DNA of 64,000 bases from Cristatella mucedo (taxonomy: Eukaryota > Bryozoa > Phylactolaemata > Cristatellidae): assembly GCA_009760855.2 (NCBI GenBank), contig WPIO01000138.1, forward strand, positions 744,001 through 808,000. Reading direction: 5' to 3'. The stretch's first letter is position 1, and each line of letters begins with the position of its first letter. The notes under the pieces are model-generated. The model was not told the origin of the DNA. It did no database searches and worked only from the letters and a program-made list of their open reading frames with translations. The translations under genes were made by a program, and so were the position numbers. This document shows, one piece after another, positions 1-64,000 of the stretch.

Positions 1-509
1 AATACCAGAAATGAGAAGGATCGAACGTTCCTTTGTCAAATTTTGATTTCCCTTGTAATTTAAATTCATCAGACACTGATATTTCTCATTTGAGCAGTGA
101 GGCTCCTTAAATGGATTAGGAAACCAGAATCATCTTTACTAATATATTGCAAAGGTTTGCTTTACCTATATCCCCTGATTATGGGAACAATCGAACGCTG
201 AAATTTCAAGCAGAATAAATTATCTGATTTTGAGTCAACAGAAAATTGAGTGCTCAGCTTTCAGTAGAGGTACCGGCACATAATGCCGTAATTGGCATGC
301 TATATCTTTGTCGTAATTGCGTTTAATTTATTCCATAGCGATTAATACATTCACTGATTTCCTTCAATTATTGAGCCGAATGTGTACTTAAAATATTCCT
401 AGAATTCTGTTGCTGTTCTTATAACTAAGCAAAAGATTCATCTAGTGAGCAATGACGTGCTGCACGGTCGAGTCCAAACAAGAAACTAGGATCGTCATTT
501 TGAATGAAA

Positions 510-515
510 TTTATT
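510..515 (-). promoter_or_regulatory. Polyadenylation signal of locus 1
   Basis: AATAAA on the minus strand, 80 nt after the stop codon of locus 1. The corresponding hexamer in the copy near 22.27 kb is altered to AATACA. Confidence 0.5.
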
Positions 516-594
516 GTCACGAATTCTGCAAGCACAGCCTATTATTCATTGTGTAGAGCTGTTTTAGTATCTGTGTCTGTTACTATATTACCAG

Positions 595-1133
595 TTACCG
601 TCCCAAAAGGAGATGTGGCGACTGTGTTAAAACTCGACCAAAACTGTTGGCTACCTGTTGTAAATTGGAAGAAAGACTCCTCTTTGCTCGGGCGTATTCT
701 AAAATGATAAGATGGAAAATGGTTATATTTTTAATAATTACCTTGTGATGCAGAGTTTTAACTCAAATCGAGTCGGAATCGCTTCGCTGTCCCTAAACGT
801 ACCTTTGAAATTGTCTTCTAATTCTGCTAGTAACTCAATGGTTACATCATGATTATCAACCGAATTCTGTAAATGAGCGAAGCTACAATCGTCTTAGTTT
901 CACGGTTGCTATCAGTCAACATTGAAACAGAAATATAACAGCTGTCATGGAATCTTACAACTTCCATACCACTTTGGAATAATATTTTTCTTTATTAATT
1001 GATCACATGTATGTTCAATTCATTCTGAAATCTTATATCAACTGCAAACTAAAACACGCCTATCTCTACTCACCTCAGACAGTACTGCATGAAAGAGAAG
1101 CCCTACGATGAGAGCGACTGTGAAGGACTTCAT
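595..1133 (-). CDS. Small secreted peptide precursor, three coding exons, apparently intact (locus 1)
   Basis: Coding exons are 1074-1133, 803-866 and 595-698. Exon 1 (60 nt) starts MKSFTVALIVGLL, a typical signal peptide with a Leu/Val-rich core and a small-residue end (AVLS), and is followed by donor GTGAGT. Exon 2 (64 nt) has acceptor TTACAG and donor GTACGT; it codes 21 residues, six of them acidic (motif ELLAELEDNF). Exon 3 has acceptor ATTTTAG and codes EYARAKR followed by 27 residues ending LLLGR and a TAA stop. The Lys-Arg pair is a prohormone-convertase site, and terminal Gly-Arg suggests trimming and C-terminal amidation. The released peptide has no Cys and no acidic residue. Intron phases are 0 and 1. 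The start was chosen because an acceptor (TTTTAG) lies six bases upstream of this ATG. Role unknown: defence, venom or signalling peptide. The gene model is inferred from splice signals and from conservation at the other loci. Confidence 0.8.
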
Positions 1134-1261
1134 TTTTCCTAAAAGCACAAGAACATATTCCTGATGCTACAGTTTTTATCAAATCTCAAATAGTGAAATA
1201 ATTTAAAAAAAGATGTTGTTAAACAGTCATAAAGTATCCCCTCCTCGGGCGCAAACCCATG

Positions 1262-1264
<3 letters not shown>

Positions 1265-1299
<35 letters not shown>

Positions 1300-1300
1300 C
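1265..1300. repeat. (CA)n microsatellite
   Basis: An alternating AC/CA run with one interruption (ACGC). It lies inside the predicted 5' UTR intron of locus 1. Confidence 0.9.
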
Positions 1301-1393
1301 TTACGTCCACAGACACACAGTGAAGCATGGATGCACCAACAATACGGCAATCCATCCAACATAATCAGAGAGATTGTATTTTTGAGCAACTCA

Positions 1394-1425
1394 CCTTATG
1401 ACAGGATACAAACCTGGCAATAGAT
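1394..1425 (-). other. Predicted 5' untranslated exon of locus 1
   Basis: On the minus strand a donor CATAAG|GTGAGT lies at 1394/1393, and an acceptor CTTTTAG lies just before the ATG at 1139. Together they define a 255-bp 5' UTR intron that contains the CA repeat. The upstream end is inferred from the TATA box and is approximate. Confidence 0.45.
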
Positions 1426-1447
1426 ACAAAAGCTGCCTGCATAGCAA

Positions 1448-1455
1448 TTTATATA
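1448..1455 (-). promoter_or_regulatory. TATA box of locus 1
   Basis: The minus strand reads TATATAAA here, 54 bp upstream of the predicted non-coding exon's donor. A start site about 25-30 bp downstream would give a short 5' exon. The related copy at 22.3-22.6 kb has lost this box with a deletion of roughly 540 bp. Confidence 0.45.
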
Positions 1456-1625
1456 GTAGAGAGATGTAGCAATCAGCTGATGTACGGGCAGCAAAGCAAA
1501 CGTAAAAAAAGTCGTTAGAATTTCAAGACAAATACCATCACCAAGAACAGTAACCACACATACCAAGCAGAGCAAGCAGGGACCTACTATGCCACTTGCT
1601 AGTTTGGCTACAATATACACACCGG

Positions 1626-1646
1626 TCTCTCTCTCTCTCTCTCTCA
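1626..1646. repeat. Short (TC)n microsatellite
   Basis: About ten CT units. This is the short allele of the repeat that is expanded at 22838-22918 and appears inverted as (GA)n at 27775-27873. Confidence 0.9.
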
Positions 1647-4234
1647 CAATTATCAGGTTTTAATCAATCAGCACACTCCTGCCTGTCGGCCGCTAGAAAG
1701 CTAGTATAGTCAAAACTTACGATTATCGAAGGTTAGCAGACGAGCTAATATTCACTGCTCGATGTATGGTGCAATTTTGCAGGAGCTGGTGAAAAGGACC
1801 TATTCAGTAGAAGTTTAAATAGCTTAGAGAAATGCTGGTAGCGGCAGTGAAAACACCTCTGCGATAGTTGACAGATTAGTCAGAATCAGTAGGAGGCCAG
1901 GTGGAGGTCAGTGTGAAAGCGCCAGAAGAAAGAGCAAGACAAGCTTGGACTGCAAACGGAGCATGCTTGAGAGTTCAAGATTGGTGCCTTATGATCGCTA
2001 CGCCACAGAGCCATAAACAAGCAGCTACAAGTTTAAGGCAAGCCAATTTTCATAGAGCTACGCCCTGCTGAATAGTAGCAACGTTTACTACGAGCTTTGG
2101 CACTATGCCAGTATCAGCCATTTCCATTTCATGATTTAGATATTTGGCAACATAAAGCAGCCCAAAGCCTAGACATCAACCATGAGATTTAAATAGACCC
2201 TGTCCTCTGCTCACGCTGCCTCTGCCTGAGTGAGAGGATACTGCCTCACTCAATTAATCTACTCCTTCCAGAAATGCCAGTGCTTTAGGACAAACCTGAC
2301 ATAGTCCTTTATCGTTCAGTAACTTCTTCGAAGAATAAATAATATTAAATATTATTGCAACTCTCGGATACAATTGACGGGTGTCTTAAAGTAAGCAACT
2401 GCTATTCGCAACTGAACCAGGTCGTCCGAGACGTGACTAGTACGACTGCACTTTGCATTGTAGAAGCGGAAAGACATTCGACGTTGACTTTGACGTCAAA
2501 GAAATACAAATATCAATTTTCAACAATGTGGGGAGTGTTTGTAAACATTTTTGGATTACCGTCATATAGGCTCTCAGGTTATTTTGCTGTAACTTTAAAC
2601 AGAATTTAATGCTATTGATAAATAAGCTGTTATGGAGAACATACTGTGATGATAGGGCCCCTCTAGCATGACCAAATTATAGGCATTTAATTTTATCTAA
2701 GAAGTCCTGATCGGCCAAGTGGCAATGTAGCTTTGAACAACAATAAAGATAAATGCAGTCGATGACCGAGGCTACGTGCTCGAACCTATGACACTTCTAA
2801 TGAATGTAAATCAACGCTTGGTACTTTTAGCTTAAACAAGAAATGAATAATATTAAAGACGTTTACGTAATTTCATCAAAATGGCAAAAGTAAACCGAGA
2901 AGTGTTATTAGTGAGATTTTCTCCGGGGACTTGAGTTCGGTGCCAATAGTACACTGTCACTCGATTTTAGATATATTCACTAAGTAATAATTTAGATTAT
3001 TTTTCTTCACATTATTTAAACATATGCTATTGCTTTGATATTTCATCTAATTCTATTTTAAAAATCTCACTAATGACTCTGGCCTATGGGTTGCAGGGAG
3101 TGGCAGACAAAGCATCGGTATTGAGTGACGATAGAAGCAACTTGTCGGTTAAGATAAGAGAAAGGGTTGCAAAAACGTAGAATGATTAACCCTTTAAATT
3201 GACCTGGCTAGCAAATCTTTCAGGAGTGTAAGTACGGTAAGTAAGGGGTGTAATTTAAAGCATTACTCTAACTTTTTACCAGGCGATCGCATCTTCAGGT
3301 TTGAGCCCGCCCACTACTTGATAATAAATTGCAGATATTCGCGTCTGCTTAGAAAATAATAAAGAACCAAGTTTACAGTTGAATTTATTTACTCCGTATC
3401 AGCTTGTGGAGTTAAGGATGATCTATTTAAGGAGGTGCAATGAATTGCTTATAGTTTGGGTTATAATGCTTGACTAATTGTGTCTTGTGGGGAAATGGCA
3501 ACTTCAGCAGCCTGCTAGTTGTTGTCGAACAGCAATAGCTACAAACAAGCTGCCAAGTGACTTTAAGATTTTGGGTTTCAGAAATTGGTGTCTTTACCGT
3601 CGCACTCCGACATACCTATCCTGACTACTTCAGTGGATTGGATGCCATTTAAAAGATGCTGCAAACTCAACTGCACTCAAGGGCATTTGTAAAGCTGATG
3701 ACCACATGCACAGCATGCTAACACAAGAAGATCCTGAGGACACTATAACTGCCAAAAAATGGCCGCTATGCTTTGCGCAAGTAGGTAAAGTAAATAAAAA
3801 TATAATTTGGTTCTGCAAGTTAGCTATACCTTCAACATTATTTTTTTGAAACCCCCAAATTGTTAATGTCACTAACGGCGTTATTCACTGGAAGTTGAGA
3901 TTTACCGACGGTTGGTGATTTTTCTAGGTAAGTTCAAGTGTGCATCCATATTGAGCAGTTTTCGCCTCAATGAGCTCAGCTCACTCGAAGAAGATCATCT
4001 GAGAGCTTCTACGGAAGCTCAGCTTCAGCCACTAAGTGAATATCAAATGCGACTGTGGTTACTTGAGGGATAGTGAAGATATTTTTTTAGTTTACGGTAG
4101 CAGCTAACATATTAAGATAGTCACTGTCTCACCAATAGCAACTGAACTGAAATAAGTAAAAAAAAATCCTAGCTGATGTTACAGCCTAATTTGTATTGCG
4201 ACAGAAAAGTCTCTTTATGACTATCATTAGAGGT

Positions 4235-4345
4235 GGCTGTGGCCATAAAGGATCAGCCCCCACCGGAATCGAACAAACGACTAGGGGACCGAGATCGTGA
4301 AAGTAACCAGTTCACCTAGTGTGCCAGCAGTGTTCACCAATTACC
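4235..4345 (-). mobile_element. tRNA-derived SINE-like fragment
   Basis: On the minus strand an A-box-like TAGGTGAACTGGTTA is followed about 35 nt later by a B-box-like GTTCGATTCC, then a tail that resembles the tail at 53690-53800. The acceptor stem does not pair, so it is not a functional tRNA. The two copies share spacing and the GGTCC..AGTCGT segment between the boxes. Confidence 0.5.
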
Positions 4346-4479
4346 AAGCTCCGTTAGGGGAAGCTCTGTAAAATGCACTATCGTAATCATTATTGAGATA
4401 CTGGCCTACTGTTGTGGCAAATGGAGCAATTAAACTTGTGGGTTAGTTTTTAGCCATTGCCACATGTCAAAACTTTATA

Positions 4480-5036
4480 TTGACCTGCATCATGTCTCAG
4501 TGAAGCAGAGCATCGACTTCGAGGTTTTTGTTACTCGCTTACAGGTCCCTTCATTTATTTTAATCTAGCAACATTGCCTGACCAACTCCTACCCAAGGCT
4601 AACCATCGTATAACCATGTTTTAAGACTATAACTGTTTAACTATACCTCATAAAAACCTCAAATCCACCGGAGACCCTTCATTAGGTTTGTATGCTCGCA
4701 TAGACTTTAACTCAATCCCAACTCAAGTCACGACATCTGATATTTCCACCTAGCAAAAGAATCCAAAACACATTTATCTATCACAGCATTTCATTAGTTA
4801 CTCTAATGTTTCTTACGTGTGCTTATGCTTGGTAACACTGCTTGTTGCCGATAACCATACTTGTATGCTGATCCTGTTACTGTCACCCCGAATCGTGCTA
4901 TTCTTGTCGTTTATTGAGCATGATACATACAATCAGTCGATAGAACATCTTTTGCATGAAATCCTAACTGCCTAGAAGGAAATTGATGTCTCTAAGGGCT
5001 CTATTTCTAATTAGTTATTATTGTTATTATTATTAG
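4480..5036 (+). mobile_element. Old L2/CR1-like family A 3' fragment
   Basis: This is a degraded match to the C-terminal RT region and 3' UTR of the better-preserved copies at 29.7-30.3 and 44.8-45.35 kb. It ends in ATTATTGTTATTATTATTAG, the family's 3' tail. Equivalent fragments recur in the other units (10.1, 15.9, 50.6 and 56.5 kb), so the insertion predates the unit duplications. Confidence 0.65.
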
Positions 5037-8000
5037 ATATATTGTTGCAGAAGGACGTAGATTTGAATGCAGTGTGTTGCAGAAAAATTAAAGTTAGCTG
5101 CAGAAAGAGCTAGTGCTAATACCGTATCTAGTTTTATCTCAAATGTAGACAGTGTGACCATCGCGTTGAGATGTAACTGCTTTTTCAGATGACCCGAACT
5201 TCTAATTTCAAGAAGAATGCCTACAGAAATTTTATACTTATCAAACTGACATATCCTACGGGTGTTTTTTTCAAGGCAGTGCAAGTTTTGTGAATTATGA
5301 TTACATGGAAAGTGAGTTTTTCCGTCAAGAGCCTGCATCATATAAAAAAATAGGTGTCAGCTCCTAAACATGTCACAGCAGAACGGAAAGATTCTGCTAA
5401 CTTGTGTATTTGTATATTTTGCCGTATTCTTGTTTACACTAAGCACTGTGATTGGGGATTGTAGCATTAACTAGTCGATAATACTTGATATGGTGTATCT
5501 GCAAAGTGCCCATACATAGAACAAGTTCTCTAATGGGTCTGTACACAACTATTATTGTTGTTGCATTTGAGTCCGTTTGCCATGTCCATTTCGGCTGCTA
5601 AAACATTGAACCAGCGTCATTGACTAATTCTTGGTAGTTGACACTAGTGGAGTTTCAGTAAAATAAGGATACATGCGTGTTAAGCACCCAAATAAAACTT
5701 TTCATTTTCAGTTTAAGGTAAAGCCAGTTTTGGAAAGCTTGCAATGGTCTCCGAAGCCCTTCTAATTCAGGCGATAGTAAGCAGCAAGGTATACAATATA
5801 ACTTGGTTTACCTGAAAAAGGCTGTTTGATAGATGCATAGAGCATTGTCTTGGAGTCTCGATGTAGAGGACAAACGTTTTTAGCAAGACACCTGCACACT
5901 CCACGAAGGTATCGTTTTAATATCTGCGATCCTGATATTCCGCATCTATTATTTGTACATGCATTTACATCCCCTTTGCGTATTGCCCGCTGAGGCAAGC
6001 ATGGGGATATGACAAAAATAACCCAGGACATAATTTCAAATTTATCCGGAACTCATGGGCTCGTCAAGCTGAGGTAAAGTCTTCGGAGTACTTTCAAGAC
6101 ATACTCTGATTACACAGTGAAGCAACGAATGAGCTGTCTCCTAATGCTTGCTCCTTACTAGGGAATGGTAGCATCTAGTGGCAAGTGGCTGAGCCAGGAA
6201 TCACCTGCAAACATGCATTAACGAGTTTCTAGCTCTGCAAGAAGCCGTCAAAACTGCGACAACTAAGCTCAAATTAAGGAGTCCCATTAACGTCATGTAA
6301 ATCAGGAAGAGTGCGTTTTCTAAATTTTATTCTTGCATTTAAAAGTATGCGTCCTCCATGAATGAAAATAATCCATGTCCACAGCATAGTCAGAATTAAG
6401 TCTAGAAATGATCATCTGATTTTTAGCACGTTTCCTAGCCAAGGCTGCTCTATAAAGCTGCACTATTTACGCGATAGGCAGCACGCGGTACTATTATGTA
6501 AGGTCTCTTCAGTCTTACGCTGGCAGCAGAGGCTATGTTGCAATTATTGGCAGTAGATAGAGAGCTTTAGGAGTTAGCACGGAAGTGATAATGAGCCAAG
6601 TGCATAGGGGTGGTGCAATATAATAAAATCCCTGTTTCTAAACGCAGTAATATGAATAAAGACGATCATTTCAGAGACTCAAATTCTTCATAAGAACAAA
6701 TGCTTTCGCTCAAAACCGCAGGAAAAGTGAACTTGCCGTGGAGAGGCAGCTGCATCTCCCGTGATGCTGTGCAACAAGTTCCAGGAGCTACACAATCTCA
6801 AAACTGTTTTCTTCAACTGTATTATTTCTATATATTTTCATATATTTCTTTTTATTTTCTAGCAGCCTACTCTTCAAACGATTAATAGACAATCAAAAAC
6901 AATATGTACACAGTTAATAATAGGCAATGTGAAATTTGCATACAACAAAGAATATGACCTTGCACAAAACATGCTGGTCAAGCAGTAGGTCGACCGTGAA
7001 ATCAAAGTCAATCAAGGTAGAATATGCCTGCCATTACATATAACAGCGAGTCAAGTCCAGATAATTCAATAATTAAAGCAGGAAAAAAATTATTGAATGC
7101 CAAAATAAATTAATCATAGAACACGAATCAAATAGCTAGGGACGCTTTCCTACTTTGGTTTTTAATTTTTATAGATCACGCCGATCAGAAAAAAGGCAAT
7201 GTGTGTTTTCAAAGACTTGTGGACTAGGTTCACTGGATGGTCCGACGAGATATTGAAGTTTAGCACAGCAGCAATAAGCCATAACAGCGGCAATGTGTCG
7301 TATTTAGCCAAACATGAGGACGAGAGATCCAACTAAATAAGACAACTGCATATTCGAGCGCAGTTGTAAATCGTATCTGGGAAAAGAGAAAAATAAAAGA
7401 ATCCTCGAAGATGTATCTTACACACAGTAGGTACAAACAGGCATACACAAAGTCCACAAATCTCCAATGATCGATTGAAGGTAACCTCTGCAATTAGCCA
7501 GAGGATCTGATGATCGAAGTCTACTACGACCTGACAAAACAGGCGCACACAAGAGGTTGCCGAATGACGGAAAAAAGTTATGGATTAGGAAGGGGCTTGC
7601 CAAACGAGAGTGAACGAGTCCGTTGAGGACAGATAAGACCTAGGCTGGTGAGGCTTAAGCCAACGAGACTGCATGGTAGTCGTAGACGCATAGCAACAGT
7701 GTTTTTTTTGGGTTGCCATCGATGAAGCAGTGAAAAAACCGAGGTTACCGAGTAAGGCAAGGCGGCCGCAGCAGGGCCGTACACGAGGTAACCTCGTGTA
7801 CTACCAAAAACTATGAAACATGTATCACAGCTGCATGCTGTCGCTGAGTGATAACTTGTCGCCCGCATTGGCCAAACAATCGAATGATTTTGCAACGTGG
7901 CATTCGACGCTAGTTCAATCAAAGCCCTCATATCAAAGCTAATTCGTACGACCAAAGAGTCATTCCCAAGCCTAAGCTACCACGACAGCGAAGCAGTGTG

Positions 8001-9268
8001 ATCTACGGAAGACCTACCCGTGCTTTAGAATTGCCTAGTCTGTGGCTCTTACGGCATGTGCCAAGAATTTAAGGACAACAGATTAGCATTTTTCTAAACT
8101 GCCGCACACGATAATTTTATACTTTCCCGTGATGGCTGTGATAAGAGACAGACACAACTCAGTACTGAAACGTTTGGGTACAGCCTTTAGGGTAAACTTA
8201 GGTAGCCGCAAAGTATAGAGTGTTTGAAGAAGCCACTTCCTCTCCCCACTGAATCACGTCGTTTAACAAGTTACTTGCACGGCTACAGCTGCCATATTGG
8301 AAACGGCTAAACTTCTGACATTTACAAGGATGTCATAGAAATGCCTCCTTGCATTTTCAACACTGCAGCAAGTTTATACGAAAGTTTTGCGGCTTGCTGC
8401 TTTGGAATTTCTTAGCTTGTTTTGCTTGGTCTGCATGCAGCCTCTGGTACAATTAATTAATAAGCTGTTAATACGCACATTACAACAAGACGTATTACCG
8501 ATGGCATGACACTCGGATAGGTTAAATTGTATTACCGAAGCATTGATTTTAGCAAGCTGTCATGTAGTCCAGAAGTTACTGATGCTGAATTTACTTGATG
8601 ACAGAGGTCATGGGCTTGAGAGCCGTAGCGCTTGTGAAAACATTAACTTAAGGTTTTCCTCGGCTGAAATTTAAATGACTAATATTAAGAAGGTTTCACG
8701 GATTTAGTTTTAATAGGCTATAGCCAACCAAAGAGTGCAACTAGTATGAGGTAATCCCAGGACCTGCATTTGATGCAAATAATTGAAAATGTACGCTGGG
8801 TCTCACTTTTTGACTAGATCATTCAATGAAATTTATGATTGGTTTTCCTGAGATAATTTGCACATCAAACTGGGCTTTGATCTATTAATTACTCCGCTTT
8901 GTGGAACTCCCTTAGCAACATGGCCGTGCGAGTTGCACTAGAAAGGACAAAATGCTTGCACATTAAGCGACTATAGAAGTTAGTTGTCAGTTCAGAAAAT
9001 AAACGACTCAAAATACAGAATTCGCATCATAATAACTTTCCGGCTAGCGTATTTACCTCAAACTTAGGCACGACAGCTGGAAACTTTGGCGTGAGTTTGT
9101 ACTGGTCGACTGCGTCTTTTGCATTGTTCAGTCAGCCTACTACAACATATAAAATAGCGGAAATTCGGTGGACTTTGACAATTAATCAGCATTCAAGTTG
9201 ACTATTGAATTTCTTTAGTCCGTTTTAACTTCTACACTTAGTGATTATATATTTCACTCATATGCAGC

Positions 9269-9294
9269 GAGGCATAGGCATAGGCATAGGCCCA
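9269..9294. repeat. Short CATAGG hexamer repeat
   Basis: Three to four tandem GGCATA units, next to a short GCCCAGCTCGTCAGCTGGGGT stretch with a small inverted repeat (CAGCT...AGCTG). Confidence 0.7.
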
Positions 9295-10109
9295 GCTCGT
9301 CAGCTGGGGTTATCATATGCACTTCGGTGATTACGTGGGAAGTGCGGCCACACCATCAGGCTGCTAGGATCCATTGAACTGCAAGAACTACAGGCGAGCA
9401 GCAAATCACATTTAAAACCTGGTTTCTCACGCATATGACTCTCATTCTTTCCACTCAGACCTACCTATTCCAAAAACTTGCATTGAATTTGTGCCATTAC
9501 AAAATGCTGTACACTTAACCGTAGTAGACGGCATTTTTAGAGTGGCTGTCGGCTGATAACTTGTGCTCATGCCTGAAGATGCTGGGCACACTTTAATTTT
9601 TGGATTGAAAATTGTATGCCTTATACTGATACGTAAAGTAAGTAAGAGTCAACTTCGGTTCTATGGATCGCCATACCGTTGAAATGTTTTTTTAAAGCCC
9701 TCAGAGTTTTGGTCGGAAACGGCATTCATCGTTGGAAGTAGAGATGTACCGGCAATTTGCGATTTCTCCTACGCCAGTTCAGGTCCGTGGTCCTAGAACC
9801 AACTTCACCTGAATCTAACTAAGCCTGTGCAAAAAAGGTCATCTGATGGCTTTCTGGAAGCTAATTTTCAGCCATGCAATGGTAAAAATGTGCTGGCGGT
9901 TGCTAAGGAGATACTGAAAAATTTCCCATGGATACTGGTGGATGCTACCCACTGCAGATAGTCACCATTCCGCCTATGAGACTGAGCAGTCACAAGCTAC
10001 TGATTGATAAATAGTAAGTTTTCAAAGTTTATGAAATAGCGAGCTTACTTTTGTGACAACCGAAATATTTAGAATCTCGGGCATCTTTCAGCCACGAGAA
10101 ATCGCTATT

Positions 10110-10735
10110 AGTGAGTCCTGCGGTTGCCATTTATCACCACTTCTCGTCCACCTGGACTGGTTCCCAGTCAAGTAACGCCTTCACTTACAGGTTTCGTCAC
10201 GAATATTGAGGTCTCTTCATTCTTTTGCTTTCGTTTAACTGACAGACTGACTTCCCTACCAGGGTCAGCATCGTGCCTTCTGGTTTTCAGAATCTATCTG
10301 CTTACCCATACCTCATGCAAATCTGAAATCCTTCGGAGACTGTGCCTCAGTTCGTATGATCCCAAAAACAGAAACTCACCCCTAAAATGAGTAACACAAT
10401 TTCTTGACTTGTCCAGATTTAAAGAAACTACAAGCACATCTATTTATCGGGGGATGGAGTGGGTAAATATGATTTGTCCTCGTCGTGCTATTACATGCTG
10501 ACACTGTGCATGTTGCCAGGAACCATATTTGCATGCTGACCCTGTGCACGTCACCACTAACGTCTTTATTTTCGTTTTTTATTAAGAATTTTACCGCCGA
10601 ACACTCGATTGTGCTTCATTTGCAGAAAAATTAGAGTTCATGAAAAAATATTTGGTTCTCTGAACGGGCCATATCAATGCGCCAGATAAACTGAATAATT
10701 AGGATAATTAATAATATTACTGTTAAACTAGTACG
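10110..10735 (+). mobile_element. Old L2/CR1-like family A 3' fragment
   Basis: Begins in the RT C-terminal region (the His-Leu-Asp-Trp equivalent near 10150 corresponds to LADLHWLPVK in family A). It runs through the 3' UTR block with GCATGCTGACCCTGTGCA at about 10530 to a degraded ATT-rich end. Its last 290 bases also occur inverted at 11529-11822. Confidence 0.65.
10439..10731 (+). repeat. Left arm of a ~290-bp inverted repeat
   Basis: The reverse complement of this segment matches 11529-11822 at roughly 90% by eye, with a spacer of about 800 bp. The content is the 3' end of a family A element. Confidence 0.85.
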
Positions 10736-11528
10736 TGAAAGTGAATGCAGCGAGTTTCAGAATACTATACGCTAAGCAGAATATAAGGTTAATGCTAATA
10801 TTGTTTTCACTCAAAAACGGACTGGTGACCTCAGTCTTGGTAGGTAACTTCTTGTTTGCTATAAATGGCCCGAACGTCTTTTTTCACCAATAATGTGTTG
10901 CTATTTTGCTCACAGATCGCATTAACTTGTTACTAGCGTTTTCAAATTTTTCAACTTAGTTACAAAAATTTGTTTCTCATGAAGATTAAGAAGTGGGTTA
11001 ATTATCTTTCACGAGCCTGCCTCAAACGGAGAATAGGTGTTAGCTCCTCAACACGTCACAGCACAGATAGAGACTGGTCGCAAGCGATTCGTTCTTTGTG
11101 TGTCAATGATTGCTAACATTATAGGCTCTTCGTAAGGATGCTACCTCCAAGCATTTGGTAAAAATCTATATATAGCATCCGCAAAGTGCTTAGACAGACT
11201 TATAGTTCTATAACGGCGATGTTCCAGTAATTATTATTGTTATAACAATTGAGTTCGTTTCCCATGACAATTGTGGCTGCCTAAACACTGAGCCACTGGC
11301 GTTTACTGATTGCTAATGGTTGAAACTTGCAGAGTTTCAGTCAAGTTAGTGTTAAGCACCCAAACAAAGATTAATTTTTATTTTAAGGTATCGCTAATAT
11401 TTAAGGGCTTTCTTCGCTCTCTAAAGTCCTGATCATTCACTTGATGGTACGCAACCATGTATAGAATTTAACTTTCTTACCTAAAAAATGTATTGATGTG
11501 CGGTATAACACCTACCCACATATTGTTT

Positions 11529-11822
11529 AACAGTAATATTATTAATTATCCTAATTATTCAGTATATGTGGCGCATTGATATGGCCCATTCAGAGAACCA
11601 AATATTTTTTCATGAACTCTAAATTTTCTGCAAGGGAAGCACAATTGAATGTTCGGCGGTAAAATCCTTAATAATCAACGGAAATCAAGACGTTAATGGT
11701 GACGCCCACAGGGTCAGCATGCAAATATGGTTCCTGGCAACACGCACAGTGTCAGCAAGTAATAGCACAACGAGGACAAATCATATTTACCCACTCCATC
11801 CTCCGATAAATAGATGCGTCTT
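11529..11822 (-). repeat. Right arm of the inverted repeat
   Basis: Inverted copy of 10439-10731, inserted into the unit between sequences (GTATTGATG... and ...ATTTCAGTAAGATACC) that are adjacent in the sister unit near 54.8-54.9 kb. Confidence 0.85.
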
Positions 11823-12887
11823 TGTACGGAGAGATTATTTCAGTAAGATACCTGCACACTCAATAAAGAGATATTTCGTTTTCTGTGGTTATCTGTTACT
11901 TATCTGCTACTCTTTTCACACGCATTCATGTTCTTTCTTTGCTTGGCTAATTACCAGTTGAGGCGAGGATGAGCGTGTGGCAAATGAAATGCATCCCATT
12001 AATAGCCGATAAATCAGGAATGACCGATTTTCTAAATTAAAGCTTCCCAGTTTAGGAAATTGTCCACCGTCCATTAATCTAAAACGTTCCATCAGCAAAA
12101 TCAGATAAACGTCTAAAAAGAATCACCTTATATTGTAACACATTTAATAGGAGAAACCACCAAAAAGATAAAGGTACAGCCGTGGGAAGCCGCAGACAGC
12201 CTGCAATTGTGCGAAGTCACTTCAGTCTTAAACTGGCAGCTGTTGCTATGATATAATGGTCGGAATTAAATAATGAGCCTGCCAACTTAATTTAGTTGTT
12301 GAGAGTACGAGCGTAGCTCACTGGTGCAAATCGACATGATTGAAAAATCCTAATTTTCTAACCAGTAAAAAGAAAAAAGGCAAGCTCCGAGAGCACACTA
12401 TCCTTAAAACAACAATCTCTGCCTAAACTTGCAGGAAAATACTAAAACCCACTGCCAGGCCGTGCAATATTGCTTTACGCTCTAAGTGCATTTCAAGTAG
12501 CTAGATAATCTGTAAACTGTTTTCTGTACTGTAAACATTTCTTTAAAAGCCTACTTTCCAATAGATCAAAAACTTACTGAAGACTACATGCACACAACTA
12601 GTGACTAGACAAGTAATACTTACATTCGCAAAAAAATAAAAGATCATCTTGCAAAAATCAGGCTGCTCAACTTACTATAGACAAAAAAATTTAAACTGAA
12701 TACCTACTAATTTGCCAGAGGTTACAGATAACGGCCACTTATGTCAGCACAATCTAAATAAAATTCAACAGAATATTTGAGTACAAACCAAACTTGATGG
12801 TGAACACCAGTAAGGAATTAGGGACGAGTTCCTATGACGGTTTTTCCTTTAAGTTGGAACACGCCGACCCTTAGAAGGCAACGTAAG

Positions 12888-13220
12888 CTTTCAACAAACC
12901 TGAGAACTTGGTTTTCCGGAGGGTGAACCGATACTTTAGATTTTAGTAGTGCACCTAGAAAGCCGACAACACCCACTTTGTTTCGGATGTAGCCAAATCT
13001 GATCGCGAGAAGTACCACTGAAAGCTTGAGTTCCATTGTTTATCAAATTAGTGATAATTGCAAGATGATATCAGCTTTAGCGATGTGACTTAAATTAAGC
13101 TGAAGTCGCCAGGTGTAGATATTGGAAGAATCTTCCTGAATTGCTAAGATCTGCAATTACCAAAAATATTACATGAAAGAGCTGTACCCTGGCATGACGT
13201 AGCAGAGTTGATCAGATGGG
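12888..13220 (-). pseudogene. Decayed secreted-peptide gene (signal and pro exons)
   Basis: A 60-nt stretch at 13161-13220 occupies the signal-exon position. It ends in a possible donor GTAATT, and its last codons read QLFHVIFL, matching LLFHAVLS of locus 1. The ATG is gone and a stop is present. The pro-exon counterpart is at about 12888-12951, giving an intron of about 209 bp, the family's usual length; its donor has become TTACGT. The overlapping 72-codon open frame (12818-13036) begins MELKLSVVLLAI, but it crosses these exon positions and is disrupted in the related 28.4-kb copy, so I take it as fortuitous. No convincing mature exon remains. Confidence 0.45.
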
Positions 13221-13649
13221 GAGGCCGAGTCAGACGGCTATAGAGTGGAGGATATCAGGCGTATCAGATAAAAGGGACCGAGTAGTTTGAGGATGGACGA
13301 GCCGTGGCTCGATAGACATAAACTGATTGGAATGCAAACTAGTTGCATTTGCACCAACGCGTTGGCTCTTTTGGGTTTCTGTCGATAAAGCAGTGAACAT
13401 CCTGAGGTTACCAAGTGAGGCACGGCACCATTAGCTGGGCTGTGCACTAGCGGCTATCAGTGAAACGCATGGAACGTGTCACACAGCTTCATACTGCGCG
13501 TGAGTGGTAACAATATGCAGTCATTAGCCAGAGCCATCGGATGATTTTGGCATGGGGAAGTCGAAATAGCAGAAATAAAGTCCTTACATGAAAACTAAAT
13601 CATACGAACTAATCGTCATAGCCCATGAACCTGCTGCTGCTTCCATGAA

Positions 13650-14083
13650 TGGAATGTAATGTAATGTATCTCCGTCAGTAAATCCACAAAGTCATAAAGA
13701 CCATGCGGATGTTATGAAGGAGAGTTTTTTTATAGCACACTTACAGCCTAAGCGGTTTTGGTTCGAATTCGGTAGCCAACAGACTTCGTCTCACGCAACA
13801 AAGAGAAAGTAGGAAGCATACCAGAGTCAGGAGAGCAGTTGAGTTAGTGAGTAGCATAGAAGTAGCAATTCAGGACCGCTGAAAAACATGTTCCATAGTC
13901 GGCAGTAGGAGAGTAGTTGTCGTTGCGTAAGAATTGTGGAAGCGAGTTCCACAGTCTAGGACCCGCAGAGTTAAAGCTTCTGTCGCCAACTGTCTTTAAG
14001 CAGAGGAAAGGAACAGCTAATTTATTGTCCACACAGGACCTGAGGGCGTGAACAGGCTGAAACTGATGCAGCAGTTCAGCTAG
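13650..14083 (-). mobile_element. Family B L2/CR1-like 3' fragment (minus)
   Basis: Begins at the left with the family B tail (AATGTAATGTAATG), then GTATCTCCGTCAGTAA, the family's 3' UTR. It continues into RT C-terminal codons on the minus strand (13844-14032: TVGDRSFNSAGPRLWNSLPQ). Orientation and truncation are typical of target-primed insertion. Confidence 0.85.
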
Positions 14084-14400
14084 GTAATGTAATGTAATGT
14101 AATGTGATGTATCTCCGTCAGTAACTCCACAAAGTCATAAAGACCACGTGGGCGTTACGCAGGAGAGTTTTGTATAGTGCACTCACAGCCTAAGGAGCCA
14201 AGCCGTGGCGGGTCTTGTGGGTCAGCGTAAGAACTTTGCTCTTTATCATTTGCTCAACCGTCAACCATCCTAGCTCTTTCAGCAGAGGTGACACGTGCTC
14301 AAACCACTGGGACTGTGAATCACGAGCAATGTGCCCGTCCATAAAAATTGACCGGTTTCCAACCACTATGGCGCATGCCACGAATTGCAGGGTAGTAATT
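14084..14400 (-). mobile_element. Second family B 3' fragment, with internal deletion
   Basis: Abuts the preceding copy in the same orientation and starts again with AATGTAATGTAATG repeats. After the 3' UTR it jumps directly to the codons for HKTRHGLAP, so several hundred bases of RT are missing. It ends near 14400, where the unit sequence resumes. Confidence 0.8.
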
Positions 14401-15859
14401 GAAGGTTTTCTTCAGTTGAACTGCAAATTGAAAAATATTACCAAGGTTTCACGGATTCAATTTCAATAGGCAATCGCCAACCGAGAAGTATAGATAGCAT
14501 GAGGTAATCCAATGACCTGCGTTTGATGGCAAGATAAAAAGCCTGGTTCGGGTCTCGCTTTTTAAAATAATCCCCACGAGAAATTTAGGATTAGTTTTTC
14601 TAGACATCATTTTCACCTCCGCTGGTGCTTTGATCCATTATTTACTTGCGATTCTACGAACTCCGTTAGCACCCTGGCCGTACCTGTCGCACTAAAATGG
14701 TCAAACAATGCTTGCATATCTGGTGACAATAAAGGCTCTTTGTCAGTTACATAGAAATTAAATGGGTAGCCAAAATGAAATGCACAACCTTATAGTGATT
14801 TGGCTAGCGTATTTTACTTTAGCCTAAGATAAAAGCTTGAGAAATTGTTCTTAACTTCCATTTGTCGATCTATCTTGTTTATTGTTTACCCTCCCTACTG
14901 ACAGATAGAAAAAGCGGAAATATAGGTCCGCTTAGACAAGTATACAACAGTAAAGTTGACTATTGAATTACTTCGCTCAATTTCGACTTCTAAAACTAGT
15001 AATTATATATTTAAGATATATGCAAGGAAGTACTTAGAGTTAGTATTATGGTATGCCCCCAGGTTATTGTATGAAGACCCTGGAAACTTCCTCAGACAGC
15101 TAGGACTCATTGAACTGCAAGAACTACAAAGGAGCACTAATTCTTTTTAAGACCTGTTCTCTCTAGCATAGGACTCTTTATCGTCCCACTCAGACCTACC
15201 TATTTTAACTAATTGAATTGATTTGACGTCGTTTACACAATTCTGTGCGTTTAGCTGTACTCCAAGGCATTTTCAGAGTGGCTGTCAAGGCTGATAACTC
15301 GTGCTCATGCCGGAAGATGCTGGGCGCGCTATAACCGTGAACTTTAAAAAGGCTTGCTGTGAATAATACCAGTAGATAAAGTAAGTAAAAATATAAATTG
15401 TCTTCTAAGGTTGATACCGTTGAAATGTTTTCGTGAAGCCCTTAGACCTTCGGTGCGTCAGAAACGGCATTTAAAACACGAAGTTGACATCTACCGACGA
15501 TTGGGGATTTCTCCTATGCCATTCAGGACCGTTATCCTGGGACCAACTTCTGCTAAATCGTACTAGTTCAGCTCAAACACGGTCATCTGAGAGCTTTTCT
15601 GGAAGCTCATTTTCAGCCTTGCAATAACAAGAAATGCACTGGCCGTGAATAGGGAGGTACTTAAGAAATTTTCGATGGATAATTGTGGCTGCTACCTACT
15701 TCTGATAGTCACCATTCCGTTAATGAGACTGAGAGGTGGTTAGCTTATGCTCTTGAAATATTACGCTGTCGAACTTTATGATAATACACGGTGACTACTG
15801 CGACAAGTAAACAAATTTAGAATCACGGGCATATGTTTGGGCACGGTAAATTGCTATTA

Positions 15860-16446
15860 GCGACCCTTGTGGAGTTCAGATCTCACCACTTCTCGCCACC
15901 TGTACAGGCTCCCAATCAAGAAACGCATCGACTTCAAGGCTATCACGAACTTCTAGGTCGCTTCGGTTTTTGGCTCTAGCATATCTTACTGATCTACTCC
16001 CCTATCAGTGGAAGCGTAGTACTAACTGATTTTAAGAATCTAACCATTAACCCATACCTCTTGGAAATCCTAAACCCTTTGGAAATAGTGCTTTTTGTTC
16101 GTATGCTCTCAAAGACTGAGACTCACTCTCAATCAGGGTAACGACATTTTTTTACCTGTCCAGATTTTAAAGGAAACTGCAAATGCATCTATTTATCGAA
16201 GAATGTAGAGGGTCCCTATACTTTGTCCTCGATGTGCTCGAGCAAGCTGACACTTTGCCAGCTGCCAGCAACCTTACTTGCATGCTGACATGTGGGTGTC
16301 ACCAATAGTAAGTTGTTCTCGTTTATAGAGAATTTTACCGCCAACCCTTCGATTGCGCTTTCTTTACAGGACATTTTCTTTACAGTCCGTGGAACAAAGA
16401 AACAATTCTCTGAACGCGCCCTTTTCACTATATTATTATTATTAGG
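15860..16446 (+). mobile_element. Old L2/CR1-like family A 3' fragment
   Basis: Equivalent of 10110-10735 in this unit. It contains the CACCACTTCTCGCCACCTG block (RT C-terminus) and ends in ATTATTATTATTAGG. Confidence 0.65.
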
Positions 16447-16804
16447 ATTTCCATTATTATCAATGAGCCGATACAGGGACCTGAATTTGGTGAGTGGCTA
16501 AAAACTGTATAATCAGCCGAATTTAGCTTTGATGCTAGATTTGTTTAAGCTTATGTCTCAAAAATTGACTGGGCGAAAGCAGCCTTTTTAGGTAGCTTCT
16601 TGTTAATTACAAATGGCCCAAGCTTATGGTTTCACAGACAACAAGTTACTATTTTATTTTTCTTGCTGATTGAACTAACTTATTACAAGCTTTATGAACT
16701 TGTCAAGGCAGTGAGAAACTCGTTTCTAATGACTACTACACAAACGTGGAGTATTTATCTTTCCAATGATCCTGCCTTAATTGGCGAACACGCCTTAGCC
16801 CCAA

Positions 16805-16925
16805 AATGTAATTTAATGTAATGTATCTCCGTCTGTAACTCCACAAAGTCATAAAGACCATGTGGGTGTTACGCGGGAGAGTTTTGTATAGCACACTCAC
16901 AGCCTAAGCGGCTTTCGGTACGCAT
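16805..16925 (-). mobile_element. Family B 3' terminus (~115 bp)
   Basis: Only the 3' UTR is present (GTATCTCCGTCTGTAACTCC through CAGCCTAAGCGGC), read on the minus strand, with the AATGTAATG tail at left. It interrupts the third unit relative to 11.04 kb. Confidence 0.85.
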
Positions 16926-17365
16926 GCGACAGCGAACACATTGCATCAGTACAACTAGAGACTGGTATCTAGTGACTCATAATTTGTGAACCTATGAGTG
17001 TTTACTGTGTAGGCTACTTGAGGATGTTATCACCAAAAATGTGGTAAGACTTGTTATTCAGCATCTGCAAAGGGCTTAAAAAGGCAGTCCGCTCTCTAAT
17101 GGTGCTCTATATATCTTATAAAATCGTATACAAACTGAGTCCGACAGCTGTGCTATTTTTAGCTGCTGAAAATGCTGAACCAGTGGTTTTGACTAATTCT
17201 TGGTGGCTGAAAATAGAAGACCTTCAGTAAATTACTGATGCAAGCTTGTTAACCAGTAAAATAAACCTAGTCATTTTCATTTGAATGCATGGCCAATATC
17301 TGAAGCTTGCAATGTTCTCCAAGGTCCTTCTTATTCGCATGGCAGTATGCAACCAGGCATAGAAA

Positions 17366-17937
17366 ATGGCTGCAAGGCTGGTCTTCAAGTCCCTGCGGTT
17401 TGAGCACGTGTCACCTTTGCTGGTGTAGCTAGGATGGTTGCCAGTTCAGCAACGGATACAGAGCAAAGTTCTTACGCTGACCCAAAAGGCCCGCCACGGC
17501 TTGGCTCCTTCATACCTAGCTGAACTGCTGCATCGGTTTCAGCCTGTTCGCGCCCTGAGGTCCTGTGTGGACAATAAATTAGCTGTCCAATTCCTCCGCT
17601 TAAAGACAGTTGGCGACAGAAGCTTTAGCTCTGCAGGTCCTAGACTGTGGAACTCGCTTCCACAATTCTTACGCAACGACATCCACTCTCCAACTGCCGA
17701 CTATGGCACATCTTTCTCAGCGGTCCTGAACTGCTACTTCTATGCTACTCACTACCTCAACTGCTCTCCTAACTCTGCTATGCTTCCCACTTTCTCTTTG
17801 TTGCGTGAGACGAAGTCTGTTGGCTACCGAATGCGTACCGAAATCCGCTTAGGCTGTGAGTTCGCTATACAAAACTCTCCTGCGTAACACCCACATGGTC
17901 TTTATGACTTTGCGGAATTACTGACGGAGATACATAG
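17366..17937 (+). mobile_element. Family B L2/CR1-like, 5'-truncated copy with target-site duplication
   Basis: Codes the C-terminal part of the RT polyprotein (149 open codons from 17438, including TVGDRSFSSAGPRLWNSLPQ), then the 3' UTR ending GGAGATAC. The unit sequence CATAGAA occurs on both sides, which fits a short target-site duplication. The frame is open but lacks all RT catalytic motifs, so the copy is dead on arrival. Confidence 0.85.
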
Positions 17938-18284
17938 AATTTAACTTGGGATTCCTGAAAACGGCATGGTTGTTAAATAAATATATATATATATGTATAT
18001 AATTTATTTGTAAAGTACCTTAAAATAATTTAATCTCTATTCAGGTTCATCGCATAGGTTTCGGGGCTCGAGCATACGAGGTTAGCTAGGCCTTGGTGAG
18101 GGCAATCACCTTAAACCACTTTACCGAACCAGCTCCGCAGTAGAAACAACGACCTACCTATGAAAGTGGATGTGTGCTAATGGATTTTTGTGGCAATACC
18201 TAGTAGCATACCACGGAGGGATAATTTTATTTTCTGTGTTTATCAATCGATCAATGTGTTTATCAATCACAGCATGCTCGAAAT

Positions 18285-19080
18285 TTAAGTGTCGTTTTCA
18301 ACATCAGCCTAAATTTTAAAAGAAACTTTTTGAAGACTGCTTTTACATATAACCATCACGTCCGATCCCTATCCAAGATTAGGAGCTGTCTTCCTCGGTG
18401 GCTTGCAAAAGATTTAACTAGCTCCTTACTTCTGTCTCAGCTCGATTATAGTAATTTCCTTTTTGCTGGGTTAACAAAATAAGCTGCTAGGCCACTGCAG
18501 CTGACCATGAATATGGCTCTAAGGCTAGCCTTCAAAACACACAGGTTTGAGCACGTGTCCACTTTGATAAAGGATCTAGGATGGATGCCGGTTGAGCACA
18601 GATACAGAGCCAAGTTCGTATGCTGACTCACAACGTCCGCCACGGCTTGGCTCCTTCGAAACCTAACTAAACTTCGCACCAGTTATAGCCTATTCGTGCT
18701 CTCTGGTCCAGTGTTAACAATAAATTAGCAATTACATTCCTATCATTAAAGACCACTGGCAACAAATGCTTTAGCTATGTATGTCCAACACCATGGAACT
18801 CGCTTCCACAATTTTTATGCAACGCAACTACACACCTGCTGCCGATTATGGCTCACACTTTTCAGCAGTCCTGAGCTGCTGTTTCCATGCTACTCACTAT
18901 CTTATCTGCTCTCCTGACTCTGCTATGCTTCCCGCTTTCTCTATGTTACGTGAGACAAAGTCTTCTGTCTACCGAGTACCTACTGAAAGCCGCTTAGGCC
19001 GTAGATGTACTATACTAAACTCTCCTGCGTAACACTGACGTAGTCTTTATGGCTTGGTGGAGTTACAGACAGAGATGCGT
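18285..19080 (+). mobile_element. Family B L2/CR1-like, 5'-truncated and decayed
   Basis: Starts within the RT thumb region (TCCGATCCCTATCCAAGATT corresponds to RSLSEIRS of the 63-kb copy) and ends in a 3' UTR remnant near 19078. Several stops and indels. More diverged than the 17.4-kb copy. Confidence 0.8.
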
Positions 19081-21744
19081 TTCATTGCCCAGTTACAGCT
19101 GGGCGGCCCTACCGTCTTCATCGAGTTGATATGGCTGTGCATAGTAAACCTGCTGATGGCAAAGTTTATTTAAAATTCAGCAATGCCGCAGGTCCGAATC
19201 CGATGGCTTCGATGTTCAAAAATTATCAGTTATAGCCCTCCCACAGTACATGCATAGGGTAGTGGTACGAGAGAATAACAATCCTATAGAAAATCCTAAA
19301 TCGAACTACGAGGAAAGAAAACTAGTAAGTGACAACCGTGAGCATAAGCATCATCTATATAGGGTTACAAAGTCTTGAGGGGCTCAGCTAAGGTTGCACG
19401 GCTGGCAATAAAGGCAAGCTCCAGCAGGACTCAAGCTTGCTGCAGCGTTCACGTTTATTTCTTGCATATTAAGATCGTAGCTGACTTTGATCTTAGCAAA
19501 ACTAGAAATATTCAGACTCGGCTCCCAAGACGTCAAAGTTTTGAGAGTGCTCACTTCATTGTGGCATGGGATAGTCAATTTATAATAATTCAAAAGTACG
19601 AATACCTTTAAGCCGTGACTTAAGAAAAGTTGCTTGTTACAGTAAGTTGGATATCAAGACCCGGTGAATGTCAGGGACATGCTTTCGTGAATTTGCATGT
19701 CCTCATTTGCCTTCTAAACGATGCACTCAAAAATTGTATTAGAAGATACCTGCAACTAAGGAACTTTTGCAGCAAAAGTCCAAAATCTATCGATTATTAG
19801 AGCGAATATTGGCATATTTGCATGCATCCTCGTACTAATAAACATATGGTGCTATGTTAATAGCAGCGACTGCAAAAGCAGACATAACTGCATTTTCCTG
19901 AATGTTCAGGAGTTTTGGCACACATATCTGGATGCTTCAAGTAAGTGTTCTGCCACTAAGCGTATGTTAACCTTAATGGCAATCGTCATTATGGTTGGGA
20001 TAACTTATGGTCAAATCCTGGATTCCCAGTGACCTTTCCGGTCTTGTCACAAGAACACTTTATGGGTGAACATGATGTACAGTAACTTGAGTAGTAGATG
20101 TGTTTTTATTCTGCATTTACTATTATCTTCGAACTAAAACCTAATTCGATCAAACGATCACATTTTACTGCTATTTATTGATATGACTGAGTAGTAGTGA
20201 CTTCGATTTTTTGTTCTGGGAGTATAAGAAGCTCAAGCCGCATCACTTTAACCCGAGTGGCGAGTCATGTTGCAGTTTATGCAAACTAGCAGGCAGGTTG
20301 CTAATTAAAGTGTTAATCCATTGCCCTTGCAAAATGCTCTGTAATAACATATGCAGGAGTACAGCTAATATAACGTTCAGGTAAGCCTATATGAAGTAGT
20401 CTTTTTCGAAGCTTAATGCATGATTGGAGTCACAAACTTAGTGCGAAAAGAAGAAAAAAGCAGTTTTCAATTAATTTTTCATCACGTTGTGGAGGTCAAC
20501 TGCAAAACATAAAGTGAATTTCCTTTATAATCAAATTGAATTTATTTCTAAGCACGTCCGATAGTTTTAAGCTCTAGTCGTACACCTCTTCGCCTGTTTT
20601 CGCAAGTGTTTCCACAAGTTAAATCTTTCTCACCATACCAAGAACGTTTGTAGATTTATTGACTAGCAGTTAAAACGAAGCTTAGTAGGAATCAAAACAA
20701 AGATGAGCAGCGAAGAGAAGCCAAACCTACGTGTCACACAATGTCCGGGTTAACATTAGGCTTCATGCTGAAAACTAGCTCCTTAAAGATCTTGTGAAGT
20801 GATTATACTTTTAGGCAGTTTTAAATGACTCTTGAAATTCCAAAAGTTCCAGCATGGTCCTGCTTCGATACAGTGATGAAGATCGGGTTTTACAAACGTT
20901 GATGACTCTTTCGAATACCTAAATTGATTTGCCAAAGAAAGAATATCAGGGATCGGATGTTAGACTGGGTGGTCTTGCATGTTGAAGGGACTCATAGAGC
21001 TCGTAGTGCATGTAGCCACTATATTACTGCAGGTCACACATACAGCAAAGTAAATTTGGCAGGTAATTATTGAGAAAAAATAAAAAATCTGTCACAAACC
21101 CGTCACATGAAAAAATCTGTCGATGATAAAAATCGTGGCAAGGCGTCAATATGAACTAAAAAAATCTTTAAATATGGCCGAGCTGGAATAAAACAGCTTA
21201 CGTTAGACCAAATCACTAAAGCAAAACCTTCACGTAGTTTGTGCGGTATTATCAATTAAAATCCTTGCAAACTATTTTAAATAAATCGAATTATAGCTTA
21301 ATTTTGAGGTTGGGTGTATATGAATTCATCTCACTAATTAAAGAGCTTTGAGAGCTACCCGTAACTTGTAGCCTTTGCTAATTCATTATATACCGTCTCC
21401 TAAGAGCCCATATGTGCTAATGTAAACAATTAACAACCAAAGAGTCTTGCCTCGTGTTAAGCACTTTGCTCAAACTTAGTAAGTGAAAGCGATTTCCGTG
21501 AAGGGCACGTGATAATTGTGTTACTGCTGCGGTTTTTCGTCAATTGATTTTCTTAGGAATCTAATTCTATTACTAATCTATATCTAATTACTTCCTCGCA
21601 GTCGGGTCAGGAGACTACTGTTAGCTATCTCAGTAGTACCCAAATTTGCTAAGGCTTTGACTGGGCTATAGAAAACACCTGTGCCTAAAATCCAGTTAGT
21701 CAGTGTAGCTTAGTGGAGATTCATAAGGAGATGCGTTCTGAAAT
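19081..21744. other. No recognised feature
   Basis: AT-rich sequence with only short unconserved frames. The overlapping frames at 19375-19611 (+) and 19384-19593 (-) carry no motif. No transposon similarity was recognised. Confidence 0.4.
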
Positions 21745-22349
21745 ACGGAAACTAAGCAAGATCGAACATTCCATTGTCTAATTTTGATTTCCCTTGTTAT
21801 TATAATTCATCAGACACTGATATTTCTTACATGAGCAGTGAGGTTCCTTAAAAGGTTAGATAACCTGAATCGTCTTTAATTATTTAGTGAGAAGGCTTGC
21901 TTTAACTATATCTCCTACTAACTATGTAAGCAATTGAATGCTCAAATTGCAAGCAAAGCAAAATTATCTGATTTTGATTAAACGGAAAATCAAGTGCTCA
22001 TTCCTAACATAGCAACATCCAGTAGATGTATCGGCACATCATGCCGTGATTGGCATGATATATCTTTGCCATAACTGTGTTTAATTTATTTCATAGCGAT
22101 TAATACGTTCAATGATTTCCTTCTGTTTTTGAGACGAGTGTGTGCTTACACTATTTAAAAAGTCTGTAGCTGTTCTTATAACTAAGCACAAGATTTATCT
22201 AGTGATCATTGATGTGATGCACGTTCCAGTTCGAAAAAAAATCGGATCGTAACTTTTAAATGAAATGTATTTTCAACAATTCTGCAAGCACAGATTATTC
22301 TTCGTGGTCTAGAGCTGTTTAGTCTTAATTCTTATTACTATTCTAAGAG

Positions 22350-22621
22350 TTAACCTTCAGTAAAGAGTTTCGGCACGTTTTTTATAACTGGACCAGCCTT
22401 GGTGGCCAAATTTTTTAACTTGGCATACAGATCCCTCTTAGGTCGGGCGTATTCTAAAATGATAAGATAGGAAATGGTTGCAATTTTAATTAATATCTTG
22501 CGATGAAAAGTTTGAATGCAGGTATAGTCGGAATCGTTTCGCTGTCCCTAAACGTACCTTTGAAATTTTCTTTCATTTCTGCTAGTAACTCAATGGCTGT
22601 GTCATGATTATCAACAAAATT
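22350..22621 (-). pseudogene. Secreted-peptide gene lacking its signal exon (locus 2)
   Basis: Pro exon 22558-22621 (64 nt, as in locus 1) and mature exon 22350-22453 (104 nt, identical length). The pro exon is open (motif IELLAEMKENF) and its donor GTACGT is kept, but its acceptor AG is now AC. The mature exon has its acceptor ATTTTAG and codes EYARPKR, then 27 residues with five Lys spaced as on an amphipathic helix (motif AKLKNLATKAG), ending in Gly before TAA, a possible amidation donor. The signal exon and promoter were removed by a deletion of about 540 bp. With no signal peptide, no promoter and a lost acceptor, it is unlikely to be expressed as such. The mature segment differs almost completely from locus 1, whereas the pro segment is about three-quarters alike. 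Confidence 0.75.
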
Positions 22622-22837
22622 GTGAAAATGAGCGAAACCAGAATTAGCTTTGTTTCTCGGTTCCTATTAGTCAACATTGGAATATAAATGCAAGAGCTGT
22701 TTCAGAATCTTACCACTTCCATGCAACTTTAGATTAGGATTTCGCTTTATTAATCACCAAGAACAGTAACCACGCTTACCAAGCAGAGCAATCAGGATCT
22801 ACTATGCCACTTGCTAGTTCGGCTTCAATATCCACAT

Positions 22838-22848
22838 CGGTCTCTCTC

Positions 22849-22903
<55 letters not shown>

Positions 22904-22918
22904 CCTCTCTCTCTCTAA
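22838..22918. repeat. (TC)n microsatellite, expanded
   Basis: About 40 CT units with a TCTACCCTCTC break near the end. A short form is at 1626 and an inverted form at 27775. The open frame across it (poly Ser-Leu) is an artefact. Confidence 0.95.
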
Positions 22919-24796
22919 TATCAGGTTTTAATCAATTAGCACACTCCTGCCCATTGGCTGCTAGAAACCTTTCACACTCAAAACGTAAAATCATAGGATA
23001 ATAGCAGACGAGCTAATTTTCACAGTATTGTAAGTATGGTGCAATGTTGCTGGAGCTGGCGAAAAGCACCTATTCAGTAAAAGTTTAAATAGCTTAGAAA
23101 AATGCAGGCGGTGGCAATGAAAACGCCTCCGAAATAGTTGACAGATTCGTCACACTCAGTAGGTGGGCAGGCGGAGGTTAGTGTGAAAGCGCCAGCAGAA
23201 AGAAGAACACAAGCCTGGACTGCAAACAGAGCATGCTTGAGAGTTCAAGGTTTGTGGCTGATGATAGCTACGCCATAGAGTCGTAAACAAGCAGCTAAAA
23301 GTGAAAGGCATGCCACTTTTCATACGACTACGCCCTGCTGAATAGCCGCACGTTTTCTACGAGTTTCAGCACTATGCTGGTAAGCTATTGCCATTTCATG
23401 ATTTCGATATTTGGCCATGCAAAGCATTTCAAAGCGTAGACATCGACCATGTGCTTTGAAGAGACCTTGTCCACTGCTCACGCTGCCTCTGCCTGAGTGA
23501 GAGAATGCTGCCTCAAGCAATTGATCTACTTTTTCCAGCGACGCCAGTGCTTAATAACACACCTTACCTAGTCCTCCATAGTTCGGTAACGGCTTTGAAG
23601 AATAAATTACAACCGTCGGAAACTATTCATGGGTGCCAGAAAGTGAGCTACTGCTATTTGCGACTGCACCACGTTGTCCGAGACGTGACTAGTGGGACTA
23701 CACTTAGCATTTTAGAAGCGAAAATACATTTGACGTTGGTTTTGATGTCATAGAAATACCAATTACCATTTTCAACAATGCAGGGAGTGTTTACAAACAT
23801 TTTTTGAATTACTGTCATATGGGCTCTCAGGTTATTTTGTTGTAACTTTAAACAGCCTTTAATGCTATTGATCAATAAGCTGTTATGGAGAACATGCTGT
23901 GACGGTAGGGCCCCTCTAGCATGACAAATTAAAGGCATTGAATTGTATCTCAGAAGCTCTGATTGGCCAAGTGGTATTGTAGCTTTGAAAAACAGTAAAG
24001 ACAAATGCAGTCGATGACCGAGGCTATGTGCTCGACCCTATGGCACGTCTAAAGAATGTAAATCAACGCTTGATACTTTCTGCTTAAACAACTAATGAAT
24101 AATGTTAAGTACGTTAAAGTAATTTCATCAAAATGGCAAAATTAAACCGAGAAGTGGTAATAGTTATAGGAACTACGAGGACCTTCATTCGGTGCCACTA
24201 ATTCTAAAATACACACTGTCTCTCGATTTTAGATATAATCACTGAGTAATAATTTAGATTGATTTTTCTCGACATTATTTAACCACATGCTCTTGCTTTG
24301 ATATGTCATCGGATTCTACTTTAACGAACTCACTTAGAACACTGGCGCTATATGCTGCACTGTAGTGGTGAACAATGCATCGGTATTGAGTGACGGTAGA
24401 AGCTACCTGTTGGTTAAGATCAGAGAAAGGAATACCAAAACCTAGAATAAATAGCCTTTTAAATTGACCCGGCTAGCAAATCTTTCCTGGGTGTAAGTAC
24501 ACCAGTTAAAAGCGTTACTCTAATAACTTTTTAATAGGCAATCGCATCTCCAGGTTTTAGCCCGCACACTACTTGAGAATAAATTGTAGCTATTTGTGTC
24601 TGCTTAGAAAAGAATACAAAACTAAGTCTATTGCTGTATTTAATTACTCTGTATCAGCTTGGGAAGTAAAAGATGATCTATTTAAGGAGGTGCAATGAGA
24701 TGCTATGCTCAAATGGTTATACTACTCATCTAGTTGTGTCTTTGGGGGAAGTGGTCACTTCTGCAGCCTGCTAGTTGTTGTCGAACAGCAATAACT

Positions 24797-24912
24797 ATGT
24801 AATGTAATATAATGTATCTCCGTCAGTAACTCCACAAAATCATAAAGACCATGTGGGTGTTACGCAGGAGAGTTTTGTGTAGCGCACTCACAGCCTAAGT
24901 GGCTTTCGGTAC
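24797..24912 (-). mobile_element. Family B 3' terminus
   Basis: AATGTAATATAATG tail, then GTATCTCCGTCAGTAACTCC and the 3' UTR to GTGGCTTTCGGTAC, on the minus strand. It is absent from copy 1 (near 3540), so it was inserted after the segmental duplication. Confidence 0.9.
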
Positions 24913-25271
24913 AATCAAGTAGCCAAGTTACTTCAAGATTTGGGGTCTCACGAATAAGTGTCTTTACCGTCGCACTCTGGCGTGCCTATCCTGACTACTT
25001 CTGTCGATTTGATGCCATTTAAAAGATGCTGTAAACTTAACTGCACTGAAGGTAATTTGCCGAGCCGGTGAAGGCTGGCACAGCATGCTAATGCATGAAG
25101 ATCTTGAGGACACACTGTAACTGCGAAGAAAATGCCCGGTATGCTATGCACCGATTGGTAAAGTAAATGCAAATATACTTTGTTTCTGCTAGTTATCTAT
25201 ACCTTTAAAATTGTTACATGAAACCCCCAAAGCTTTGGTGAGTCATTAACGGCCTTATTCACTGGAAGTTA

Positions 25272-26085
25272 ATAATAATAATAATAATAATAATAGATCA
25301 CTTGATAAAGCGCCCTCAGAGAACTTAATCTCTCTCTAAGCGCTTTCCATTTGCTGCAAAGTAAAATGCAATAGAATGGTAAGTAAAATCATGCTTGAAA
25401 ATCAAACGAAATGAATAATATGGTTAGAGGTGACATGCACAGGGTCAGCATGCAAATGTGGTTAGTGGCAGCATGCACAGTGTCAGCTCGCATAAGCACA
25501 TCAAGGACGAATCACAGGGACCCACTAAATGCTGTCCTAAATAGCTGTGTTTTTAGGTTCTTTTTAAATGTGGTCAGGTCAGGGGATGTTCTGACGCAGG
25601 TCGGGAGGCAGCTCCAGGCTTTGGGAGCATATGAACTAAATGCACGGTCTCCAAGGGATTTAAGGTTTGTATGAGGAATTCCTAGACTGTTGGATTCCGA
25701 AAAGCGGGTGGTACGATGCTTGGCCTGATGGGGGAGTATATCTGACAGATAGGCTGGAGCCATAGAATAAAGGGACCTAAAAGTGAGCGACCAAACCTTG
25801 AAGTCAATCCGTTGCCTGACTGGTAGCCAGTGCAGGTCGGCGAGAAGTGGAGTAATGTGGCAACTGTGCCGCTCACGACAGACAAGCATACCTGCAGAGT
25901 TTTGCACCAGCTGCAACCGCCTGATCGCACTTGCCGGAAGGCGAGTGGGCAGTCAGATGCAGAATTCGAGACGGGATATCACGAATGCATGAACCAACTT
26001 AGACGTGGTATTTTTATCTAAGCAAACCAAATTTTAGCAACGTTATGTTGCTGAATGTAGGCTGATTTGACCGTGGAGCGTCACA
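25272..26085 (-). mobile_element. Family A L2/CR1-like, 5'-truncated copy (minus)
   Basis: Starts at left with the (AAT)n tail (25272-25297) and the 3' UTR containing AAGCGCCCTCAGAGAACTTAATC-like sequence. It then reads on the minus strand into the C-terminal RT frame (25512-25916: CHITPLLADLHWLPVRQRID and following). The frame is broken upstream, and the copy ends near 26085. Confidence 0.85.
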
Positions 26086-26089
26086 CTTT

Positions 26090-27130
26090 CCAAATAATCC
26101 TTAGTCAAAAAGCTTGCAATGCATTGCAAAAGTTAAAACACATAGAAATATGTTAGTTTCATATGCATTACAAATATTTAGACATTTTCCTTGAAAATAG
26201 AAATTCGGGTCATCTGAATAACAGTTACATCTCAACGTCGCACAGTCTACAATTGAGATAAAACCAGATATGGTATCAGTATCAGCCCTTTCTGCAGCTA
26301 ACATTTATTTTTCCGCGACTCACTGCATTTCAATCTACGTCCTTGTCCATTAAAAATTCAAATAATATTGACGATAATAAATAATTAATAATTTATTATA
26401 ATAATAATTAACTATTATTATTATTAATAATAATAATTAAATAATAATAAATTAATAATAATAATTAAAAATAGCGCCCTTACAGACGTCGATTTCTTTC
26501 AAGGCAGTAAGGATTTCATACGACAGATGCACTATCGAATGATTGTTTATAGCATGCTCAATAAACAACAAGAATAGCACGGTTCGAGGTGTCAGGAACA
26601 GGATCAGCTTACAAGTATGAATATTGGCAGCATGCACAGTTTTAGCAAGCATAAGTACCTGACAGACAAATTAGAGGGACTAATGAAATGCTGTGATAGA
26701 TAAATGTGTTTTTGGATTCTTTAGCAAGGTGGAAATATCAGATGTCGTGACTTAAGTTGGGAGTGAGTTATAATCTATGAGAGCATACCTATCCTATTTA
26801 ATGCCGGGTCTCAGGAGGATTTGAGGTTTTTACGAGGTATAGATAAACAATTATATTCATAGAACGTGGTTGTACAATGCTTACCCTTGGGGAGGAGTTG
26901 GTTGGAAAATGATGCTAGAATTATTATTGCACAAGGACGTAGATTTGAATGCAGTCAGTTGAGGTAAAAATAAACATTAGCTGCAGAAACGGCTAATGGT
27001 GATACCATGTTTGGTTTTGTCTCAATTGTAGAATGTGCAACCACCGTGTTGAGATGTAACTGCCTATTCAGATTAACCGAACTTCTATTTTCAAGGAAAA
27101 TGTCTACATATTTTTAATATAAGGTGTGTT
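26090..27130. repeat. Rearranged inverted and direct copies of the 4.57-5.23 kb segment
   Basis: 26090-26330 and 26470-26940 match 5230-4570 in reverse orientation, while 26940-27130 matches 5040-5230 directly. The two 190-240 bp ends are therefore inverted relative to each other. The middle (26345-26470) is a run of AAT/ATT repeats grown from the element's tail. No gene. Confidence 0.6.
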
Positions 27131-27149
27131 ATTAAGTGATGCCGTCGCT

Positions 27150-27771
27150 GGAAAAAGTAGATTAATCGAGTAGGGCAGTATTCTCTCACTCAGGCAGAGG
27201 CAGCGTGAGCAGTGGACAAGGTCTCTTCAAAGCACATGGTCGATGTCTACGCTTTGAAATGCTTTGCATGGCCAAATATCGAAATCATGAAATGGCAATG
27301 GCTGATACTGGCATAGTGCCAAAGCTCGTAGAAAACGTTGCTACTATTCAGAAGGGCGCAGCTCTATGAAAATTGGCTTGCCTTAAACTTGTAGCTGCTT
27401 GTTTACGCCTCTGTGGCGTAGCGATCATAACCACTAATCTTGAACTCTCAAGCATGCTCTGTTTGCAGTCCAAGCTTGTCTTGCTCTTTCTGCTGGTGCT
27501 TTCACACTAACCTCCGCCTGCCCACCTACTGAGTCTGACGAATCTGTCAACTATTTCGGAGGCGTTTTCATTGCCACCGCCAGCATTTTTCTAAGCTATT
27601 TAAACTTTTACTGAATAGGCGCTTTTCGCCAGCTCCAGCAACATTGCATCATACTTACAATACTGTGAAAATTAGCTCGTCTGCTATTATCCTATGATTT
27701 TACGTTGTGAGTGTAAAAGGCTTCTAGCGGCGTATGGGCAGGAGTGTGCTAATTGATTAAAACCTGATAAT

Positions 27772-27854
<83 letters not shown>

Positions 27855-27880
27855 GAGAGAGACAGAGAGAGACCAATGTA
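27150..27880. repeat. Inverted copy of 22.84-23.53 kb
   Basis: Reading 27165-27770 backwards reproduces 23530-22920 closely (for example GCAGAGGCAGCGTGAGCAG at 27196 against CTGCTCACGCTGCCTCTGC). The inverted segment ends exactly at the GA/TC microsatellite. Confidence 0.85.
27775..27873. repeat. (GA)n microsatellite
   Basis: About 45 AG units, the reverse complement of the TC repeats at 1626 and 22838. It marks the junction between the inverted segment (left) and a direct copy of the 6.8-7.3 kb sequence (right). Confidence 0.95.
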
Positions 27881-28358
27881 GTCAGGTCAGGAGTCCACGG
27901 AGAGGGGCGTTTTTCATTAAGCTGTGCAAAAATTTCCATAAGCCAGACACTCTCAAAACTGATTTCTTCACGTGTACTGTTTCTAAATATTTCTTTATAT
28001 TTCCTAATATTTACTAAGGATCTGCTCTTCGAACGATGAATAAACAATGAAAAACATTATGTACACACTTACTCAAAAGCGAAGTGAAATTCGCATTCAA
28101 TGAAGAATATGCTCTGGCACAAAACATGCTGGTCAAGCAGTAGGTCGACTGTGAAATCAAAGTCAATGAAGGTAGAACTTCCCTGCCATTACATATAACA
28201 GTGAGTCAAGTCCAGTTATTTAATTAATAAAATTTTCAAAAAAGTAATGAATGCCAAAATAATCAATTATGGAACAGGAATAGAATATGTAGGGAAACTT
28301 TTCTACTTTGGGTTATCATTTTGGATAGATCATGCTGATCCTATGAAAGGCAGCGTAC

Positions 28359-28695
28359 GCATTTAAAAAGCTTGTTGTCTAGGCTCACTGGATAAACTCT
28401 AAAGAGACTTTAGAGTATAGCAAAGTGGCATTAAACTTTAAACTTTAAATATTATACTCTTAAGCCAAGATGGGTACAAAGCTCCAGATTCGCAGCAAGA
28501 CCGCCAGCTTCAACTCATGGCACAGGCAATGTGTCATTGTGTTGTAAAGTATTCTGTACCAAGTAAATGTAACACGTCAGGCTTTCACGTGCCGATTTTA
28601 TTTTAATTGTAGGCTAATTAAAACTTACATAAGGACATCACTAGGTTAAACAGGAGCACAGCGAGAATAGCAATAGCGAGATACGTCTTTTTCAC
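28359..28695 (-). pseudogene. Remnant of a secreted-peptide gene (signal exon plus decayed pro exon)
   Basis: 28629-28695 codes a strong hydrophobic stretch, KKTYLAIAILAVLLFNLVMS, followed by a donor GTAAGT. LLFNLVMS aligns with LLFHAVLS of locus 1, but the expected ATG is GTG and the exon is 67 nt instead of 60. About 200 bp downstream, 28359-28422 resembles the pro exon: it ends SLDNKLFK next to a GTACGC donor-like site. No mature exon with the EYxxxKR motif was found. Probably dead. A functional gene with an upstream in-frame start exon cannot be fully excluded. Confidence 0.5.
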
Positions 28696-28779
28696 CAGTA
28701 AAAGTGGGACGACGCCTTACGAAAATTTTATTTTTACATCCTGAAGAAATTAACTTGGAGATCAGTTTCTTTTTTCAAA

Positions 28780-30275
28780 TGTATTGCATTTTTATTATAG
28801 TTGTATAGGCATTAGAGCTAATCCATCCACAGAGTCAGCATTGCTTCGGGTATACAATGAACTACTTAGGAATGCAGACATGGGTACAGTGTCTCTGCTT
28901 GTTTTGCTTGATCTTTTGGCAGCTTTTGATACGATCGATCAAAAAGTTCTTCCATAGCGCCTCTCATCTCGCCTGGGCATCACTGGCACTGCTCTGCAGT
29001 GGTTCAGGTCCAATCTCAGTGGGAGAATCCAGAGTATTGACGTGAATAGACAAAGATCATCTGAAGTACCTCTGAAATATGGAGTACCTCAGTGCTCAGT
29101 GCTAGGTCCGCTTCTTTTCACGGTTTATTCTCTGCCTCTTGCTGATGTGATTGCCAAGCACAATCTAGGCTTTCACTTCTATGTGGATGACACTCTGTTG
29201 TACCTTTGCTTTGATTCCTCCCAGCCTTCGAGCACCTCAAATTCTCTAAACTCACTAGCAGCATGCATTTATAACATCCACACATGGATGGCAGCAAATT
29301 TTCTAAAACTTAACGATGATAAAACTAACTTACTAGTTATGGGCAAACCCAGTGTGATCCAGAAATTGGAAAGGCTGACTCTCAAAATTGGCTCTGCCAG
29401 CATATCTCCAGTTGAATCAGCTCGAAATCTAGCTGTCATATTCCAAAGCGACCTCTCGTTAGACGACCATATCGGCTCTACAGTCAAATCCCCCTATTTT
29501 CAGCTTCATAACATTGCTAAAATTCGGGCTGGTTTATATAAAGATACCACGTCCAAGTTGGTCCATGCATTCGTGACATCCCGTCTCGACTTCTGCATCT
29601 CACTGCTTACTGGCCTACCGGCATGTGCGATCAGGCGATTGCAGCTGGTGCAAAACTCTGCAGCTAGGCTTGTCTGTCGTGAGCATCACAGTTGCCACAT
29701 TACTCCACTTCTCGCTGACCTGCACTGGCTACCAGTCAAGCAACGGATTGACTTCAAGGTTTTGTCGCTCACTTTTAGGTCCCTTCATTCTATGGCTCCA
29801 TCCTATCAGATATACTACCCCATCAGACCAAGCATCGTACCACCTGCTTTTCGGAATCCAACAGTCTAGAAATACCTAGTACAAACCTTAAATCCTTTGG
29901 AGACCGTGCATTTAGTTCATATGCTCCCAAAGCCTGGAACTGCCTCCCGACCTGCGTCAGAACATCCCCTGGCCTGACCACATTTAAAAGGAACCTAAAA
30001 ACACCTATTTAGGACAGCATTTAGTGGGTCCCTGTGATTTGTCCTTGATGTGCTTATGCGTGCTGACACTGTGCATGCCGCCACTAACCAAATTTGCATG
30101 ATGACCCTGTGCATGTCACCCCTAACCATATTATTCATTTCGTTCGATTATCAAGCATGATTTTAATTACCATTCAATTGCATTTCACTTTACAGCAAAT
30201 GTGAAGCGCCTAGATAGAGATTAAGTTCTCTGAGGGCGCCTTATCAAGTGCAATATTTATATTATTATTATTGTT
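28780..30275 (+). pseudogene. Family A L2/CR1-like reverse transcriptase, 5'-truncated
   Basis: RT-coding sequence of an L2/CR1-like non-LTR element. The RT block reads from NPSTESALLRV (about 28820) through LLAAFDTIDQKV (28920) to VPQCSVLGPLLF (29085) and the catalytic FYVDDT (29185). NFLKLNDDKTNLLVMG follows at about 29300 and LADLHWLPVKQRID at about 29720. The usual PQGSVLGP has Cys for Gly. A stop at about 28956 and another after NPTV (29867) interrupt the frame, and the endonuclease domain is absent. The 3' UTR has the AAGCGCCTAGATAGAG block and an ATATTATTATTATTG tail (about 30250-30275). It is the longest family A copy in the window. Confidence 0.9.
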
Positions 30276-31690
30276 ATCAATTTCTTTAGTGTCAGAAGCG
30301 GTTTGTGATGACAAGTACACATGTAAAAATAAGTTTATCGAGCACGAACGTTACACTGACATGGCACACATTATTGCCAAGAACGTTATTTGTTCGCACT
30401 AAGCAACGCTAGCAGTTTGTAACGTTACAGCAAGCTCGGTTGAACTGATGTTTATAGTATTTCTAGCTGTCCTACTAGCTCACACCAGCGTTTGTATCAC
30501 CATAGCACATTGTTGCTCCTGGACCCATGCCTATGAAAGGTTTCTGGATACTTCTTTTTTCGAAGGCTTACCGAAAGTTTCCAGTGGCTAGTGCTTACTG
30601 TTCGGTTGGATACGATGCAGGAGCAGATGATAAGAACCTAGTCTGTTGAGTTTTATGAAGCGTGGAATGTGCTGGTTGCATGCGAAAACACTCCATCGCA
30701 ATGGGTAATCGGTTAGTCAAGTTATTGGAACGTAACTGTTTCCTAAGTAATTTAAGATGCTTGATAAAATGGTACGTGTATCTCGGGGGCTTTGCTTAAT
30801 TTGGTCTAGTATCTATTTTACGTCTTTTTGTTTTCAAAACCCAAAAATATTTATTATTTGACAAAGGAATTCCCTTTCGTTTTTCCTGAGCCACATAGCC
30901 TAGCTTCAGCCACGTGTAAGCGTGCAAAAAAGGTCGTTCAAGTAAAACGACGAGAATCGGACGGCTTTGTATGTTAAGAATATTTCCCTGTCGTCCTGTT
31001 CACTGGTTGAAGTCGTGCCAAACTGCGTACCTGGCCAGGTTTTGCCAAACTAAAAATTACGGATTATCAATAACTGCAATGACGACTTTTTTCAAGTTTC
31101 TTATTACGAAATTCGCTATCCAATATGAAGCCAATAGTTTTTAAGGTTCAGGAAAACCAAAAAACGTTATCAACGAATGAAATTTCCGAAATGCGCTGCT
31201 CACTTAAAAGTGTGTTTACGACGTGGTTTAATCCTGGTGTATTCGTCGACTACCCGCAATCTTCACTTATAAAAAGATTATTGCTAACCATCTTGATAAC
31301 TTTTCTGCATAAGAACAGTTGGGAGTGGCCATATGCTAAAATAGGTTAAGGCTAAATTGTCTTGAGAAGAGCTGTAGTGAAGATCTAAAATCGTGTCATT
31401 TGTGATATAAGCTAATGAAGATACAGTTATAGATTTAGTCCGATACTACTCTTTCTTGTATCACTTGTTGTGATACTTTAAAACCATGAAACGGCTTTCC
31501 AACTTGATATTTCAGGGTGACGCTACGTGTTTTTTGGTATCATTCAAATGCGGTTCACCTTTATGCATATCATTGCAAGATGATTCTTTTTTAGTCCTAG
31601 CCTGACACGTGATTTTTAATTTTTTGGAAATGGTTGGAGATTACCGACGATCGGACAAACTTTATAGTTATGAGCTAGCCCGGAAAGCAA
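30276..31690. other. No recognised feature
   Basis: Unique AT-rich sequence. The 31125-31349 frame (74 codons) has no motif or signal peptide and is probably chance. Confidence 0.4.
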
Positions 31691-32750
31691 CGAACCAAAA
31701 ATATGTCAATTTTCACGCACGATCCCATGTTTGGTCCACAGTTGTATTTGTCATTAAAGCCGTCGGAATCTGCTGCAGCAACTGAGAAACTGAATGCTTG
31801 CTTTGCTGATACTGAATCATGGATATCGAAAACTTCCTGAAATTAAATGGTGATAAAACCGAAGTGCTCCTCATGGAACACCATACGCTTATGGCTGGAT
31901 TTAAATGCTATGCTCTTCCAATAGGTGATGCTGTTGTGCGGCCATCACCACGTGCTCTAACTTTAGATGTTTTAGATTGCTGCCTCAGTTTTGAAAGCTT
32001 CACTTAGAAGACTGCTTCTAAAGCTAGCTATCACTTCCGATCCCTAACCAAGATTATGGACTGTCTCCCACAGTGGGTTGTAAAAAAATTGACTAGATCT
32101 TTAGTTCCGTCTCGGCTTGATTACTGTAATTCCCTTTTAGCTGGGCTACCAAAGAACGCTATTAGGCCAGTACAGATGACCATGAATATGGCTAGTCTTC
32201 AAGTCCCAGAGGTTTGAGCGAGTGGCTCCTTTGCTAAAAGAGCTATGGATGGATGCTGGTTAGCAACGAATACAGAGCAAAGCTCTTAAGCTGACCCACT
32301 AGGCCCGCCAAGGCTTGGCTCATTCGTACCTAGCTGATCTGTTGCATCAATGTCAGCCTGTTCGCGCCCTCAGTTCCTGTGTGGATAATAAATTAGCTGC
32401 TCCATTCCTTTACTTAAAGACCGTTGGCAAAAGAAGATTTAGCTCTGCAGGTCCTACACTGTGGAACTCGCCTCCACAATTCTTATGCACCGATAACTAC
32501 TCTCCTACTGCCGACTACGGCTCACCCTTTGCAGGGGTTCTGAGCTGCTACTTCCAAGCTACTCACTACCTCAACTGCTTTCCTGAATCTGCTATGCTTC
32601 CCAAATTTCTCTTTGTTCCGTGAGACGAAGTCTGTTGGCTACCGAATGCGTACCGAAAGCCACTTAGGCTGTGAGTGAGCTATACACAACTCTCCTGTGT
32701 AACACCCACATGGTCTGAATTTGAGGAGTTACAGACGGTGATAGATTTAA
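31691..32750 (+). mobile_element. Family B L2/CR1-like, truncated and frameshifted
   Basis: Starts just before LKPSESAAATEKLNA (about 31755), directly after the position of the YADD motif in the 63-kb copy. It includes ENFLKLNGDKTEVLL (31830) and the C-terminal LADLLHQCQPVRALSSC (32325 on), then the 3' UTR to about 32745. Multiple frameshifts and stops, no catalytic motif. Confidence 0.85.
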
Positions 32751-33342
32751 TGAAATTTCGCTTCTACAGCCACATCTGGGCAGTTTGAAGAAAATAAGCG
32801 ACAGTCTGAGGCGAACCTGCGTCGCTATTATTTAAAACTGGGAATCTGTTAACAGTTTGGCCAGGTGAAAAACGTGAATACTAAATGAACATGTTCCTAA
32901 GAGTGTGAATTTTTCTGTGGCTTGAAGCCCGACCCTTTAGAATTGTTGACTGATGCAAATCCTGTATAGCAACTTGCTTACAGCCGGAGTATCACCGAAT
33001 CTATCATTGACAGTGTATTACCATAATGCATCAAATAGGCTTTAAAATTTGTCTAAGGCCTACAGATTTCTTCAAAAGCTTCCAGTTCAAAGTTTATTTT
33101 ATGAGCTCGCCTATCCTCTTCCTCTTAGGCTGTTAACTTTCATGTGTCCACTTTGATGCCCTCATTCCATTGATTGAGACTTAAGAAATCCACCGTAAGG
33201 TGCCTGTCCTCAAGCGTTCATCTGTGCTATCTTTGTTGACTGTTCCAGAAGAATTTCTTCCAATTCTTTGCTTGTAAAAGCTGCCCATGCAAATATATTT
33301 ATTACATGACATTAGAGTGAAGTCGTGCTCCATCTGCTATGT

Positions 33343-33405
33343 GAGTACAAGAATAAATTGTTGGTGTCGGTTCTGTGCAGGCGTTCTTTGTGCCAGGCGA
33401 ATCAA
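33343..33405 (+). repeat. Truncated 5' LTR remnant
   Basis: Matches 37285-37345. Sequence to its left shows no similarity to the rest of the right-hand LTR, so the insertion or a later deletion removed the 5' portion. Confidence 0.6.
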
Positions 33406-33704
33406 ACCACAAGCTATTTCGCCTAATAGAGTTGATGGCATCAATGGTTATGCTAGGCAAAATTGCAGCTTATGACGCCAAAACGGACTTCATCGAGTGC
33501 ATACTTCTACTTGACTCCGTGGCCAAGACGAACAAGTTTAAAGATGATGATCTTGCCGCACTCATGCCCTTGTATTTAACCGGTGGAGCTTTTGCCGTCT
33601 ATGAAGGGCTGGTGGACAGTGATAAAAGTGACTATACGAAGGTGAAACGCGTACTCAGTGCTGCGTTTTTACCCGATTGCTTCCGGGCGTACGACGAGTC
33701 TTAG
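33375..33704 (+). pseudogene. Gag remnant of the Gypsy element
   Basis: 109 open codons. Motifs such as DFIECILLLDSVAKTNKFKD and LMPLYLTGGAFAVYEGL resemble the capsid region of Gypsy-type Gag (helical, 'LL.G.A...' pattern). The frame then shifts. A degenerate CCHC knuckle at 34081-34122 (CWIWGDPNHRAAGC) has Trp in place of the second Cys. Confidence 0.6.
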
Positions 33705-34203
33705 AGCAGAAAACTTCGTGAGGGTGAGTCGCCAGACGTCTACTTACCCGACCTTGTTCGCATGGCGTCCATTGACTTTGCTGCTCAAGTGGGGGGGGGG
33801 CACCTGTTTATCCCCGGAGTCTTTGCTGAAGTGGGCATTTGTGTCGGACCTACCCGATGACGTAAAGCGGCAACATCGAGCAGCGTGCTCGCTTATCATA
33901 GCTGATTTGCCCGTGTTGGTTGAAATGTCGAGGAACTTTGTCTCGTCAAGTGAAGGATGTCTCGCCGGCCGTTTTGAGGATCGAAGTACTCAGACCTGTG
34001 GCGTCGTGGTGCATTCTTGGCCGGACTCTCAAAGGCGGTACATCAACCAGCCTTTTCACAGCGGGCCGCACACGCGACTTTGCTGGATTTGGGGTGATCC
34101 GAATCATCGAGCTGCTGGGTGTGGTAAAAAAGTCGGCGATCAAAAAAACGACTAGGGGAGCCACCAACACCTGCACCAGCGTGTTCCCTTTGACCTCGGC
34201 GCG

Positions 34204-34497
34204 ACTGCCCTCCATTGACGTGATGTTGAATGACCAGCTCGCGCCAGAACTTGTTGACACTGGCTGCTCCCGCACGGTGCTTGCAGCAGTGCTGGCCTAC
34301 TTTCGTGATCTGCAGCCTGCGAGGGAGGGTATCTTGATGATTAACTTTGACCACACTCTCTGTACCTCTACGTGTAGGTACAGTATGTTAATTAAAGGAG
34401 TAGCCTTGGAGGTTCATTGTTTGTTAGCCGATATATGTGCTGGCTGGGACATCATCCTTGGAATGGATGTCATAAGAGCACTTGGCGGGTCCCTGTA
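34204..34497 (+). pseudogene. Retropepsin-like protease remnant
   Basis: Contains LVDTGCSRTVL, the DTG active-site motif of retroviral-type aspartic proteases, and about 65 residues on DIILGMDVIRALGG, the flap-distal I-L-G-x-D-x-[IL] motif. The frame stops at 34497 and does not connect to the RT. Confidence 0.75.
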
Positions 34498-35039
34498 GGG
34501 CATGGCGGTGAAGGCCAAGTTGACTTCGTTAATGAGGCTCCAGTGACCCGATGCATTCGTGGCGAAAAAACAGTGTAACCTGCCCTCGCTCTCCCCCGGC
34601 CACCGACGTCTCGCTCGTTGCAAAGGTCGGAAATTCGAGCGAGCTTACAGTCTCCGACCAAGATTTTGCTGCCGTATTCCACGATGGTGCGTGGCACGTG
34701 CTCTGGAACTGGAAAGAAGGCGGACAGGCCCCCTTGCTGCAGAACCGCGTGTCCTCATATAGGATCTCGGCTGAGGTAGAAGCAGAATATGAATGGGAAG
34801 TAGAGGACTGAATTAAGTGTGGTTGGCTTCAACCTTTTCACAGGGAGTGCGGCTGGCTGATTTCCTTGATGGTGGTGGTCCAAAGTAGCAAAGGGTAAGT
34901 GAGGCCTGTCCCCGACTATTGCTAGCTCAACCAGTTCATGTCGAGCCACACGGCTGAAGGGGACGTGTGCAGTAATAAACTTCGTGCATGGCGGCGAATG
35001 GGACGAACATTAAGCCTCGTGGACCAGCTTAGGGCCTAT

Positions 35040-35830
35040 TTGCAAATTCACGTTGACCCATAATTGTGAAAGTACCAGGTGGCTGAATTTCATGGCCGTC
35101 AATATTGCCTGACTCACCTGGGTTTCGGCCTTAACGTTGCACCGAAAATAATGAATGTCATCTTAAATAAAAGGTTGTCCATGGAGGAGCGAGCCAGATT
35201 CGGCACAGATTTGGATGTTGACGATATTTTGGCGAACAATGATATCGTCTCAAACGAGCGTGAGATGTAGCTTCTCCGCGAGTACGGACTTAAAGCAAAA
35301 CCGCCTGAAAAGTTCGAGGGTGGTCGTGTCCTAGGCCTCCGCATTGACAGTAAACACAAATACCTCGTATGGCGCCGAGATTATGCCATAGGGTCTGCAA
35401 TCTCGTCAGTGGAAAATTGTGGTGCGATGCGAGCAGCATCACTAGTGGAACGTACCTTGAGATTGATGGTAAAGTGGTTGAGGATGCCTCGTGGCTTCGA
35501 AAGCTATATGCCGAAAAGCCGGCGATACCTTGCATACCAACACGACCGAGCTAGAAGCCGTCATCAAAGGCCCTAACATCGCTATTACGTGGGGACTTCA
35601 GTAAATCCTAATTGCGACTGATTCGACTTCGGTGTTCGGTTGGCTAAAGTCATTGATCAATGGGGATAAACCCGTGAGGACGCTTGGCATGGGAGTGGCG
35701 ATAATTTGACAGTTGGGCTTACTCTGAGATATTGTAACGGAGTGCAATCTGGAGACGACTGTAAGCCTAGGAGGGTCGCCAGAGAACAAAGCGGACCAGC
35801 TGACGCGAGTACTGCAAAGGTAGTTGAAGC
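35040..35830 (+). pseudogene. RT and RNase H remnant of the Gypsy element
   Basis: FHGRQYCLTHLGFGLNVAPKIM (35090) and LDVDDILANNDIV (35212, the [YF]xDD catalytic block with Asp before Val) identify the palm domain. VLGLRID follows at 35329. After further frameshifts, LEAVIKGLNIAITWG and ATDSTSVFGWLKS (35550-35655) look like RNase H. Stop codons lie at 35268, 35601 and elsewhere. Confidence 0.7.
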
Positions 35831-35879
35831 TCACGACTTGCCGTACCCATGCCATCGCTCCTGTGGTCAGTTTGGCGCT

Positions 35880-36600
35880 CCCAATATCGACCTCAAGCAA
35901 TTCCAAAATCTGCACCGCATAGGCGTCGATAGGACGCATTACCTAGCGAGGCTACTTCACCCTAATACGAACATCCACAGAACCGATGTAGAACTAGTTG
36001 TTCAATCCTGTCTTCGCTGCAGATCAGTGGATATGTCGCCGATTTCATGGCAGCGAGGCAGTCTTTAAGTCACCGAACCCTGGTCTCGTCTTGCAATCGA
36101 CGTCACACAATACTGCAACGAGAAATATGTGAAGCTGGTGGATTGTGGGCTTAGCAGATTTACGCTGTGATGGCACATTCCTAGCAAAGATGTGTACCTT
36201 ATCACCAGAGTGCTGGAGAAAATATTTTGAGAGAGAGGCCCACCCACACAGCTTCTGATGGACAAAAGTGCCTCGTTCGGATCTGAGGCAGTTCGGTGTC
36301 GCTGCAAACGCTGGGGCGTTGAGACCATCTACCAATGTGCTTACCGATCTGAAGGCAGCAGCATAGTTGAATTCATGCATCGGACTATCAAGGGCATGGC
36401 AGCTCGCACCGGTAGAGGAGTACTAGATTTGGTGTACTGGTACAATTCCACGCTGACTGAGGGGATAAAGGGTGAAACCGTGCCTCACAGGCGGTTATTT
36501 ACGTATGAATGGCGGTGCCCACTCCAGCCAAAGAAGGGACAGCACTGCAACACCCAATCTCGCATTAACTACACAGCCGGATAAAGGGTTTTTGTGAAAC
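35880..36600 (+). pseudogene. Integrase remnant of the Gypsy element
   Basis: A zinc-binding segment ends in SCLRCRS (36010). AIDVTQYCNEKYVKLVD (36095) carries the first catalytic Asp, and SASFGSEAVR with VEFMHRTIKGMAARTG (36265-36415) the later DDE region. YWYNSTL follows. The frame is broken in at least four places. Confidence 0.75.
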
Positions 36601-36879
36601 CAGCCGATGAGCAGTGTACCTCAGAATGGGCGAAATAGATTTGAAAACTCGAGGACTCACTGTCTTGGTGTCGAGGTGACCGTAATCCGAAGACAAGTGT
36701 TGGACGTGGGGCTAGTTCCGGACACTAAGCTAGTATTACGAGCTCAGCTGCCAGCACTCTCCCAGATGAGAGACGAAGATGATGAGTATGACTGGACAGA
36801 GGAAAGGGGTGGCCACCAACTTCGCCTGCAGTCGGAACTGCAGCGCCCGAATCGGTTCTCTGACCACGTTGTGGACTGA

Positions 36880-37345
36880 ACTGTACGTCAGGGGGCTAGG
36901 GAGTTTGCTTAAACGATGGTACAGTGCAGCTACTTGCATTGCAGCTGGAACATTGTGACCTTAAGGTCAAGGGGTCGTGTGGTCGGAGTATATGCAGGCC
37001 AGTACTGCTCCTCTCTTAAGCAGCAGGTGGTAGCATCCTCGAGAGGGGCCTGTGCACAGCTGTGGTCGGCTTCTAATGAGGCGTTGAAACAGGCTGGTAA
37101 CTCCCTGGTAAATAGATGGGGATTCACCATCACGGTCGGCCAAGGCATAGCCGAAGTCGAGGAGAGGAGACTAGAGAGGAAGAGAGGGGCGAGTGATGTC
37201 TTGCTCCCTCTGCTCTGTGAGTAGTGTTATAGTATATTATAATATAATAGTATAACAGTATAGTATAGTATAATAGTATTTAATAGTAGTACAATAAATT
37301 ATTGGTGTTGGTTCTGTGCGGGCGTTCTTTGTGCAAGGAGAATCT
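36880..37345 (+). repeat. 3' LTR of the Gypsy relic
   Basis: Non-coding, probably starting TGTACGTCAGGG near 36880 and ending at the shared GCGTTCTTTGTGC block. It includes an AT-rich TATAGTATAATAG run (37230-37290) and AATAAA at 37293, as expected for LTR polyadenylation. The left boundary is inferred. Confidence 0.5.
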
Positions 37346-40300
37346 AAGCACTTTTAGCACACAAAACATGGTACGCTGATAGTCGCCAACAGGATTGCAT
37401 TTTACAATAAGGACTTTCAAGATTGGCAAGACCTTGGCTTTTCCAGATGTAAGTAATCATTCAAGTAAAAATGACTTTGCTTTCTAATTAAAAAATGCGT
37501 GCCCACTATAATCGCTTTGATTGTTGAAGTAGCTGCTGGCCTTGCCCAATCTTTCTACAGTTCGGTTATGAGTCACTGTCACATAGTAGCATTCAGTTAT
37601 GAAAGATAACCGACTGCCAAGCATAACTCTTTCCTTCAAAATGGTCGCTCAGTTCCCACTAACTCAGCCAGAATGTGTGAAATAAGTATTCGGGGCCAAA
37701 CTGTTGTCTTATCTGTCAACGAGACCTGGCTACAACTGCTGAATGGGATCATACTGACCCAGCCCCGACAGGTCTTACCCACATCCCTGCTTCTGATTCA
37801 CCAAACAATTGGAGGTAGTCACTATTTTCCACTTTGTATTCCTTAATTGCAAACCAGTTCAATTCGTTTCAACATTTTTGTTTAGAAGACAAGGTATATG
37901 TTCCTGCGAATCCAAGCTATTGTTGACGGCCGTCATCTAATTTACTTACTGAGTGTTACTTGAGATTTCGGTTGGACACATTAACACCATGTCTATTTAC
38001 CGAAGTAGGCACGTCGAATAACTTATTTCTTATCTGGCTCGTTTGCTTCACCTTATCCTTACTAACCCTTCAAACTGAAATATTATCGTGACTATTACAT
38101 ATAGGTCATCGTTTATTGCAGCCAAAATCCACACATGTAAAAACATGAGGGTCTTATTTATTAGACAGTGCATCAAACTCACATTTTCTTATATCATCTG
38201 GGTGTTGCCTGCCGTCACGACCAATTGTAATTATGCTTTCTTAAAAAAAAATATTTAATGACACTGCTTCTTATGCCCAATTAACAGCTGTCGTCATAAT
38301 CAGATAGTAAATTGAAACACTGGCTCTCATGTGCCGAGGTTTGAAGTGCAGATGAGGTGACCGTGCAGCCCGCCAAAGACGGTCGATTGACTACAAAAGT
38401 TAATGAGCTTGCTAGTTTTACTAACGGCAAGCTTGCGAAAGCAATCGAGAAATCAGAACTGACTTTCCAGTGTCTTGATTAGCACCGATTGATCCTAATA
38501 AACGGAACGTGTAACTTTGGCTACAACTGTTGCAAAATGGCAGGTGGGCTTTCTAAAGCGTTATTGACTAAGATCGGCCGTCTTTTCAACTGATACACGA
38601 TACCTTCTGACCAACGATCGGTGCAGCAATCCAGCTTATCGTATACATTTTAGTTATAACAGTAACTTAGACACGATCCTAGAGTACGTCTCAAATGTAG
38701 AAGCACTTTTTTCGGACTCCAGAATCTCAAAATCCATTCGACATAATTTCCCGTCTTACTTTCAAAGAGCTTATTAATGCTTAGGTCGAAAGGGTAGACG
38801 AGTGACCTTATCAAAGAAACATATTCCTAATTCGTAAAAATAATAATAATATCTCATCTAAGACGCTCAAGTCCATATTAAATGCACATTTGCATTTAAT
38901 TAGTTACCTTGTGAATTGCTGAAGCGAGTAATTGGAATGTTTCGTCAAAACCTGAAGCCACGAACGCTCTATTGCTCGGGTAGTTGTTTGAAACACCGAT
39001 AGACAGTCTGCTGGATGGTAATGCATTAGCTTCATACCTCTCTTTACTTCTAAGAGTGATGCAGTTTCATGTAGTACGTTTCTTCGTTGCTAGGCTATGG
39101 AACCATAGATTCTTCGAACTTCCGTCTGCCTAGCATGCTGGCTACCCTTTGCAATTCCCCAACTTTAAGAAAGGCAGAGCCCGTGTGTGGTCGACAATCA
39201 GATAAGTATGCATGCACATGCAAGCATGGTTTTCCGTTTATGCGTCTCATACTTTTACATTACGAAACAGAATTTTGGTGGCCTGGCCCGTCTAACAAAT
39301 TGGCTTTTAGAGCTTAAATTCAGATTTTCCCAAACGTTCTTTTTTCTGTGAGTACACATTCCTTGAACAAAGTATTAGAAAACGCATGAACGATTTGCTT
39401 TGGAAGAGCCATGCATTTTGAAAACGAATTATGTTCCCTTAAAAATAGGACTAATCTGTCCAATAACTAGCTGCAGATGTAAAACGAGGTTACCACGTCT
39501 TGCTTGTAAAGCTTCACGTACACAAGCAATTACGAATAGCTAAGATCGCCTTTACATTATTCAAAGATAGCGCCAATGGCTATCACAGCTCATTAAAAAT
39601 TGAAATCATTGTAGACAAAAGAAACACGCATAAATTATCACATGTACATTAAAAGTTGGGGTATTGGAAAGCCAACTGGGATTTACAAGCTTAAGATTAA
39701 ACTACAATGGTTCTAGGAGGGTCGAAAACAAATGCCAGCATGAGGTCTGATTCTTTAAATAATTTACTAATGCTGCTATTTAAAGAAGCCCTGATCAGGT
39801 AATTTTGACCTTACCTATTTTAAGATTCATAAGTAAGAATATTGATGCACAATGATACAAAAATTGTGGTGATGATAAGGCTAAACTGATAGCATCGGTT
39901 TTAAAGCTGATGCTCGATGACGATGCCTGTTTCACGTATACTGCACGTGATAACATGCAATCATTAAAATAAAAAGTCGACACAAGTATAAATTAGCTCT
40001 CCAAGCAGCATCGAGTATTTTTCAGTAGATTAATCAGAAAATAGGCGTGCTTTTTGAAGTGGTAGCTAAATTGATGAAATTGTTGCCATAGTGACAAGAC
40101 ATGATGTCCACATGCAAGAAACGCTTCTCTAGACGAAGTTGAGGAGTAGGAAAGAGAGAAATAGTCTTTAGCCCTATATAGCCCTAAATAATTTTGATGA
40201 CCTAATGCACTAAGAAAACATATGATATTTGATTGTCGACATTATAAATACAAAATTTATACAACCACTCTACAAAATAGTCTGCAGTGGTTTGCTAGCC

Positions 40301-42311
40301 CTAATTTGCCAACTGTGGCATAGCCGATGTTATCATAGCACCAGATACTTTGTTAGTTATATAATCGCTTTAAAAAGATTCTGCACGGAAGGTGAGCAAT
40401 ACGTGCTATACAAATAAAAATAATTACTAAACTGTTGCTTAAATTACACAAAGTTATGAATTTACGAAAGAATCCCTTCTCTAGGCGTAATTTAGGAGAA
40501 AGAAAAGAGAATAGTCTGTCAACATTTATGGCCCTGATTGCTTTCAATGACCACCCTCACTAACCCAACAAATGCTTACTCGATGGTCACCATTATCAAG
40601 ATAAAACTAATATAATCACTCGTAAAAACAATCTGCAAAGGCTTTCTGGGCTTTAATGGCTCCCTTTAGCATGCCCGATGCTGTTACGGCACTGGACACT
40701 TCGTCAGGTATGCTGTCACATAAATGCAGGTTCAATTGACGAGGTGAACAATAAGTGCTATGAAAATTGAATTAGTTGCTAGAAAGCTGCTGGATGCACG
40801 AGATAAATCAGTTAAACCTTTATAGATAGTACTGCTGCATACAGGTAGATCCTAAAGATAGAGCTGCACACGTCTACTGGTTTTGCTATCATATACCACC
40901 TGCTCTGTCACATAAATGAAGACTCCGGGTACGATTCTTTCATGCATTGTACTATGAATGGTCGACTTTAAAAACAAAACGGAAGTTGTGCATAGGAAAT
41001 ATATTCGTTATTTGTGTGAGCTTTGAAAGAAAACTCGCTCTCTATTCGGGCGCTTCACACGTGCCTCGGGGCTTGAGTCCACTACCTCAGCCAGACCTTG
41101 ATAGGTGCGAGCACGTAACCAGCGTGACAAAACCAGCTACTCAGCATCGTTAATTATTGTATTACCAATTTCGTAGAATCAACTCTCTCAAAATGACCAG
41201 CTTGTCACTTGACATAGTATAATTGACTTTTTTAAGACATCTTAGAAAAATCTGAAGCTAAACTTGATATTAAAAAAGACACCTAATGCGTTTTGCATCT
41301 GCCGTTGCACCTTTGCCGTGCAACAGGACGCTAGCTGCAACCTTTATCGCAATCAAAGATATTTTTGGAATTTTCGATATAGGAAGTAGCCATCGTATTA
41401 GGAAGAACTTTGCGTTATCACGAATACTAACCAATCATAACCATCTTAAACATGTCTAGTTCTTAACCTTGCATTAGGTTAGAGTCGAACCACAACGTTT
41501 GTTGATTTCGCCAGGTGTCCATCAAAACAATTCTAAACCATTTTTGAGTTTACTGCAAAAGCAGTCGCATTCCTTTTTTCTATGAGGTAACAACATTTTC
41601 TTAAGCTACCTCACCAAAGTGAAGCGTTCTAATGAGCTTTCTAGATACAGCTGTCCGAATTTCTCGGCGTCTTTTGTCGCGTTCTTGCCCCCTAAAATTG
41701 CTTGTGAAAAACACTGAGGAGTTTTGCTGACTACATATTTTCATTGTGAGTGCACTGTAATTTATATTGCATTTAAATTCTCAACTCAATCGCTTTTATG
41801 CTGATTTGCATATTGCATTGGTTAAATATCGCAGTAAGTCACTTTTACTATGTAAGAAAAAGAATAAGCAAACAGCGAGTCAAAATTTATGATTGATCAT
41901 CGTCTCTTTTCTCTTGGTTAAATGATAATTTTCAATCAATGTAATGGTAAACATGCAAAGCCTTAGTTTAGTAATCCTCAATTACATTTGTGACTGATAA
42001 AGAAGTGGGACTTGTATTGGTGCATGCACCCTATTGACTTCCCGGTACCTATTAGGCGAAGCTCAGCTTGAAAACCAGATTTATCCGTTTTTTTCTTTTT
42101 GCAAGCTCAAGTGCTAATGTGTGATTATAATGTATCTATTATATCCCAGAGAGTACTAGCTTCGGACTATGTACGGTATTCTAAGACAGGCTTTACATGG
42201 AATTGTGACTAGTAGCGTTCTATGGTTCAGCCAAATTTCTTGACGTTAAGAAATTAGAAATATCGTCAATTTTTACGATTCTTTCATGAAACTGGAGCCT
42301 CTCAGTGAATT
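37346..42311. other. No recognised feature (5 kb)
   Basis: AT-rich unique sequence with only short frames (for example 39087-39317, 40947-41153). No signal-exon, pro-exon or EYxxxKR match was found here, and no transposon remnant was recognised. Confidence 0.4.
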
Positions 42312-43210
42312 TTACATACCTCGATTTAGTCTCATTGCAGCAGACCAAAATAGTCCTGTATGTATTTTTAAAAGTTTCGGTTCACAGTTGACCGCCAAAT
42401 GATTGACCCCTGAGATTACCTTGTGGAGCTTAGATGCCACGCTCCTCTTGGCTTCGTCGTATTTCAAAATGATGAAATTAATCAGCCTTCATAATCGTTC
42501 AATTGGTTCTCACAACTTGACTTTGATCACAGCTACAGTGTATCCAGCTTGTCCTGCTCTCCCGTTAGTTACCTCTCAGAACCTAAGCCACTTCAGAATT
42601 GAGTGCAAGGCCGAAGTAGGTTGTCTAACCCAGATTCTGCAATACATACTTGCAATAATGAGGTCTTTGACCACAATTCATACGAGACTGTTGATACTTA
42701 GCCAATTATTTAGTGCCAACTCATGGTACAGGCATTGGTGGAACGTTGATAAGACGCTCCTCTTTGCTTTGCCGTATTCTGAAACGGCTCAATTGATCAG
42801 AAATCCTTATCGTTCAAGTAAATGTCACGAATCAATCATAATGGCAGATCCAGCTTATTTCGCTGGCCATGCTCTCCGGCTACTTACGTCTCTAAACCTT
42901 GTCCACTTCAGCATCGACATCACAGCTGAATTCAGCATGTACCTCCTAATTCTGCATTATATGTTCAAAATAATACACCCTTTCACAACGACGCACACGA
43001 TGCTCCAGATTTGAAACCAATACGTCAACCTCAATTCTAGGTGCGGATAATCTGAAATTGTTTTTGTTCATTAATTCGCACCAACTAAATGTCTGGCTTA
43101 GAGTTTTCATAAGGTAAGTTGATTTCAAGCTAAGGCTAAATAAAATATACCGCTGTCATCACCGGGTTAAACAGGATAAGAGCTCAAACCAGGCCTGTGA
43201 GTTTCTTTAT
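42312..43210 (-). pseudogene. Secreted-peptide gene copy with duplicated exon 2-exon 3 cassette (locus 3)
   Basis: The signal-exon remnant 43151-43210 is exactly 60 nt: the ATG is now ATA, there is a TGA at codon 9, and LFNPVMTA remains before a GTATAT donor. It is followed by two tandem cassettes offset by 315 bp. Cassette 1 has pro exon 42888-42951 (64 nt, AG acceptor, GTAAGT donor, two TAG stops) and mature exon 42678-42778 (acceptor TTTCAG, YGKAKR, then 26 residues with one Cys to TGA). Cassette 2 has pro exon 42573-42636 (64 nt, AG acceptor, GTAACT donor, two TAG stops at other codons) and mature exon 42312-42463 (YDEAKR, then 43 residues to TAA), whose acceptor AG is GA. Exon lengths and introns (199 and 109 bp) match the family. 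The nonsense codons make it non-coding now. The 203-codon plus frame at 42403-43014 is a shadow. Confidence 0.75.
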
Positions 43211-43589
43211 TTGCATTTAAAAAAATGGACAAAACCCGGCGACCATCTTTTTTGTACAAACTGAAGAACTTAACCAGTCTATCATGTTGCTATTCAAATG
43301 CATAGCGTCGTTCGTTGTAATTTTAATCTCGTGATTGTCCTACCAATTTGAGACAATAAGTACCACAGTTAAAGCAAATTTTTTGAGCACCAGCATTCCC
43401 GTCGGCTCATTGGGATTTCACAATGACGTAGACACTTGAGTACGAAGCCTGCGAGACTGGGATATGCATTCAAACTGAATTGGGTGCGTACACTTTAATA
43501 TTGCTCTTCCAAAGAGAACGAGTTTCGTGATTTTGGTATGAAAATATTTATGATGATGCAAATCCATTCCTAATAAATCTATTTACAAG

Positions 43590-44191
43590 CTATAATAATA
43601 TTGCAGTTGATAAAGCTCCCTCAGATAATTTAATCTCTCTCTGGGCGCTTTAAATTTAATGCAAATGGAAATGCGATTGAATGGTAAGTAAAATCATGTT
43701 TGATATATGAAAGAATGAATAACATTGTTTGGGGTGACATGCACAGGGTCAGCATGCAAATGTGGTTAGAGGCAGCATGCACAGTGTCAGCACCCATGAG
43801 CACATCAAGGACGAATCAGAAGGACCCACTAAATGCTGTCCTAAATAGGTCTGTTAAAGTTCCTTTTAAATGTGGTCAGGTCAGGGGATGTTCTGACTCT
43901 GGTCGTGAGGGAGTTCCAGGCTTTGGGAGCATACGAACTAAATGCCTGGTCTCCAAAGGATTAAAGGTTTGTAAGAGGTATTTCTAGACTGTTGGATTCC
44001 GAAAAGCGGGTGGTACGATGCTTAACCTGATGGGGGAGTATATCTGAGAGATATGCTGGAGCCAAAAAATGAAGGGACCTGAAAGTAAACGACAAAATCT
44101 TAAAGTCAATCCGTTTCTTGACTTGTAGCCAGTGCAGGTCGGCGAGAAGTGGAGTAATGTGGCAACTGCGAAGCTCACGACAGACAATCCT
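43590..44191 (-). mobile_element. Family A L2/CR1-like, 3' half of an interrupted minus copy
   Basis: 3' UTR at left, then the RT C-terminus on the minus strand (CHITPLLADLHWLQVKKRID and following). The frame continues across the nested element into 45351-45815. Confidence 0.85.
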
Positions 44192-45350
44192 AGCTGAGGA
44201 GGTTTCCACTCTCCCTCTCGCTGATGTGATTGCCAAGCACAATCTGGGCTTTCACTTCTATGCGGATGACACTCAGTTGTACCTTTGCTTTGATCCCTCC
44301 CAGCCTTCGAGCACCTCAAATTCTCTCAACTCACTTGCTGCATGCATTGATGACATCCGATCATGGATGGCAGCAAATTTTCTAAAACTAAACGATGATA
44401 AAACTAACTTACTAGTTATGGGCAAACCTAGTGTTATTAAGAAATTGGAAAGGCTGACTTTCAAAATTGGCTCTGCCAGCATATCTCCAGTTGCATCAGC
44501 TCGAAATCTAGGTGTCATATTCCAAAGCGACCTCTCGTTAGACGACCACATCAGCTCCACAGTCAAATCAGCCTATTTTCAGCTTCATAACATTGCTAAA
44601 ATTAGGGCTAGTTTAGATAAGGATACCACGTCCAAGTTGGTCCATGCATTCGTGACATCTCGTCTCGACTTCTGCAACTCACTGCTTACTGGCCTACCAG
44701 CATGTGCGATCAGGCGATTGCAGCTGGTGTAAAACTCTGCAGCTAGGCTTGTCTGTCGTGAGCGTCGCAGTTGCCACATTACTCCACTTCTCGCCGACCT
44801 GCACTGGTTACCAGTCAAGCAACGGATTGACTTCAAGGTTTTGTCGCTCACTTTTAGGTCTCTTCATTCTATGGCTCCAGCCTATCTTTCAGATATACTA
44901 CCCCATCAGGCAAAGCTTCGTACCACTCGCTTTTCGGAATCCAACAGTCTGGAAATATCTCGTACAAACCTTAAATCCTTTGGAGACCGTACATTTAGCT
45001 CGTATGCTCCCACAGGCTGGAACTCCCTCCAGACCTGCATCAGAACATCCCCTGACCTGACCACATTTAAAAGAAACTTAAAAACATACCTATTTAGGAC
45101 AGCATTTAGTGGTCCTTGTGATTCGTCCTCGATGTGCTTATGCGTGCTGACACTGTTCATGCTGCCACTAACCAAATTTGCATGCTGACCCAGTGCATGT
45201 AACCCCTAACCATGTTACTCATTCTGTTTGTTTTTCAAGCATGATTTTACTTACTATTCTATTGCGTATCACTTTGCAGCAAATGTAAAGCGCCTAGAAA
45301 GAGATTAAGTTCTCTGAGGGCGCTTTATCAAGTGCAATATTATTATTATT
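44192..45350 (+). mobile_element. Family A L2/CR1-like copy nested inside another
   Basis: 5'-truncated just before LPLADVIAKHNLGFHFYADDTQLYLC; the catalytic FYADD is intact at about 44255. The frame is open to 44730, then a TAA in VQNSA and a shift interrupt it. It ends with the AAGCGCCTAGAAAGAG block and an ATTATTATTGTTATTATTG tail. It is inserted in the opposite orientation into the minus copy, between sequences that are otherwise contiguous (CTAGCTG | TGCACCAGCTGC). Confidence 0.9.
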
Positions 45351-45815
45351 GTTATTATTGCACCAGCTGCAATCGCCTGATCAGGCAAGCCGGTAGGCCA
45401 GCGAGCAGTGAGTTGCAGAAGTCGAGACAGGATGTCATGAATGTATGGACCTACTTAGATGCGGTATCCTTATCTAAACAAGCCCGAATTTTAGCAATGT
45501 TACGAAGCTCAAAATAGGCAGATTTACTGTGGAGCTTATATTGTCGTCTAAGAAAAGATCGCTTTGGAATATGACTCCTAGACTTCGAGCTGATTCAACT
45601 GGAGATATGCTGGCAGAGCCAATCTTGAGTTTCAGCCTTTCCAATTTCTGAATTACACTGGGTTTGCCTATAACTAGTAAGTTAGTTTTACCTTCGTTTA
45701 GTTTTATAAAATTTGTTGCAATCCGTGTGCGGATGTCATCAATACATGCAGCAAGTGAGTTGAAAGAATTTGAGGTGCTCGAAGGCTGGGAGGGATCGAA
45801 GCAAAGGTACAACTA
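45351..45815 (-). mobile_element. Family A L2/CR1-like, 5' half of the interrupted minus copy
   Basis: The minus frame reads YLCFDPSQPSSTSNSFNSLAA onward, the segment directly after the YADD motif. It joins 44191 when the nested element is ignored. Truncated at 45815. Confidence 0.85.
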
Positions 45816-47079
45816 TAACGACCATAAATATTTTAAATCTTTTAGAAGAACAGATGCAATATGAAATAAATTTTCGCACAATGTTCACAGGTAGTTTTCA
45901 ATTTTAGTTTCAAACTAATCAACGTGGAGCAATCGGCAAAGGCAGCTACCAGCACCCCGATAATACAACGACCGTTTCACTTACAACGCAGTAAAAATGG
46001 CCAAAACGTGGTTCCGTCCAATTAAGCCCCACTACTAGTGTCAAGCTGAACCTCAAGCTAGGGTTAATAGATCTTTAGAAGCCTTTTAGCTGAAGAGAGA
46101 ACTATGTGGTGAATAACGATTTGAGAAATCGACTTAAATGTTGAATATTTAACGCGTTACCTTACATTCGACGTTTTAAAGTACCGAGAAATAGAATACG
46201 TAACAGTGTTAAACCTAAAAACAAAGTTTATTGGTTTTCTGTAAAACAAGGTTCGCTTCCAAATAGCAAAAGCTATAGGGCTGACAACTGTAAGACTGCT
46301 GCAGGATTTAGCATATTAGAATTATGTTTTAACGATTTCTGAGTGCCACCAGTACGAGTTTATAAAGATAACACAAAAGAAGCAACAGAACCAGAAGTAT
46401 CATAACTATTATCATATTAAGCAATTTGAGATAACCAGGCACAAGATCAATAAATTACCTTCGATATTACTTAGTTAAAATTTAAAAACTCTTCAGTTTA
46501 GTCAAACCTATACATGCACTTGTATTTTGTGTCGACTACTTCAAATATTTAAACTTAGAACGTATACATACAGACAAGCACTAATACGGATTCAAATCAA
46601 ATTTTCAGCAATCCAATAATAAATTGCTTTTTCCTATACATACGGGACAGCTGGACAATTTAAAAAATAGTTGGGAACAGAAGTAGTTTTACTTCTTATT
46701 ACTTTCATTTTTAGTTGGCGATTAATAAACTTTTCAAGTGTAAACCCAGAGTCTAATATGTCTGAGCTGTGCCTAATATCCTAGCAAAGAAGTGACATCT
46801 TTTGCCATTGTTTTACAGACAATATTTCTTTGGTGGGACTAAGTATCACGATATCGTCGAAAGTTTGGAACGTGGACGGTCACGTTTTAAGGATAAGTTT
46901 ATTTTATTACCTGCATTACACAAGTAAGGGCAAGTGGTGCAGTTTCTTTAATGTATCATAAATTTTCGTTGAAGCAGGACGTCTTTAGCTAATAATAGTT
47001 GCAACTTTTAGAGCGTGCTTGTGAGCGATTTTTTTCCTTTGTAGTCTAAAGCCTTTAGTATATACTTTACAAATTTTCA
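45816..47079. other. No recognised feature
   Basis: AT-rich sequence without conserved frames. It lies downstream of the decayed locus 4 gene on the minus strand. Confidence 0.4.
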
Positions 47080-47522
47080 CGTCTCTCTGTCGCATTCTAT
47101 ACCGTAGCACTCAAAGCATATTTACAGAGATTTAAGCGGTGCTCACAACTAAATTTAATCAGCGGTTCAGCCTGTTGGACTGGTACCGCTCTCTGGTTAG
47201 TTTCCCTTACAAATTGTGTCCTCGGCAGCTTTCAGCTGAGTGCTCGAATTGAAATTTGTCTACACAGTCTGCACTAACGTCTACCACGGGATGATTACAT
47301 TGTTCTATTTAGTTTGCAAAGCAATTAGCATGCAGCAGCTAATAAAAAAAATGGGCTTCAAATGATCGCTTTGGGAAAACTCTATTGCTGATCTCTAGTA
47401 AACATATCCTTAAGTAGAGAGAAGCCTCTTTTAATGAATTTTTTAAACTTAATCTGACTTACCGCAGCCATCATGCGATTGAACAGCCGCACATAAAATA
47501 CAGCCGTAGTGAGAGACTTCAT
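47080..47522 (-). pseudogene. Secreted-peptide gene, decayed (locus 4)
   Basis: Signal exon 47463-47522 is 60 nt with an intact ATG (MKSLTTAVFY) and donor GTAAGT, but the hydrophobic core now carries two Arg and an Asn. Pro exon 47211-47268 is 58 nt, keeps phase 1 and has AG acceptor and GTAAGG donor, with one TAG (motif TQLKAAEDTI). Mature exon starts at 47096 after a TATAG acceptor, where AATGCGACAGAGAGACG replaces the EYxxxKR codons and a stop follows. Intron lengths of 194 and 114 bp fit the family. Splice sites are better preserved than the reading frame, so it may still be transcribed but is unlikely to make a peptide. Confidence 0.65.
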
Positions 47523-50470
47523 TTTCCCTGGTCTATAGAAAAACCTGTTGGCGCTATGAACATGAAAATGCGAAGATGAAGCTGATTGTGTTTACAGATT
47601 CTGGTCTAATGTATCAAACATTAGCAGTCGGATTGAATTTCACGGCGGAAATAGTTAATTTGTACCAAAGAGTTGCTTAGGTAAAATCACTCGCTAAAAA
47701 GCAAATCTATTTGAGTAAAATCATTGGGATTTTGCTAAGAAATACGCGCTCTAATAAATAGTCTGTAAAAATTCAGACTGGATTTTACTGCAGGAGTTGC
47801 TTGATTCCAGAATCAAGTACATGTAAGAATCCAGTTACTTACGAAGGTTGTTAAACATTGTTGACAGAACGAGAATTCAGGTATTAGGAAATCGTATTAA
47901 TGGAATATGCATGTTCAATAGCTATCAATAAACTGAAGGCGAATCAAAACAGACAGTTCTAATGAGGACCACGTTAGAATACTTTTAACAGTCGACGCAA
48001 TTAGCATGTTGCAGTTAGGTGATGCAGCAAACCGCAAATCAAACGCAACGAAAGCCTTACAAATTAAAGAAAAATGTCATCCCCGGGAATACTCGCCACA
48101 TTTACCGAATTGAGCTAGTAGGGTCTACCATGCCGATAGCCAGTTTGGCTACAAATTAAAAATCTACCTAGCTCACTCACTCTCTTACTATCCTGTGGTT
48201 TGAATGAGGTAGTGCACGGTTGCCCAACTGACAGCGAAAAGGCTTATACTCGCACAACTGAAAACTTTCAAAGGTTAGGAGTCTAATTAATTGTCGCTGC
48301 TTACCGTTTGGTGCAATACAATGCAGGAGCCCATGAAAGGCAGCTAGCAAGTCAAAGTTATAGCATCTTGGAAAAACGCTGGTAGTAGACATGAACACAA
48401 ATCAACAATAGTCAAAAGATTAGTCCAAGTGAAGAGCAGGCAAAGCAGAGGTTAGTGTGAAAGCGCCAGCAGAAAGAGCAAGGCAAGCACAGACTGCAAG
48501 GTTCATGGCTGATGAAAGATCTTCCAAGTCTGAAATGCCGGAAACAAGGAGCTTCCTGTGAAAGGCGTGTCACTTGTCAAACATCCGCACCACGATGCTG
48601 AGAGGCAAAGTTTGCTACGAGCTTCGGCAATATGTCCGTATCAGCTATAACCACTGAGTGATTTAGCAATTGGTCATTGCTTCCACAGAGCAGCCCAAGG
48701 CGTGTGGATCAGGCATGTGCGTTGAAGGAACGTTGTCAGCCGCCCATGCTGCCTCAGCCCTGAGTAAGTTGAGATGGCTTCAAGCTATCGATCTACACTT
48801 TCCGGCCATGCCAGTGCTGAAGACCAGACAGGACCTAGCTCTATATCTCTTAGTTACGGCCACCGAAAATAAAATAAAGCAGCCGGAAACTATTAATGAG
48901 TACCTTAGGGAAAATACTGCTTTTGCGACATTACTGAGTTGTTTACTACCAGACAACTGGAACGACAGCTAATATTATCGAAGCGTCCAAAATATTGAAA
49001 TCGGCATTGATGCCATGGAAAAAAACTTTATCATTTTCAAATGTGCTTCGAGTGTTTGCGAACATTTTCTTATTTTTTGCTATATGGTCTCCCATCTTTT
49101 TTTCCTAACGCTGTCGGCGAGCTTTAATAAAATAATCACTTAGGTGTTCTTGAGTATGTGTCATGACACTGGGCACCTCTAGAATAAGCAATGAAGGCAT
49201 TTAGCAACGTATAATCAAATGTAGTCAATGGCCAAACTTATTGACTAGATTATAGAAGCTTTTTTGAACCTCAGCACTGATAAACCCAACATATATTTGG
49301 TTCTCCTATGTCAAACTTTAAATAATAATTTAAGAACGTGTAATAAGTTTTATGTTAATGGACAACCACCAACCGAGGATTGTAATTAGTACTAGCTACT
49401 CAGACGATCTGCATTTTATGTCAATACTTTAACAGGGTGCACTGTCTCTGACTCTTCCGATATCATCTATAAGTAAATATTAGGATTTGTTTGTTTATTT
49501 TTAAGATGATTTACACCTCTGCTCTTGCTTTGGTCAACCATTTACTAGCCTATTTGTTGAACTACATTACCACCCTGGTTGTATGTGTTGCATTAGAATG
49601 GCAGAAAATGCATTCGCATTCAGTGACAAAAAAATCAAGCCGTAAGTTAAGAAAAGATCCAACATGTATTAAGTTCCCAAAAATTGGAATGCACAAACCT
49701 TTAATTTAGACAGCCATAACTTTCAATAAACTTAAGTACGACGGCTGGAAGCGTTCTTCTGACTTTTCACTAGGCAGTCGCATTTCCAACGTTTAGCCTG
49801 CTCAATACTAGATAATAAATTGTGGATATTTGCATCTGCTTAGAAAATAATTATACGAAACGTTTGATTATTGATTTAATTTATTCCGTCCAAACTTCTG
49901 AAGGTGGGAATAATCTATTACACAGCTGTGCGATGAGGCACATTCGGTTAGATTGAGGATGCAGAGCAAGATGTGTGCCTGCGGGTGCATGGCTACTTTC
50001 ACTGAGTGCTAGTTCTTGTGGAACAGCACTATCTACAAGCGAGCAGTCATTCGACTAAAGAATTTGGTATTTCAAGAATAGGTCTCTTTATTGTCGCACT
50101 TCAACCTACCTATTCTGACTACTTCCGTGGACTTGCTGAAATTTTTAACTAGATTTAGGGATATTTGCAGAGCCCGTGAAAACTGAAAAAGCATGCTCAC
50201 GCCTTAAAATGCCAAGCTCACTATAACTGTGCAATGGAAAAATTCGAGGCATGTTGTATACCAGTAGGTAAAGTAAAACAAAATAGGTTCTTTTAGCTCT
50301 TCATGCCATTGGAATTATTTTATGAAGCAAAAAATTCTGAAGTGCTTCACAAGCGGCTACTTCATAGGAAGCTGATGTCTACCGAAGTTTGGTAACATTA
50401 CCTATGTCAATTCAGGTTGATGCACATCGGGAGAGATTGCACCCCTCAAAGCTGTCGGCCTGCTCCATAG
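47460..50470. repeat. Segmental duplication, third diverged copy of 1-3900
   Basis: Shares GGGTCTACCATGCC...AGTTTGGCTAC (48120 against 1585), GTTAGTGTGAAAGCGCCAGC (48452) and the ACCTACCTATTC landmark (50105). The TC microsatellite is reduced to a few units. Small frames at 48670-48972 and 49491-49709 are not conserved in the other copies. Confidence 0.7.
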
Positions 50471-50559
50471 AACCTCACCTGCGAGCTCGTATGGAAGCTC
50501 AGCTTCAGCCATGCAATTAATAACCAATTCAGTGGTGGTTATTTAATAGATGACAATAA

Positions 50560-51100
50560 CATTTTTAAGAGATAGTGGTGAGAGTGATAATGTTCTAATA
50601 GTCACCATTACACCCATGGGAACTCAGTTACCATTATCCCCCACCATGCAGAGCATTGTACCACGCACGTTTCGGAATCCAACAGTCTACCAATACCTCG
50701 TACAAACCTTGAAATTCTTTGGAGACCGTGCAGTTACTTCGTATTCTCACAAAGCCTGGAACTAAAGCCTGGAACCCTCGCGTTTTGCGTCAGAACATCC
50801 CCTGACTTGACCACATTCAAAAAGAACTTATAAAAAGAAACTTTCATGACAACATTTAGTGGGTGCCTTGATATGTCTTTCGTGAACTTAAGCGTGCTGA
50901 CACTGTGCGTGCTGCCACAAACCACATAAGCATGCTAACCCCGTGCATGTCATCCCTAACCATGTTAGTCAAGTTGTTTATCAAGCATGATAATACTCAC
51001 CATTCAATTGCTTTTCCCTAGGCAGCAAATTTAAAGCACCTAGAAAGAGATAGAGTTCTCTGATGGCTCTTTATCAAGTGCATTATTACTAATTATATTC
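50560..51100 (+). mobile_element. Old L2/CR1-like family A 3' fragment
   Basis: Codes FRNPTVYQYLVQTLKFFGDRA (50670 on), then the 3' UTR with AAAGCACCTAGAAAGAG and a degraded ATTATTACTAATTAT end. Confidence 0.75.
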
Positions 51101-51189
51101 TCTGCAGTCTTATAAAAAGCTAAGTTTAAGAATTATTTAAATATTAGCCTACTTTAGAGATGACTGCAATGATAAAAAAAAGCTCTTAG

Positions 51190-51545
51190 CTAGTCGATAG
51201 CCACGACAAACAGCGTTAACTGAGAGTCCCCGTTGGCACATTTCAGCGTTTCTCGATGACCTTCACCGGCTGTGAGTCAAACAAGGCAGCGACTGTCCAA
51301 CACCTCTGGGTCTCTTCATTATTTTACTCTAGCCTCTCCATCACAACTCTCCTCTAAGCCATGCATTTTACCACACTCTTTTCAGAACATGATTGTCTAT
51401 CTATACCTTGTTTAATCCTCAAATCCTTGGAGGGGGAAGTTAGTCTGTATTGTCCTAAATCCTGGAGCTTGCTACCGACTTGAGTCATGACATCTCCTGA
51501 CTTGCCCACTTTTAAAAAGTAACAAAATTCGTATGCATTTGCCGA
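51190..51545 (+). mobile_element. Very old family A fragment (left part)
   Basis: Matches the RT C-terminal/3' region of the 4.5 and 15.9 kb fragments. Its continuation is found at about 53860-54085, so the R2-like and SINE sequences were inserted into it. Confidence 0.5.
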
Positions 51546-51599
51546 ATGAAAAATAATAGCGTATACGAAAACGTCTTTTATTTATAATTAAGAACTGGT

Positions 51600-53690
51600 C
51601 GGGTACATTTTTGCCTAGGTCCGCCGAGACACGTCTCGGTCGTGACCAGGGTAGCGACCAGGATGCGGCCAGACCTCAGGTGTCGGGCGCGCTTGCAGGG
51701 GTGTCTCATGCCTGACAGGAGTAACCCTCCTTACAAGCGCTACGGTGGTTGCATGTGGTGCAGGCGAGCGCGCAGCAGTGTACCTGGCCGCCGCGCGTTG
51801 GAGGGTGGCGCCACCTAGCCGAACCGACTGTAGCTGTCTAGCTCCAGCAAGAGGGCTCGCACGTATAGCCCGATTCGCCAGGGATGCTGGCCCCCGGGGG
51901 AGGGGGCGCTGACTCTGATGGTGTTGCCTCCCGCTGGGGCATCTCACCTCCATCTGCTTCGGGGCCCGAGGACGCTGGGGCGCTCTTCTGCGGCAGTGAA
52001 TGTGGCTCCTCGTGATCAGCCGGCGCCAGGGGATCCTGTGTCAGCTGTGCTCCGCCTTGTGGGCACTTTGCGGTGCCCACGAATCGCGGCCAGACCCTGG
52101 CCGACCCATTGATAGCGTCCGCTACACAAAGCTGCCAGGAGCCAAGGCAGCCCATGACGAAGGCTCAGTGCTCCACATGATGCCCTCTGTGACACGAACC
52201 TCCTCCACCAGCTCGGTGTATTTGAGGAGCTTCCTCTCTGCTGCCGACTCTAGCACGAGCTCCCCGTTGTCAAACGGGACCGTTACGTCCACCACCACAG
52301 CATAGGCGCCAATGTCAATGACAAGGTCCGGGCGACGTAGCAGGACCGTGTCGAGGTCGTGGTGTTGGTCCACCCGCGCATGCCTCATCAGTGCCCACGG
52401 CAGTGCCTCCAGGAGCCGGTCCAGGACCGCGTCGTGACGTTCCGTGATGGCGACCATCATGCTCGGGCAGCTGTTCAGGACATGCGGCAGCATCTCAGGC
52501 TGACCTCAGCCCTTACGGCAGAGGTGCTCTGACTCTGGGTCGAATCTGGCCCTGGCAGCAGCCACCGGGAGGAGATCCAGCCTGGCCCGAAAAATAAAGC
52601 GCCAAGCGGCAAAATTAACACCAAGACCTGAAAAGAGGAAGTGGGTGTGGTTAATGTGGCTGTCCGTTGCCAGACAGCGAACCAATTTCTCCTGGTCTAG
52701 CCTCGAGCGCCAATCTGCCGTCCATGTCTTGTCTGAGTCCTGCCAGATGGTGGAGACCATGATGGTAGGCGCGAATTGAGGGAGCTCATGGTCTCCTTCT
52801 TTCCAGTGGAGCTGGATGGTCTCAGCCGTGTACTGGACCCTGACACCTAGGCGTCGGAGCGCCTGGCGGGCCTCCAACCAGAGCGATCCCAACCCGTACG
52901 CACGGTATTTTCTAAGGTGCCACCGGACAGGGAGACTGTTCAGGCCTCGTCAGAGGGTGCTCCTCCGAGCGCATTGATGGCATCGTCAAGCCCTTCTCGT
53001 GCAACAGCAGCCACCGTCCAGTCCGAGGAAGACAGCATGCGACATGCCTGCGTGGCACGAAGAATGTCCACGTCCGGCGAGAGCGGGAGGAGGCCGAGGC
53101 AACCACTGAGGCGTGAGGCGTGAAAGAAGCCCACAGCGGCTCTGTCAAGAAGGGAGCAAACTGACCTGCAGAAATTCTTGACCGCTCTGCCAACCGGGAC
53201 AAGGAACTTCTTTTGGAGCCACTTCGCACTTCCCGGATACTCCAGTCTGGGCATAAGAAACGTGAGGAGAGCGTTCATCTTCTGCCACTGGGCTAGCAGA
53301 GACTGCTGGAGCAAGGCTATATCCCGGGTTAGGAGAGAGACTGTCGTCTCAACATCCACCCGAGGGTATGCGAAGCCCTGGGGGGGGCACCCAGATATAG
53401 GTGTGCCTCCTCGTCACCCAGCATCGGAACCGGGGAGCAGGCGATGGTGAATGCCAGGCTCTCCGACGCCGCCAGGTTGCGCACCAGCGTCCTGCATTTC
53501 TCCGGTCTGAACTTGAGCCCTATGCTCGAAGCCACACAATGTGCTCGATTGAGCTGGGGCTGGAGGGAGGACGTCGAGCCCGAAAATATGGTCAGATCAT
53601 CGGCCAGAGCGCAAACGGAGAACTTGGCCGAGCCAAGGGCATAACCATGCCTCTCTGCCCCAGCCGCTAGCCTTTAGTATAGCGATAGAA
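51600..53690 (-). pseudogene. R2-like non-LTR retrotransposon (RLE type), 5'-truncated, GC-rich
   Basis: On the minus strand the RT palm contains ALADDLTIFS (about 53605) and GLKFRPEKCRTLV (53520). The thumb region has SLLAQWQKMNALLTFLMPRL (from about 53300). It ends in a restriction-like endonuclease domain: LPHVLNSCPSMM (52490, part of the CCHC motif), ITERHDAVLDRLLEAL and RRPDLVIDIGAYAVVVDVTV (52340-52270, the PD..D catalytic core). This arrangement is known from R2/NeSL/Hero-type elements, which cut DNA with an RLE and prime reverse transcription there. A run of eight G at about 53381 coincides with a frameshift, and a stop separates the linker frame (52506-52892) from the endonuclease frame. 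GC content far exceeds the flanks. The plus-strand frames here are shadows. Confidence 0.85.
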
Positions 53691-53800
53691 CAGTCTTTAC
53701 GGCTGTCACCACCACTTGCAGTAGCAAAAAATATCGCTCACCACAAGATTTGAACCTACGACTTCTGGACCCAGGTTATGAAAAGCAACCATCTTGCCCA
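53690..53800 (-). mobile_element. tRNA-derived SINE-like element
   Basis: The minus strand reads an A-box-like TGGGCAAGATGGTT, then a B-box GGTTCAAATC, with GGTCCAGAAGTCGTA between, followed by a non-tRNA tail. It resembles 4235-4345. It directly abuts the truncated 5' end of the R2-like element. Confidence 0.5.
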
Positions 53801-53859
53801 GTTAGCCAATACAGCTCAACCATCACAGCATTCAATAAGTACATCTGATTCGTCCAATG

Positions 53860-54085
53860 TGCCCCAATGCTTGCTGACACTGTGCAAGCTGCCACTAACT
53901 TTACTTGCATGCCGATCGTGTTCTTGTCACCTCGAACGATTCTTTCATTTTGTTTTATTTAGCATGCTACAACCAACCATTTGATCGTGCGTGCTTTTCA
54001 GATAATCTGAACTGCCTAAAAGGAGATTGGGATGTCCTATGGTTCTTCATTGAACTAATTACTATTAATACTAGTATTATTATTA
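53860..54085 (+). mobile_element. Very old family A fragment (right part)
   Basis: CTTGCTGACACTGTGCAAGC through ACTGCCTAAAAGGAGATTGG to an ATTATTATTACT end, the 3' terminus matching 4830-5036. Confidence 0.55.
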
Positions 54086-57000
54086 CTACACAAGTGAACT
54101 TGAATACAGTAAGTTTCTGCTAAATAAACGGAGAGCTGCATAAGAGGGATGACTTTAACATTGCTTCTCCTTTAATCTCAAATATGGTGACCACCTCATT
54201 GCTATCTAACTGCTTAGTAAAATGGCCCATACTTTTATTTTTAAGGGAGACGTGCTGATATCCTTGATGTCAATCGAACTAACGTAATTCTAGCTTTATA
54301 ACTTTTTATCGGCAGGGAAATTTTGTAAAGTGTGATTCTACATCAAATTTAGATTGTTTCTTTCCTAAACATATTGCAGCAGCACAACTAGACGTTGCTA
54401 ACTTGTCAATTCGTACTTTGTTTTATGTGCCTGTCTACACTTTGAAATCCAATTGGGAATTTTACCAGCAAAGAGGTGAGAATACATTGAATTGGGCATT
54501 TCTAAATTACCTAAAAAAACTCAGTTCTATCCTGGTGCTAAATGATGCAATTGTTAATAGAATTAAGTGTGTTTGCAAGAAATATTGTAGGTGCTAAACT
54601 CGCTGAACAATTGATCTTGACTAAGTCTTGGTATATGACACTAGCCACGTTACGTTAAAATACGGATACATGGGAGTTAGGGAAGCGAATGAAACCTTTA
54701 CTTTTCCTTTTATAGTACGGCCGAAATATGATTGCCTGATGCGCTCTCCTAAGTCCTTCATATTCAGGCTATAGTACGCAGCCTGAAACAGAATTTAACT
54801 TGGCTGAGCTGAAAACGGCAAGGTTGGGCTGCCAAAACCTCCAGCAATGTCTTGGAGCACCTGTGTAGAGAAACACATTTTCTAGCAAGACACCTCCAAA
54901 CTTCACGAAGAGATGATTGTTTTCTAGTTTAATCCAAGGTTTTGCATCTACTCTATGTACGCGCATTCAAGTTCTTCATGTGAGTTGCCATTTGAGGCGA
55001 GCAACAACTTGCGTTAAACCATTGCAAGACACACTTGCAAATGTCCAGAGAACTCATAAGCTCGTCTAGCTAAGGTAAAGTCTATGGGCGACTTTCGAGT
55101 ACTACTATATCAGCATAACGAAGCAATTATCGAGTTGCCGCAATATGCTTGCTCGTTAGGAGTGGCAGTAATTATTAGTTTGAAGAACCTTTGCTACACA
55201 TTCACCCCTGGAATTCATTCCCTATTGTCTTGTTCTGAAAGGAGCCATCTCCACTGCGACCACTGCAATCCAACTATCGCATGCTATTAATAGCGTTCAT
55301 TCCATGAATAGACAGTTTTCTAAATTAGATTATTTTACGTCAAATTACGCGTCATATACAAGAAAAAAATAATCCATTGAATCAGCGAAATCAGAATTAC
55401 GTCTGAAAAAGATCTCCTGAAAACGTTGCACGTTCAATAGCCATGGCTGCTCGGCTAGCTGAGCTATTGACGTTAGAAGCAGCAAACAGCTCACTACTGT
55501 GTGAGGTCTCTTTAGTATTACGCTGGCTGCTTTCGCTATGTGGCAATTGTTACGATTAGATACAGAGTCTGCTCTTCTAGTTTAGTCATTGACAGTACGA
55601 ACATAGCTCACTGGGGCTGACTGACATGATTAAATCAGACTTTTTTGACGCAGTAAAAGGATAAAAGATAACAACACCCAAGTGAAATTCAAGATTTTTT
55701 TCGTGAATTAACCTGCACATCTGCTTAAATTTTAAACCGTCACCTACATCCACTTTGTCATGCTCCTTTGGCGCCGCAGCCATATTTGTCACACTGGAAT
55801 AGCAGAACATTATTTCAAATTAAGAGTCGATAGAAGCTACTTGTCAGTTGTAAAAAAAAGGGTTCTGAATAATATAATGAACAATCCTTATAGCGTTTGG
55901 GCTAGCATATTTCCCTTCGGCTTAAGCGTGGCGGCTTAAAAAATTGTTGCTACTCTTCACTTGTCGACCGCATCTATCACTGTTTTGCCTGCGACTACTA
56001 GATACAAATAGCGAGTATGTATGTCTTATTTGCTAAGAATACCGCATCCAAGTAGACCATTGAATCGGTTTGCTTTGTTTTGAATTTGAAATTAGTGATT
56101 ACATGTTTCAGTATTGAGCAATGAAGCACTTGCAGGTAGGGTTATCAAGTGCACCTAGATATGCCTGATAGGAACAGGGCCACTTTCTCAGACTGCTAGT
56201 GTACATAAAACTGCAAGAACTATAAACGAGCAGCTAATACTCTTAAAGAATTGGTCCCTTGCTCATAGGATTCTTTATCGTTGCACTTAGACCTACCTAC
56301 TCCGATTCACTCGAGGCAATTTTAAAGATGCTGTACACTCTTGTGTACTGTATTGCATTTGCACAGTGGCTGTCACCATCCATCCATCGTAGGGTGAGCT
56401 ACCATCAGCTCAAGCTGCATAAATAATACACTCCCAAAATTTAAAAAGTAAAAGTTTACTTGAGCGACAACTGCACAATTATAACAACTATATATTTCGG
56501 ACACGAAAACTTGCTTTAAGTGAGCACTGCCGCTGCCACATCTCACCACCACTCATTGACCTGCAATTTCTCCCAGTCAACAACGCATAGACTTCAAGAT
56601 TTATTCACTCACTTTTCGGTCCCTTCGATCTCCGGCTCCAGCACACCTATCGAATTTATTCACCCCACAGGCTATGCGTAGTACCACCTGCTGTTCTGAT
56701 TCTAACTGTATACCCGTACATTATACACATCTTTTATGTTTAGGGAACAGTTCCTTCAGTTCGTATGCTCCCAAAGACTGGAACTCACACCCAACATGGT
56801 TCACAATATTTCCTGATTTGCCCATATTTAAAAAGAAACTAAAAACACATATTTTTGTCATAGAAGATAGTGGGTCTCTGTAACGTTTCCTCGATGTGAT
56901 TTTGCATGCTGACACTATGCCAGCTGCCCTGAACCATTCTTGACTGCTGACCATGTGCATGTCACTAGTAACCATTTTATTCTCGTTTTTATTGTAAATA

Positions 57001-59105
57001 CTACCAGTAGACATTCGAACGTGCTTAATTTGCAGAAAATGTAGTGCTCGGAAATATATTTTGTTCTATGAACGTCCTATATCAACTGTATTATTTTCTA
57101 AATTATTATTATCATTCAGCAAGTGCGTGGACCTGGATGCAGTGAGTCTGAAGCTAAAGTACGGTCAGATGCATGATGAGCTGATGCTAGTATTTTGTCT
57201 GCCACTGTTTCAAAAAAGGAATCTGCCAACACCGCCTAGATAGGTAACTGCTTGTTTCAATTGCTCAGTCTTTTGCTTTCGCGTACGATGTAATCGTACC
57301 CTTCTCACCGATTAAACTACGTTATTCCGATATTTTTCAACTTTTCAAGGCACTTGAATTTTTTTAATCAAGATTATTCTAAAAGATTGAGTTACTTGAT
57401 TTGCTTTCCAAAAATCTGCCTTATAAAGAGGATATTATTTAGCTCCTAAGCGTTTCACAGCAGACTAATTAGACGCTGCCGGCTAGCAATTCTTACGTTA
57501 TTTCTACACGCTTGATTTTATTGTAGGCTCTTCCTGAGAATTTTACTACTAAACATTTGGGTACGCAATTTACGTGGCATCTGCAAAGTGACTAGAAAGG
57601 CATTCAGATCTCACCTAGCACTGTGCGATTGACTCCATATTATCATTATCGTTGACAATTATTAGTGTTTGCGAGAACTATTGTGGCTGCTTAAAACGCC
57701 GAACCATGGCCTTGATCAAGTCTTGGCGGTTGACACTAGCCAATTTTTGCTACAATTGCAATAAAAAGAGCGAGAGTTTAAACTTGCATTTTGCAGTTTA
57801 CATTCTAGCCGAAATTGGTTAGCCTGCTATGAGCTCCAAAGTCCTGCATATTCGGCTTACAGCACTCAGCCAGGCACAGAATGTAACTCGGCTTACCTGA
57901 AAATGGCAAGATTATGAGGCTGAATCCTCGTGCAACGTCTTAGAGGATCTATGAAGAGAAAGAAATATGCTAGCCAGACACCCGAACTCTTCACGAACGG
58001 AGTCTTACTTTTCTAGCTTAACAGCTTTTCAAACCTTCTTATTTCACTTGTATTTACATCTTTACTGTGCATGGCCAATTATGCTTTAAGGTGAGCATGA
58101 GCGTGCAGCAAACCTAATGCAGGTCACAGGTGCAAACGTTACCGAAACTAGTTTGGACGTCAAGCCAAGGCAGAGTCTGTCAGAAACTTTAAGTAATACT
58201 CTGAATAAATAATTCAGAAATAAATTATCTGATTATAGATGCTTGCTCCATAGGATGTGGTTGTGGCTGCCGGTTACAAGTAGCTTAATCAGAGGTCACC
58301 GCCAGCATGCATTCTACGGTGTCTCGTTCTGAAAGAAACGTTAAACATTGCGACCACTTCGTTCCAATCATCGCATCCCATTAATAGCACGTGAAGAAGG
58401 ACTAGCGGATTTTCTAAATTATATCTTTGCATAGTGAATGGCGTGTCATCTATCATTGGAACTAACTCTTTTCATGAGCGAAATAAAAAATATGTTAACA
58501 ATTGATCACCTGATATTGCAATTCATTTCATAGGGAAGGCTGCTCAACGCGCCGAGTTCACGACGTGAGAAACGGAATACAGTCTTAAGTTATGTAAGGC
58601 AACTTCAGTCTTAGCTGGCAGCTGTTGCTGTGTTATAATTGTTGGGATTATACAAAGAGCCAGCCGAGTAAGTGCAGCCGTTGATTTAATCATTGCCAGC
58701 AACCAGCCTTCTCAGTCTCATATGACTTTACCTTAACTAGCACGATCAGGAGGAAATTGCATGCAAACTAGATGTGAACGAATCAAAGTTACTTATATTC
58801 AAATGACACAGTTTATGTAAGCTGTTCCTTGGGGCTTACACAAGCCAGTCACTATGATTACCCTTGGAGGCAAATTCAAAGTATAACTCCATCTCGATGG
58901 TCTTCTTTTCAAGTTATTCGATTATAGAGAAAATGTAATACCAGTCCTTTTTTGCCAGGCAATATCACCACGGGTTACCTTTTGATCGTTGAGCCTAGGT
59001 GTCGCGTTTAATTTAAAAAACCGGCTGCATAAAAGTACAACTGCCACATTTCTTTATCTTTGCGGGATATAATTAAATTCAACTATTGTGAAATATATTA
59101 AACGA
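54086..59105. repeat. Repeat-unit blocks equivalent to 5.0-11.5 kb; no gene
   Basis: Blocks align with 5040-6560 (54090-55600) and with 9060-11500 (55890-57900); the 57.9-58.7 kb part again resembles 11.8-12.3 kb. No peptide-gene exon was recognised in this copy. From 58.75 kb to the locus 5 start I see nothing further. Confidence 0.55.
56520..57115 (+). mobile_element. Old L2/CR1-like family A 3' fragment
   Basis: CTCACCACCACTCATTGACC (56545) onwards matches the RT C-terminus. The 3' UTR continues to an ATTATTATCATT end at about 57115. Confidence 0.65.
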
Positions 59106-59735
59106 ATGAATACTGTCGCTTTAGCTCTCGTATTATCTTTGATATTCTGTCTAGCCACAGCAAGTAGAAGTAAAGCGTTACTAGGTCAAACGTAAATGTG
59201 ATGAGGTGGCTTGACCAATTAAAGGCTTACATTGAGCTTTCAAAAGACGTACTAGCGAAACATTAACAGAATTTGTAAGGAGAACTAATTTTTGCATGTT
59301 CATAAACTAATTTCTAAACACGCCCTATCACCACGAAAATTTGGCAGTTGTTTCTTTTTCGAAAGATTAAAAAAAACATCTGACCTAAGCCCGCAGGTAG
59401 AAACTAAAGTTGAACAGGTTTTAAGAGGCACTCCCCTTGATTGCTACACTAGTTACATTGCCTATTGCGCTCTTCGTCTTCAGTACGTCCTCCGTACTTC
59501 CTAAGTTGTCGGCTCATATATTCTTGCATTTGTCCTCGTTTCAAAATACGATGAAGCGAAGAGGTTTTTGGTTGAATCACTTAAAGTTGTTCTCAAGGCA
59601 GCTCCAGTTATACTAACGGCGAGCACCAGATGTTATTTCAGCAATTGGAAAAGAGGCCGTAGCACCGTAGCGGTTTTTTTGCAGAGAGGATTAAACTACT
59701 TGCTTGACTTGAATGACTTCTTCATCCAAATATAG
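59106..59735 (+). pseudogene. Secreted-peptide gene with all splice dinucleotides changed (locus 5)
   Basis: Signal exon 59106-59165 codes MNTVALALVLSLIFCL, a good signal peptide. Pro exon 59364-59427 (64 nt) has the motif SDLSPQVETKVEQVLRG. Mature exon from 59545 codes YDEAKR, then FLVESLKVVLKAAPVIL and more, to a TAG at 59733. Each boundary differs from the intact locus 6: exon 1 donor GT to AG, exon 2 acceptor AG to AA, exon 2 donor GT to GC, exon 3 acceptor AG to AA. The exonic frames are nevertheless open. Intron positions and sizes (198 and 117 bp) agree with locus 6, and 3' flanks match over several hundred bases, so 5 and 6 are a tandem pair 1900 bp apart. A GC donor can function, but the other changes make normal splicing unlikely. 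Confidence 0.75.
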
Positions 59736-59824
59736 TGTCGTGATGATATTTCAATTCTACAATTGTGGAGCTTATTGCATGGTACAGACATGCTGTGCTA
59801 GAACAGGTAACCTTTAAGACGGCG

Positions 59825-59830
59825 AATAAA
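59825..59830 (+). promoter_or_regulatory. Polyadenylation signal downstream of locus 5
   Basis: AATAAA in the context GGCGAATAAAGCTTCT, matching CGCGAATAAACCTTCT downstream of locus 6. Confidence 0.55.
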
Positions 59831-60109
59831 GCTTCTCAAAGTCATTAGGGTTTTCTTGAAGGACACTAGCAGGTGAAATCAGAATATTCAGGATTCAATA
59901 GCTATCTTAACCAATTATGACAATAAAATAACTGAAGGCTGCCATACTCGTATGTCGGCCGTCGCAAATTCTCTCCACGCAGGCAGGTGGTGTACACGGC
60001 TAACCCAGTCAATTAAAATCATTGTATCTCTACCGTGATAAAGCCGAGGAAGTCCACAAGCTCAAGGGACATAATGTTCGTCACGCATTAGGTAACCGTC
60101 TGTAAAATT

Positions 60110-60298
60110 ATGAGAAAAAATTCTCCCATAAAAAGACTAGCTGGCGACCTAAGAAGGCCAACGAAGGTAGCTTACTCGTTTATTAAAGCCAATTTCAATT
60201 CCAAAGCTGCTAAAGAACGGGCTGCTAAAGAACCAGCACAGAAACCGACAACCAAACCTGCCGCAGCGAAACAAAACAAAACCAGAGGGATAAATTGA
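60110..60298 (+). CDS. Small Lys/Ala-rich open frame, unrecognised
   Basis: 62 codons, very basic. The C-terminal half is built of KAAKERAAKEPAQKPTTKPAA-type low-complexity sequence; the N-terminal half (NSPIKRLAGDLRRPTKVAYS) is more complex. The preceding 100 bases read AEEVHKLKGHNVRHALGNRL in another frame, so it may be a frameshifted remnant of a basic protein such as a ribosomal or linker-histone-like tail. No signal peptide, no poly(A) tail and no splice context that I can support. It lies between loci 5 and 6. Confidence 0.25.
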   Translation: MRKNSPIKRLAGDLRRPTKVAYSFIKANFNSKAAKERAAKEPAQKPTTKPAAAKQNKTRGIN

Positions 60299-61005
60299 AG
60301 ACTGGCGCTTTAGCGATGGCTCCCTAGTAAGCCTGTTTTCATCACCAAAGGCGGTGACCTAAGGATTCGCAGGTAAAGGCCTAAAGGAATACTCGACAAA
60401 ACCCGCACCTGCTCATACGTTCGAAGTTAGCAAGAGGACCTTGACTCCCACACGCTACCTACGCTTTGGCCACGCAGGCTTATTTACAAGTCACACAGCA
60501 GGTTAAGCGTTTGTGAATTTCAAATATACTTAAGCTTTAGCCGACCGATCCTACGAGAACTATTCGGCAGGTTCGTCAATAAACCTTTCTTTATAATCTG
60601 GCCATCAGATACTAGGTCAAAATTAGATTTTCGTGATTGCCCCAATGGTCCCGCAGCTTTGAGAATGCACGTAAATTCATCGAGGCAACTTATCCTTAGA
60701 CAAAAGCGTTTAGGTGTGCTTACCTTTGGAGCTTAGTCAGGCGCGTCTCTGGGATTGGCCATGGAGCCGAGTTTCTAAATCAATTTGATCGAAATGGTCG
60801 TTTTTCAGTTTCATACCATTCTCGCAAAAACCTATTACCTCTGCTTTTTTACCAACTTGTAGCACCGTGAGTTGTCATTTAACCGTAGCGCCTGCGATTC
60901 ACCTTATACTAAATAATTAAACCAGGCCGCCTAATAAATCAATTACCGCTTCTTTAGCTTTGCTGGCACAAATGTTCTTAATTTATTGGGAACTATTTTT
61001 AGAAA

Positions 61006-61510
61006 ATGAAGACAGTCGCATTCACCCTCGTCTTATGTTTGATGGTGTACCTGGCGGCGGCAGGCGTAAGTAAAGCCGTGCTTTGTTAAACTACGTGGAT
61101 CCATTTTGGAAAGCTAACCACTTGACAGCTTACGGCAAGCTTTTCTTAGAGCGACTAGCCAAACGTTAATGAATCTGAAAACAAACGCTAACTTACTATT
61201 TGCTTAATTATTAAGTAATTGTGATGCACGACATGTCGCTTCGAGTTTCGGCACATCATCTGGGTTTCAGCCTTTAGAAGACACGTCTGATCTAAGCTCT
61301 GACGTGGAAACCAGAGTTGAAAAGGTTTTCAGAGGTAATTCCCTCGATTGCTGTACTAGTTACACTGCCTTTTGCTCTCTTCGTCTTAAGTAAATTCTCA
61401 ATACTTCCTAATAGATCACCTCTTATGATCTCGTTCTTTTCTTCGTTTTAGAATACTATGAAACGAAGAGGAATTTTTTTGCGGACATAATCCGCCAACT
61501 TAGCGGGTAG
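61006..61510 (+). CDS. Small secreted peptide precursor, three coding exons, apparently intact (locus 6)
   Basis: Exons 61006-61065, 61271-61334 and 61452-61510. Exon 1 (60 nt) starts MKTVAFTLVLCLMVYL and ends in AAAG, a plausible signal-cleavage region; its donor is GTAAGT. Exon 2 (64 nt) follows a TTTCAG acceptor, codes 21 residues with six acidic ones (motif SDLSSDVETRVEKVF) and ends in phase 1 at donor GTAATT. Exon 3 follows acceptor CGTTTTAG and codes EYYETKR, then only 12 residues (NFFADIIRQLSG) before TAG. Cleavage at Lys-Arg and amidation at the terminal Gly would give an 11-residue peptide. An acceptor (TTTTTAG) four bases before the ATG suggests a separate 5' UTR exon, as at locus 1. 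If exon 2 is read through its donor, the frame continues to LDCCTSYTAFCSLRLK and a stop, an alternative Cys-containing end. Function unknown. Confidence 0.75.
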
Positions 61511-61712
61511 GCCGAGCGGTTTTTTCAGCAATTTCAAAATGGACGGCAGCACCGTAATGCAATTGGGTGTGGAGCGCATGAAAGTATTTGCTTGACTCTA
61601 ATTGACTACTCATCGAAATATACTGTCGTCAGCGAATTAAGATTCTACTTTTGCAATGCTTTTCGCACGGTACTGACCCGCTTTGCTATAACTGACACAT
61701 TTTAAGAACGCG

Positions 61713-61718
61713 AATAAA
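61713..61718 (+). promoter_or_regulatory. Polyadenylation signal of locus 6
   Basis: AATAAA about 200 nt after the stop codon, in sequence shared with locus 5. Confidence 0.55.
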
Positions 61719-61816
61719 CCTTCTGAAAGTCACTATGGTTTTCTGGAATGACACTTGTTGACGAATGCAGGGTAGTCAGGATTCAGGAGCTATCCAAATC
61801 AGTTTTATCAATGACG

Positions 61817-64000
61817 TTCGTCACGCCACATTCTAGATCTCGTGATCACTAAGGATGTCCTCCCCACTGACTTTGTGGTGTGCCCTCTGACCCTCTCAGA
61901 TCATTGTTCGGTCTCGTTTACTGTTCCTGCTTCCTCGTACGTGCAGGGCAATGTCGAATTTGCCAAACGACGTAACTTGCAAAGAATTGACATCGATAAG
62001 TTTTTGAGATCTGTTTGTGATGCAGGCCTTCTTGGTCTGCATTCAGACTCGACCGGCAGCCTCGATACTCTCACTGATGCGATGAAAATGACACTCAGGA
62101 GTGCTCTTGACGAGCATGCTCCCGTTTGCTCTATCCGTTTTCAAAGTCGTCGAGATTGCTTTCAATTTTCAAAAGAAATTCTTAAAATGCGCCTTGGTAA
62201 GCGCAGGCTGGAACGTCGTTTCAAGAAATCGGGGTCTGAGGCAGACCTAGTCAATTTTAAAGACTTCCTTCGAGTTTACACCCGAAAGCTTAAAAAAGCC
62301 AGGGCTTCTTTTTTCATTAGAAAACTGAATTCCAGCCAGTCGGACACTAAACAGATTTATACGACAGTAAACCTTTTACTGGCCAATGCTGTGAGGTCTG
62401 ACTTTCCAGATATTAAGGGCTCAGCCGAAACGTTTTCAGCCTTCTTTACTGAAAAAACTGTGCACGTTCGTGCCTCCATTAAGCCCCCTCCGACCAAATC
62501 AATAGCCGTTCCTCAACCTGTGACCTTTCTTAGAAGGTTCTCCGATGTTTCTGCCTGTGATGTGGCTGCCTTAATAAGGTCTAGCAAAAAGAGCTCGTCT
62601 CCTGAAGACCCTATACCTTCATCTCTGTGGTCTTCACTTACTTTCCAACTTAGCCCTGCCATAACCAAGATTTGTAATGCTTCTTTGGGAAAAGGGGTCG
62701 TGCCCAAATCCTTCAAATCGGCAATCGTTAGACCTATTCTTAAAAAGCCTGGATTAGACACAGAGGTCCTAGCCATCTATCGTCCAGTTTCCCTTCTTCC
62801 GTTCTTATCAAAGATTCTTGAAAAATTGTTGCTAAGCAGCTAGTTGAACATATTGAAAATAATGGAATGTCAGAAACATTTTAATCAGGTTTCAAGAGGT
62901 AGCACTCTACTGAAACTGCTCTACTCCGTGTTAGCAGTGACATTCTACGTGGCAACGACGACGGGAATGTCACTGCCCTAGCTCTGCTAGATCTGTCTGC
63001 TGCCTTCGACACCATTGATCATGAAGTTCTGCTTGAACGATTGAGAACAACGATCGGTCTGGCAGACGAAGCACTGGCGTGGTTTAAATCATACTTGTCT
63101 GATCGTGTTCAATCCTTGTCGTGTGGGGCTCAGGTCTCAGGCATGAGAAGGGTCACCTGTGGAGTCCCTCAAGGGTCTGTACTTGGTCCGTTGCTGTTCT
63201 CTATTTATACACAACCTCTGGGAAAAGTGATTAAGGCCCATGGAATTGGATGTCACTTCTATGCTGACGATACTCAGTTGTATTTGTCGTTTAAACCGTC
63301 GGAATCTGCAGCAGCAACTGAGAAACTGAATGCTAGCCTTGCCGATATTCGATCCTGGATGTCGGAAAACTTCCTGAAATTGAATGACGATAAAACCGAA
63401 CTGCTTCTCATAGGACACCCTGAGCGTGTGGCTGGATTAAAAGGCTTCGCCGTTCTAATAGGTGATGCTACTGAGCGACCTTCACCACGTGCTCGTAATC
63501 TAGGTGTCGTGTTCGACAGCTGCCTCAATTTCAAAAGCTTCATTCAGAAGACTGCCTCGACAGCTAGCCATCACATCCGATCCCTCTCCGAGATTAGAAG
63601 CCGACTCCCACAGTGGCTTGTAAAAAATGTAACTAGCTCTTTAGTTCTGTCTCGGCTTGATTATTGTAATTCCCTTTTGGCTGGGCTACCAAAGAAAGCT
63701 ATAATGCCACTACAGCGGAATATGAAAATGGCTACAAGGCTGGTCTTCAAGTCCCAGCGGTTTGAGCACGTGTCACCTTTGCTGGAAGAGCTAGGATGGT
63801 TGCCGGTTGGGCAAAGGATACAGAGCAAAGTTCTTAGGCTGATCCACAAGGCCCGCCACGGCTTGGCTCCTTCGTACCTAGCTGAACCGCTGCATCAGTT
63901 TCAGCCTGTTGGCGGCCTCAGGTCATGTGTGGAAAATAAATTAGCTGTCCCATTCCTCCGCTTATAGACAGTTGGCGACAGATGCTTTGGCTCTGCAGGT
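61817..64000 (+). pseudogene. Family B L2/CR1-like endonuclease end and reverse transcriptase, runs off the window
   Basis: Begins in the last part of the APE-type endonuclease (HILDLVITKD and TLSDHCSV, 61827-61910). The linker and RT follow: AIYRPVSLLPFLSKILEKL (62770), LLDLSAAFDTIDHEVLLERL (62985), CGVPQGSVLGPLLFSIY (63160), CHFYADDTQLYLSF (63252, catalytic YADD intact) and NFLKLNDDKTELLLIGH (63368). A one-base loss near 62822 shifts the frame, a TAG interrupts at about 62900 in the ..SGFKR.HSTET block, and a TAG replaces a Lys codon at 63964 (the 17.6-kb copy has AAG there). It is the best-preserved family B copy here but not functional as read. Its 5' truncation falls inside the 3' flank of locus 6, in sequence otherwise shared with locus 5. 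Confidence 0.9.

Follow-up and report, generated by a model that had tools for sequence, protein, structure and literature searches.

Does a stretch of the bryozoan Cristatella mucedo genome carry a family of small split genes for secreted peptides, and if so, what might these peptides do? The DNA in question, hereafter the window, comprises 64,000 nucleotides of contig WPIO01000138.1. A preliminary description, made from the letters of the window, had proposed six loci with one invariant plan: a signal exon, an acidic pro exon and a last exon carrying a hypervariable peptide after Lys-Arg. It had also warned that these exons would be hard to spot as open reading frames, and they are indeed too short to stand out.

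Two intact genes and five decayed copies in the window

Seven copies were found in the window, of which two (A1 and F) are intact and five are decayed. A1 is encoded on the minus strand (1133-595). Its 60-nt signal exon (1074..1133) encodes MKSFTVALIVGLLFHAVLSE and ends at the donor GTGAGT, while the 64-nt acidic pro exon (803..866), set between the acceptor ACAG and the donor GTACGT, encodes NSVDNHDVTIELLAELEDNFK plus the first base of a Glu codon. The last exon (595..698) reads EYARAKR followed by SLSSNLQQVANSFGRVLTQSPHLLLGR and a stop codon, with a Gly-Arg end of the amidation type. The introns measure 207 and 104 nt and have GT/AG borders, and a polyadenylation-type AATAAA lies at 510..515 on the same strand. 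Also on the minus strand, 322 bp ahead of the A1 start codon, TATATAAA (1448..1455) precedes a possible 5'UTR exon ending in CATAAG directly before GTGAGT, and is a candidate for a functional role. Gene F lies on the plus strand (61006-61510) and consists of a 60-nt signal exon (61006..61065; MKTVAFTLVLCLMVYLAAAG, donor GTAAGT), a 64-nt acidic pro exon (61271..61334; PLEDTSDLSSDVETRVEKVFR plus the first base of Glu) and a last exon (61452..61510) that reads EYYETKR followed by NFFADIIRQLSG and a stop, the terminal Gly again being of the amidation type. Its introns are 205 and 117 nt long, and AATAAA follows at 61713..61718 on the plus strand. Splice phases 0 and 1 and the Gly or Gly-Arg ends are as originally claimed in both genes.

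The remaining copies are partial or broken. A2 (22350..22635, minus strand) retains an exon 2 that has lost its acceptor and an exon 3 reading EYARPKR followed by DLYAKLKNLATKAGPVIKNVPKLFTEG, and its exon 1 was not found when the 22.5 kb region of the window was searched. Further along the minus strand lie an isolated decayed exon-1 copy (28621..28693), a degenerate copy with remnants of all three exons, those of exons 2 and 3 occurring twice (42444..43212), and a copy with an exon 1 that still has its ATG and an exon-2 remnant (47197..47530), for which the window search found no exon 3. F2, on the plus strand (59092..59649), is 68-70% identical to F and has lost its splice sites.

To judge these assignments independently of the window, we used exon HMMs trained solely on nine genes from outside it and ran them on the window and on its reversed sequence. 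Most window exons were matched at E values of 7.8e-14 to 8.9e-4: exons 1, 2 and 3 of A1 at 6.8e-11, 1.5e-5 and 3e-7, those of F at 5.7e-4, 1.6e-8 and 2.2e-4, exon 3 of A2 at 8.4e-6, the isolated exon 1 at 3e-11, exons 1 and 2 of the 47 kb copy at 7.8e-14 and 1.3e-5, and exons 2 and 3 of F2 at 4.1e-4 and 1.3e-5. Weaker matches were obtained for exon 2 of A2 at 22.6 kb (0.02) and exon 1 of F2 at 59.1 kb (0.075); the best match in the reversed control reached 0.097. A chance assembly of open reading frames is ruled out by the outside-gene matches set against this control. The observation of a split-gene family is thus real and the preliminary description is partly confirmed, whereas "six loci, invariant plan" is too strong, as the plan holds for two loci. 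Nor did a pro exon of 58 nt, reported for one locus, appear in a scan for exon-2 lengths of 52 to 73 nt. The window is a mostly decayed part of the family, a circumstance that had been missed.

A dispersed family with a common gene plan

Searching the genome from the family exons, as had been suggested, uncovered many more members. The exon-2 pattern occurs at 29 places against none in the control; 22 of these places are new, the other seven being the known members from which the pattern was drawn. With the exon-1 pattern, likewise drawn from known members, eight places were found against none in the control, all of them lying in front of an already known exon 2 with matching orientation. The exon-3 pattern gave 20 places against 11 in the control; eight of the 20 are family members and the remaining 12 are presumed to be chance. 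One cluster, C42, holds at least 18 further copies, mostly broken, as are several copies elsewhere. Some copies stand in tandem arrays, such as the C592 array at 2.399-2.420 Mb. The family is therefore genome-wide and dispersed.

Reading gene models across the genome yielded 19 open genes, equivalent to 17 distinct precursors; near-identical copies differ by single-base indels (for example C592 and C644) that may be assembly errors, so that calls of "broken" and "open" are fallible both ways. All 19 follow the order of signal exon, acidic pro exon and EYxxxKR plus peptide, with introns of 170-259 and 104-117 nt and intact splice sites, the donor being GC in three (C592_543, C592_423 and C592_449). 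Hydrophobic N-termini of 18-20 residues, as expected of signal peptides, were recognized by eye in every gene. The propiece carries a net charge of -3 to -8 and precedes the mature peptide in 19 of 19. At the cleavage place stands KR in 16 genes, KK in one (C42_695) and TR in two (C592_423/449). The mature part, which follows EYxxxKR or a near variant, is 12-43 residues long and free of cysteine throughout (0/19), and 13 of the 19 genes have an amidation-type end, that is a C-terminal Gly with or without a following Lys or Arg. That these exons belong to a larger gene was rejected: no Pfam family passed its cut-off for the eight sequences scanned, and in 17 of the 19 open genes an AATAAA lies no more than 420 nt beyond the point where the last exon starts.

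Constraint on the signal and pro exons and divergence of the mature peptide

Mean pairwise identity over 136 pairs amounts to 0.24 in the mature part and to 0.51-0.60 in the signal, pro and EYxxxKR parts. The segments after Lys-Arg, initially described as unrelated, are highly divergent, yet a helical pattern recurs in many of them, frequently including a Gly-Pro or Ala-Pro hinge, as judged visually. When ten genes were compared pairwise, pN was lower than pS in the signal and pro parts for all 45 pairs, including all nine pairs each for A1 and F; these pairs are non-independent and many dS values approach saturation. Both parts look constrained on this measure.

These values bear on the question whether the family is dead, all copies being relics whose frames stay open merely by recent duplication. 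The broken state of most of the C42 cluster and of several other copies would fit such a view, as would the near-identical duplicates of F, and the many pseudogenes (five of seven copies in the window) also count against an antimicrobial reading. We nevertheless regard a dead family as highly improbable given that pN is below pS in every pair, that the 19 open genes retain their splice sites (with GC as donor in three), and that one close pair has its divergence focused on the mature part, with residue-changing substitutions.

Close pairs localize the divergence. In the C592 tandem pair 10 of 66 bases differ after Lys-Arg against 3 of 833 elsewhere (p 6e-10), that is, 15% difference inside the peptide and 99.6% identity outside it over the 0.9 kb compared, and all nine changed mature codons alter the residue. 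Such contrasts of residue-changing and silent substitutions are small: 10 of 10 residue-changing alone gives p 0.06, and for C37_105/188 the contrast of this kind between signal plus pro and mature part gives p 0.05. The C122 pair differs at 24 of 71 mature bases and at 4 of 304 intron bases (p 1e-15). In two C37 pairs the mature part diverges no more than the introns do (p 0.65 and 0.46), and some further close pairs have no differences in their mature parts.

In both the C122 and the C592 pair divergence has a sharp upstream edge at the Lys-Arg codon, and for C592 the downstream edge is sharp as well. One possible reading is a targeted hypermutation or cassette exchange focused on the mature segment, with introns, signal and pro kept near-identical among copies. 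We consider this unlikely, and slightly the more so because in the C288 pair the differences start before Lys-Arg (EYxxxKR part, 5 of 20 bases) and because divergence is raised in the 3' UTR too, both in the C122 pair (9/100 vs 4/304) and in the C288 pair (9/100 vs 10/312). Such a process, if true, would generate diversity of defence peptides in the germline of an invertebrate. The C592 tandem pair makes the old question of how peptide arsenals diversify, by selection with homogenized flanks or by targeted mutation or exchange, directly testable.

Peptide chemistry and proposed function

All but one of the 19 genes encode an untrimmed mature peptide with a net charge of +2 to +11, the exception being F with 0. 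The hydrophobic moment exceeds that of shuffled sequences in 12 of 13 peptides (p<0.05, uncorrected; five of the 13 read from broken copies), C288_3799 falling short of significance (p 0.20). Cationic amphipathic peptides are thus the rule, and copy C122_670, for instance, reads GLWSKVKQLAIKYGPTALKIAKVLG. The peptides of the two intact window genes are weakly charged (A1 +2, or +1 when trimmed; F 0) and less antimicrobial-like than those of C37, C288, C592 and C122.

Taken together, the family probably encodes precursors of alpha-helical antimicrobial, or host-defence, peptides with a conotoxin-like gene architecture. The signal peptide of exon 1 would route the precursor to the secretory pathway, where the acidic propiece (-3 to -8) may neutralize the mature peptide, which is usually cationic with charges of up to +11, and hold it inactive. 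A protease of the furin or prohormone-convertase type would then cleave after the basic pair, and the C-terminal Gly, alone or followed by Lys or Arg, would be converted to an amide in 13 of the 19 genes. Once freed, the peptide is predicted to fold on microbial membranes into an amphipathic helix, in many cases with a Gly-Pro or Ala-Pro hinge, and to disrupt these membranes. Gene duplication, partly in tandem, could build a defence-peptide repertoire, with the mature cassette diverging among copies that remain similar in flanks, introns, signal and pro parts. Expression, processing, amidation and antimicrobial action we infer from the sequences. One predicted amidated product is GLWSKVKQLAIKYGPTALKIAKVL-amide. 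The family supplies candidates for new helical antimicrobials.

The expectation that these split genes encode secreted peptides undergoing diversification is supported by the genome-wide members, the predicted helices, the lower pN than pS in signal and pro and the mature-focused divergence in several near-identical copies. Among the options of venom, antimicrobial peptide and neuropeptide, the data favour the antimicrobial or host-defence role. Neuropeptide or hormone precursors, yielding amidated ligands of receptors, would account for dibasic cleavage and the C-terminal Gly or Gly-Arg signals, and the 12 residues of the F peptide are suitably short. Neuropeptides are, however, usually conserved, also between paralogues, whereas in this family conservation is lowest in the mature part; the variants in tandem copies, the charge and the amphipathicity likewise make this role very unlikely. 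Amphipathic helices can be cytolytic, and venom or skin-toxin peptides made in glands and released against predators or prey to lyse animal cells come somewhat closer. Three exons, two introns and a fast-changing mature exon are also reported for most conotoxin superfamilies (PMC3862624). Set against the absence of cysteine from all 19 mature parts, and against cationic amphipathic helices and an acidic propiece that fit antimicrobial precursors at least equally, a venom function seems unlikely.

Relation to known peptide families

The protein-database search at E<=1 gave no candidate homologue, at E<=10 a single candidate that did not reach E 10, and, with a 16-row alignment at E<=10, 1406 candidates none of which reached E 10; these searches need shared 5-residue words and are thus of limited sensitivity and uncertain animal coverage. 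In a Pfam scan of eight sequences (one without exon 1) nothing passed the cut-off, a defensin propeptide family matching C37_116 at E 0.13 only. Against PDB sequences C122_670 matched the repeat protein 8vd6 (E 4e-4, five weak repeats summed) and 1fry (phmmer E 0.4), and other such searches gave a best E of 1, nothing, and 0.019 with a profile; none of these matches was counted as homology. Within this sensitivity, the protein-database, Pfam and PDB-sequence negatives speak against a known family, and they offer no match from which a function could be named. No report of the family was found in the literature at the level of titles and abstract openings, a weak search made without the species name. 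The family is apparently undescribed, and apparently restricted to some animal lineage. As to the host, its mitochondrial contig C688 agrees best, as judged by eye, with genetic code 5 among codes 4, 5, 9 and 13, and carries nad1, nad6, cob, nad4L, nad4 and nad5 in this order on a single strand, all genes except COX1 having been assigned by eye. Molluscs such as Katharina have this order. Similar orders are described for a mollusc, a brachiopod and nemerteans (PMC2728741), and these mitochondrial features point to a probable lophotrochozoan.

The entry 1fry, a "myeloid antimicrobial peptide" that we take to be the sheep cathelicidin SMAP-29, shares a short KYGPT-L-I---G stretch with C122_670, a non-significant likeness that we attribute to convergence or chance. 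The large cathelin domain of cathelicidins is absent from the family.

Mussel myticalins are lineage-specific, cysteine-free, cationic, often amidated and hyperdiverse with many pseudogenes; their coding sequence is interrupted by a phase-one intron, and an anionic part lies C-terminal to the mature peptide (PMC12294457). The two families have in common the apparent restriction to a lineage, the lack of cysteine, the positive charge, frequent amidation-type ends, diversity, the phase-one intron and pseudogenes. They differ in that the anionic part is C-terminal and the coding exons number two in myticalins, while all 19 genes described here have the acidic part N-terminal to the peptide and three coding exons.

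Conotoxins are cysteine-rich disulphide toxins with a conserved cysteine framework, whereas the mature parts described here are cysteine-free, helical in pattern and mostly cationic. Most conotoxin superfamilies have three exons and two introns with a separate mature exon, introns are conserved within a superfamily, and point changes and indels fall mostly in the mature exon (PMC3862624). The family has the same three-exon, two-intron plan with a separate mature exon.

In dermaseptin-type precursors of frog skin an acidic spacer is likewise joined to Lys-Arg, and the start GLWSK of C122_670 presumably resembles dermaseptins. A Pfam family exists for the signal and propeptide of frog skin antimicrobial peptides; homology to it was not found among the eight sequences scanned. 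Clusters of pipid frog antimicrobial peptides combine a conserved signal, a hypervariable antimicrobial domain and some pseudogenes, with constraint on the signal peptide and cleavage sites (PMC3731216). Frog skin precursors of the dermaseptin or brevinin type, together with the pipid clusters, and the present family are alike in the conserved signal, the hypervariable mature part, the constraint on signal peptide and cleavage sites, and the clustering of multiple genes with some pseudogenes; unlike in the frog genes, signal, pro and mature parts occupy three coding exons here, joined in phases 0 and 1. No homology to conotoxins or frog skin peptides was detected, so that the similarity in gene plan may reflect convergence.

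Two intact genes of a split precursor family

The window (contig C42, 744001-808000) contains two complete genes of a three-exon secreted-looking prepropeptide family, A1 on the minus strand (1133-595) and F on the plus strand (61006-61510). In each, a signal exon of 60 nt precedes an acidic pro exon of 64 nt and a last exon that opens with EYxxxKR; the introns measure 207 and 104 nt in A1 and 205 and 117 nt in F, their borders are GT-AG, and an AATAAA lies downstream. A candidate TATATAAA is located 322 bp before the start of A1; a putative non-coding first exon of A1 may follow it. The plan described in the preliminary description is thereby retained, but its count of six loci sharing it invariantly is too generous, since the window's five other copies are all partial or broken; the 58-nt pro exon it had listed was absent from a scan of exon-2 lengths between 52 and 73 nt.

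One DNA profile per exon, trained on nine genes outside both the window and its cluster, recovered exon 1 at 47530 (-), 28693 (-), 1144 (-), 43212 (-) and 60995 (+) (E 7.8e-14 to 5.7e-4; weakly at 59105 (+), E 0.075), exon 2 at 61260 (+), 42959 (-), 47279 (-), 877 (-), 59374 (+) and 42646 (-) (E 1.6e-8 to 8.9e-4; weakly at 22628 (-), E 0.02) and the start of exon 3 at 719 (-), 42790 (-), 22463 (-), 59534 (+), 42474 (-) and 61441 (+) (E 3e-7 to 2.2e-4). Further weak matches, for which we claim no copy, fall at 19902 (-) (exon 1, E 0.087), 55243 (-) (exon 3, E 0.25) and 10754 (+) (exon 3, E 0.45). The same profiles gave no match below E 0.097 on the reversed window, and the exon matches exceed chance.

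Immediately after F lie the remains of a non-LTR retrotransposon (61815-63967, +), of which the second ORF matches RVT_1 (E 1.4e-22) and the first does not; related fragments occur at 28958-29869 (E 1.6e-9) and 44073-44732 (E 2.2e-4, below cut-off). GC-richer sequence at 33646-36068 (+) carries retroelement-like ORFs, one of the two scanned matching gag-asp_proteas weakly (E 0.0017, below cut-off). The GC maximum of the window (57% in 52-54 kb) coincides with three ORFs of 141-157 aa at 51615-53413 (-), two of which were scanned and gave no Pfam match at E<=0.01. A scan for exon 1 returned four instances of a second repeated signal-like ORF (MLLTxxxALLTLxCFxxSLxx-like, then GTGAGA) at 13857 (-), 18887 (+) and, elsewhere on the same contig (C42), at C42:858788 (-) and C42:879510 (+), which may be part of a transposon.

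Anatomy and predicted working of the precursors

Nineteen loci carry an unbroken reading frame and encode 17 distinct precursors. Exon 1 measures 60 nt (54 in one gene), exon 2 64 nt (61 in three), intron 1 170-259 nt and intron 2 104-117 nt; a GC donor follows exon 2 in three of the 19. Across 136 pairs, amino-acid identity averages 0.51 for the signal, 0.53 for the pro part and 0.60 for EYxxxKR, and falls to 0.24 for the mature part behind the cleavage place. The pro part is charged -3 to -8 and the mature part +2 to +11 in every open gene but F (0), with A1 and C42_695 (gene copies are named by contig and kb) at +1 once the C-terminal basic residue is trimmed. None of the 19 mature parts contains cysteine, and 13 end in Gly with or without a following Lys/Arg; examples following Lys-Arg are GLWSKVKQLAIKYGPTALKIAKVLG (C122_670), KFWKKAKKFFRKALPYVIKYGPPVAKALGK (C37_116) and GLRDALKKIAKMVIAEALKKGR (C592_2420). 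Of 13 peptides, five of which were taken from broken copies, 12 had a best 18-residue hydrophobic moment above that of shuffles (p<0.05, without correction); the exception was C288_3799 (p 0.20).

Such a precursor would be secreted and cleaved after the dibasic site, freeing a probably amidated peptide that would fold as an amphipathic helix at membranes and kill microbes, the acidic propiece masking the cationic peptide before cleavage.

Constrained carrier and focal divergence of the mature peptide

In the signal and pro parts of ten genes, pN lies below pS in 45/45 pairs (9/9 for A1 and 9/9 for F), although the pairs are non-independent, with pN and pS nearly equal for A1/F and in some C42_695 pairs. 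We read this as a trace of past translation under constraint.

Near-identical copies are more telling. C122_627 and C122_670 differ at none of 144 coding bases up to Lys-Arg, at 4/304 intron bases and at 9/100 in the 3' UTR, whereas 24/71 aligned mature bases differ, with an additional 21-nt length difference (mature versus intron, p 1.4e-15). C592_2399 and C592_2420 differ at 10/66 mature bases against 3/833 outside (p 5.6e-10), all nine changed mature codons being residue-changing. For C288_3772/3799 the figures are 11/70 aligned mature bases against 10/312 intron bases (p 3e-4), but this pair also differs at 5/20 bases of EYxxxKR and at 9/100 in the 3' UTR. A1 and A2, a broken copy near 22.5 kb, are identical at 53/82 mature and 85/104 intron 2 positions. 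In two C37 pairs the mature part is not significantly more diverged than the introns (p 0.65 and 0.46). Mature mismatches are absent from the near-identical pairs C592_2399/2409, C592_2420/C644 and C592_423/449, and in C592_423/436 the mature part shows a single mismatch and a single gap.

The focal divergence could reflect selection on the peptide combined with conversion homogenising the flanks, or a targeted process. Since synonymous divergence in the mature part of the C122 pair is also high (dS 0.43), this pair favours retention of old cassettes, or exchange, over selection on new point changes alone. The family is multi-copy, split and secreted-looking, with constrained carrier parts and a fast-changing cargo.

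The family across the genome

Profiles from nine local copies, applied to 264 kb around the window, place at least 18 copies, mostly decayed, between C42:695 and 883 kb. A further open gene in this stretch, at 695215 (+), has Lys-Lys replacing Lys-Arg. In the 572-Mb assembly (688 contigs), an exon-2 pattern (DLSPELEAEMEE region, <=3 mismatches), derived from members known at that stage, hit 29 places against 0 for the control; seven were already known and 27 were read. They fall on C592 (8), C37 (5), C10 (5, spaced ~10.3 kb), C42 (4), C288 (2), C122 (2), C76, C171 and C644 (1 each). An exon-1 pattern, likewise derived from known members, hit eight places against 0, each ahead of an already known exon 2 and in the same orientation as it.

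F has two extra copies (C42:813 kb and C122:863 kb) with seemingly identical or almost unchanged exons, which may be haplotypes or recent duplicates. Regional blocks are duplicated within C42 at 786-791 kb and 825-829 kb; these, and the F copies including that at C42:805 kb, would represent recent segmental duplication or unmerged haplotypes.

Contig C688 (21 kb) is mitochondrial, with ORFs recurring ~2.1 kb apart and again inverted. With all genes except COX1 named by eye, nad1, nad6, cob, nad4L, nad4 and nad5 follow one another on one strand, an order known from molluscs such as Katharina, and nad2 and cox2 lie opposite the other recognised protein genes. Among codes 4, 5, 9 and 13, compared by eye at COX1 positions, code 5 fits best (AGR=Ser, ATA=Met, AAA=Lys). 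PMC2728741 gives similar gene orders for a mollusc, a brachiopod and nemerteans. On this mitochondrial evidence the animal is therefore probably a lophotrochozoan.

Comparison with known peptide families

No relative was found in Pfam or, in a search requiring shared 5-residue words, in the protein collection, and a PDB-sequence search returned only weak or unrelated matches. From its sequences we regard the gene family as real and apparently not previously described; its functional type is already known, and expression and activity are predicted. What makes it interesting is mainly how cleanly, in some close copies, divergence concentrates on the mature peptide, together with the size of a family that annotation may readily overlook. 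The gene plan is closest to conotoxin genes (PMC3862624) and the peptide type to frog skin antimicrobials (PMC3731216) and mussel myticalins (PMC12294457). One feature taken as defining is missing for each, namely the cysteine framework of conotoxins, the homologous propeptide of frog skin antimicrobials and the C-terminal anionic part of myticalins, and for this reason we class the family under none of the three, although by analogy it would resemble all of them in its working.
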